Shown: positions 1 through 37,392, counted from the first letter of the stretch. The stretch: DNA of 37,392 nucleotides from Terriglobia bacterium (GCA_020073325.1 JAIQFJ010000008.1:1-37392), one strand, 5' to 3'. The notes: generated from the letters alone by a model not told the origin. A program made the numbers and translations.

Positions 1-1
1 C

Positions 2-103
2 GTCCGCACCATGCGCAATCCGGTCTTCGTCGACGGGCGAAACGCGCTCGATCGCGACGCGATGGCCGCACATGGATACGACTATCAGGGGATCGGCAGA
101 TGA
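2..103 (+). CDS. ugd: UDP-glucose 6-dehydrogenase, C-terminal end (5' truncated by window)
   Basis: Only the last 33 codons are present, read in the second frame from base 2 to a TGA at 101-103. The translation contains RNPVFVDGRN, then DRDAMAAHGYDYQGIGR at the stop. This is the characteristic C-terminus of the UDP-glucose/GDP-mannose dehydrogenase family, where the conserved DGRN segment is followed about 18 residues later by a Y-x-G-I-G-R type end. The enzyme oxidises UDP-glucose to UDP-glucuronate with NAD+ in the cytoplasm and supplies a precursor for exopolysaccharide. The stop overlaps the start of the next gene as ATGA, so the two are probably translationally coupled. Catalytic and NAD-binding parts lie outside the window, so the family call rests on the tail only. 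Confidence 0.8.
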   Translation, partial: VRTMRNPVFVDGRNALDRDAMAAHGYDYQGIGR

Positions 104-1719
104 TCTGGTCCGGACCCGGACGCGCGGTTGCCCGATCCTTTCGGGTCGCAGCCTCGCGCCCGCTGCTGGCGGCGGCCGCCGTGTTCGGCCTGTCTCTGGC
201 GGGAAGCATCGGAGCCGGGATGCTCGACGGCGTCAGGCCGCCGGGCGTTCACGATGAATTCAGTTATCTGCTCGCGGCGGAGACTTTCGCCTCCGGCCAT
301 CTGGCTGAGAAAAGCCCACCGCTCTGGCGACATTTCGAAACCTTTCACGAGATCGTCCATCCGGTTTATGCGTCGAAATATCCGCCCGGACAGAGCATCG
401 CGCTGGCATTGGGGCTGCTTCTCACCGGACAGGCGATCTGGGGCGTGTGGCTTTCCCTGGCGGCCGCCTGCGTCGCCATCTGGTGGGCCCTTCGAGCCGT
501 GCTGCCGGCGCGCTGGGCTCTCGTGGGAGGCTTGCTCTCGACCCTCCGCTTCGGCTTCTTCGGATACTGGGCGCAAAGCTACTGGGGCGGAGCCGTCGCG
601 GCCTTGGGCGGCGCCATCGCCATGGGCGCTGCCTTGCGACTGGTCCGGCGGCCAAGCCCGATCGATGCGGCTCTGTTCGCCGTCGGATTGGGAATTTGCG
701 GAAACACGCGTCCTTACGAGGGCGCGATCCTCGCGCTGATTCTGGTCACCTGGACCGTCGTGCGGCTGCGTCGCGCCGGATCCGCCGGCATGCGCGCGGC
801 CGTCGCATTCTTCGCCGCCGCCTTGCCGATCGCCGCCTGGATGGGATTCTACAACTACCAGATTACCGGCAAGCCCTGGGAACTTCCTTACCAGCTTTAT
901 GAGCGCCAGTATCAGGTGGTCAATCCGGTTGTCTTCCTCCCGCGGATCAATCGCGCCGCGCCTTCCATTCCCGATGGTCCTTTGCGGCGCTACTGGTCGC
1001 GGGAATATGACCGGGACCTCGCGCCGCTGCGGGTCGGCGGCTTCGTCCACAGCCTTGCCCGCAAAGCGCAGCGATTCTGGTCCGCGTTCATCGGCGCGAT
1101 CTTCGCGATTCCGGCGCTGGTCGCGTTGTTCTACTGGCGCCCCCGGACGCGGCTGCTCACGTTATGGATCGCGATCTTCTTCGTGGGCCTGACGCTCGAG
1201 CATTTCTTCTTCGATCACTACGCGGCACCCGCCTCCGCGATCCTGATGGCCCTGATCACGGCCGGACTCGCCGAAACCTGGGGCATCCGCTGGAGGCGAT
1301 TCCCCGCCGGAAAATGTACCGTCGCTGCCGTCTGCATCGCCTGTGCCGGACACGTCGCCGGCACCGCCGTCTATCATGTCGTGACGCACCGCAACCTGGA
1401 TCGTACGTTCCCGGCGATGCGCGCGCGCGTCCAGCGCAACCTGGACTCGATGGGCGGAAAACAACTCGTCCTGGTGCGATACTCCGCCAATCACGATGTC
1501 CATCAGGAGTGGGTCTTCAATCGCGCCGACATTGAGAACGCGCCGACGGTCTGGGCCCGCTGCCTCAATCCCGACTCCGATCAGGACTTGATCCGGCACT
1601 TCGCAAATCGCACCGTCTGGCTGTTTCAGCCCGACGCGAGACCGCCTCAATTGCAGCTTCTCTCAGCGGAAGCAAGCGCGGCGGCAAGCGTCCGTGACGT
1701 AAATCCGCTATTGCCCTGA
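100..1719 (+). CDS. Polytopic GT-C-like membrane protein (dolichyl-phosphate-mannose mannosyltransferase-like)
   Basis: 539 residues with about ten hydrophobic segments (near residues 20-40, 95-150, 165-180, 190-220, 230-255, 325-345, 350-370, 380-395 and 405-425), then a soluble tail from about 440. The first extracytoplasmic loop carries HDEFSYLL at about residues 51-58, matching the acidic D-[DE]-x-x-Y type motif after helix 1 in GT39/GT83-like (RgtA/B/C/D) integral membrane glycosyltransferases. Downstream KYPPGQ and NTRPYEG blocks also fit that group. Such enzymes transfer sugars from polyprenyl-phosphate donors on the periplasmic side. The ATG start overlaps the upstream UDP-glucose dehydrogenase stop and has AGGGG about 10 bases upstream. 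Coupling to a UDP-glucuronate-producing enzyme supports a role in cell-surface polysaccharide. The exact donor and acceptor are unknown, and it could be a non-catalytic relative. Confidence 0.65.
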   Translation: MIWSGPGRAVARSFRVAASRPLLAAAAVFGLSLAGSIGAGMLDGVRPPGVHDEFSYLLAAETFASGHLAEKSPPLWRHFETFHEIVHPVYASKYPPGQSIALALGLLLTGQAIWGVWLSLAAACVAIWWALRAVLPARWALVGGLLSTLRFGFFGYWAQSYWGGAVAALGGAIAMGAALRLVRRPSPIDAALFAVGLGICGNTRPYEGAILALILVTWTVVRLRRAGSAGMRAAVAFFAAALPIAAWMGFYNYQITGKPWELPYQLYERQYQVVNPVVFLPRINRAAPSIPDGPLRRYWSREYDRDLAPLRVGGFVHSLARKAQRFWSAFIGAIFAIPALVALFYWRPRTRLLTLWIAIFFVGLTLEHFFFDHYAAPASAILMALITAGLAETWGIRWRRFPAGKCTVAAVCIACAGHVAGTAVYHVVTHRNLDRTFPAMRARVQRNLDSMGGKQLVLVRYSANHDVHQEWVFNRADIENAPTVWARCLNPDSDQDLIRHFANRTVWLFQPDARPPQLQLLSAEASAAASVRDVNPLLP

Positions 1720-1743
1720 CGAAACAACGGGAGGAAATCGATA

Positions 1744-4119
1744 ATGGAAAAAGTTCGGAATGAAATGGTCCAACCGTTTCTCCGGCTCGTGCTGCTGGCC
1801 TGCGCCGGGAGTTTCGCGATGCCGCTGCTGCTCAGCTTTGTCGGGATCCGTTCCGGCCCCACGCCGCCTCACTTCGCTCTCTCGGCCATCGGACTCGCAT
1901 GCTTTGCGGGCATCGCGACATTCCTGCTGAGCCGCGCATTGCGAAAGCTCACCGGACCGATCGACGCGAGCGCCCTCGCGCAGGCCCGGTTCGTCGACGA
2001 AATCGACACGCGCTTCATCGACGCCGCCATCATCGTCTCGGCGGCGCTGAGTCTCTTCCTGGAACTCTCGATGATCCGCTGGCAGGCGAGCGTCGTCGAA
2101 TTCTTCGCGTTCTATAAGAACTTCAGTCTTCTGGCATGCTTCATGGGGTTGGGCCTGGGATACGCGCTGGCCAACAGCAACCGCCTGTTTCTGATTCTGA
2201 CGCTGCCGCTGCTCGGCTATCAGTTCCTGTTCATTACGACCGTGCGCTTCGGGATCGGCAATTCCGAAATGCTTCGCACCCTGCCGTTTCGCGAGCAGCT
2301 CACCATGGGAATTCCCGGAGCCGGGATCTCGCAAATGGTGGCCTTGTACGCTCTCCTGGCGGTCGTCTTCCTGCTCACAGCTCTTGCGTTTGTCCCCGTG
2401 GGACAACTTTGCGGACGCCTGATGGAGCGTCGCGGGAAGCTCCGCGCCTATGGGCTGAATCTGCTCGGCAGCCTGCTCGGCGTGGCGGCCAGTTTCGCGG
2501 CCAGCCTTCTCTGGACGCCGCCGCCCGTCTGGTTTGCGCTCTGCTTTCTCGCCGTCCTGCTGTTTCATCTGAAGAAAGGCGCCGCGCTGACCGTCGGACT
2601 CGCTTCCACGCTCGCCTGCACGGCGATTCTCGCCTGGCCCGTCGATCCGCTGTGGGGCCGCATTTATTCTCCCTATCAACTCCTCGAACTCGGCCGCAGT
2701 CCCGACACCGGGCTCACTCTGATCCGCGCGGCGGGCCACTACTATCAGCGCATCTACGACTTCGCCGCCGACTCGCTCACCCCGCGCCTGGCCAAGATTC
2801 GCGGCTATTACGATTTCCCGTACAAGACTCACGCCGATCCTGCCGAAGTCGCGGTCGTCGGCGCGGGCACCGGTAACGATGTCGCGGCCGCGCTTCGCAA
2901 CGGCGCAGGTCATGTCGACGCCATCGAAATCGATCCGGCGATTCTCCTGGTCGGCCAGAACAATCATCCCGAAAAGCCCTACAGCAGCCCGCGCGTCACC
3001 GCGATCGTCAACGATGCGCGATCGTTTCTCCGCACAACGTCCAGGAAGTACGACCTGATCGTCTACGGCCTGCTCGATTCGCACACGCTCCTTAGCCAGG
3101 GGTCCAGCGTTCGACTGGATTCCTTCGTCTACACCGTGGAAGGTCTGCGCGAGGCTCGCAGCCGTCTGAAGCCGGACGGTGTCCTGTCTCTCTCTTTCGC
3201 CGTCATGTCGGACCAGATCGGCCGCAAAATTTATCTGATGATGCAGGAAGCCTTCGACGGCAAGCCTCCGTTCTCCGTGATCGCGCCCGGACGCTATGAC
3301 GACTCCATCATTTTTCTGGAATCGAACGACGACCGCTGGAAGCTGTCGCCCGCCCTGCTCGCCGAGTCCGGCTTTACCGATCAAACCGCCAAGTTCGCCG
3401 ATTCCTCCATCAAAGCCGACGTATCCACCGATGACTGGCCCTTCTTCTACATGCCGCAGCGCGTGTACCCGGCTTCCTACCTGATCATGGTGGTTCTGAT
3501 TCTCGTCCTTTCGACCTTCACTGCGGCGAACTTCGTCCGCCAGAAGCCGCAATTCTCGCACGCATCCTTTTTCTTCCTCGGCGTCGGATTCATGCTGATC
3601 GAAACGAAAGGAATCACCGAACTCGGATTGACGTTTGGAAATACCTGGCAGGTCATCGGAGTAGTCATGGCGGGAATCCTGACCATGGCGTTTCTCGGCA
3701 ACTGCGTCGTCGGATGGCTCAAAATCACCCAGCCGTTCGTGCCCTACTTATTCCTGTGGATCTCGCTCGCCGTGGGATGGTTCGTCTCGCGATCGGGAGG
3801 ATTTGCCTCCACCTCTGCCGGGCGCATCGAGACGGTGCTGCTGCTGACTTGCCCGCTGCTATTCTCCGGAATGGTTTTTTCCGCTTTGCTCTCGACCAAA
3901 GGAGCAGTCTCCGGAATGATGGCGATGAATCTCCTGGGTGCGATCTGCGGAGGGCTGGTCGAATATAACTCGATGTATTTCGGATTCCGCGCGCTGTATG
4001 CGATCGCGATGGGATTCTACCTGCTCGCCTTCGTTTCCGATCTTCTGGCAAACCGGCCGCGCGAAAGCGCCGCCAGGGGCCCGCGCGTCACGCTCACGCT
4101 GGCCGAACGCGAACCGTGA
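1744..4119 (+). CDS. Membrane protein with embedded spermidine-synthase-like (SAM-fold) domain
   Basis: 791 residues in three parts. An N-terminal membrane block of roughly seven helices covers about residues 10-300. A soluble Rossmann domain at about 365-520 follows. A second membrane block of about six helices (about 575-770) ends the protein. The soluble part shows AVVGAGTGNDVAAALRNGA, then AIEID, the glycine-rich loop and acidic strand of polyamine aminopropyltransferase/SAM-methyltransferase folds. VNDARSFLR and YDLIVYGLLDSHT follow in the order expected for spermidine-synthase-like proteins. Membrane-fused versions are widespread in environmental bacteria, but their reaction is not established. 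The ATG has GGGAGGAAA about 7 bases upstream and lies 24 bases after the previous stop, so it probably shares the transcript. A role in making or exporting a polyamine-like compound or in surface polymer modification is only a guess. Confidence 0.75.
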   Translation: MEKVRNEMVQPFLRLVLLACAGSFAMPLLLSFVGIRSGPTPPHFALSAIGLACFAGIATFLLSRALRKLTGPIDASALAQARFVDEIDTRFIDAAIIVSAALSLFLELSMIRWQASVVEFFAFYKNFSLLACFMGLGLGYALANSNRLFLILTLPLLGYQFLFITTVRFGIGNSEMLRTLPFREQLTMGIPGAGISQMVALYALLAVVFLLTALAFVPVGQLCGRLMERRGKLRAYGLNLLGSLLGVAASFAASLLWTPPPVWFALCFLAVLLFHLKKGAALTVGLASTLACTAILAWPVDPLWGRIYSPYQLLELGRSPDTGLTLIRAAGHYYQRIYDFAADSLTPRLAKIRGYYDFPYKTHADPAEVAVVGAGTGNDVAAALRNGAGHVDAIEIDPAILLVGQNNHPEKPYSSPRVTAIVNDARSFLRTTSRKYDLIVYGLLDSHTLLSQGSSVRLDSFVYTVEGLREARSRLKPDGVLSLSFAVMSDQIGRKIYLMMQEAFDGKPPFSVIAPGRYDDSIIFLESNDDRWKLSPALLAESGFTDQTAKFADSSIKADVSTDDWPFFYMPQRVYPASYLIMVVLILVLSTFTAANFVRQKPQFSHASFFFLGVGFMLIETKGITELGLTFGNTWQVIGVVMAGILTMAFLGNCVVGWLKITQPFVPYLFLWISLAVGWFVSRSGGFASTSAGRIETVLLLTCPLLFSGMVFSALLSTKGAVSGMMAMNLLGAICGGLVEYNSMYFGFRALYAIAMGFYLLAFVSDLLANRPRESAARGPRVTLTLAEREP

Positions 4120-4120
4120 A

Positions 4121-4149
4121 GAGGCGCCCGCCGTGCTGGCAAGCGCCTC
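4121..4149. terminator. Candidate bidirectional terminator hairpin between convergent genes
   Basis: GAGGCGC at 4121-4127 pairs perfectly with GCGCCTC at 4143-4149. The 15-base loop can form an extra GCC/GGC pairing. It lies exactly in the 40-base gap between two convergent stops (4119 on plus, 4160 on minus). There is no clear T-run on either side, so it could be a weak or Rho-assisted terminator. Confidence 0.4.
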
Positions 4150-4159
4150 CGCGAGAGAC

Positions 4160-7100
4160 TCAATCGATGCGAATCCCGTTAATCAACGGGTTCTGTGTCA
4201 CCGGGGTGAGCACGATGGTAATCTGCCCGTTGGCGACGTTCACCGCGAAGCGCTGGTCGGCCGGAATCCCCGCGCCGCCCGCGGCCCCGACAATGTCGAA
4301 ATTCGTGAGCACCTGCTGCCCGTTGATCGACACATTGAACAACCGGCTGTTTCGAGTGGTGAAATACAGCTCGACAAATTTCAGCGTCACCGTGTGATTC
4401 CCGTTCGGCACGCTGAAGTTGTATTGGAACGGCGCCGCCGAATATCGCGCCGTCTGGTAAAGCGCCGGACTCTGCGTATTCGCCGGAGGCGCAGAGGCGG
4501 TCCACAGCGACCCGCCGGAATACCCGAAGTCGGCCTTCCATGTATTTCCCTGCAGATCCGTATAGTCGGGCGTTCCCGCTCGAACCAGGATCGGCTGGAA
4601 CGAAGTCGTCGGAGCCGTGGGCGCGGTTCCCTGCAGGTCGATCTCGACGCCGCTGAGAGTCGGGTTCTCGACGACCGCCACCAGGTCGATCGCAATCTGC
4701 CCGTTGGTCACCGAAACCGGGAATTGCTTGTCCACCGCCGTATTCGCCGCTCCCGCCGCGGCGAATGGATCGAAATTCGCCTGCACGGTCTGGCCGTTCA
4801 CATTGATGTTGAAGACGCGCTGGCCTTTGTTCGTGAAATAAATCTCGGCGAACTTCAGCGTCAGATTGTAAGTACCGTTCGGAACCGCGAACCGGTAGGA
4901 AAGTGTCCCGGCCGCCCAGCGCTCGGTCTTGTAAAGAGTCGGGTCGGAGGTATTTGCGATATTGCTACTGGTCGAAAAGACGTTGCCGCCCAGCGAACCC
5001 ATGTCCGCCGACCAGGCCCGTCCCTGGCTATCGGTATACGCTCCACCGCCCGCGTTCACCAGAATCGAGGAGGAAGAAGGCGGCGGCGGCGCAGTGCCGG
5101 TCCCGGTTCCGGACTGCTCGATGATCTCGATACCGCAGATCAAAGGATATTGCACGAGGGGAATCAGATCGATCGCGATCTGATTGGTCGTCGTACTGAT
5201 CGTGAAGGAACGATCGATCGCCTTGTACGGGCCGCCCGCGGCGGAGACGATATCGAAATTGGTGAGCTGAGGCTGTCCGTTGATATTTGCATTGAACACG
5301 CGCTTTCCCGGGGTCGTGAAATAGGGTTCCGCGAATTTCAGATTGACCGTGTACGTGCCGTTCGGAACAGCAAATTGATAGGACAGTTTTCCCGTCGAGT
5401 AGCGCGAGGTCTGATAAAGAACCGGAGAATACGTGCTCCCGATGCCGCTGGCGGTGGAATAACTGCTCCCGCCCGAGTATCCAGTATCCGCGCTCCACAG
5501 GATCCCCACCGGATCGGTATAAGCAGGACCGCCCGCATTCACCCGAATCGCGGTTCCGCCGCCATCGACGGCCGAATTGACGGTCACTGTCGTCGTCGCC
5601 GAGGACGACAGAGCGCCGTCGCTCGCCGCAAGCTTGAGAACATAGACGCCCGGCACGCTGAACGACGCTGTGGTCGCCGCGCTGGCCGCGTTTCCGAAGG
5701 TCGTGGTCCCCGGTCCGCTCACTTGAGTCCACGCGATGTTCAGAGTTCCGTTCGGCAAGCCGTCATCGGTCGCGGTGCCGTTCAGCACCACCTTCAGCGG
5801 AAACTCGACCGTCTGATTCGATCCCGCCGCTACCGACGGGGCGGAGTTTTGCACCGACGCCCGCGGCAGCACGACAAAAGCCCCGAATCTCGGCGCCGTA
5901 TGGACCGCCGGAATCGCGTAATTCCCGATCGGCTGCGCCGCTGTCAGATTGGTCATCGGAATGGAAACCGAGCCGCCGTTGTAAATCCCTTGCAGCACCG
6001 GCGCACCGAAGAAATTCTCGGCATCCCGGATCTCGAACGGAGTATTCAGCGCCAGACCGGACCTCGAAAGATCCACCGTGACGCTTGCCTGATTCGCCCA
6101 GTTATAGATCGTGATATTCGATCGTCCCGCTTCATACTGGTTCGGACGCACAAACACCTGAACGCCCGAAGGAGTCGAAAGGTAAGTGTTGTTGGGATAT
6201 TGGCTGGTAGAGATGTTTGTCGCGCCATATAAAGTATTTCCGGTGATCGAGAGGATATTCGAGCAATTGATCACCAGCGAAGAACCGCCGGTCCCCTGCG
6301 CCAGGTAGTTATTGTTGATGGTGGGAGCGTTGCAGCCATTGCCGTCATTCAGCATGTCGATCCCGCGGCCGCCGCTCAGTCCGTAAGTGTAGTTATTCAG
6401 CAGAATCGGATTCTGCGCGACATTGCCTCCCGAGATCAGGATATTTGCCTTGGGACCGCTCGACGCCAGCGAGCCGTGATCGAATAAAGTATTGCCCTCG
6501 ATATCGTAGTTATTTAAATACGCGTTCGACGAACCATAGATCTGGATGCCGAAGCTGTAACTATCGAACATGATGTTGTCGATAATCTGCTTCACGCCCG
6601 TCTGGTTCTGGCTATAGACACTATGGCCGTGCCCGCCGTCCGATCCCTGCCACCCGTTGTTATAGACGACGCTTCCATAGATTTCCGAGTTCTCCGCTCC
6701 GCTCCAGAAGCTGTAACCCTGCGACGCGTCATGGATCACGAGGTTGATGAACTTCACTCCCTGCTGCCCCACGAATCCCGCGACAACCCCATCCGCGCGC
6801 TGAAGCTCGCTGGGCCATGGTCCCGGTGACGGGACGACGCGAATCGGGTCGGAGTACATGATTTCGAATCCCCAGAACCAGCAATAGGAGCCGCTGACGG
6901 TGAGCGCGGCCGTGCGCGACGACCCGCCATCGATCGTCGCGCGTTCCGATGGATATTGGCGAACGATGATCGGCGCCGCGGAGGTTCCCGACAAGGTGCT
7001 CGTAAATTGCCCCGGGTAAGTGCCGGCCCGGAGCCAGATCGTATCTCCCGGCTGGACGCTGGCCGGCCCCTGGAGCGCGGTCGCAAGGTCCCACGGCCGG

Positions 7101-7219
7101 TTGATCGAGCCATCCCCCGAAGACGAGCCTGCGGGCGACACATAGAACTGACTCGCCCACATCGGCAGCGCGGTCGCCAGCAGGAACGATACGGGCATCC
7201 ATTTGTTCGCTAAACGCAT
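4160..7219 (-). CDS. Secreted parallel beta-helix protein with Ig/PKD-like domain and three malectin-like domains
   Basis: About 1019 residues. A signal peptide ends at about residue 23 (PMWAS before QFYVSP). A right-handed beta-helix of the pectate-lyase/DUF1565 type follows (about 24-440), starting with FYVSPAGSSSGDG and containing repeated short N-rich turns. Next is a PKD/REJ-type Ig-like domain (about 455-545; TVEF, ATDDG, VYVLKLAASDG). Three tandem malectin-like carbohydrate-binding domains follow at about 553-700, 716-867 and 875-1019. Each repeats the order (R/V)xAGxxxYTD, W(S/K)AD, LYxT.R(Y/W), VPNGxY/H, LKFxExYFT, (R/L)FNxxxNGQ, DLxPxxxxPxxxGIxI. The protein probably acts outside the cell on a polysaccharide, with the malectins anchoring it to glycans. 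A TTG at 7222 directly precedes the ATG at 7219; GAGGA upstream fits either, and I prefer ATG. No catalytic residues can be assigned with certainty. Confidence 0.85.
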   Translation of the reverse strand: MRLANKWMPVSFLLATALPMWASQFYVSPAGSSSGDGSINRPWDLATALQGPASVQPGDTIWLRAGTYPGQFTSTLSGTSAAPIIVRQYPSERATIDGGSSRTAALTVSGSYCWFWGFEIMYSDPIRVVPSPGPWPSELQRADGVVAGFVGQQGVKFINLVIHDASQGYSFWSGAENSEIYGSVVYNNGWQGSDGGHGHSVYSQNQTGVKQIIDNIMFDSYSFGIQIYGSSNAYLNNYDIEGNTLFDHGSLASSGPKANILISGGNVAQNPILLNNYTYGLSGGRGIDMLNDGNGCNAPTINNNYLAQGTGGSSLVINCSNILSITGNTLYGATNISTSQYPNNTYLSTPSGVQVFVRPNQYEAGRSNITIYNWANQASVTVDLSRSGLALNTPFEIRDAENFFGAPVLQGIYNGGSVSIPMTNLTAAQPIGNYAIPAVHTAPRFGAFVVLPRASVQNSAPSVAAGSNQTVEFPLKVVLNGTATDDGLPNGTLNIAWTQVSGPGTTTFGNAASAATTASFSVPGVYVLKLAASDGALSSSATTTVTVNSAVDGGGTAIRVNAGGPAYTDPVGILWSADTGYSGGSSYSTASGIGSTYSPVLYQTSRYSTGKLSYQFAVPNGTYTVNLKFAEPYFTTPGKRVFNANINGQPQLTNFDIVSAAGGPYKAIDRSFTISTTTNQIAIDLIPLVQYPLICGIEIIEQSGTGTGTAPPPPSSSSILVNAGGGAYTDSQGRAWSADMGSLGGNVFSTSSNIANTSDPTLYKTERWAAGTLSYRFAVPNGTYNLTLKFAEIYFTNKGQRVFNINVNGQTVQANFDPFAAAGAANTAVDKQFPVSVTNGQIAIDLVAVVENPTLSGVEIDLQGTAPTAPTTSFQPILVRAGTPDYTDLQGNTWKADFGYSGGSLWTASAPPANTQSPALYQTARYSAAPFQYNFSVPNGNHTVTLKFVELYFTTRNSRLFNVSINGQQVLTNFDIVGAAGGAGIPADQRFAVNVANGQITIVLTPVTQNPLINGIRID

Positions 7220-7222
7220 CAA

Positions 7223-7596
7223 GTTTTGTTTCCTCGTTCTTTAATATGGACTTACACGGAATTCGCGAACTAATGTATTCGTCTTAGCTATCGCTTTGTA
7301 TTCGCTTTCGCCTTCAGACTGCAATTCATTCGATCACGTTCCGCTAACTAACAGAAATCACAAGTAATAACAGCGGTTCTAGTACTTTCCGCTGTATCGT
7401 AACATCACTTCGAGTAGAACGTAATTACTTTTTTCTTTCAATAAGAGTGCAGCCTTAGAAAAGCTCGGAAGTCACCCCAATGTGTGCAAAAGAAATCCGC
7501 AATAAGACCTTCCGCTTCGACGACCGGTACCGTATAGCCCATCTTTCCTATTGGGCCCGGGGCGAACGCCCTCGTAAAAGAATGTGGGGGGTGTCC
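7223..7596. promoter_or_regulatory. AT-rich divergent control region between two secreted-protein genes
   Basis: This 374-base stretch is visibly AT-rich against the GC-rich surroundings, mainly between 7230 and 7480, and separates the malectin gene (minus) from the PEP-CTERM gene (plus). It holds the inverted repeat listed separately at 7370-7395 and a GTAATTAC palindrome followed by a T-run (7421-7436). A TATTAA box lies about 20 bases upstream of the malectin start on the minus strand. The reading frame of the plus gene stays open back to an ATG at 7480, but that stretch reads like non-coding leader. No sigma-54 -24/-12 site and no c-di-GMP riboswitch core were found. Confidence 0.45.
7370..7395. 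repeat. Inverted repeat ACAGCGG/CCGCTGT in divergent promoter region
   Basis: ACAGCGG at 7370-7376 and CCGCTGT at 7389-7395 are perfect reverse complements separated by 12 bases that contain the palindrome AGTACT. It is not followed by a T-run. Its central position in a divergent, AT-rich intergenic region makes an operator for a dimeric regulator more likely than a terminator. Confidence 0.4.
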
Positions 7597-8295
7597 ATGA
7601 CTTCTTCAGGTCGCCAGCCGGCGCGCCATCGCGTGCGAGCATCTCTGATCGCTTCCGTTTTCCTGATGAGCTGCCTCATCACCCGCGCAACTGCCCTTTT
7701 CGGAGTCGCGAATTTCTCGACCGATTTTTCCGGGAACGCTGCGTTCAACCAGATCTGGAATACCCTCGGCGGCGATACCTTCTACAACCTCTACATCGAT
7801 GACGGTTCCGGATTCGTCAACTCGGGCGACGGGTCCTCCGCCTCGATCAACATCACCCTCACTCCGGGCGTCCATACCTACTCGATTTACGGCGATCCCG
7901 GACTCGCCAATCGGACGTGGGCTCTAAATCTGTTCTTCAACGGCGACACGACCACGCCAGGGATCTCCGCGGTGAATTCGGACGGGGCGGCAGGAACATC
8001 GCTTTTTGCGGACTCCGGCTCGACGCTCACTCTGGCCGGCAATTCCGTCACGGGCGCAGGAACGCTCCAGTTCATCGACGGCTTCACCACGGTCACGCTG
8101 ACCAGTTACACGTTCAGCGACGTTGCCGCACTCGACCGGGTCAGCCCGTTCAGCACCAGTCCGAACACAATTCTGGACTTTGCCGGGTCGTTCACACTCG
8201 ATGTGGTCGCGACACCGGAGCCTGCCTCTGCTGCTTTACTCGGTGCCAGTCTTGTCTTCCTTGCCGCTTACCGGCGACGGCGCAGCGGCAGTTGA
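7597..8295 (+). CDS. PEP-CTERM sorting-domain secreted protein
   Basis: 232 residues from the chosen ATG. The N-terminus (RHRVRASLIASVFLMSC then ATA-LFG) is a signal peptide. The middle is a low-complexity, Gly/Ser/Thr-rich beta domain. The C-terminus has the full tripartite PEP-CTERM signal: TPEPAS, then a hydrophobic stretch ALLGASLVFLAA, then the basic tail YRRRRSGS. Exosortase-type enzymes recognise this signal and process such proteins at the inner membrane during export to the surface or matrix. The start at 7597 has a run of six Gs (7587-7592 region) just upstream and directly precedes the basic n-region. Upstream in-frame ATGs at 7480 and 7582 would add a non-signal-like extension. 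No exosortase gene is in the window. The function of the mature domain is unknown. Confidence 0.8.
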   Translation: MTSSGRQPARHRVRASLIASVFLMSCLITRATALFGVANFSTDFSGNAAFNQIWNTLGGDTFYNLYIDDGSGFVNSGDGSSASINITLTPGVHTYSIYGDPGLANRTWALNLFFNGDTTTPGISAVNSDGAAGTSLFADSGSTLTLAGNSVTGAGTLQFIDGFTTVTLTSYTFSDVAALDRVSPFSTSPNTILDFAGSFTLDVVATPEPASAALLGASLVFLAAYRRRRSGS

Positions 8296-8854
8296 CGGTC
8301 CCAAAAGCTCCAAGTTGACGTTGACCTGGTTCGGGGTCGACGTGTAGCTCGTGCCGGACCGGCGTCGCAACCGGAAGCGCTGACGCGACCGTGTAGTAAA
8401 TCGCTGGATTGCTGGTTATTCAGGATCGCTGTAATCGTGGCGCGTTCCCGCCGACGCCTGTCGTGGTCCCGTAGGTGGTGAACTTCAAAGTGATCCGTGA
8501 CCCCCACCTTGGCGACATTGCCGCCGTTCGTCCCCACATCGATCAATTCCCCGACGGGCAACTGGCTAAGTGGGATCGGAGCGTTCGTCGCCAGGTCGAG
8601 GAGCGATTTTCAACGTCGCCTGATTGGTGAGCTTATATCCCCATCTCACTGAGCCCTAAGCGTATATGCCTTTGCGATTCCTTGCGGTGTGAGGATTTGA
8701 GGTCGCCTCCCGACGGGACGGTCGCCCCGGAATTCCAGGTTGGTCGCCGAGTTCGTACTGCCGGGATCACCGTTTGATTGTTGACATCCGCCCGCACGGT
8801 CGCGGCCAGCGCCAGACCTGCGAGAGCGATCGAAATCGTATGAGAACAGAGCAC
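8236..8854 (-). pseudogene. Decayed secreted-protein gene with several frameshifts
   Basis: A GTG start at 8854 has a perfect GGAGG (8861-8865) six bases upstream and encodes a clean signal peptide (HTISIALAGLALAATVRA then DVNNQTV). After that, sensible protein sequence continues only by switching frame repeatedly. The pieces in order are PGSTNSATNLEF, GATVPSGGDLK, ILTPQGIAKAYTLRAQ, GYKLTNQATLKIA, LDLATNAPIPLSQLPVGELI, GSRITLKFTTYGTTTG, NPAIYYTVASALPVATPV and SYTSTPNQVNVNLELLGPS, ending at a TAA at 8236-8238 inside the 3' end of the convergent PEP-CTERM gene. At least five or six frame changes are needed. The product would be a secreted beta-rich protein of about 200 residues that I do not recognise. 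Genuine gene decay fits best; a locally poor assembly could also cause this. Confidence 0.55.
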
Positions 8855-8891
8855 TTAATCCCTCCGGGGGGACGAAAATATGCCGAGCCCT

Positions 8892-8951
8892 ACCGAAATA
8901 CGGTGGAGCGGGCCAAAGCGGCGAAAAAAAGTCCGCTCCAAATTTTTTCGC
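8892..8951 (+). promoter_or_regulatory. Structured 5' leader with two overlapping hairpins upstream of a secreted beta-helix gene
   Basis: A small hairpin ACCG-aaata-CGGT (8892-8904) is followed by TGGAGCGG (8904-8911) paired with CCGCTCCA (8933-8940). The 3' arm of that stem runs into AATTTTTT, as in an intrinsic terminator. A second perfect 9-bp pairing joins GCGAAAAAA (8921-8929) with TTTTTTCGC (8943-8951). The two long pairings interleave, so they compete. The Shine-Dalgarno at 8972-8979 lies about 20 bases downstream. This layout resembles an attenuator or riboswitch expression platform. I recognise no known aptamer. Confidence 0.4.
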
Positions 8952-8985
8952 ATAATTCCGCATGTCTTTCCGGAGGAAGATCACC

Positions 8986-9783
8986 TTGAAAGCAAAGACA
9001 ACCCTTTTACTCGCAGTCACCATCCTGGCGGGAATTCCAGCGATGGCACAGATTCCCGTGAATTGCGGAGACACGCTCGATATTCCCGGCGGGGTCTACG
9101 TGCTCGCGGCCAGCCTGACTTGCCCGTCGGCGCCCGCGGTCCATATCGTCGCGAACAACGTCACCTTCGACATGCAGGGATTCACGCTCTCGAAGTCCGG
9201 CTCGGCCGTCGGCGCGGGAATCATCACCGCAGGCGGCCCGACATGCGTCGTGACGAATGGGATCAGCATTCACCACGGCACGGTTTCGGGCTTCGGAACC
9301 GGAATTTCGCTGTGCGTCCCGACCTCACCGGGAGTCAGTTCGGCGAACACGAACGCGCAGATCCACCACATGACGCTCACCGGAAATAGCGTGGGGCTCG
9401 CTCTGTTCAACGCCGACGGCAACGACGTTCATCACAACACCGTGGACGCAAATCTCGGAACGACGACCACGACCCCGGGCACCGGTATCGCGCTGTTCGG
9501 TTCCGGCGGGAACCAGATCCACCAGAATGAAGTGACGGCGAACTTCACCAACGGAATCGCGCTGCTGTTCTCATCGAGCAACAACAACCTGAGCCACAAC
9601 GAGGTCGCCAACAATCACGCATCCGGCATCCTGGTGACGATCGGCGCTCTGGGTAACGTGATCAAGCACAACGAAGCGACCGGCGACGGAGCCTTCGACG
9701 CCACCGAATACAACGCGTCGTGCGGCACCAACGTCTGGCAGATGAACGTCTTCTCAACGAAGAACCAGGCTTGCATCCAGTAG
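8986..9783 (+). CDS. Small secreted right-handed beta-helix (NosD-like) protein
   Basis: About 265 residues. I chose the TTG start at 8986 because an excellent GGAGGAAG (8972-8979) lies seven bases upstream and the product then begins as a standard signal peptide (MKAKTTLLLAVTILAG, AMA cleavage before QIPVNC). The in-frame ATG at 8962 would put the Shine-Dalgarno inside the coding region. The mature part has repeated beta-helix rungs rich in G-N-x-x-x-x-N (THNFDMQG-like coil, NAQIHHMTLTGNSVGL, GNDVHHNTVDAN, GNQIHQNEVTANF, NNLSHNEVANNHASGI, GNVIKHNEATGDG), typical of NosD/pectate-lyase-like folds. A CGT near the end and a C at the N-terminus could form a disulfide. No catalytic residues are evident, so a structural or carbohydrate-binding role outside the cytoplasm is as likely as an enzyme. 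Confidence 0.75.
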   Translation: MKAKTTLLLAVTILAGIPAMAQIPVNCGDTLDIPGGVYVLAASLTCPSAPAVHIVANNVTFDMQGFTLSKSGSAVGAGIITAGGPTCVVTNGISIHHGTVSGFGTGISLCVPTSPGVSSANTNAQIHHMTLTGNSVGLALFNADGNDVHHNTVDANLGTTTTTPGTGIALFGSGGNQIHQNEVTANFTNGIALLFSSSNNNLSHNEVANNHASGILVTIGALGNVIKHNEATGDGAFDATEYNASCGTNVWQMNVFSTKNQACIQ

Positions 9784-10056
9784 GCCCTGTGAGCAGCACG
9801 GATACCCACGGCGCGGCGGATTCAGCCGAGTCGTCACCAATACGCGCAAAAGCAATCGTGCGATGATCGCGCTGAGCAGCACTCTTGTCCATGCCCCGTC
9901 GACCTCGATTCGTATGTCCCGTACAAGCATCAGAATCACTTGCTGCCACTCTCGGTAAAGCCCATTCGCAGTACTCGCTGGAACACAATCCGATACCGGC
10001 GGCGATGGGCCGGGAAGGCGTAGGACTGGCCGATCCAATCCCTCATAGTGCGCGCG
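9784..10056. other. Intergenic stretch without a supportable gene
   Basis: These 273 bases lie between two convergent genes. Short frames exist on both strands; the longest, on the minus strand, reads through stretches such as EWQQVILMLVRDIRIEVDGAW that look protein-like but match no family I recognise and lack a start signal. It may be a relic of a lost gene. No clear terminator, repeat or RNA was seen. Confidence 0.3.
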
Positions 10057-10734
10057 TCAGTCGATGATCTTCAGGTCGCGCAGGCGTTGATCGACATCGG
10101 GGCGCACCAGCACTCCGTTGTGGATCTCGGCCAGGCGCGTTTGCTCCCGCTTGATCTGCTCGGCGGCGAGCTTGGAGACGGCGATCGCGTCTTCAAGCGG
10201 AACCACCGTGACTCCGTCCTCATCGGCGACAATCACGTCGCCGGGACGGACGGCGACGCCGCCGCAGGCGATTATCGTGCCGACTTCCCCGCCCCCGTCC
10301 TTGTTGCATCCGTTGGGAGAAAGGCCGCGGGAGTAGACGGGCAATCCGAGTCGATGCAAACCGTCGGCGTCGCGAACGGTTCCGTCCACGATCACCGCAC
10401 GCACTCCGGCCTTCGCTGCGCTGGCCGCCAGGAGTTCGCCGAAGGTCGAATTGGAAACATTTCCCTGCGTGTTGACCACGACGATGTCGCCTGGCACGGC
10501 AAGCGATAGCGATTTGTGCAGCATCAGATTGTCGCCCGAATGGCACCACACGGTCAGCGCGGAGCCGATGACGCGCGGCGAATTCCACACGGGCTTGATG
10601 CCGGCGTCCATCGCTCCCAATCGCGACATGCAATCGGCGACCTGAGCGCTCGAAGCCTCGCGGAACGATTCGAGCAGCGCGGGTTCCGGGCGCAACCAGG
10701 CCGTCCGGACACGGAATCCAACTTTACCAGGCAT
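10057..10734 (-). CDS. RraA-family aldolase/decarboxylase-like protein (HMG/CHA aldolase type)
   Basis: 225 residues, full length for the RraA-like fold. The GEL segment (residues 99-101) and the V-x-D-G-x-x-R-D block (R121, D122) match the conserved substrate- and metal-binding signature of class II 4-hydroxy-4-methyl-2-oxoglutarate / 4-carboxy-4-hydroxy-2-oxoadipate aldolases. These cleave such acids to pyruvate plus pyruvate or oxaloacetate in the cytoplasm, using Mg2+ or Mn2+. The family also contains the RNase E regulator RraA, but the catabolic neighbours favour the enzyme. It is the last gene of the minus-strand arm, 45 bases after the Asp-box protein gene. Next to LeuCD-like hydro-lyase subunits, a retro-aldol step after hydration of an unsaturated tricarboxylate is the natural reading, but the substrate is not determined by sequence. 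Confidence 0.8.
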   Translation of the reverse strand: MPGKVGFRVRTAWLRPEPALLESFREASSAQVADCMSRLGAMDAGIKPVWNSPRVIGSALTVWCHSGDNLMLHKSLSLAVPGDIVVVNTQGNVSNSTFGELLAASAAKAGVRAVIVDGTVRDADGLHRLGLPVYSRGLSPNGCNKDGGGEVGTIIACGGVAVRPGDVIVADEDGVTVVPLEDAIAVSKLAAEQIKREQTRLAEIHNGVLVRPDVDQRLRDLKIID

Positions 10735-10779
10735 GGATAAGAGTCTCTCTTTCTCGATTCAACACATAGTTCAACATGG

Positions 10780-13700
10780 CTAATTTTTCGGGACAAGACC
10801 GGCGGTGTCGCCCTTCACGATCGCGTCGAGCCTTTGGCGGATCTCCTCCAGGCGCGACGTCAGTTCCTTGAGGACCGTGTAGCTCTGATCGGTGGGTCGC
10901 GAATCCGCGGATTCAATCACGCGGACCAGCGTCGCCAATTGGTTGTTCAGCTTGATGGGGTAATTCAGCGGATCGCGGAAACTGTGATTGCGGACCTGAT
11001 AGAGGTCTTCTTCGACCGCGCTGAGCCGCGTTGCAAGACGCTCGCCCGCGGCGTTCAGGCTGGGGTCGGCTGTGACGCGCGCGGCGATCTGCTTTTTCAA
11101 ATCGCGGATGCGGATCACCATGCTGTTCGCTTCGCTGGTTCGGTCGCGAGCCTCGGTGGCGAGCTTGAACTGCTCGGCGAGGTCAGCGTCGCTGACGTCA
11201 GCGAGGCGCGGATCCTTGACGATCCGAAACGTGCGCGTTTCGGTGGACCCGTTGGCGCTCAGCCGGACCTGATACTGGCCGGGCATTGCGACCGGTCCCT
11301 GCTCCGCGTTCACCTGCCACAGAATCATTCCGGGAAACGTCGTTGCTCCGGGATAGCGAAGATCCCAGGTGAAGCGATTGCCTCCCGCGTGGCGCGACGG
11401 CGGACGCTGTGCTCCTCCGCGGGGCGAATCTTCGTCATCGGACGCCTGCGCGGTGCGGCGGCGATCGTCGTCGGGCGTGCCGGCGAACGTTTTGACGACG
11501 GCTCCTTTGTCGTCAAGAATTTCGATGGTGACTTTGTCGGCGGCTTTGGGCAGATAGTAATCGAAGACGGCGCGATTCAACGGACGAACCGCGTCGCGAG
11601 GCGTGAATAGACGCGTATCGCTGCGCACGCCGCCGGCGAGCTCGCGCAGCATGCTGATGTCATCGAGGATGTAGAACGACCGGCCGTGCGTCGCGATCAC
11701 CAGGTCGTCGCCTTCGACCAGCAGATCCGGCACCTGCGTGTCGGGCAGATTCAGCCGCAGACTCTGCCACGCGGCGCCGTTGTCGAACGAAACGTAGATG
11801 CCGTGTTCTGTCCCGGCAAACAGCAGACCCGGACGCTTGGGATCTTCGCGGACCACGTGGACGAAATCGTCAGCGGCGATTCCGTTGACGATCGGAGTCC
11901 AGGTGGCGCCGTAATCGTCGGTGCGATAGGCGTAGGGCTTGCGATCGTCGGCCTGATAATTTTTCGCGGCGAGATACGCCGTGCCCGCTTTGTGCGGCGA
12001 AGCGTCGATCAGGCTGATGCGAATGAAATCGGGGATCCCTTTCGGCGTGACGTTCTTCCAGTTTTTCCCGCCGTCGCGCGTGATGTAGACCAGGCCGTCG
12101 TCGGAGCCGGTCCAGATGGTGTCCTTATCGAAATGCGACGGCGCGATGGCGAAGATCGTGCCGTAAATTTCGGGGCCGTTCTCATCGTGCGTGATGGGAC
12201 CTCCCGAATCGACCAGCGTTTGCGGATCGGCGCGCGTCAGATCGGGACTGATCGATAGCCAGCTCTGCCCCTGATTCGTCGTTTTCCAAAGATGCTGCGA
12301 CGACGTGTAAATCACGTTCGGATCGAGCGGCGAAAAAACGATGGGGAAGGTCCACTGCCAGCGCTCCTTCAGCGATCCCGCCGATTGGCCCGAAAACGCC
12401 ACGGGATAAACCTGCACATCGCGAAGCTGATTCGTCGCGCGATCGAATCGCGTCAGCAGCGCGACCTGCGATCCGGCGTAGAAAATATTCGGGTCCACCG
12501 GATGCGGCGCGATGTAGCCGCTTTCACCCCCGCCCACCGAATACGCCATGCCGGGACCGCGGCCCGCGGTCGCCGAGCTCGACACGCAGATGGTCGTGTT
12601 GTCCTGCTGCGCGCCGCAGACGTGATAAGGGACGTCCTTCGTTACGGCCACGTGATAGATCTGCGCTGTGGGATAAGCCTGCCCGGTCCAGCTTTCGCCG
12701 CCGTCGACGCTGACGTTGGCGCCGCCGTCATTCGCGTTGATCATGCGATGCGTATCGTTCGGCGCAATCCACAGGTCGTGATTGTCGCCGTGCGGCGGAC
12801 GCAGCGGACGAAACGATTTCCCGGCGTCGGTGGATTTGAAAAGTCCGGGGCTGAGCACGTAGACCAGATCCTTATTTTTCGGATCGGCATAGACGCGCGT
12901 GTAATAAAAAGGACGCTCGCGCAGCCGCGGATCTTCGTTGACGCGCTGCCACGTCGCGCCCGCATCATCGGAGCGAAACAGGCCGCCGTCCAGCGCTTCG
13001 ATCATCGCGTACACGCGGCGATCGTCGGCTCCCGAAACGGCGATTCCCATCTTTCCTAGAACACCGTTCGGCAATCCGGGGCTGCGCGTGATCTCGGTCC
13101 AGTGATCGCCGCCGTCGGTCGATTTGTAAATTCCCGAAGACGGCCCGCCGCTCGAAAGCGTCCACGAGGTCCGATACACGTCCCAGATCGTCGCATATAT
13201 CACGCGCGGATCTTTGGGATCGATGCACAGATCCACTGCGCCCGAATGATCGTCCTTATAAAGAATTTTCTGCCACGTGTTACCACCGTCGCGCGAGCGG
13301 AAAATGCCTCGCTCCGTGTTGCGTCCGAACGGATGGCCCAATGCGGCGACGTAAACCAGATCGGGATTCGACGGATCGACGCGAACGCGCGCGATCGATT
13401 GCGTCTCGTTCAGTCCGACGTTCTTCCACGTTTTGCCGCCGTCGACGGATTTGTAGACGCCGTCGCCCTGCATGATGTTGCCGCGCAGTTCGGTCTCGCC
13501 CATGCCGACGTAGACGATATCGGGATTCGAATCGGCCACCGCGACCGAGCCGACCGAAGAAGTCTTGATCTGGCCGTCCGTCACCGGATGCCACGTGGTT
13601 CCGCCGTTGGTGGTCTTCCACAAACCCCCGCCAGTCGCGCCGAAATAATATTCGTTGATGCGTGAGGAGCTGCCGGCGACCGCAATCGACCGTCCTCCGC

Positions 13701-13809
13701 GATTCGGCCCGATGCCGCGCCATTGCAGCGCCGTGAAGTAATTCGGATCGACCCGTTCCGCATATCCGAACGAGAGAGCAGCAGCGAAAAGAACGAGAAT
13801 GCGGTGCAT
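10780..13809 (-). CDS. Large secreted Asp-box beta-propeller protein (VPS10/sortilin-like 'glycosyl hydrolase'), copy A
   Basis: 1009 residues with a short signal peptide (about 1-17, cut before ERVDP). The first ~730 residues hold about eleven Asp-box (BNR) hairpins of S/T-x-D/N-x-G-x-x-W type, such as TTNGGTTW, SVDGGKTW, SRDGGNTW, STDGGDHW, TRDGGKNW and TDDYGATW, indicating one or two large beta-propellers. The C-terminal ~250 residues form a separate beta domain (PGQYQVRLSANG) followed by a helical tail rich in charged residues. Such proteins are routinely labelled glycosyl hydrolase or sortilin-like, but no activity is proven for this architecture and no catalytic set is visible. It sits inside the minus-strand catabolic arm, 22 bases after the aminotransferase. 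A close paralogue is the last gene of the opposite arm (27585-30695). Binding or processing of an extracellular substrate is inference. Confidence 0.85.
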   Translation of the reverse strand: MHRILVLFAAALSFGYAERVDPNYFTALQWRGIGPNRGGRSIAVAGSSSRINEYYFGATGGGLWKTTNGGTTWHPVTDGQIKTSSVGSVAVADSNPDIVYVGMGETELRGNIMQGDGVYKSVDGGKTWKNVGLNETQSIARVRVDPSNPDLVYVAALGHPFGRNTERGIFRSRDGGNTWQKILYKDDHSGAVDLCIDPKDPRVIYATIWDVYRTSWTLSSGGPSSGIYKSTDGGDHWTEITRSPGLPNGVLGKMGIAVSGADDRRVYAMIEALDGGLFRSDDAGATWQRVNEDPRLRERPFYYTRVYADPKNKDLVYVLSPGLFKSTDAGKSFRPLRPPHGDNHDLWIAPNDTHRMINANDGGANVSVDGGESWTGQAYPTAQIYHVAVTKDVPYHVCGAQQDNTTICVSSSATAGRGPGMAYSVGGGESGYIAPHPVDPNIFYAGSQVALLTRFDRATNQLRDVQVYPVAFSGQSAGSLKERWQWTFPIVFSPLDPNVIYTSSQHLWKTTNQGQSWLSISPDLTRADPQTLVDSGGPITHDENGPEIYGTIFAIAPSHFDKDTIWTGSDDGLVYITRDGGKNWKNVTPKGIPDFIRISLIDASPHKAGTAYLAAKNYQADDRKPYAYRTDDYGATWTPIVNGIAADDFVHVVREDPKRPGLLFAGTEHGIYVSFDNGAAWQSLRLNLPDTQVPDLLVEGDDLVIATHGRSFYILDDISMLRELAGGVRSDTRLFTPRDAVRPLNRAVFDYYLPKAADKVTIEILDDKGAVVKTFAGTPDDDRRRTAQASDDEDSPRGGAQRPPSRHAGGNRFTWDLRYPGATTFPGMILWQVNAEQGPVAMPGQYQVRLSANGSTETRTFRIVKDPRLADVSDADLAEQFKLATEARDRTSEANSMVIRIRDLKKQIAARVTADPSLNAAGERLATRLSAVEEDLYQVRNHSFRDPLNYPIKLNNQLATLVRVIESADSRPTDQSYTVLKELTSRLEEIRQRLDAIVKGDTAGLVPKN

Positions 13810-13831
13810 GAACGCTCCTTGACGGACATTT

Positions 13832-14953
13832 TCAGGCCCGGGCGGCCTTCACCGGCCAGCCGAGATCGGCGAGCGTCGCCTCCAGATGCAACAGATCGGT
13901 CGCGATGTCGCCGTCCGTGAAAAATCCCATGGTGCCGATGCGAATCACGCGGCCCTGCATTTTGTTGCGCGATCCCGCGATCACCGTTTTGTGGCGCTCA
14001 TACATGCGCTTGACGATGTCGCCGCCGTTGAGCGGCTCGGGCACTGCGAGCGCGACCACCGTAGTCGATAGCTGATTCGATTTTCCAAACGTCGCGAGCC
14101 CGAGCGCATTGCAGCCTTCGCGGAGCCGCACAGAGAGCTTGCGATGGCGCGCCAAGACGTTGTCGAGACCTTCCGCGTGCATCATCTCGAGCGCCTCGAC
14201 CAGCCCCGCCATCAGCGAAACCGGGGTCGTAAAGGGAGTCTCGTTCGCCTCGATCGATTTCTTCGCCTTGCGAAAATCCCAATAAAATCGCGGCATCTTC
14301 GTTTCCCGATTCACGATGTCCCACGCTTTCGCGCTGACGCTGGCGATGCCGACGCCGGGCGGGCACATCAGCGCTTTCTGCGAGGACGACACCACGATAT
14401 CGACACCCCATTCGTCCTGCCGCATCTCGAGCCCGCCGAGTCCGCTGACCGAATCGGCGATCAGCAGGGCCGGCGTGTCGCGCACGATTTTTCCGAGCGC
14501 GGCGAGATCGCTGTAAATTCCGGTCGAGCTTTCGTTGTGAATCACCACGACGGCTCGATAATCGGCGGTCTTGAGCTTCGCTGCGACCACGGCGGGATCG
14601 ATCGCGGTGCCCCATTCGAACTGAAGCTGATCGACCTCGGCTCCGATCGATTGGGCGATCGCGGCGAAGCGGTCGCCGAACTGGCCGTGGATGCAGACCA
14701 GCACACGTTCGCCGGGCGCGACGACGTTCACCAGGCTCGCTTCCATTGCGCCGGTTCCGGAGCTGGCAAAAAAGAGGACTGGGTTCGTGGTGCCGAGCAC
14801 GGGCTTGATCAATTCTTCGGCTCGGCCGAGCACCGCGCGAAATTCGGGTCCGCGATGATTCAGCACCGGCAGCGCGATCGCCTGGCGCACGCGTTCGGGA
14901 ACCGCCGTCGGACCGGGGAGGCGCAATCGATAAAAAGGAGAAATAGAAAGCAT
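13832..14953 (-). CDS. Class V PLP-dependent aminotransferase (alanine/serine--glyoxylate family)
   Basis: 373 residues, normal for the family. RLPGPTAVPERV at the N-terminus and LNHRGPEF (31-38) are diagnostic of the alanine-glyoxylate/serine-pyruvate aminotransferase group. SSGTGAMEA (64-72) is the phosphate-binding loop, D167 in LIADSVSG contacts the pyridine nitrogen, and K193 in SSQKALM forms the Schiff base. It would transfer an amino group to a small oxoacid such as glyoxylate or pyruvate. It starts 4 bases after the LeuD-like stop, so it is tightly co-transcribed with the hydro-lyase pair. In this setting it may dispose of, or supply, a 2-oxoacid made in the pathway. A 2-aminoethylphosphonate transaminase is a more remote possibility. 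The family is confident; the substrate is not. Confidence 0.85.
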   Translation of the reverse strand: MLSISPFYRLRLPGPTAVPERVRQAIALPVLNHRGPEFRAVLGRAEELIKPVLGTTNPVLFFASSGTGAMEASLVNVVAPGERVLVCIHGQFGDRFAAIAQSIGAEVDQLQFEWGTAIDPAVVAAKLKTADYRAVVVIHNESSTGIYSDLAALGKIVRDTPALLIADSVSGLGGLEMRQDEWGVDIVVSSSQKALMCPPGVGIASVSAKAWDIVNRETKMPRFYWDFRKAKKSIEANETPFTTPVSLMAGLVEALEMMHAEGLDNVLARHRKLSVRLREGCNALGLATFGKSNQLSTTVVALAVPEPLNGGDIVKRMYERHKTVIAGSRNKMQGRVIRIGTMGFFTDGDIATDLLHLEATLADLGWPVKAARA

Positions 14954-14957
14954 GAGT

Positions 14958-15455
14958 CTACACTTTGAAATCGTGATGGCGGCGGAAATACGGAACCAGC
15001 CCGCCGCATTCGAGAATCTCCATCATGATCTGGGGAACCTGTTCGGCCGCGGTGGTCTCGCCGGTGGTGAGATTGCGGACGCGCAATCCGTTTTCGTCGA
15101 CCACTTCCAGGCGGTCGCCCTCGCGAATCTGACTGGTGTCGCAGATCAGCGGCAGCAGGCCGTTGTTCACCGCGTTGCGATAATAGGTCCGCGAAAAACT
15201 GCGCGCGAGCACCGCACGAATTCCCGCGCCGAGCACCACCGTCACCGCGACCTCCATCGCCGATCCGCAGCCGAAATTTTTTCCCGCCACAATGAGATCG
15301 CCCGGCTCGACCGTCGCGGCAAACGCGGGGTCCACTTCCTCGAACAGATAATTCCTGAGCACCTGCGGATCGAGGCTTTCGCGCTTGCGCCGCGAGGTGA
15401 TGATGTAATCGGTATTGATGTCGTCGCCAAACACGCGGGCCCGTCCGCTCAGCAT
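14958..15455 (-). CDS. LeuD-like (aconitase-superfamily) hydro-lyase small subunit with altered active-site loop
   Basis: 165 residues, the usual size of archaeal-type/LeuD2-like small subunits. It opens with SGRARVFGDDINTDYIIT, the standard swivel-domain start, and has the AGKNFGCGS strand-turn. The family normally continues S-R-E-H-A after GCGS; here the residues are A-M-E-V-A. In aconitase the corresponding SSRE segment carries the catalytic serine and a substrate-binding arginine, so the first serine is kept but the second serine, the arginine and the histidine are lost. FSRTYYRNAVNNGLLPL follows as expected. It partners the large subunit encoded just upstream, whose last codons it overlaps by 7 bases. 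The complex should interconvert hydroxy and unsaturated di- or tricarboxylates, but the altered loop argues against plain isopropylmalate as substrate. Confidence 0.8.
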   Translation of the reverse strand: MLSGRARVFGDDINTDYIITSRRKRESLDPQVLRNYLFEEVDPAFAATVEPGDLIVAGKNFGCGSAMEVAVTVVLGAGIRAVLARSFSRTYYRNAVNNGLLPLICDTSQIREGDRLEVVDENGLRVRNLTTGETTAAEQVPQIMMEILECGGLVPYFRRHHDFKV

Positions 15456-16696
15456 GGAAACTCCCGCGGGTCAGCGATTTTTCCCGTCACCGCGGCCGCC
15501 GCGCAGCTCGCGGGCGAAGCGAGATAAATCGACGCACTGCTGTTGCCCATTCGTCCTTTGAAATTTCGATTCGCCGTCGAGATCACGTTCACGTTGTCGC
15601 CCGGAATCGATCCGCAAGTGCCGCAACACGATCCGCATCCCGGCGTCACGATCACCGCACCCATCGCGATAAAATCCCCCAGCGTTCCGTCGCGCGTCAG
15701 CGTATCGAGCACTGTTCGCGACGACGGCGTCACGACGAGTTGAACACCCGGAGCCACGCCTCCGCCCGCCTTGATCACGTCGCGAGCCTGATGAAAATCG
15801 CGGACGCGTCCGCCCGTGCAGGTGCCGAGATAAACCATCTGCACCGCGGTCCCCGCGGCTTCTCCTACCTCGACCACGTGATCGACGTGATGCGGCAGAG
15901 CGATCTTCGGAGTGACGCGATCGAGGTCCAGCTCGATCTCGCGCACATAACGCGCGCCGCGGTCGGAGGAGATCGGCTGGAACTCGCGGCCCAGATACTT
16001 CGCGGTCGCTTCGTCTCCCGGAAAAACGCCGTTTTTCGCGCCCATCTCGACCGTCAGATTGCTCAGCACCAGCCGGTCTTCGAGTTCCAGCGACGCCACG
16101 CCGTCGCCTGAAAATTCGAGCGCACAATACGCCGCGCCGTCCGCCCCCAGGATTCCCGCCATCGCGAGCGCGATGTCTTTCGGAAAAACTCCGCGGCTCA
16201 GCGATCCGCGCAGCGTGACGCGAATCGTTTCGGGAACGCGCAGCCACACCCGTCCGCAGATCATCACCGCCGCCAGGTCCGACGATCCGATGCCGGTGCC
16301 GAACGCGTTCATCGCGCCGTAGGTCACCGAATGGCTGTCGGCGCCGACCACCAGGCTGCCCGGTGTCACGCGGCCCGACTCGATCATCAACTGATGGCCG
16401 ATCCCGTCGCCGACATCCCACACCTCGATCGCGTGCGCGGCCGCGAAATCACGGATGCGTTTGTGGAGCTGGGTCGTCTTGACGCTCGGCGGCGGCGAAT
16501 AATGATCGAGCGCGAAGACGAGCCGCGCGGGATCGAACACCTTGCCCCCGCCCATGGCGTCGAAATAATCGAGCGCCATCGGAGTGGATCCGTCGTTGCC
16601 CATGGCGGAGTCGACATGGCACACCACCACGTCGCCCGCGCGCGCATCGCGCCCGGATTTCTCCGCCAGAATTTTTTCCGTGATGGTTTTTCCCAT
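15449..16696 (-). CDS. LeuC-like (aconitase-superfamily) hydro-lyase large subunit
   Basis: 415 residues, the length of archaeal-type IPM isomerase/homoaconitase/dimethylmalate-dehydratase large subunits, shorter than the ~466 of enteric LeuC. The start GKTITEKILAEKSG is typical. D30 follows HV in the substrate loop, GADSHSVTYGAMNAFGTGIGSSD is the canonical substrate and cluster segment, and the three [4Fe-4S] ligands are C293 (GTCTGG), C354 and C357 (PGCGSC). It catalyses reversible hydration or dehydration of a hydroxy-di/tricarboxylate in the cytoplasm together with the small subunit. The two genes overlap, which fixes the pairing. The usual leucine-pathway neighbours LeuA and LeuB are absent, and the gene sits 28 bases after an M14 peptidase in a catabolic arm, so a degradative role is more likely than leucine biosynthesis. 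Confidence 0.85.
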   Translation of the reverse strand: MGKTITEKILAEKSGRDARAGDVVVCHVDSAMGNDGSTPMALDYFDAMGGGKVFDPARLVFALDHYSPPPSVKTTQLHKRIRDFAAAHAIEVWDVGDGIGHQLMIESGRVTPGSLVVGADSHSVTYGAMNAFGTGIGSSDLAAVMICGRVWLRVPETIRVTLRGSLSRGVFPKDIALAMAGILGADGAAYCALEFSGDGVASLELEDRLVLSNLTVEMGAKNGVFPGDEATAKYLGREFQPISSDRGARYVREIELDLDRVTPKIALPHHVDHVVEVGEAAGTAVQMVYLGTCTGGRVRDFHQARDVIKAGGGVAPGVQLVVTPSSRTVLDTLTRDGTLGDFIAMGAVIVTPGCGSCCGTCGSIPGDNVNVISTANRNFKGRMGNSSASIYLASPASCAAAAVTGKIADPREFPC

Positions 16697-16724
16697 CTCG
16701 ACCCTGTCTCGACTTTGAGACGGA

Positions 16725-19484
16725 CTACTTCACTTCCGTCTCTTTCGCCGAGCCGTAGTAGATGCTGTTGAACAGCAGCTTGAAGGTGCCGTGCGACTGG
16801 CCTCGGAACGCCACTTCCGGTCCGAACATCACGACTTTTCCTTCGCCCAGGCTCGACTCAACCACCGCCGCCGTCCCGTCGAGATAATTCTGCCCCCACG
16901 CCCATCCGCTTGCGAGAGGATCGGCGCCGAACGACGCCACGGCCTGCGTCTTCGCCGCGTTCGGCGACAGCTTGAACGCCGGGCTGTTATCGAAGACGAC
17001 ATCCGCGTGATCGGGCATGCCGTACGCAAGCGGATTCGAGTTGTCGATCTTCACCTTCAGCAGCGAGCCCGGGATGTAGAACTTCTCGCCAGGCAACTGC
17101 CGGCCGTTTTCGACCAGCGCATTCGTCGCCGGCACGCCCAGAAGATCCGACATACTGGTCGAGCTGCCGAGCGTGACGATCGATCCTCCGGTTTCGGCAA
17201 ACTGCTTCAACTGCGGAATCGTCTTGTCGGCCGTGATGTGGCCCAGCCATCCGCGATATTCCGCCGGAATCGACTCCGCATCGGGCTGCGCAGCGCCGCC
17301 GCGTCCCCGCCCCACCTGCGCGAATCGCGCGATGCCGTCGGGCAGCACGATCACGTCGAACTTCGCGCGCAGGTTGCCCGCGTCGAGCGTTTGCGGATAA
17401 ATCACCTGGAACGGAAATTCGAACTGCTCGAACAGCCAGCGCGTCCAGCCCGACGGCATGTTGCCGCCATAGACATCGACCAGTCCGATGCGCACCGGCT
17501 TCAGCTTCAGCGCCTCGCCCGCGGGAGCCTTCGCGACCGCCGTCACCGGCACGTCGAGTTCTTTGGCTCCACGATCGAGAATCGATTTCACCGCCGGCGT
17601 CGCCGGAACCCAAATCGTGCCTTTCTCTTTTTCGAGCCAATAAACATCTGCGTTCGCCTTCAGCAGCCGGTTCACCAGCGTGAACGAATTATTGATCGTG
17701 TGGCTGATCAGATAACCCGCCGCGGTCGCGGGACCCGTCACCGACGCGGGCATCTGCGATTCGATCTTCGTGAGCTTCACGAACGGACCGTCGAAACCAT
17801 CCAGAATCCGGTCGAACTGCACACCCATCTGATAAGCAAGCGTCCAACCTGTCACGTCGTACGGCGGAATCGGCGGACCGCCGGGATAGCGGAAATCGTT
17901 GGGGTGATCCTGCGGCTCGAACGAATCGAGCACGAACGCGCGCGGCGCCTGCGCGGCCTTGACGATGTACGAATTCGCGGGATACGTTTTGCCCGCAACC
18001 GTGAAGGACTTGGCCGCTTTCTCCACCGCGATTCCATTGCGCAGCAGAACGTTGACAAATTTCGTCGCCGTCGAATAATCGGGCTGATCCGACGGGATGA
18101 TGTAGCCGCGTGGATCGCGCACCTTCGGATCGTGCAGGATCGTGTTGTACAGTTCACTCGGCACCGTCGCCGAGCCGAGCCCGCCCGGAGCGTTGGGATT
18201 TCCAGGATTGCCTCGTCGGCCCGTCGGCATCTTCGCGGCCGCTTCTTCGGCAGCCTTGATTCGATGCGGCGTCACCGTCCAATGATCTTTATTGCCGTTC
18301 TCGATCGAATTCTTGCCCATCCGGTAAATGTTGTAAAGGAAAACTTCGCGATAGCGCGACGCCACGTCGAACACCGAGCGGCTGATCTGCATCTCATAAT
18401 CGACCGACTGCCGGAAATGCCACGGCTGCGGCGCGATCGGGAAAGGCTCGTTGCCGTTGGGCAACTGGCGATCGAGCACCAGCGGAATTTCCATCGGCGT
18501 CGGGTTGCCGATGATCTCAGTCAACAGCCCGACCATGTTGTGGAAGTAGCTGATCGTGCGCATCGCGCCGTTGAACCACGTCGAGTAATTCGCGGCGCCG
18601 CGCTCGGCCGTGCCCGGCAGGCCCTCGGAGATCATGCGGCTATGCATCGCCGCGCCCACCAGATTCAGCTCCTCGATCACCAGCGGATCGAAAACATAAT
18701 TGAACGGATCGCGAAACGGCGGCATGAACACGACCGCTCCGGCGGGTCCGGTCTGATGATGCGTGTGCGTGATCTGCGGGAACCATTCACGGAACAGAAC
18801 ATTGGTGATGTTCTGCGTTTCCGGCATGTTCGACATAAACAGGTCGCGTGCGTTGTCGTGGCCGATGTATTTCTGCCACAGCCGCGGGACGCCGTTCAGG
18901 CTGCGCTGCTTCGGGTCCTTTTCGCGCATGTACCAGCCCGAAACCAGCTCCATACCGTCGGGATTCGCCAGGCACAGCAGCAGAATGTCGTCATTCAGCA
19001 TCCGCATCGTTTCAGGATCGTTGCGGCTGAGGAGTTGATATACCAGCTCCGAAATCGACTGCGGCGGGACCGTCTCGGTCGAGTGCAGGCCGAAGTCCAT
19101 GAAGATCACGGCTTTGCCTTCGCGAGCCAGCGCATGCGCCTGTTCGTCGCTCAACCCTTCGGCGAGCGCCAGACGCCGCGAAATGTCCTTATAATGTTCC
19201 AGCTTCTTCTGGTTTTCGGCCGATGTAATCACCGCCATGTATTGATGGCGGCCCTCCGCCGTGAGGCCGATGTCCTCGATCTTCAGGCGATCCGACTCCT
19301 TGGCCAGCGTGTCCCAATACTTCTGCAACTGAGAATAGGTAGCCAGTTGATAATCATCGCCGGGGTTGAATCCGAACACCGCTTTGGGCGGCGTAATTTT
19401 CGGATTCACGGCCTGCGCCGACGCGCAGCCGGCGGCGACAACGGCCAGGAAAAGGAAGCGGAACGATCGGTGGATACGTTTCAT
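16725..19484 (-). CDS. Secreted M14-family zinc carboxypeptidase-like protein with C-terminal GATase/DJ-1-like extension
   Basis: About 919 residues from the ATG at 19484, which places the signal peptide MKRIHRSFRFLFLAVVAAGCASA at the N-terminus. An upstream in-frame start at 19556 would add 24 residues unlike a signal. The catalytic part shows FGLHSTET (H-x-x-E zinc ligands, near residue 130), CLANPDGMELVSG and HTHHQTGP, in the order of M14 metallocarboxypeptidases. The last ~350 residues contain a flavodoxin/GATase1-like segment (FDVIVLPDGIARF, then LKQFAETGGSIVTLGSST), a fusion common in Bacteroidota and Acidobacteriota. It would trim peptides or conjugates in the periplasm or outside. It is the first gene of the minus-strand arm. 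Its presence with a carboxylate pathway is unexpected; it may release the substrate from a conjugate, which is inference. Confidence 0.85.
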   Translation of the reverse strand: MKRIHRSFRFLFLAVVAAGCASAQAVNPKITPPKAVFGFNPGDDYQLATYSQLQKYWDTLAKESDRLKIEDIGLTAEGRHQYMAVITSAENQKKLEHYKDISRRLALAEGLSDEQAHALAREGKAVIFMDFGLHSTETVPPQSISELVYQLLSRNDPETMRMLNDDILLLCLANPDGMELVSGWYMREKDPKQRSLNGVPRLWQKYIGHDNARDLFMSNMPETQNITNVLFREWFPQITHTHHQTGPAGAVVFMPPFRDPFNYVFDPLVIEELNLVGAAMHSRMISEGLPGTAERGAANYSTWFNGAMRTISYFHNMVGLLTEIIGNPTPMEIPLVLDRQLPNGNEPFPIAPQPWHFRQSVDYEMQISRSVFDVASRYREVFLYNIYRMGKNSIENGNKDHWTVTPHRIKAAEEAAAKMPTGRRGNPGNPNAPGGLGSATVPSELYNTILHDPKVRDPRGYIIPSDQPDYSTATKFVNVLLRNGIAVEKAAKSFTVAGKTYPANSYIVKAAQAPRAFVLDSFEPQDHPNDFRYPGGPPIPPYDVTGWTLAYQMGVQFDRILDGFDGPFVKLTKIESQMPASVTGPATAAGYLISHTINNSFTLVNRLLKANADVYWLEKEKGTIWVPATPAVKSILDRGAKELDVPVTAVAKAPAGEALKLKPVRIGLVDVYGGNMPSGWTRWLFEQFEFPFQVIYPQTLDAGNLRAKFDVIVLPDGIARFAQVGRGRGGAAQPDAESIPAEYRGWLGHITADKTIPQLKQFAETGGSIVTLGSSTSMSDLLGVPATNALVENGRQLPGEKFYIPGSLLKVKIDNSNPLAYGMPDHADVVFDNSPAFKLSPNAAKTQAVASFGADPLASGWAWGQNYLDGTAAVVESSLGEGKVVMFGPEVAFRGQSHGTFKLLFNSIYYGSAKETEVK

Positions 19485-19606
19485 AAGGTTCCCGAAACTT
19501 CCAACTAGTATATCAGTTTGATCATGGGTTGGGAAGCTTTTAATCTTCACAATCACTGTGTATTATAAATTTCTTACGCAAAGCCGCTGGAACGAGGACC
19601 CCAGGA
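19485..19606. promoter_or_regulatory. Divergent promoter region of the two catabolic arms
   Basis: These 122 bases separate the divergent M14 and TcuA-like genes and are AT-rich. On the minus strand TATACT (19506-19511) is a good -10 box about 22 bases from the ATG, but its -35 is weak. On the plus strand TATTATAAA (around 19560-19568) is a good -10 candidate. The minus -10 lies inside the imperfect palindrome ACTAGTATATCAGT (19503-19516 region), a plausible operator for the GntR/FCD regulator encoded at 30809. A promoter here is required by the gene layout; the exact boxes are tentative. Confidence 0.5.
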
Positions 19607-20980
19607 GTGGCAGATCAATTCCCGGAATTCGATGTGCTGATCGCGGGCGGAGGAAACGCCGCCCTGTGTGCCGCCCTGAACGCGGCCGACTCCGGATGTT
19701 CCGTGATCGTCGTCGAAAGCGCGCCCGAGTGGTGCCGCGGCGGCAACAGCCGCCACACCCGCAATTTGCGGCACATGTCGGCGGCCTATCCGGAAGACGA
19801 ATTTTTCGCCGACCTGCATCGCGTCACCGGCGGTCGCACCCATGAACACCTGGCGCGCATGACGATTCGCGCGTCGGCGAACTGCCTGCCGTGGATGCTC
19901 AGCCATGGCGTGCGTTTTCAAAAATCGCTCGCGGGCACGCTTCATTTGGATCGCACGAACGCCTTTTTTCTGGGCGGCGGAAAGGCGCTGATGAATTCTT
20001 ATTATCAGGCCGCGGCGAGACGTAAAATTCGCGTCCTGTACGACGCCGAAGTGGTCGACCTCGAAATCGAGACCGGCCGCTTTCGCAGCGCTCGCGTGCG
20101 GATGGATGGGCGCGACCTCGAAATACGGGCTAAGGCTCTGGTAGCAGCGGCGGGCGGATTCGAGTCGAATCTGGAATGGCTCGAAGAGATCTGGGGACCG
20201 CCGGCGCGCAATTTTCTGATTCGCGGCACGCCCTATAACAAAGGACGCGTGCTGAAGTTGCTGCTCGAGCGCGGCGCGGTTCCCGAAGGCGATCCGGCGC
20301 AGTGCCACGCCGTCGCGATCGACGCGCGGGCGCCGAAGTTCGACGGGGGAATCGTCAGCAGGCTGGACAGCGTACCGCTCGGGATCGTCGTGAATCGACA
20401 TGGCGAGCGTTTTTACGACGAAGGCGAGGATTTGTGGCCCAAGCGTTACGCAATCTGGGGCCGTCTGCTCGCAGAGCAGCCCGAGCAGATCGGATTTTCG
20501 ATCATCGATTCGAAGGCGCTCGGGTGCTTCATGCCATCCGTGTTTCCCGCGGTGCGCGGCGATTCGATCGGCGAGCTGGCCGCGAAGCTCGAATTGCCGG
20601 TCGACGCGGTTTGCTCGACCGTCGATCGATTCAATGCGGCGGTCGCGCCGGGCGAGTTCAATCACGGCGTCCTCGACGGCTGCCGCACGCACGGCCTGCC
20701 GCCCGAAAAGACGCACTGGGCGCGGCGGATCGATCAACCGCCATTTCTCGGTTATCCTCTGCGTCCCGGCATTACGTTCACTTATCTCGGCGTGAAGACC
20801 GGCCCGGGAGCCGCAGTCGCGATGCAGGGCGGCGATGTGCCGTCGAATATTTTCGCCGCCGGAGAGATCATGGCAGGGAACATTTTGGGCAAAGGATATC
20901 TCGCCGGCTTCGGCATGACGATCGGCACCGTCTTCGGCCGCATCGCCGGACGGGAGGCCGCGCGTGCCGCCAGACAATAA
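19607..20980 (+). CDS. tcuA: FAD-dependent dehydrogenase, tricarballylate dehydrogenase (TcuA) type
   Basis: 457 residues, close to the ~467 of Salmonella TcuA. The N-terminal dinucleotide fold is FDVLIAGGGNAALCAALNAAD with acidic VVES after it. RGGNSRHTRNLRH matches the TcuA-specific flavin/substrate loop. FLGGGKALMNSYYQAA and the C-terminal FAAGEIMAGNILGKGYLAGFGMTIG are the usual succinate-dehydrogenase-superfamily FAD/active-site blocks. TcuA oxidises tricarballylate to cis-aconitate, reducing FAD. The GTG start has GAGGA eight bases upstream. It overlaps the next gene, a TcuB-like protein, by 17 bases, and this pair strongly supports the assignment. The usual TcuC citrate-type transporter and LysR regulator are not here; a dicarboxylate carrier and a GntR regulator take their places. 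The substrate may therefore be a related polycarboxylate. Confidence 0.8.
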   Translation: MADQFPEFDVLIAGGGNAALCAALNAADSGCSVIVVESAPEWCRGGNSRHTRNLRHMSAAYPEDEFFADLHRVTGGRTHEHLARMTIRASANCLPWMLSHGVRFQKSLAGTLHLDRTNAFFLGGGKALMNSYYQAAARRKIRVLYDAEVVDLEIETGRFRSARVRMDGRDLEIRAKALVAAAGGFESNLEWLEEIWGPPARNFLIRGTPYNKGRVLKLLLERGAVPEGDPAQCHAVAIDARAPKFDGGIVSRLDSVPLGIVVNRHGERFYDEGEDLWPKRYAIWGRLLAEQPEQIGFSIIDSKALGCFMPSVFPAVRGDSIGELAAKLELPVDAVCSTVDRFNAAVAPGEFNHGVLDGCRTHGLPPEKTHWARRIDQPPFLGYPLRPGITFTYLGVKTGPGAAVAMQGGDVPSNIFAAGEIMAGNILGKGYLAGFGMTIGTVFGRIAGREAARAARQ

Positions 20981-22046
20981 AGGATTGTTCGTCGAAGGCG
21001 ATCGCCTGATGACGATCTGCAATGCCTGCCGCTATTGCGAAGGCTACTGCGCCGTTTTTCCGGCGATGGAGCGCCGCACCGCCTTCGAGCCGGCGGATCT
21101 GCGTTACCTCGCCAACCTGTGCCATAACTGCGCCGAATGCTACTACGCCTGCCAGTATGCGCCGCCCCATGAATTCGCGATCAACGTCCCGCGAAATCTG
21201 GCCGAGATCCGCGTCGAATCCTACGCGCATTACGCCTGGCCGCGCGCTTTCGGCGCCGCGTATCGAGCGAACGGGATGCTGATCTTCGTTCTGCTGACCA
21301 GTGCCATCGCGGCGGCGCTGATCGGAGGGATGCAGATCGCGCCTCCCGCGCGCGCGGCCGATTTTTACGGCATCATTCCGCACGAGAAAATGGTCGGGCT
21401 GTTCGGCGCAATCGCTGCGTTTGTCGCGATCGCTCTCGCGATCGGGGTCCGTCGATTCTGGCGCGAATCAAGCGGAGGACCGGTCGGGCTCGCGATGCTG
21501 CGATCCGCGGCTGGCGATGTTTTGAAGCTCCGTTATCTCGGCAGCGGCGGCGCCGGATGCACCTATCCCGACGAACATCATTCGCTGGCTCGGCGCCGCT
21601 TCCATCACCTGACGTTCTACGGCTTTGCGCTGTGTTTCGCCTCGACTTCGGTCGCGGCGGTTTATCATTCGATCTTTGGATGGCACGCGCCCTACGGATA
21701 TTTCAGTCTGCCGGTGGTGCTGGGCGCGGCGGGCGGAATCGGACTGCTGGCCGGGCCGGCCGGGCTGTTTTGGCTGAAGGTCCGGCACGACCCGCGGACC
21801 GGCGACCCGCGCCAGAAAGGGTTGGATTACGCTTTCATTTCTATTCTGTTCGTGACCAGCCTGACCGGACTGTTGCTCCTGATCCTGCGCGGGTCGGAAT
21901 GGATGCCGGCCCTTCTTTCCGTGCATTTAGCGGCGGTCGCGGTGATGTTTCTGACGCTTCCCTATGGCAAGTTCGTCCACGGGATCTACCGCAGCGCCGC
22001 GCTGCTTCGCGATGCGGCAGAACGAATGCAATACAAGACGAATTGA
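20964..22046 (+). CDS. tcuB: TcuB-like Fe-S/membrane electron-transfer protein
   Basis: 360 residues. The N-terminus carries two complete C-x2-C-x2-C-x3-C motifs (C19, C22, C25, C29 and C53, C56, C59, C63), so two [4Fe-4S] clusters. About six hydrophobic segments follow (near 105-130, 140-160, 215-235, 240-265, 285-310 and 315-335), forming a membrane domain with several histidines that could bind haem. This is the architecture of TcuB, which reoxidises the FAD of TcuA and passes electrons to the quinone pool. The GTG start lies inside the TcuA-like gene with GGGAGG upstream, so translation is coupled. The family is also annotated CitB. Confidence is high from domain order and partner. Confidence 0.85.
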   Translation: MPPDNKGLFVEGDRLMTICNACRYCEGYCAVFPAMERRTAFEPADLRYLANLCHNCAECYYACQYAPPHEFAINVPRNLAEIRVESYAHYAWPRAFGAAYRANGMLIFVLLTSAIAAALIGGMQIAPPARAADFYGIIPHEKMVGLFGAIAAFVAIALAIGVRRFWRESSGGPVGLAMLRSAAGDVLKLRYLGSGGAGCTYPDEHHSLARRRFHHLTFYGFALCFASTSVAAVYHSIFGWHAPYGYFSLPVVLGAAGGIGLLAGPAGLFWLKVRHDPRTGDPRQKGLDYAFISILFVTSLTGLLLLILRGSEWMPALLSVHLAAVAVMFLTLPYGKFVHGIYRSAALLRDAAERMQYKTN

Positions 22047-22053
22047 TATATCA
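22044..22053. repeat. Palindrome TGATATATCA between the tcuB-like and ThDP-enzyme genes
   Basis: A perfect 10-bp palindrome overlaps the TcuB-like stop and lies 14 bases before the next start, in a short AT-rich island. It shares TGATATA with the complement of the sequence at about 19507-19516 in the divergent promoter. It could be an operator or an internal -10 element; a chance origin cannot be excluded. Confidence 0.3.
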
Positions 22054-22067
22054 TATGTGAATCCAGC

Positions 22068-23663
22068 ATGCCGACAACCGCCTCCGTGATCGCTCAATAT
22101 TGCAAAGCCGCCGGGATCGATCACATTTTCGGCTATCCCGGCAACCCGAATCTCGACCTGATCGAGGCCGGAAGAATTGAAGGGATTGAGTTTATCCTTG
22201 GATCGCGCGAATCGGCGATCGGATTCATGGCGCAGGCTTACGGGATGCTGATGGGGAGGCCGGGGGCGTGTCTTTCGACGCTCGGACCGGGGGCCGCGTC
22301 GATTGTGGCGAGCGTCGCGAACGCTTTTCTCGACCGGACGCCGATGCTCGCGATTTCAGGCCAGGCCAGCACACGCCAGGAAGCGTTTTTCACGCACGAA
22401 GTTCTGAATCACAATCGCCTGTTCGCGCCGGTCACGAAATGGGCGACCCATATTTTTCCCGAAAACGCGGCCACCGTGATGCGAAAAGCGCTGCACATCG
22501 CGACGGCCGAGCGTCCCGGGCCGGTGCACATCACGACGCACGACAACGTGCTGGCGAAAGAGGCCGATGACGCGGAGATCCGGCTCGCGCCCTCGGCTGC
22601 GTCGGTCCGATGCCTGCAAGTCACGGGCGGCGGCGATCCGATTCGGATGCTCGAAAATGCGCGCAATCCCGTGATTCTGGCCGGGCTATCGGCGCAGCGG
22701 TCGGAAGCGGGCGCGGCGCTCAAACGATTGGCGGAAAAGCTCGGCTGCGGCGTCGTGGTGTCGCCGATGGCGAAGGGCGTTTTCCCGGAGACGCATCCTC
22801 AATATGCGGGCGCGATCGACATGGCCTGCAATGCAGTGATCTGGGATTTTCTGGCGGCCTCCGACCTGATCCTCGCCGCGGGCTTCGATCCGGTGGAACT
22901 GATCAAACCGTGGACGCTGAAGGTTCCGACGATTCACCTCGACAGCACGCCGAACATCGATCAGATTTATTTCGCCGAGATTGAAATGGTGGGACACGTT
23001 CCGTCGATGCTCGATTATCTGGCGGATGGGTATCGCGGCGGCGCGAAATCGCCCGCACTCGAAGCGCATCGCGCCTCGTTTCGCGCCGCTTACTATAAAG
23101 GACGCGTCGAAGGGAAGCTGAACCCGACCGACGTGGTCGATGCGATCAACGATATTTTTCCCGCGGATACGATTGTCACGACCGACGTCGGCTCGCACAA
23201 GCTTCTGGTCGGCCAGGGATGGCGCGCGACCAAGCCGAATTCGTTTCTGACAACCAACGGCGGATCGTCGATGGGATTTTCGGTGCCCGCGGCGATCGTG
23301 GCGAAGATGCTACATCGTGACCGGCAGGTGGTCTGCACGGTGGGCGACGGAGGGTTCGCAATGAGCAGCGCGGATCTGCGGCTGGCTTCGTCGATGAAGC
23401 TCGGGGTGGTGGTGGTCGTGTTCTGCGACAACAGCCTGAATCGCATCGAGCTGAAGCAGACCGTGAAAAAATACGCGAGCGTGCTGACGCGGTTCGATCC
23501 GACCGACCTGGTGAAGCTGGCCGAGGCGATGGAGTGTCATGGCGCGCGCGTCGAAAATCCCGGCGAACTCGGGCGGGTCTTGTGCGACGCCCGCGCGGGG
23601 CTCGACCGGCCGCTGGTGGTGCAGGCGGTGATCGATCCGTCGCAATATCTTTCGCAATTTTGA
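22068..23663 (+). CDS. Thiamine-diphosphate-dependent 2-oxoacid decarboxylase/lyase (acetolactate-synthase-like fold)
   Basis: 531 residues with the three domains of the ALS/benzoylformate-decarboxylase superfamily. The Pyr domain holds IFGYPGNPNLD and the catalytic glutamate E48 in SRESAIGFMAQAYG. The central domain is at about 185-340. The PP domain has the ThDP/Mg motif GDG at 426-428, ending in CDNSLN (D454, N455). GGSSMGFSVPAAI is also typical. Such enzymes decarboxylate a 2-oxoacid and release an aldehyde, or ligate it. With an aldehyde dehydrogenase two genes downstream, a decarboxylation giving a semialdehyde is the likeliest role. The start lies 21 bases after the TcuB-like stop with only a weak Shine-Dalgarno. 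The FAD-binding residues of true acetolactate synthases cannot be confirmed. The substrate is unknown. Confidence 0.75.
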   Translation: MPTTASVIAQYCKAAGIDHIFGYPGNPNLDLIEAGRIEGIEFILGSRESAIGFMAQAYGMLMGRPGACLSTLGPGAASIVASVANAFLDRTPMLAISGQASTRQEAFFTHEVLNHNRLFAPVTKWATHIFPENAATVMRKALHIATAERPGPVHITTHDNVLAKEADDAEIRLAPSAASVRCLQVTGGGDPIRMLENARNPVILAGLSAQRSEAGAALKRLAEKLGCGVVVSPMAKGVFPETHPQYAGAIDMACNAVIWDFLAASDLILAAGFDPVELIKPWTLKVPTIHLDSTPNIDQIYFAEIEMVGHVPSMLDYLADGYRGGAKSPALEAHRASFRAAYYKGRVEGKLNPTDVVDAINDIFPADTIVTTDVGSHKLLVGQGWRATKPNSFLTTNGGSSMGFSVPAAIVAKMLHRDRQVVCTVGDGGFAMSSADLRLASSMKLGVVVVVFCDNSLNRIELKQTVKKYASVLTRFDPTDLVKLAEAMECHGARVENPGELGRVLCDARAGLDRPLVVQAVIDPSQYLSQF

Positions 23664-23666
23664 ACT

Positions 23667-25016
23667 ATGCTGCTTCCTTTGATTGCCGAATACGCGGAGC
23701 GCGAGCAGCGCGCGCCGCTTCCGCACGAGGTTTGGCACCACGCGAAACGCGCGGTGATCGACTGGTTCGCGGCGCTGATTCCGGGCGGCGCGCTGGAGCC
23801 CACGACGATGCTCGAACGCGCGCTTGCGGGCGACGTCGGGCGCGGAAAATCGATTCTCTATCCTTCGGGCCGGCGTGCGACGCTGCGAACGGCGGCGCTG
23901 ATCAACGGAACCGCATCGCACATCGTGGAGTTCGACGATATTTTTCGCGACGGAATCATCCATCCGGGATCGCCGGTGATCGCGGCGGCGCTGGCGGCGG
24001 CGCAGGATCGCGAAATCGGCGGCGAGCCTCTGCTGCGCGCGATCGTGACGGGCTACGAAATTTCGACGCGCATCGCGATGGCGGTGAATCCGGCGCACTA
24101 CAAGTTCTGGCACACGACGGGAACGGTCGGCACGATGGGCGCGGCGGCGGCGGTCGCTTCGATGCTGGGGCTCGATCGAGAGAAGATCGCGCATGCGATC
24201 GCAACGTCGGTCACCATGGCGGCGGGCCTGCAGCAGGCGTTTCGTTCGGACGCGATGAGCAAGCCGCTGCATGCGGGACACGCGGCGGAAGCAGGCGCCC
24301 TGGCGGCGCTCGCGGCGGCCGAAGGCTTCACCGGCGCGCTCGACATTCTGGAAGGCGAAGCTGGATTCGGCTCTGCGATGAGCCGCGGCGTCGATTGGTC
24401 GAAGGCAACCGCCGGCCTGGGTGAGCGCTACAACATCACGCAGATGACGTTCAAGAATCACGGCTGCTGCGGCCACACGTTCGCGGCGATCGATGCGGCG
24501 CTCGCGCTGCGCGGCCGCGTCGAGGTCGAAAACATTTCGCGCATTCGCGTGGCGACGTATAAAACGGCGATCGATGTGACCGGCAATGCGACGCCCGCGA
24601 CGGCGTTCGAGGCGAAATTCAGTATCCCTTATACGATCGCGACCGCGCTGGTTCACGGCAGCGTGCGGCTGAATGCGTTCGAGCCGTCGCGGCTGGCGGA
24701 TTCCAAAGTTCGAGATTTGATGCGGCGCGTCGAGTTGCGTGTTGATCCGGAACTCGATTCGAAATTTCCCGGGCAGCGCGCCGCGCGCGTCACGATCGAA
24801 ATGAATAACGGCCGCGGCTTCGAACATTTTCAGCCGACCCGCAAGGGAGATCCCGATCAGCCGCTGAGCGATGCCGAACTCAACGAGAAATTTCTGGAAC
24901 TCGCGGGCGGCGTCATCGGCGTCGAAGAGGCGCGCGGGCTGCTCGACGAGTTGTGGCGCATCGACGGCATGCCTCGCGTCGCTTTTCTGACGGCCGGGCG
25001 GAGCGCGGCGCGATGA
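23667..25016 (+). CDS. MmgE/PrpD-family hydro-lyase/decarboxylase-like protein
   Basis: 449 residues, normal for the family that includes 2-methylcitrate dehydratase (PrpD), cis-aconitate decarboxylase and iminodisuccinate epimerase. Family hallmarks visible are VIDWFAALIPGG, the ASHIVEFDDIF segment followed by HPGSPVIAAALA, STRIAMAVNPAHY, TFKNHGCCGHTF and FEAKFSIPYTIATALVHG, which contribute substrate-binding His and Lys residues. It lies 3 bases after the ThDP enzyme stop and overlaps the aldehyde dehydrogenase by ATGA. Next to a TcuA-like enzyme making an aconitate-type product, decarboxylation or hydration of that product is an attractive reading, but family membership alone does not decide between these reactions. 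Confidence 0.85.
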   Translation: MLLPLIAEYAEREQRAPLPHEVWHHAKRAVIDWFAALIPGGALEPTTMLERALAGDVGRGKSILYPSGRRATLRTAALINGTASHIVEFDDIFRDGIIHPGSPVIAAALAAAQDREIGGEPLLRAIVTGYEISTRIAMAVNPAHYKFWHTTGTVGTMGAAAAVASMLGLDREKIAHAIATSVTMAAGLQQAFRSDAMSKPLHAGHAAEAGALAALAAAEGFTGALDILEGEAGFGSAMSRGVDWSKATAGLGERYNITQMTFKNHGCCGHTFAAIDAALALRGRVEVENISRIRVATYKTAIDVTGNATPATAFEAKFSIPYTIATALVHGSVRLNAFEPSRLADSKVRDLMRRVELRVDPELDSKFPGQRAARVTIEMNNGRGFEHFQPTRKGDPDQPLSDAELNEKFLELAGGVIGVEEARGLLDELWRIDGMPRVAFLTAGRSAAR

Positions 25017-26323
25017 ACGTCGATCAGGCGGTCACCGAAGCGCGGCGTTCATTCGAACAGAATCCGCTTGACCCGTACGATCGCTACCGCATTCTCTTCG
25101 CCGCGTCGAAGCTGGCCGCTGAGCGCAAAGCGGAACTGGTTCGATCGATCATCGACGAGGCGCATTTCACGTTTTCCGACGCTTCCACCGAAGTCGAACG
25201 CTGCACGCAAACGCTGGTCGTGTCGGGCGAAGAAGCCAAGCGGATTCACGGCGAGATGGTGCCGATCGACGGCGCTCCGGGACAGTCGCAGCGGCTCGCA
25301 TTCACGATTCGCGTGCCGCGCGGAGTGGTGTGCGCGATCACGCCGTTCAATTCGCCGCTAAACACGGTGGCTCACAAAGTGGCTCCGGCGATCGCGGCGG
25401 GAAACACGGTGGTCCTGAAGCCGTCGAGTTACACGCCGAAGACGGCAGCGATGTTCCGCGATATTTTGATCGCGGCAGGATTGCCCTCCGGACACATTCA
25501 TCTGGTCGACGGGCCGGGTCGCGAAGTCGGGCGCGAATTGGCCGCGCATCAAGGTGTCGCTTTTTACACGTTCACGGGCAGCACGGCCACGGGGAAAGCT
25601 CTGCGCGACGCGGCGGGGCTGCGGCCGGTGTCGCTCGAACTGGGCAGCATCGCGAGCACCATCGTGTGCGAGGACGCGCCGCTCGATCGCGCGATTCCGC
25701 GCTGCGTCAATGCCGCGTTTCGCAAAGCGGGGCAGGTGTGCACGTCGGTGCAGCGGCTTTACGTGCACGATTCCATCGCGGACCGTTTCAGCGAAGCTCT
25801 GGTCGCAAAGATCGCCGCGGCGAAGACCGGCGATCCCTACGATCCGCAGACGCTGGTGGGTCCGATGATCAGCGAACAGGAGGCGATTCGCGCGGAAACG
25901 TGGATTCGCGAAGCGGTCGATGGCGGAGCGAAGCTGCTGATCGGCGGGCAGCGCGAGGGCTCGCTGATTTATCCCACGGTGCTCGCCGATGCGCGTCCGC
26001 AAATGAAAGTGATGTGCGAAGAAATTTTCGCGCCGGTAGTGTCGATCGTGCGCTACAGGTCGCTGGACGAGGCGATCGAGCAGGTGAACGACACCTGCTA
26101 CGGGCTCGCCGCCGGGATTTTCACGAACGATCTCCAGCGCGCAATGAAGGCGGCGCGTCGGCTTCACATGGGGTCGGTCCATATCAATGAAACGTCGAGC
26201 AGCCGCGTCGACCTGATGCCGTATGCCGGAGCGAAAGACAGCGGATCGGGTCGCGAAGGACCGAAGTACGCGATCCAGGAAATGACCGAAGAACGGCTGA
26301 TCACGATCAGTCTGAGCGAATGA
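25013..26323 (+). CDS. NAD(P)-dependent aldehyde dehydrogenase
   Basis: 436 residues from the ATG at 25013, which overlaps the previous stop; an upstream in-frame GTG at 24953 is far inside the preceding gene. The ALDH catalytic set is complete: N113 in PFNSPLN, E209 in LELGS, C243 in GQVCTS, plus K136 (VVLKPSS) for the cofactor and the EEIFAPV block. LELGS replaces the usual ELGG. The C-terminal segment HINETSSSRVDLMPYAGAKDSGSGREGP resembles phosphonoacetaldehyde/semialdehyde-type members. It should oxidise a semialdehyde, plausibly the product of the ThDP enzyme, to a carboxylic acid. At 436 residues it is somewhat shorter than the typical 470-490, mainly at the N-terminus. It overlaps the transporter gene by 4 bases. 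Confidence 0.85.
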   Translation: MNVDQAVTEARRSFEQNPLDPYDRYRILFAASKLAAERKAELVRSIIDEAHFTFSDASTEVERCTQTLVVSGEEAKRIHGEMVPIDGAPGQSQRLAFTIRVPRGVVCAITPFNSPLNTVAHKVAPAIAAGNTVVLKPSSYTPKTAAMFRDILIAAGLPSGHIHLVDGPGREVGRELAAHQGVAFYTFTGSTATGKALRDAAGLRPVSLELGSIASTIVCEDAPLDRAIPRCVNAAFRKAGQVCTSVQRLYVHDSIADRFSEALVAKIAAAKTGDPYDPQTLVGPMISEQEAIRAETWIREAVDGGAKLLIGGQREGSLIYPTVLADARPQMKVMCEEIFAPVVSIVRYRSLDEAIEQVNDTCYGLAAGIFTNDLQRAMKAARRLHMGSVHINETSSSRVDLMPYAGAKDSGSGREGPKYAIQEMTEERLITISLSE

Positions 26324-27588
26324 AGCTACATACGAAAATCCTGATCGGACTGGCGGCGGGCGCCGCGGCGGGGTTGCTGGCGAACGCGCTGGCGCTCGAC
26401 TGGCTCCTCAAGACGCTCACGTTCCTCGACGTCTACGGGCGGCTGTTCATCCGGCTGATCACGATGATTATCATTCCGCTGGTGGCGGCGAGCCTGATTT
26501 GCGGCGTCGCCTCGCTCGGCGACATTCGCAAGCTGGGACGCATCGGCGGCAAGACGCTGGGTTTTTTTCTGATCACAACGGTCGTGGCCGCGAGCATCGG
26601 TATTCCCGTCGCGGCGCTGCTGAAGCCTGGCATAGGACTCGGCGAGCGGCCGAATGTCCAGACGGGCAACATCGGCGAAGTGAAGAATCCGACGGTCGCC
26701 GACAGCATCCTGAGCATCGTTCCGAGCAATCCAGTCGGGGCCGCGGCGAGCGGCGATCTGCTCGGCGTGATCGTTTTCACGATCGTGTTCGGCGCGGCGC
26801 TCGGTGTGCTGCCCGAAGATCGGCGAGGGCCGGTGCTGCGATTTTTCGCGGGCGTCAACGACGCGTCGATGGTGGTGATCGGATGGGCGATGAAGCTCGC
26901 GCCGACCGCTGTGTTCTGCCTGATCGCGGCGGCGGTGGCGAAATTCGGTGTCGGCTTTCTGCGCGGGCTCGCGATGTTCTGCGTCGCCGTGCTGATCGGC
27001 CTGGCGATTCATCTGATCGGCACTTACGGAATCGTGCTGCGATTCCTTTGCGGCGCGAATCCGTTCACGTTCTACCGTCGCGTGGCGGAGGTGCCGCTGA
27101 TGGCGTTTTCGACATCGTCCTCGAGCGCGACATTGCCGGTGAGCCTGGAAACGGCGGAAAAAGATTTGGGAATTTCGCAGGCGGTCGCAGGATTCGTCCT
27201 GCCGCTCGGCGCGACGATGAACAAGACCGGATCGGCATTATATAAGACCGTCGCGGCGATGTTCATCATGCAGGTGCTCGGCGTGCCGGCTCCGCTGTCG
27301 CGCAAACTGATGCTGATTTTCGCGGCCACGGTTTCGGCGATGACGACGGCCGGAGTTCCCGGCAGCGGCATGGTGTCGATCGTGCTGGTGCTGCAGATCG
27401 CGGGGCTCGGCTATCTGGCTCCCGCGGGTGTCGCGCTGGTCGCGGGAGTCGACCGCATTCTCGACATGTGCCGCACCGCAGTGAACGTCACGGGAAACAT
27501 GGTCTGCGTCGCTTATGTCGCGCGCAGCGAAGGCGAGAAGCTAGAAACGCGGCCCGTCGAGCGGGTCCGGTCAGGAGTGGCCTCATGA
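26320..27588 (+). CDS. Dicarboxylate/amino acid:cation symporter (DAACS family) with altered cation-site motifs
   Basis: 422 residues with eight membrane segments and two re-entrant hairpins by family pattern. The first hairpin carries FSTSSSSATLP. TM8 has D378-R-I-L-D382-M-C-R385-T386-A-V-N389, matching the GltPh substrate residues D390, D394, R397, T398 and N401, so an acidic di- or tricarboxylate or amino acid is expected. In TM7 the hallmark N-M-D-G-T reads N301-K-T-G-S305, and the residue matching GltPh D405 is N393. Both aspartates known to hold sodium in GltPh are thus absent. It is the probable importer of the pathway substrate and overlaps both its upstream (aldehyde dehydrogenase) and downstream (Asp-box protein) genes by ATGA-type junctions. 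Confidence 0.85.
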   Translation: MKLHTKILIGLAAGAAAGLLANALALDWLLKTLTFLDVYGRLFIRLITMIIIPLVAASLICGVASLGDIRKLGRIGGKTLGFFLITTVVAASIGIPVAALLKPGIGLGERPNVQTGNIGEVKNPTVADSILSIVPSNPVGAAASGDLLGVIVFTIVFGAALGVLPEDRRGPVLRFFAGVNDASMVVIGWAMKLAPTAVFCLIAAAVAKFGVGFLRGLAMFCVAVLIGLAIHLIGTYGIVLRFLCGANPFTFYRRVAEVPLMAFSTSSSSATLPVSLETAEKDLGISQAVAGFVLPLGATMNKTGSALYKTVAAMFIMQVLGVPAPLSRKLMLIFAATVSAMTTAGVPGSGMVSIVLVLQIAGLGYLAPAGVALVAGVDRILDMCRTAVNVTGNMVCVAYVARSEGEKLETRPVERVRSGVAS

Positions 27589-30500
27589 TTCGTCGGCTCG
27601 TGTTGATGGCTTGCGCGGCGCTGATGGCGCAGGCGCAGATCGATCCGAAAATGTTTTCGCTGTGGCAGTGGCGAAACATCGGACCCATCCGCGGCGGACG
27701 CGCGATCACGGCGGCGGGAAGCTCCGCACGGCCGCTCGAATATTTCATGGGCACGGTGGGCGGCGGTGTGTGGAAGACGTCGGACGCGGGCGCGAACTGG
27801 TCGCCGGTCAGCGACGGATTTTTTCACAGCGCATCGGTCGGCTCCATCGACGTGTGTCCCGCCAATCCCGACGTCGTCTACGCGGGTATGGGCGAGGGCG
27901 ACTGGCGTGCGCAGATGGGCACCGGCGACGGAGTTTACGTCACGCGCGACGCGGGAAAAACGTGGACTCACGCGGGGCTCGCGTCGACCTCGCGGCAGCA
28001 GACGGTCCCGCGCCTGATCGTCGATCCGTCGAATTGCGACAACGTGCTCGCCGCGGTCATGGGCGATCCGCACGGTCCGAATCCGGAGCGCGGAATTTTT
28101 CGCACCACGGACAGCGGAAAGACGTGGACGAAAATTCTGTATCGCGGCGAAGACATGGGCGCGATCGATCTGGCGGTCGATCCGAGAAATCGAAATATTC
28201 TCTACGCCGCGCTGTGGAACGCGGTGCGCAAGCCGTGGGGCGGGCAGGTCGGCATGAAGAGCGGCATTTTCAAATCGACCGACGGCGGGGTGACGTGGAC
28301 GGAACTGACGCACAACAAGGGAATTCCTGAGGGGCGCATTGGAAAGATCGGGCTCGCGATCGGCGCGAATTCGAGCCGCATTTACGCGCTGCTCGAAATG
28401 GATCCCGACCTCGGCGGCGTCTTCCGCTCCGACGACGGCGGCGAATCGTGGACGCGCATGAACGGAGATCATACGCTGACCAGCCGCGGCGAATATTACA
28501 CGCGCATTTTCTCCGATCCGAAAATCAACGATCGCATTTACGTGATGAACAAAGAGGTCTATCGCTCGGATGACGGCGGCAAGACGTACACCACCGTTCG
28601 CACTCCGCACGGCGACAATCACGCGTTGTGGATCGATCCGAAAGATTCGAATCGCATGATCGAATCGAACGATGGCGGGTCCGTGATCAGCTTCAACGGC
28701 GGACGCACCTGGAGCGATCAGCGTTATTCCACCGCGCAGATTTATCACGTCCTCACGACGCCGACGTTTCCTTACCTGGTCTGCGGCGCCGAACAGGACA
28801 ATACGTCGAAGTGCCTGCCGAGCGATGGCGACGGCACGTTCTGGTATCAGGGACCGGCAGGCGAACAGGGCTACATCGCCATCGATCCGCGGCGTCCGAC
28901 GCTCGGCTACGGCGGCAATCAGCGCGGCGAAATGGTGCGCTACGATCGCGCCACCGGCCAGCGGCAGCGCGTCGATGTGAGTCCGAACATGCCCGGCGGC
29001 GAAAATTCCGCCCAGACCAAAGAGCGCTTCCAGTGGACTTTTCCCATCCTGATGTCGCCGAAAGATCCCGACGAACTTTTCGCCGGATCGCAACACGTGT
29101 GGATGACGCGCAACGGCGGACATAGCTGGACCGCGATCAGTCCCGACCTGACGCGCGCCGAGCCAAAGACGCTGCTCGACTCCGATGAGCCGGTGAACGA
29201 GCACAACAGCCAGGACGCTTACGGAACCGTGTTCAGCATCGCGATCTCGACGCTCGACGCGAACATCATCTGGACCGGCTCCGATGACGGATGGATTCAC
29301 GTCACCCGCGATCACGGCGGGCACTGGCAGAAAGTGACTCCTCCCGAGCTTCCGGAATTCGCGAAAATTTCGATGATCGCGGCGTCTCCGCACGAAGCGG
29401 GCGCAGCCTACGTCGCCGCGGATCGCCACAAGATGCAGGACGTCGCCACGTATTTCTTCAAGACGTCCGATTACGGAAACACGTGGACAAAGATCGCCGG
29501 CGGAATCGCGGGCGGCGCGTGGGCGTGTTCCATCAAGGAAGATCCGAAGCGGCGCGGCCTGCTTTATGCGGGGACCGAGCACGGGATCTACGTTTCGTTC
29601 AACGACGGCGCGCGCTGGATGCCGTTGTCGCTGAACCTGCCCGACGTCAACGTCAGCGATCTGGAAATTCGCGAAAACGATCTGATCATTTCGACCTTCG
29701 GGCGCGGGATCTATATTCTTGACGACATGTCTCCGCTGCGCGAGCTTCCCGCGGCGTCGACGCATCTGTTCCGGCCGTCGAGCGTGATCCGCACTTCGAG
29801 CGCGACGGTTGACGGCGGCGAATATCGCCGCACGATTCTTCCCGGCGCCAATCGCGCCGACATTTATTACTTTCTCCGTGAATCGGCACGGCGTGTAAGC
29901 GTCGAGATCCTCGATGCAAAAGGAGCAATCGTGCGGAAGTTCGAAGGAACCGCGTCGAGCCGTCCGCGCGCGCCGATCCGAAATTCGGTGGGCGATCTCG
30001 TCAACGCCGCGTCATGGGGATCGGCGAGCCCGGAGCCGGTGGTTCGCGTCGGCACCGGATTGAATCGAGTGGTGTGGGATCTTCGCACGGCTCCGGCGGC
30101 CGATTTTCCGGGATTGCTGCTGCGCGACACAAACGTCGATGGCCCGCCGGTTCCGCCCGGCGAATATCAGGTGCGGCTCAACGTCGACGGCCACGCGGAA
30201 ACGCAGCCGCTGCATATCGACAAAGATCCGAGGCTAGCCGGGGTTTCGCAGGCGGATCTCGAAGCGCAGTTCGAACTCGCCACGCGAGTGCATCGCGCGC
30301 TGGGCGAAGTGACGGCGTCGGTGGTTCGCATCCGCGCAGCCAAGTCGGCGATCGAGGATCGCATGAAGAGTTCGCAAGGCCTTCGCGCGCCGGGCGAAGA
30401 AGCCGAAAAGCGGCTCACGGAAATCGAGGCTCTGATCTATCAGATCCACAACGAATCGACCAGCGACATCATGCATTGGGGTCCGCGCCTCGCCGACAAG

Positions 30501-30695
30501 CTGGCCGAGGTCTACGCGGTGATCAAGAGCGCCGACGCGGCGCCTACGGACCAGGCTCGGGAAGTGTTCGCCGAATTGTCGAGGGAACTCGATCAGCGTT
30601 TGACGGAACTGCAGAAGATCGTGCGCGACAACCTGGCCGCATTTAACGAATTACTGCGGCGGCAGGGGCTCTCCGAGATCCGGCTCGAGCGGTAA
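27585..30695 (+). CDS. Large secreted Asp-box beta-propeller protein (VPS10/sortilin-like 'glycosyl hydrolase'), copy B
   Basis: 1036 residues from the ATG at 27585, which overlaps the transporter stop (ATGA) and has CAGGAG upstream. This start gives the signal peptide MIRRLVLMACAALMAQA before QIDPK. About eleven Asp-box hairpins are visible (TSDAGANW, TRDAGKTW, TTDSGKTW, STDGGVTW, SDDGGESW, TRNGGHSW, TSDYGNTW and others) over the first ~720 residues. A beta domain (PGEYQVRLNVDG) and a charged helical tail follow. It is a clear paralogue of the protein at 10780-13809: W(Q/R)WRxIGPxRGGR and YxGMGE near the N-terminus and PRLAxVSxADLxxQFELAT near the end are shared. The function is unproven. 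Tight coupling to an importer suggests it acts on or binds the imported substrate or its source outside the cell. Confidence 0.85.
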   Translation: MIRRLVLMACAALMAQAQIDPKMFSLWQWRNIGPIRGGRAITAAGSSARPLEYFMGTVGGGVWKTSDAGANWSPVSDGFFHSASVGSIDVCPANPDVVYAGMGEGDWRAQMGTGDGVYVTRDAGKTWTHAGLASTSRQQTVPRLIVDPSNCDNVLAAVMGDPHGPNPERGIFRTTDSGKTWTKILYRGEDMGAIDLAVDPRNRNILYAALWNAVRKPWGGQVGMKSGIFKSTDGGVTWTELTHNKGIPEGRIGKIGLAIGANSSRIYALLEMDPDLGGVFRSDDGGESWTRMNGDHTLTSRGEYYTRIFSDPKINDRIYVMNKEVYRSDDGGKTYTTVRTPHGDNHALWIDPKDSNRMIESNDGGSVISFNGGRTWSDQRYSTAQIYHVLTTPTFPYLVCGAEQDNTSKCLPSDGDGTFWYQGPAGEQGYIAIDPRRPTLGYGGNQRGEMVRYDRATGQRQRVDVSPNMPGGENSAQTKERFQWTFPILMSPKDPDELFAGSQHVWMTRNGGHSWTAISPDLTRAEPKTLLDSDEPVNEHNSQDAYGTVFSIAISTLDANIIWTGSDDGWIHVTRDHGGHWQKVTPPELPEFAKISMIAASPHEAGAAYVAADRHKMQDVATYFFKTSDYGNTWTKIAGGIAGGAWACSIKEDPKRRGLLYAGTEHGIYVSFNDGARWMPLSLNLPDVNVSDLEIRENDLIISTFGRGIYILDDMSPLRELPAASTHLFRPSSVIRTSSATVDGGEYRRTILPGANRADIYYFLRESARRVSVEILDAKGAIVRKFEGTASSRPRAPIRNSVGDLVNAASWGSASPEPVVRVGTGLNRVVWDLRTAPAADFPGLLLRDTNVDGPPVPPGEYQVRLNVDGHAETQPLHIDKDPRLAGVSQADLEAQFELATRVHRALGEVTASVVRIRAAKSAIEDRMKSSQGLRAPGEEAEKRLTEIEALIYQIHNESTSDIMHWGPRLADKLAEVYAVIKSADAAPTDQAREVFAELSRELDQRLTELQKIVRDNLAAFNELLRRQGLSEIRLER

Positions 30696-30808
30696 CGGCT
30701 GCAACGCAACTGACTCAATTCACATCGCGGATCTGTCCTGTTTCTTCACGAATTTGCAAGAAAAGGCGCCCTTGTTGTGTGGTATCGTAGTGGTCGCAAG
30801 GAGTCCGA
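30696..30808. promoter_or_regulatory. Intergenic region upstream of the GntR regulator
   Basis: The 113 bases between copy B and the regulator gene contain a strong Shine-Dalgarno (AAGGAG, 7 bases before the ATG) and an AT-richer stretch. GTGGTATCGTAG at about 30779-30790 vaguely resembles a T-G-GTAT-type FCD-GntR half-site and could be autoregulatory. The promoter boxes are not convincing. Confidence 0.3.
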
Positions 30809-31585
30809 ATGAGAGCGCGCGAATCCGACGGATTGGCAGGTGAAGCGTATCTGATTGTTCGGGAGCGAATTCTCCGCGGCGAACTGGCGATCGGGCAGCC
30901 CATCTCGCGCCGCAAGCTCGCGGCTGAACTGGGGATGAGCTTTCTCCCGGTGTCGGAAGCGCTGCTGAGGCTCGAAAACGAAGGCCTTGTGGAGAGCCGG
31001 CCCCGCGCCGGAACTCGCGTCCGTCTGCCCAGCCAGGAAGACGTTCAGGGTCATTACATCGTTCGCGAGGCGCTCGAAGTCAAGTCGGCGATGCTGTTCT
31101 CCGAAGTGGCGACGTCGAGCGAACGAAGCGAGCTGATGAAGTTGGCCGCGCGCGTCGATTCGCTTTCGACGCAGACCGATTCAGGCCGCCTGATCTATCT
31201 CAGCCTGCACGAAAAACTGCACTGGCGTGTGGCGGAATGCACGCGCTGTAAGCCGCTGTGCGACGCTCTGGCAAGGACCTCAGCGCTCGCCTCGACGTGG
31301 CTTTGCGCGGCGAAGGTCGCGACACCGGACGATCCGCCGCACACGCATCAGGACCTGCTGAAGATTCTTTCAAGCGACGATTCGAACGCCGCAGGCGAAG
31401 CCATGCGGCGTCATATTCAGTCGAGCATGCAGAAAACGCTGCGCCGCCTGGAGCCCTACTTCCAGATGCGCGAACAGTATGCCGATACGTTCTCGCGCAA
31501 GCCGACCAAGCAGCTTCAAATCGAATCGCTGGTCGCCTCCGCCGCGAGCCTCGAACAGAGCGCGGAGCCGCGGTCCGAGCGCTAG
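30809..31585 (+). CDS. GntR-family transcriptional regulator, FCD subfamily
   Basis: 258 residues. The N-terminal winged helix (about 10-75) shows AYLIVRERILRGELAIGQPISRRKLAAELGMSFLPVSEALLRLENEGLVESRPRAGTRV-type family order: the helix-turn-helix then the GLVE wing. The C-terminal all-helical FCD domain (about 85-225) holds the candidate metal/ligand histidines in LHEKLHWRVAE, in HTHQDLLK and in RRHIQSS. FCD regulators typically sense small carboxylic acids such as lactate, citrate-type acids or their products, and repress adjacent operons. It follows the plus-strand arm by 113 bases in the same direction, so it is the likely local regulator. Target sites are proposed in the divergent promoter region at 19485-19606. 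The family call is firm; ligand and targets are inference. Confidence 0.85.
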   Translation: MRARESDGLAGEAYLIVRERILRGELAIGQPISRRKLAAELGMSFLPVSEALLRLENEGLVESRPRAGTRVRLPSQEDVQGHYIVREALEVKSAMLFSEVATSSERSELMKLAARVDSLSTQTDSGRLIYLSLHEKLHWRVAECTRCKPLCDALARTSALASTWLCAAKVATPDDPPHTHQDLLKILSSDDSNAAGEAMRRHIQSSMQKTLRRLEPYFQMREQYADTFSRKPTKQLQIESLVASAASLEQSAEPRSER

Positions 31586-31923
31586 CGTTCTTTCATCGCA
31601 TCGAGAAAATCGCGATAGCTCTTCGGTCCATCCGGTCCGAAACGATCGGCCATCTCGAGACTCGCGCACCAGCGCTGTCTTAAAACGGTGGCTTGCGCCA
31701 TGATCGGATCGACGCCCAATTCCGCCAGCGTTCGCGCGACCTCTTCCATTTCATGTGCGCGCCGTTCGCCGTGCACGACAGCGCGCCCGATCAGATAGTC
31801 GGCAAGTTTCGCCCAGTCGAGTCCGGGAAACGTCTCCATGGGCCACACGAGAGCTGGCGAACTCGACGGTGTGCCGGTGTTTTTCTTGTCGCGTGCGGCC
31901 CTGATCAAGAATAAGCGCGCCAC
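31582..31923 (-). pseudogene. C-terminal remnant of a DUF1932-type NAD(P)-dependent oxidoreductase
   Basis: An open frame of 113 residues in which the part from about residue 35 onward (GERRAHEMEEVARTLAELG then VDPIMAQATVLRQRW) closely resembles the DUF1932 C-terminal domain found on 6-phosphogluconate/3-hydroxyisobutyrate-type dehydrogenases of about 290 residues. The NAD-binding N-terminal domain is missing. The first ~30 residues look non-coding, and the next gene (a phosphatase) starts its 3' end only 53 bases upstream. The frame overlaps the 3' end of the GntR gene by 4 bases. I read it as a truncated leftover of an oxidoreductase that may once have belonged to the catabolic locus. It could also be a short expressed orphan. 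Confidence 0.5.
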
Positions 31924-31976
31924 CGCTCGGCCGCGCGACCTTGCGGATCTTGAGGATCTCGAATCGGCCCCTTGAG

Positions 31977-33551
31977 TTACGGAACCAACTCCGTCAGCAC
32001 GTGTCCCACCGATCCGCCCGGCTCGTTGACCCCCAGGATCGTCGACAACGTCGGAGCGATATCGTTCGGAGCGATTCTCCGCGCATAGGTCGCCGGCTTG
32101 ATTCCCGCGCCCATAAAGATCACCGGGACGTGCGTGTCGTAGTTATACGGCGTGCCGTGAGTCGTGCCCGTGGCGCCGGACAGGTAATAAGGATCCTGCA
32201 GCACGAAAAGATCGCCCGAGCGCGGCCCGAAAAACTGCAGGCTCATGGCATTGCCGATCGGATCGCGCTGGACATTACCGCTGGCAAGGTCGTGACGCGT
32301 GTAGACGCGCGCGATGTGCGGCTCGGCGGCGATCGCATCGGCAGCAACGCGCTCCACCTCCGCCGGATCGAGCTTTAGCTTCGCAATCTGCTCCTGGTTG
32401 AGATACAGATTAGTCTCATTCCCGCCGGCGACCCACTTTGCCGGCCCGTACTTCTTGCTCAACGCGGCGTTGACCTTCTGCGGCAATGCGAAATCGTTCA
32501 GGCGGCCGCCGGGCAATTTGCGCTCCTGGTTCACCTCGGGAACCGGCGCGACGCCATGATCGGCGGTGAGGATCACCAGCGTGTTCCCCGCCCCCACCAT
32601 GCGATCGGCGTAATCGAAAAGCTTCCCGAGCAGGCGGTCCGTGCGAATGGAAATATCGCGGACTGACGGATCGTCGGGGCCAACCGCGTGTCCCACGTAA
32701 TCGTTCGACGAAAAGCTGACGGCCAAGATGTCGGTGGAGCCATGGTGCCCCAGGTTTTCTCCCGCAATCGCGCGCTCGGCGAACTCCTCGATCATTTCGT
32801 TGCCCCAGGGAGTCGCTTCAATCGTGCCGCAGAAGCGGAGGTCGGAACCGGCGACCATGGTACAGAAGGGCTTGGCGGAATCGCCCTTGGCGTCGAACGG
32901 CAGCCACTTCGCGCCGATGCTGCGCTTGTAGGGCTCCTCAGCGTTGATCTTCTTCACCCATTCAGGCAGGTCCGCGCGGTAGAACGTGCTGGTCACCCAC
33001 GTGTTCGTGTCGTTGTCATACCAGTAAGCGCCGTCCGCCATGTGCCCCGCGGGAAGAATCGCGCTGCGATCCTTGATCGAAACGCCGATGATTTTCGAAT
33101 CGGCGCCCTGCGACTTCAATTCATCGCCGACCGTGGTCACCATCAGGCGGCGCGGCGAAGATCCCTCGCGTCCGGCGATCGGATTGATCAGCTTCGTTTG
33201 CGGATCGGAGACGCTGGTCACGGTCGACTTGGTAGAGCGTTCATACCACTCGTTTCCAATGATCCCGCTCATCGACGGAGTCGCCCCGCTCAGAAACGTG
33301 GAGTGGCCGATCGCGGTGACCGTCAGCGAATGAATATAGTGCGCGTCCGTATAAACCGCGCCGCGCTCGAGCAGGCGCGCCAGGCCGGAGTTGTAATCCT
33401 TGCGGAACCGCAACAGGTAGTCGTAGCGGAACTGATCGATAACGATCGCCAGAACCAGCTTCGGTTTCGGCGGCGGCGCGCTGAACAGAGCCGTAACGGA
33501 AGCGACACAAAGCGAGACAACGAGTACAAGACGTTTCATGAGAAGTTTCAT
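31977..33551 (-). CDS. Secreted alkaline phosphatase superfamily protein, PafA type
   Basis: 524 residues with a signal peptide (about 1-25; an in-frame ATG at 33539 is an equally good start). KLVLAIVIDQFRYDYL gives the first metal aspartate D39. The nucleophile is T79 in LTVTAIGHSTFLSG, where the Thr (not Ser) is the PafA hallmark. Later metal ligands appear in SSNDYVGHAVGPDDP, TADHGVAPVPE and TTHGTPYNYDTHVPV. PafA-type enzymes are periplasmic zinc phosphomonoesterases with broad substrate range. The gene is followed on the same strand by the DUF1932 remnant, and its start lies 10 bases after the stop of the nucleoside hydrolase gene, suggesting a small scavenging operon for phosphate and nucleosides. 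Confidence 0.85.
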   Translation of the reverse strand: MKLLMKRLVLVVSLCVASVTALFSAPPPKPKLVLAIVIDQFRYDYLLRFRKDYNSGLARLLERGAVYTDAHYIHSLTVTAIGHSTFLSGATPSMSGIIGNEWYERSTKSTVTSVSDPQTKLINPIAGREGSSPRRLMVTTVGDELKSQGADSKIIGVSIKDRSAILPAGHMADGAYWYDNDTNTWVTSTFYRADLPEWVKKINAEEPYKRSIGAKWLPFDAKGDSAKPFCTMVAGSDLRFCGTIEATPWGNEMIEEFAERAIAGENLGHHGSTDILAVSFSSNDYVGHAVGPDDPSVRDISIRTDRLLGKLFDYADRMVGAGNTLVILTADHGVAPVPEVNQERKLPGGRLNDFALPQKVNAALSKKYGPAKWVAGGNETNLYLNQEQIAKLKLDPAEVERVAADAIAAEPHIARVYTRHDLASGNVQRDPIGNAMSLQFFGPRSGDLFVLQDPYYLSGATGTTHGTPYNYDTHVPVIFMGAGIKPATYARRIAPNDIAPTLSTILGVNEPGGSVGHVLTELVP

Positions 33552-33561
33552 TCTGGTCCGC

Positions 33562-34569
33562 TCAAACCACTTTCGTCAACAGCCATTTGTACAGCGCGAA
33601 AAATTTCTTGAAGTCGAGATCGAGCATCACCTCCACTTCGGTCGCATCCGGCGCAAGCGCGCGATCGAGCGGCACCACCGCGCCGTAGTTTTTCCCGAAC
33701 GCCGTGTCGACGTCGAGATACGCCTTTTCGCTCTTCGTCACGAACGACGGATCGAGCAGATAGCCCGCGGCGAGGCAATCCCAGATGTAGGTCGACGCAT
33801 TGGCGTCTTTCGCGAATTTCTTACCCAGGTCTTCGCGAAACAGCGCGGTGACCGGCGTCTTCGCGCCGGCAATCTCTTCGTAATGCGATTTGTCGAGCTT
33901 GGCATGATTGCAGATGTCGAGTCCGAACATGATCTTTTTGGGAATCGCCGAACGCAGCACGATCTGCGCGGCTTCGGGATCGAACCAGAAATTAAATTCG
34001 GCGGCGCGGCCATCGTAGTTTTTTTCGTGAACGGTCCCGCCCATGAACACCAGCTGTCCGATTTTCTTTTCGAGATCGGGCCGCAGACGCAGCGCCATGG
34101 CGAGGTTCGTCATCGGGCCGATCGCGAGAACAGTGACCGGCTCGGGTGATTGCGAAATCATATTGATCATGAACTCGACGGCCAGTTTCTGCGAAATTCG
34201 CCGCTGATTGCTGCGCTTGGCCGGCTTGTCCTCCTGGCCGAACGCGCCCATCCATTCCACGGGTCCCCATTCGCGATTTTCTTTTTCGACCATTGCGCGC
34301 GTGTGGATCAGCGGAGCGCGTGCGCCCATGAAGACCGGCACCGCGGGCTTTTTCATCAGGTCGAGAATGCGGATCATGTAGTCCGACCCGGCTGCGGGCC
34401 ACAGATTTCCGGGGACCAGCGTCATGCCGAGCACATCGACTTTTTCAGGCTGCTGCAGCAGCATCACGAGCGCGGCGCCGTCATCGTTGAAGAATGCGGA
34501 GTCGGTGTCGAAGATAACTCTTTCCTGGGCGAAGCAAAGCCCGGCCATGAAAAGCAGGAGCAATCGCAT
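33562..34569 (-). CDS. Secreted inosine/uridine-preferring nucleoside hydrolase
   Basis: 335 residues with a short signal peptide (MRLLLLFMAGLCFA, then QERV). The calcium-binding loop reads IFDTDSAFFNDDGAALVML, the longer D-T-D-x5-D-D form common in exported members. VLAIGPMTNLA and FMGGTVHEKN match the family core, and AAEFNFWFDPEAA is the usual substrate/calcium segment. It hydrolyses the N-glycosidic bond of ribonucleosides to base and ribose, here probably in the periplasm. It lies upstream of the PafA-type phosphatase on the same strand (10-base gap), a pairing suited to stepwise use of nucleotides: dephosphorylation, then base release. The gene is separated from the upstream glycosyltransferase stop by 37 bases. 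The family call is firm. Confidence 0.85.
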   Translation of the reverse strand: MRLLLLFMAGLCFAQERVIFDTDSAFFNDDGAALVMLLQQPEKVDVLGMTLVPGNLWPAAGSDYMIRILDLMKKPAVPVFMGARAPLIHTRAMVEKENREWGPVEWMGAFGQEDKPAKRSNQRRISQKLAVEFMINMISQSPEPVTVLAIGPMTNLAMALRLRPDLEKKIGQLVFMGGTVHEKNYDGRAAEFNFWFDPEAAQIVLRSAIPKKIMFGLDICNHAKLDKSHYEEIAGAKTPVTALFREDLGKKFAKDANASTYIWDCLAAGYLLDPSFVTKSEKAYLDVDTAFGKNYGAVVPLDRALAPDATEVEVMLDLDFKKFFALYKWLLTKVV

Positions 34570-34606
34570 AAGACCAGTGTTGCAGAATCGTCGCTTGAAG
34601 CCCGGT

Positions 34607-35722
34607 TTAGGGCAACAAATGCGCCAAAATATCGGGGATCTCGAACACTGCGCGATTCTCGATCGCCCGCACGTTCGCGCGATATTTTTCCAGCGAGCCG
34701 AGCATCGCCTCCGACGCTTCTCGCACTCCGCGGAAATTCTTCAGGACGATCCCGACGCCTTTTTCGCGCACCCATTCCGTGTTGTAGCGCTCCTGCGGCA
34801 GAGTCCATGCATTGCATTCGACGATCACCGGCAGCCCCATGGCGACCGCTTCGCTGATGCTGCCAGGGCCCGGCTTGCCGATGAAATAGTCGCAAAGATG
34901 CATGTAGTAGGGGACTTCGCTGGTGAATCCCTCGATGAAATGCGGGCCGCCGCGCGCCCGCAGTTTCGCGGCGAGCTTCTCGTTGCGTCCACAGATGAAA
35001 ATCAACTGACGGTCGTGGAGCCGCTCGGCGATATCGAGCATGACCTTGGAACCCTGGCCTCCGAACAGCACCAGCCCCGTCGGTTTCGAAGGATCGAGTT
35101 TCAACCTGGCAAGCTCCGTGGCGCGATCCGCCGTAATCGGGTCGTAGAACTTTGGCCTCAGGATCATGCCGGACGTTTTGAAAATATGCTCGCCGGGATG
35201 GCCCAGCGCGCGAGCCTGCTCCACGGCTTTGTCTGTGCCGCAGATCAGGAACTGGTCCTGACGCTCGATCCAGAAGTGCGGCGGATAATCCGCGAAATCG
35301 GTCAGAATCGTCACATAAGGCACGCGCGGCAGCGCCGAACGCAGGCTCTCGCACATCGCGCGGTTGAAGTTCGGGACCAGCGAGACCACTAGATCGGGCT
35401 TGGTTTTGGTCCAGTGCGCACCGATCATCCGCACCGTGGGACCATGGTAGAGGCGGATTACGCCATGCATAAACAGAAGTCCCTGGGCCGATCCGAGCGT
35501 CCAACCCCTGGCGAGCATCAGGTTGTAGAGATCTTCCAGCCTTTTGCCCGTCACTTTTTCGAATATGTCGAGCGTCGACAGCATTTCCTGCAAGTTCACC
35601 AGTGTGACTTCCCAGGGACGGTTTTGTTGCTCAATGACTGATTTCAAAGCAGTTGCGGCTGCCCGATGGCCTCCGCCGGCGTCGAAGTAGATGAGATGCA
35701 GCCGTTTCACAAAATCAGTCAC
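34607..35722 (-). CDS. GT28-type glycosyltransferase, MGDG-synthase/diacylglycerol glucosyltransferase-like
   Basis: About 371 residues if started at the GTG at 35722; the frame is open up to a GTG at 35737, and another GTG lies at 35710. The N-terminal LIYFDAGGGHRAAATAL is the hallmark glycine/histidine loop of monogalactosyldiacylglycerol synthase-like enzymes, followed by an MGDG-type acceptor region. In the C-terminal nucleotide-sugar domain LVLFGGQGS, FICGRNEKL and GKPGPGSISEAVAMGLPVIV are typical of GT28. It would transfer a sugar from a UDP-sugar to a lipid at the inner face of the membrane. The 35737 start would overlap the -10 box of the promoter described at 35729-35757, so I prefer a later GTG. 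Together with the divergent PAP2 phosphatase this is a lipid/envelope pair. Confidence 0.8.
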   Translation of the reverse strand: MTDFVKRLHLIYFDAGGGHRAAATALKSVIEQQNRPWEVTLVNLQEMLSTLDIFEKVTGKRLEDLYNLMLARGWTLGSAQGLLFMHGVIRLYHGPTVRMIGAHWTKTKPDLVVSLVPNFNRAMCESLRSALPRVPYVTILTDFADYPPHFWIERQDQFLICGTDKAVEQARALGHPGEHIFKTSGMILRPKFYDPITADRATELARLKLDPSKPTGLVLFGGQGSKVMLDIAERLHDRQLIFICGRNEKLAAKLRARGGPHFIEGFTSEVPYYMHLCDYFIGKPGPGSISEAVAMGLPVIVECNAWTLPQERYNTEWVREKGVGIVLKNFRGVREASEAMLGSLEKYRANVRAIENRAVFEIPDILAHLLP

Positions 35723-35728
35723 AAATGT

Positions 35729-35757
35729 TTTATACACGTGTCATACACGCGTCACAA
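35729..35757 (-). promoter_or_regulatory. Promoter for the glycosyltransferase gene, probably giving a leaderless or near-leaderless mRNA
   Basis: On the minus strand TTGTGA (35757-35752) and TATAAA (35734-35729) are separated by exactly 17 bases. A transcript would begin about 6-7 bases downstream, at or next to the GTG at 35722. No Shine-Dalgarno is visible before any of the candidate GTG starts, which fits leaderless translation. Confidence 0.5.
35732..35753. repeat. Tandem 11-bp direct repeat inside the promoter
   Basis: ATACACGTGTC (35732-35742) is followed at once by ATACACGCGTC (35743-35753), one mismatch in 11. The pair covers the -10 box and spacer of the minus-strand promoter and lies 24-46 bases upstream of the PAP2 start. 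This is a good place for a regulator that would affect both divergent genes. Confidence 0.5.
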
Positions 35758-35777
35758 CTCGGGCTTAAAAGTGTAGC

Positions 35778-36329
35778 ATGGCCGCATCAATACTCGATGT
35801 AAGAGTGATTCGGATGGTCGAAGCCAATGACCACCGGCTGATGCGACGCGTGAATCAATGGCGCGCGCCGCGCTGGCTGCGGCTGTGGATGATTGCGGCG
35901 ACACGGGGAGGCGACGGATGGCTCTGGTACGCCATGGGACTGGTGGTAGCCCTGTTCGGGGGATCGGAGCGGTTCCCGGCCCTGGGAGCGGCCGCGGCAG
36001 CCTCCGGCCTTGGTATCGGGGTATTTCTGAAACTGAAACGAGCCTTCGGACGCAAGCGCCCCTGCGCGCTGGAGCCGCATTGCTGGGCGACACTGCTTCC
36101 GCCGGACCAGTTCTCCTTCCCATCGGGCCACACGATCACGGCCTTCGCGGTGACCGTGGCGCTGGGGACGTTCTATCCGGCGATGCTGCCGGGTCTGTTC
36201 TTCTGCGCCGTTAGCGTCGCGCTGTCGCGGATCATGCTGGGGATGCACTTCCTGAGTGACGTCATCGCCGGAGCCGCCATCGGCGGGCTGCTCGGTTACA
36301 GCAGCGCCGTGCTGATGCGGCTGATTTAA
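35778..36329 (+). CDS. PAP2-family membrane phosphatase (undecaprenyl-diphosphatase/lipid phosphatase-like)
   Basis: 183 residues with about five membrane segments. The three phosphatase motifs are intact: K-x6-RP as KRAFGRKRP (near 88-96), PSGH in FPSGHTITAF (near 115-118), and SR-x5-H-x3-D in SRIMLGMHFLSDV (near 154-165). The enzyme removes phosphate from a lipid pyrophosphate or phosphatidate at the outer face of the inner membrane, for example undecaprenyl diphosphate or phosphatidic acid. It is divergent from the MGDG-synthase-like gene, which would use the diacylglycerol made by a phosphatidate phosphatase. This is suggestive, but substrate cannot be set from motifs. The start lacks a clear Shine-Dalgarno. 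The 3' end overlaps the convergent small gene by 4 bases. Confidence 0.85.
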   Translation: MAASILDVRVIRMVEANDHRLMRRVNQWRAPRWLRLWMIAATRGGDGWLWYAMGLVVALFGGSERFPALGAAAAASGLGIGVFLKLKRAFGRKRPCALEPHCWATLLPPDQFSFPSGHTITAFAVTVALGTFYPAMLPGLFFCAVSVALSRIMLGMHFLSDVIAGAAIGGLLGYSSAVLMRLI

Positions 36330-36511
36330 TCGCCTTCGAATTTTCGTTGAGACAGCAGCCGGCACACGCGCGCCAGGTGTTCGGCGCGGAGCTTGCGAAT
36401 TTCCTCGAACAGGCGTCCATCGAACTCGCCGGCGTCCAGGCGCTCGATAAACTGCTGCAATTCCTGCTCGTTTTCAGGATCTTCGGTGGTCGGCTTGGAT
36501 TCTGGGTCCAT
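36326..36511 (-). CDS. Small acidic helical protein of unknown function
   Basis: 61 residues, rich in Glu, Asp, Arg and Leu: an acidic, likely disordered N-terminus (about 1-15), then an amphipathic helical region (QQFIERLDAGEFDGRLFEEI, then RKLRAEHLARVCRLL) that could form a short coiled coil. No family is recognised. It follows the DHH phosphoesterase gene on the same strand after 79 bases and overlaps the convergent PAP2 gene by 4 bases. The Shine-Dalgarno is weak. The balanced composition, unlike the Arg-rich shadow frames around it, is the main reason to accept it. Confidence 0.55.
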   Translation of the reverse strand: MDPESKPTTEDPENEQELQQFIERLDAGEFDGRLFEEIRKLRAEHLARVCRLLSQRKFEGD

Positions 36512-36590
36512 GACAAAATCAACCCGAAACGGTTTGGTAATGGGTTAGACACCCGCCAGGGACGGCGGTTTCGTGAAACTCGCGGTTCGC

Positions 36591-37392
36591 CTATCCGCGC
36601 AGCTCCGTGGCGATTTCTTTAGCCGCTTTCCGGGCTTCCTCGATCGCTCCAATGGGGAAGCTGATAGCCCCCACCTTAGGATGTCCGCCGCCGCCGTAAC
36701 GCTCACAGATGCTGGCCAGATTGAAGTTCACCGGCCGTTGTGACCACGGATTCGATCCTACCGACACCTTAGTCCGGAAGCTGGACGTGCTGACAGACAC
36801 GGTGTAAGTGGATTGCGGGAACAGGTAGTACGGAATAAATTTGTTGTGGCCTTCCAGGTCGTGCCCCACCAGGTCGAAATACACCACGCCGTCCTGGCAA
36901 CTCGCCTGCTTCCCGATAATGTCGATCGAGCGCACGTGCCGGTCGTAAAGCGGCTTGTAGATCGCCTGAATTTCCGGAGCGGCGATGATTTGATCCAGTT
37001 TTTCATGCCGCATTTTCCGGATAATTTTCTGCACCGTTTCCGATCCCTTGGTACCCTCGATCACCAGAGTCAGTTGCGTCGCGGGCGAGCGCAGCTCCAC
37101 CGCTTCCTTGGCGTCCGCATACTGCGCGCCGTCGATGATGTCGGCCCAGGTAACCAGATCGGCCAGATCGGGCGCGTCGAATCCGAAGCGCTCGCGCGCC
37201 ACCGTGGCGATGTATTTGGTGCACGATTTGAACGACGGATCGTACATTTTGCGGCCGCTGCGATCGGCGCGAAAATGTTCGGCATCTTCGGGCGTCAGGA
37301 AAGCGCTCTGATGATGGTCGAACCACCAGGTGAGGCGCGGGTCGGTGGAGTACTTGAAATCGACGATGGCGTTCTCGTCCCCGTCGAACATT
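36591..37392 (-). CDS. DHH-family phosphoesterase (5' end beyond window)
   Basis: At least 266 residues are visible; the true start probably lies outside the window, because members of this family begin with a D-x-D-G-type segment some 40-50 residues earlier. WFDHHQSAF near the visible N-terminus is the DHH metal-binding motif. The C-terminal DHHA1 domain ends with the RYGGGGHPKVGAISF signature of the GGGH substrate-binding loop. In between, LADLVTWADIIDG supplies a further aspartate metal ligand. Related proteins are exopolyphosphatase-like or oligoribonuclease/c-di-nucleotide hydrolases (NrnA-like), cytoplasmic and Mn2+-dependent. Which of these applies cannot be decided from the visible part. 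Confidence 0.85.
   Translation of the reverse strand, partial: MFDGDENAIVDFKYSTDPRLTWWFDHHQSAFLTPEDAEHFRADRSGRKMYDPSFKSCTKYIATVARERFGFDAPDLADLVTWADIIDGAQYADAKEAVELRSPATQLTLVIEGTKGSETVQKIIRKMRHEKLDQIIAAPEIQAIYKPLYDRHVRSIDIIGKQASCQDGVVYFDLVGHDLEGHNKFIPYYLFPQSTYTVSVSTSSFRTKVSVGSNPWSQRPVNFNLASICERYGGGGHPKVGAISFPIGAIEEARKAAKEIATELRG

What the first reader, a model, noticed from the sequence alone, without database searches (positions are those of the whole stretch)
10057..31585. Divergent 13-gene catabolic locus with a GntR regulator, probably for a tricarballylate/aconitate-class acid
Two tightly packed arms diverge from a 122-bp region. One holds an M14 peptidase, a LeuC/LeuD-like hydro-lyase, a class V aminotransferase, an Asp-box protein and an RraA-like aldolase. 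The other holds TcuA- and TcuB-like proteins, a ThDP enzyme, MmgE/PrpD, ALDH, a DAACS carrier and a second Asp-box protein, then an FCD regulator. Seen directly: gene order, overlaps and motifs. Established: TcuA/TcuB oxidise tricarballylate to cis-aconitate; RraA-type enzymes retro-aldol hydroxy-oxo-polycarboxylates; MmgE/PrpD acts on 2-methylcitrate or cis-aconitate. Inferred: import, desaturation, hydration or decarboxylation, cleavage to pyruvate/oxaloacetate-type products, then semialdehyde oxidation and transamination. The described Tcu system consists of a dehydrogenase, electron-transfer protein, citrate-type transporter and LysR regulator; this set is much larger and rewired.
Basis: partly seen in the sequence, partly recalled or inferred. 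Interest (0 to 1): 0.78.

Follow-up and report, generated by a model that had tools for sequence, protein, structure and literature searches.

The report
Acidic amino-acid catabolic module, unknown substrate
A soil acidobacterium carries a two-armed gene cluster whose conserved core (an acidic amino-acid importer, a transaminase, an unusual relative of the leucine-pathway enzyme LeuCD, and a pyruvate-forming aldolase) recurs in unrelated bacteria and probably breaks down an unusual glutamate-like compound into pyruvate; the substrate is not yet known.

Summary
In detail: two packed arms diverge from 122 bp, six genes in one, seven plus a GntR/FCD gene in the other. The tricarballylate/aconitate reading is only partly supported.

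The arms differ in conservation. LeuC-LeuD, aminotransferase and RraA-like aldolase form a module found in Acidobacteriota, Pseudomonadota and Bacillota in five gene orders. Its LeuD belongs to one clade (22 of 98 rows, support 99/91) in which the GSSRE substrate-binding motif has become GSAME (GSSME in one row) and the recognition loop is basic. RraA lies within 12 kb in 14 of 22 such loci against 0 of 77 other LeuD loci (rows are related). A glutamate/aspartate-type carrier (GltS or DAACS) lies near in 9 of 22; the window's DAACS is the counterpart in the second arm.

TcuA, TcuB, ThDP enzyme, PrpD and ALDH were found near the module in none of the other 21 loci.

Best explanation: import of an acidic amino acid, transamination, Fe-S hydration, aldol cleavage to pyruvate plus a 2-oxo acid; a C4-substituted glutamate such as 4-methyleneglutamate fits best. 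This chemistry is inferred. The right arm is probably a locus-specific oxidative branch.

The parts
10057..10734 (-). RraA-like class II pyruvate aldolase (module core)
   Evidence: PF03737 148 bits. Nearest solved structure is the HMG/CHA aldolase 3NOJ. Of the residues compared, R40, N71, H75, R123, D124, G144, K147 and E199 are kept; D102 is E, T145 is C and R195 is Q (my reading of the alignment; residues from passages of PMC5065237; the interest of D102 is recalled). RraA near GSAME/GSSME LeuD in 14 of 22 loci.
10780..13809 (-). Asp-box/VPS10-like protein, probably secreted (by eye), role unknown
   Evidence: PF15902 116.5 bits; 52 matched stretches of this family in the genome.
13832..14953 (-). 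class V aminotransferase (module core)
   Evidence: PF00266; best NCBIfam is the aspartate-glyoxylate aminotransferase BhcA, 298 bits against a cut-off of 650. AT5 near GSAME/GSSME LeuD in 13 of 22 loci.
14958..15455 (-). LeuD-like small subunit, GSAME subfamily (module core)
   Evidence: TIGR02087 151 bits, over its cut-off of 109. GCGSAMEVA in place of GCGSSRE(H/Q)A, and loop TSRRKRESLDP.
15449..16696 (-). LeuC-like [4Fe-4S] large subunit (module core)
   Evidence: PF00330 290 bits; NF001614 486 against a cut-off of 385. Cys 293, 354 and 357 lie in the TCTGG and CGSC motifs.
16725..19484 (-). M14 zinc carboxypeptidase-like protein with N-terminal hydrophobic stretch (by eye)
   Evidence: PF00246 66.7 bits; HSTE motif at residue 134; an M14 relative (30%) lies 1.4 kb from the module in G242.
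19485..19606 (.). 122-bp divergent promoter region
   Evidence: one 17-nt imperfect palindrome at 19556-19583 and one minus-strand sigma-70-like match against a mean of 0.2 in shuffles; neither is proof of an operator or promoter.
19607..20980 (+). TcuA-family FAD dehydrogenase
   Evidence: NF006130 646 bits against 369, TIGR02485 562 against 373.
20964..22046 (+). TcuB-family 4Fe-4S membrane protein
   Evidence: TIGR02484 402 bits against 246.6, NF011607 481 against 524; Cys at residues 19, 22, 25, 29 and 53, 56, 59, 63.
22068..23663 (+). ThDP enzyme, acetolactate-synthase/2-oxoacid-decarboxylase type
   Evidence: Three TPP-enzyme domains; below the cut-offs of the 25 NCBIfam models shown of 52.
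23667..25016 (+). MmgE/PrpD-family protein
   Evidence: PF03972 and PF19305; nearest solved relatives IDS-epimerase 2hp3 and bacterial IRG1 7bra.
25013..26323 (+). aldehyde dehydrogenase
   Evidence: PF00171 459 bits (longer frame from 24953); best NCBIfam models lactaldehyde, phosphonoacetaldehyde and sulfoacetaldehyde dehydrogenase, all below cut-off; GQVCTS and ELGS motifs.
26320..27588 (+). DAACS (SDF) acidic amino-acid carrier (module transporter)
   Evidence: PF00375 383 bits; best solved relative an aspartate transporter, 9bgz; of 4 DAACS found in the genome it is the one nearest to the G242 module carrier, 48% and 369 bits, next 35% and 157 bits.
27588..30695 (+). second Asp-box/VPS10-like protein
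   Evidence: PF15902 108 bits (longer frame from 27468).
30809..31585 (+). GntR/FCD-family regulator
   Evidence: PF00392 57 bits, PF07729 41 bits.

Best explanation
The locus is built around a five-protein catabolic module: a DAACS carrier, a class V aminotransferase, a LeuC/LeuD-like Fe-S hydro-lyase of a distinct GSAME subfamily, and an RraA-type pyruvate aldolase. It imports an acidic, glutamate-like amino acid (DAACS). It transaminates it to the 2-oxo acid (aminotransferase). It adds water across a carbon-carbon double bond, or moves a hydroxyl group, to give a 4-hydroxy-2-oxo-dicarboxylate (LeuCD-like). RraA then cleaves that product to pyruvate plus a second 2-oxo acid. The substrate class that fits best is a C4-substituted, unsaturated glutamate: 4-methyleneglutamate would give 4-hydroxy-4-methyl-2-oxoglutarate and then two pyruvates. 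The right arm (TcuAB, ThDP enzyme, PrpD, ALDH) is a locus-specific addition. It plausibly handles a saturated or decarboxylated branch: 2-oxo acid to aldehyde to acid by ThDP enzyme and ALDH, then desaturation of the substituted succinate by TcuAB. The M14 peptidase may free the amino acid from peptides. Shown: gene families, motifs, conserved linkage, transporter class. Inferred: every reaction, the substrate, the order of steps, control by the FCD regulator.
For: Conserved linkage: RraA within 12 kb in 14 of 22 GSAME/GSSME LeuD loci against 0 of 77 other LeuD loci, class V aminotransferase 13/22 against 2/77, GltS 5/22 against 0/77, DAACS 4/22 (window included) against 0/77; three more loci have a class I AspAT near LeuD, so 16 of 22 have an aminotransferase. 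Five gene orders with RraA: LeuC-LeuD-AT5-RraA in the window's order (with further genes between in the window itself); RraA-AT5-LeuC-LeuD-DAACS in G242 and G284; LeuC-LeuD-RraA-AspAT in Burkholderia (L080, L081); LeuC-LeuD-AspAT-RraA in Cupriavidus campinensis (L174); AT5-PALP-LeuC-LeuD-TRAP-SBP-RraA in Flintibacter (L085). The aminotransferase in L081 is an aspartate-transaminase type, 596 bits against a cut-off of 617, and its carrier is GltP-like, 623 against 638. GltS of L199 is 303.5 bits against 310.75 for TIGR00210 and 298 bits for PF03616. The window DAACS is nearest to an aspartate transporter and keeps DMCRTAVN in the last helix. One clade with support 99/91 among 98 LeuD rows. [quoted passage not shown] both are changed here. 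RraA keeps 8 of the 11 HMG/CHA aldolase residues I compared. The genome has a separate LeuC/LeuD locus on C120.
Against: No substrate evidence exists. Eight of 22 clade loci show no RraA: L202 and L203 stop 0.3 and 1.2 kb after LeuD at a contig end, L079 is a 7.3-kb contig that keeps AT5, L082 has AT5 but no RraA, and G010, L204, L207 and L095 show neither RraA nor aminotransferase with about 9-12 kb on each side. So LeuCD can stand without these neighbours. The 22 rows are related (13 from the window's order), so the Fisher P of 8e-12 overstates independence. Known glutamate/aspartate carriers lie near only 9 of 22; L082 and L085 have a TRAP transporter with NMT1-like binding protein and L174 a Bug-like binding protein (by eye in L082 and L174), types that also carry other acids (recalled). 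In 7 of the 13 loci of the window's order the module lies near histidine-degradation genes, which may mean plain glutamate metabolism. RraA-type aldolases also act as oxaloacetate decarboxylases (PMC5065237). TcuA scores high as a tricarballylate dehydrogenase, which this model puts in a side branch, and TcuAB, RraA, PrpD, ALDH and ThDP genes lie within 30 kb on one Neorhizobium plasmid.
Confidence: 0.5

Rival explanations
1. One reading: a tricarballylate/aconitate-class acid is imported, desaturated by TcuAB, hydrated or decarboxylated, cleaved by RraA, with semialdehyde oxidation and transamination at the end.
For: TcuA and TcuB over curated cut-offs; PrpD resembles IRG1/cis-aconitate decarboxylase structures; on a Neorhizobium plasmid TcuAB, RraA, PrpD, ALDH and ThDP relatives lie within 30 kb, interspersed with other genes, and in M. 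nodulans TcuAB is 11 kb from a ThDP-ALDH pair. I raised this from 0.15 to 0.18 after adding the Neorhizobium result.
Against: TcuAB, ThDP, PrpD and ALDH were found in none of the other 21 clade loci. The known carriers near the module are glutamate/aspartate types. No citrate-type transporter and no LysR gene among the locus genes.
Confidence: 0.18
2. 3- or 4-hydroxyglutamate catabolism: the BhcA-like aminotransferase uses glyoxylate as acceptor, LeuCD moves or epimerises the hydroxyl group, and RraA cleaves 4-hydroxy-2-oxoglutarate to pyruvate and glyoxylate, which feeds the aminotransferase.
For: The aminotransferase is nearest to a glyoxylate-using family; same transporters and linkage as the best explanation.
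Against: 4-hydroxyglutamate needs no hydratase; I recognised no hydroxyproline genes by eye in the stretches read, without a search for them; RraA resembles HMG/CHA aldolase, and activity on 4-hydroxy-2-oxoglutarate was not checked.
Confidence: 0.15
3. A beta-hydroxyaspartate or glyoxylate-type route in which RraA acts as oxaloacetate decarboxylase.
For: BhcA is the best-scoring aminotransferase model; a threonine/3-hydroxyaspartate ammonia-lyase-like PALP enzyme lies in the Flintibacter cluster and, by eye, in the Oleispirillum cluster.
Against: BhcA scores 298 against a cut-off of 650; no PALP enzyme or other recognisable BhcB, BhcC or BhcD family among the 14 window genes; LeuCD has no place in that cycle (recalled).
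Confidence: 0.1
4. Two unrelated operons that happen to diverge: a module plus its carrier on one side, a Tcu-type oxidation operon on the other.
For: Right-arm enzymes were not found near the module elsewhere; TcuAB stands without the module in G011.
Against: The module's carrier is embedded in the right arm, its gene overlapping that of ALDH by 4 nt; one shared 122-bp promoter region and similar Asp-box genes in both arms.
Confidence: 0.25
5. The LeuCD pair makes leucine, isoleucine (citramalate route) or homoaconitate.
For: Subfamily models for archaeal-type LeuC/LeuD are over cut-off.
Against: GSSRE lost; no LeuA, LeuB or CimA family among the locus genes; separate LeuC/LeuD in the genome; equivalog models for IPMI and homoaconitase well under cut-off.
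Confidence: 0.03

Closest known systems
Archaeal-type isopropylmalate isomerase / homoaconitase (LeuC-LeuD, HacA-HacB; structures 3vba, 2pkp)
   Same: Same two-subunit family, Fe-S cysteine motifs and the first Ser of GSSRE kept; Arg25 aligns with the Arg of the homoaconitase loop.
   Different: Arg of GSSRE replaced by Met; basic SRRKR loop; catabolic neighbours instead of leucine or lysine genes.
HMG/CHA aldolase (RraA fold, 3NOJ)
   Same: Eight of eleven compared residues kept, among them R123, D124 and E199.
   Different: D102, T145 and R195 changed; below the equivalog cut-offs (170.9 against 179; 146 against 304.5); set next to LeuCD and an aminotransferase, not in a gallate or protocatechuate operon.
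Tricarballylate utilisation system TcuABC/TcuR (content recalled)
   Same: TcuA and TcuB family members, adjacent and in order.
   Different: No TcuC-type transporter, GntR/FCD instead of LysR, and ten further genes besides carrier and regulator.
beta-Hydroxyaspartate cycle (BhcABCD, content recalled)
   Same: Aminotransferase related to BhcA.
   Different: BhcA cut-off not met; no BhcB, BhcC or BhcD recognised in the window arms.
2,3-Dimethylmaleate hydratase DmdAB (recalled)
   Same: A LeuCD-family hydro-lyase used in catabolism; TIGR02087 names LeuD/DmdB together.
   Different: DmdB's motif could not be seen here; its lyase partner is not RraA (recalled).

Membership tests
Isopropylmalate isomerase / homoaconitase small subunit | GSSRE substrate-binding motif | tested here: not met
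   GSAME in window and 20 other rows, GSSME in one; GSSRE (74) or GSARE (2) in the other 76 of 98 rows.
Isopropylmalate isomerase / homoaconitase small subunit | Curated equivalog score | tested here: not met
   HacB_Meth 124.6 against 230, HacB2_Meth 132.4 against 230, leud 121.6 against 245.85; of the models shown only the subfamily model TIGR02087 is met.
Isopropylmalate isomerase / homoaconitase small subunit | Leucine or lysine biosynthesis context | tested here: not met
   No LeuA/LeuB family among the 14 genes; separate LeuC/LeuD on C120.
Tcu system | TcuA and TcuB | tested here: met
   Over TIGR02485, NF006130 and TIGR02484 cut-offs; TcuB under NF011607.
Tcu system | Citrate-type transporter and LysR regulator | tested here: not met
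   Carrier is SDF/DAACS; regulator is GntR/FCD.
Tcu system | Growth on tricarballylate | not testable with these tools
   No experiment possible.
HMG/CHA aldolase | Catalytic and metal residues (R123, D124, E199) | tested here: met
   Aligned residues kept (residue roles from passages of PMC5065237); D102, T145 and R195 are changed.
HMG/CHA aldolase | Equivalog cut-off | tested here: not met
   NF006731 170.9 against 179; TIGR02798 146.1 against 304.5.
BhcA of the beta-hydroxyaspartate cycle | NF045640 cut-off and BhcBCD neighbours | tested here: not met
   298.1 against 650; no BhcB/C/D-like family recognised in the arms.
Acidic amino-acid DAACS carrier | Asp and Arg of the last helix (D394/R397 of GltPh, numbering and role recalled) | tested here: met
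   ILDMCRTAVNVTGN aligns with ILDMARTTVNVTGD of the aspartate transporter 9bgz.
Acidic amino-acid DAACS carrier | GltP equivalog cut-off | tested here: not met
   251 against 638, though above the scores of the DctA models (214, 186).
DmdAB | Sequence motif and lyase partner | not tested
   No DmdB sequence was fetched; the listing of the paper search showed no motif.

The most novel reading that the evidence does not exclude
The GSAME LeuCD subfamily is a new functional branch of the aconitase superfamily. It hydrates or isomerises 2-oxo-dicarboxylates (activated by a ketone instead of a beta-carboxylate, hence loss of the GSSRE arginine and gain of a basic loop). It serves a so far undescribed bacterial route that turns C4-substituted, plant-type non-protein glutamates into pyruvate, present in at least three phyla and likely annotated today as isopropylmalate dehydratase or homoaconitase. 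The window shows an extended version with an added Tcu/ThDP/ALDH branch for saturated analogues.
Probability: 0.35. Interest if true: 0.7.

Novelty: new variant of a known kind. Interest (0 to 1): 0.52.

Why it matters
A set of proteins whose best database models are leucine or lysine enzymes shares a changed substrate-binding motif and consistent catabolic neighbours in unrelated bacteria. That gives a concrete, testable new specificity in the aconitase superfamily and a candidate pathway for amino acids whose bacterial breakdown I found no description of in the listings of the paper searches run. It also corrects the reading of this locus: the conserved part is an amino-acid module, the tricarballylate-like part is the local addition.

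Tried and rejected
Leucine biosynthesis by the LeuCD pair: rejected (motif, context, second copy in the genome).

Using MmgE/PrpD neighbours to name the pathway: the plasmid relatives (47-58% in the 20 of 24 records listed) lie among CoA-thioester enzymes in the 4 annotated records read, none of which is in the window; C. metallidurans and C. campinensis records carry no annotation in the stretches fetched (the second of these is the LeuCD locus). No conclusion.

Using the ThDP enzyme: no homologue above 38% outside the window in 250 order and 347 phylum genomes under the limits used, and 31-35% in the 20 of 107 plasmid records listed. ALDH relatives at 49-53% lie next to a ThDP gene in Methylobacterium nodulans and Neorhizobium and one small gene away from one in Rhizobium sp. 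Q54 (3 of the 4 top-ranked ALDH plasmid hits; the fourth, Peribacillus has none listed). Those ThDP proteins are only 26-27% identical to the window's, so this supports a ThDP-ALDH pairing in general, not orthology.

Operator search in the 122-bp region: one imperfect palindrome and one promoter-like match (mean 0.2 in shuffles), no clear operator. A BKACE test of the own genome was negative. The paper search for LeuCD + RraA + aminotransferase catabolic clusters listed 10 papers, none with such a cluster in title or abstract start.

Structure prediction was not run: a single subunit would not show the shared active site.

Full report
WHAT IS THERE. The window is contig C155 of a 6.54-Mb draft genome in 600 contigs, 93% complete, 4.5% contaminated. 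The minus arm is RraA-like, Asp-box, class V aminotransferase (AT5), LeuD-like, LeuC-like, M14 (listed by coordinate). The plus arm is TcuA, TcuB, ThDP enzyme, MmgE/PrpD, ALDH, DAACS, Asp-box, then a GntR/FCD gene. Gaps within arms are from -17 to 45 nt, and the divergent gap is 122 nt. The ORF antisense to TcuA (19574-21022) has no Pfam match and looks like a shadow frame.

THE LEUD IS NOT A NORMAL LEUD. The window LeuD reads GCGSAMEVA where isopropylmalate isomerase and homoaconitase relatives read GCGSSRE(H/Q)A. [quoted passage not shown] Both are changed here. The loop reads TSRRKRESLDP; Arg25 aligns with the Arg of the methanogen homoaconitase loop (2pkp alignment). That Ser642 of mitochondrial aconitase is the general base is in PMC8184944 (passages); that it is the first Ser of GSSRE, and that the following Arg contacts a substrate carboxylate, is recalled. 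The first Ser is kept and the Arg is Met. In a tree of 98 LeuD rows, the 22 rows with GSAME (21) or GSSME (1, L095) are one side of a branch with support 99/91; the label needs 1 change against 20.1 in shuffles. Fe-S cysteine motifs of LeuC are in place. The genome also has a LeuC/LeuD locus on C120, so the window pair is not its only one.

HOW COMMON. With alignment A3, 13 of 250 genomes of the window's order hold the clade at E of 2e-75 or better, and the next hits fall at 1.2e-39. That order contains contigs named Bryobacterales palsa_129 and Solibacteraceae SbA4. Across an even draw of the phylum it is 3 of 347 including the own genome; in the class of G242, 1 of 38, G242 itself. Named holders are Solibacteraceae SbA4 (L077), Bryobacterales palsa_129 (L078), Hyphomicrobiaceae UBA2767 (L079), two Burkholderia (L080, L081), Oleispirillum naphthae (L082), Flintibacter muris (L085) and a deltaproteobacterium (L095), all, and Cupriavidus campinensis (L174).

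NEIGHBOURS. I tested 22 clade loci and 77 other LeuD loci for relatives of the window and module genes within 12 kb (tblastn, at least 50 bits). RraA: 14/22 against 0/77. AT5: 13/22 against 2/77 (L083 and L093, beside leucine and serine genes by eye). DAACS 4/22 against 0/77. GltS 5/22 against 0/77. Class I AspAT 4/22 against 3/77; one of the 4, in L213, is a weak 23% match. M14 2/22 against 0/77. TcuA and ALDH 1/22 each (window only) against 0/77. ThDP 1/22 against 11/77. PrpD 1/22 against 1/77. Fisher P for RraA is 8e-12, but rows are related: 13 of 22 are from the window's order. Still the RraA pairing recurs in five gene orders in separate lineages. Against: G010, L204, L207 and L095 have neither RraA nor aminotransferase with roughly 9-12 kb on each side; L082 and L079 have AT5 but no RraA; L202 and L203 end 0.3 and 1.2 kb after the centre of LeuD.

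TRANSPORTERS POINT TO AN ACIDIC AMINO ACID. In five loci of the window's order a GltS sodium/glutamate symporter lies beside RraA (L199: PF03616 298 bits, TIGR00210 303.5 against 310.75). G242 and G284 have a DAACS directly after LeuD, and Burkholderia L081 has a GltP-like carrier (623 against 638). Of four DAACS found in the own genome the window's is nearest to the G242 carrier, 48% and 369 bits, next 35% and 157 bits. It aligns best with an aspartate transporter and keeps the DxxRT..N pattern of the last helix; the meaning of those residues in GltPh (amino group and side-chain carboxylate) is recalled. Burkholderia L080 has an amino-acid type binding protein (SBP_bac_3). Flintibacter L085 has a TRAP transporter with NMT1-like binding protein, Oleispirillum L082 a similar one and Cupriavidus L174 a Bug-like one by eye; these say less. 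The aminotransferases are BhcA-like (298 against 650) or aspartate-transaminase-like (596 against 617), both related to acidic amino-acid enzymes.

MECHANISM, INFERRED. RraA keeps eight of eleven compared residues of HMG/CHA aldolase, including the enolate-stabilising R123 and metal ligands D124 and E199; D102, T145 and R195 are changed (PMC5065237 passages). That enzyme cleaves 4-hydroxy-2-oxo-dicarboxylates to pyruvate and a 2-oxo acid. A transaminase in front of it makes the natural substrate a 4-hydroxyglutamate type; a hydro-lyase between them makes it an unsaturated or 3-hydroxy isomer. 4-Methyleneglutamate, known from plants (recalled), would give two pyruvates. Losing the Arg of GSSRE and gaining a basic loop suits a substrate whose carboxylate sits one carbon further out, behind a ketone. 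This is a structural argument without a structure. The paper searches for methyleneglutamate and related terms (30 of 51 papers listed, 15 of 26 listed) showed no title or abstract start about bacterial catabolism of such amino acids; most subscription papers are not in that library.

RIGHT ARM. TcuA and TcuB are genuine family members. TcuAB stands without the module in G011 (TcuA 67%, TcuB 58%). The ThDP enzyme has no homologue above 38% outside the window in the draws searched under the limits used. On three alphaproteobacterial plasmids the ALDH relative lies next to, or one small gene from, a ThDP gene, and in M. nodulans TcuAB is 11 kb away, but those ThDP proteins are only 26-27% identical. 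On the Neorhizobium plasmid TcuAB, an RraA (38% over 167 residues) and a PrpD (31%) lie in the same 30 kb, with many other genes between. A ThDP-ALDH pair suits oxidative loss of CO2 from a 2-oxo acid. The product of a 4-substituted 2-oxoglutarate would be a substituted succinate, the kind of compound TcuA desaturates. I mark this as a guess of about 0.2.

VERDICT. Observation confirmed; interpretation partly supported. The conserved unit is an amino-acid module. About 0.75 that the core enzymes plus carrier work together on an acidic amino acid, about 0.4 that it is a C4-substituted glutamate cleaved to pyruvate.

Noticed in passing
L199, L203, L204, L205, L206, L207, L209 (7 of 13 module loci of the window's order): Histidine-degradation genes (hutU, hutI, ftcD) lie within about 10 kb of the LeuCD module. 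Confirmed by NCBIfam in L203, L204, L206, L207 and L209; by eye in L199 and L205. This may tie the module to glutamate metabolism.
   Followed up: partly
whole genome G000: 52 matched stretches of the Sortilin-VPS10/Asp-box family over many contigs, so the two Asp-box genes in the locus belong to a much repeated family of unknown role.
   Followed up: partly
L070, L072, L076 (same-genus genomes G007, G020, G018): Two further LeuC/LeuD-like pairs in divergent orientation close together, one LeuD with GSAREQA and one in which my GxGS....A pattern was not found and the N-terminus reads FGHNIPTDMITP; another possible non-standard hydro-lyase locus.
   Followed up: no
L085 4334-13451 and L082 7500-14300: Flintibacter, and by eye Oleispirillum, versions add a PALP enzyme (threonine/3-hydroxyaspartate ammonia-lyase-like) and a TRAP-type transporter with an NMT1-like binding protein.
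   Followed up: partly
L067 4406-5509 and L068 10749-11825 (G068, G331): TcuB relatives (56-57%) without a TcuA relative detected by tblastn in the fetched stretch.
   Followed up: no
NZ_CP043441.1 2520788-2532428 (Cupriavidus campinensis): A PrpD relative (53.5%) and a TcuA relative (58%) lie about 9 kb apart on the same replicon that also carries the L174 module elsewhere.
   Followed up: no
L225 8274-38089 (Neorhizobium pNCHU2750a): TcuA, TcuB, RraA, PrpD-like, ALDH and ThDP genes within 30 kb, interspersed with transport and other genes.
   Followed up: partly
window 4160-7222 and 7480-8295: A large protein with repeated C-terminal domains and a protein with a PEP-CTERM-like end, both judged by eye without a family search.
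   Followed up: no
L079 1947-3012: The Hyphomicrobiaceae aminotransferase gene is split into two tblastn pieces, perhaps a frameshift or assembly error.
   Followed up: no
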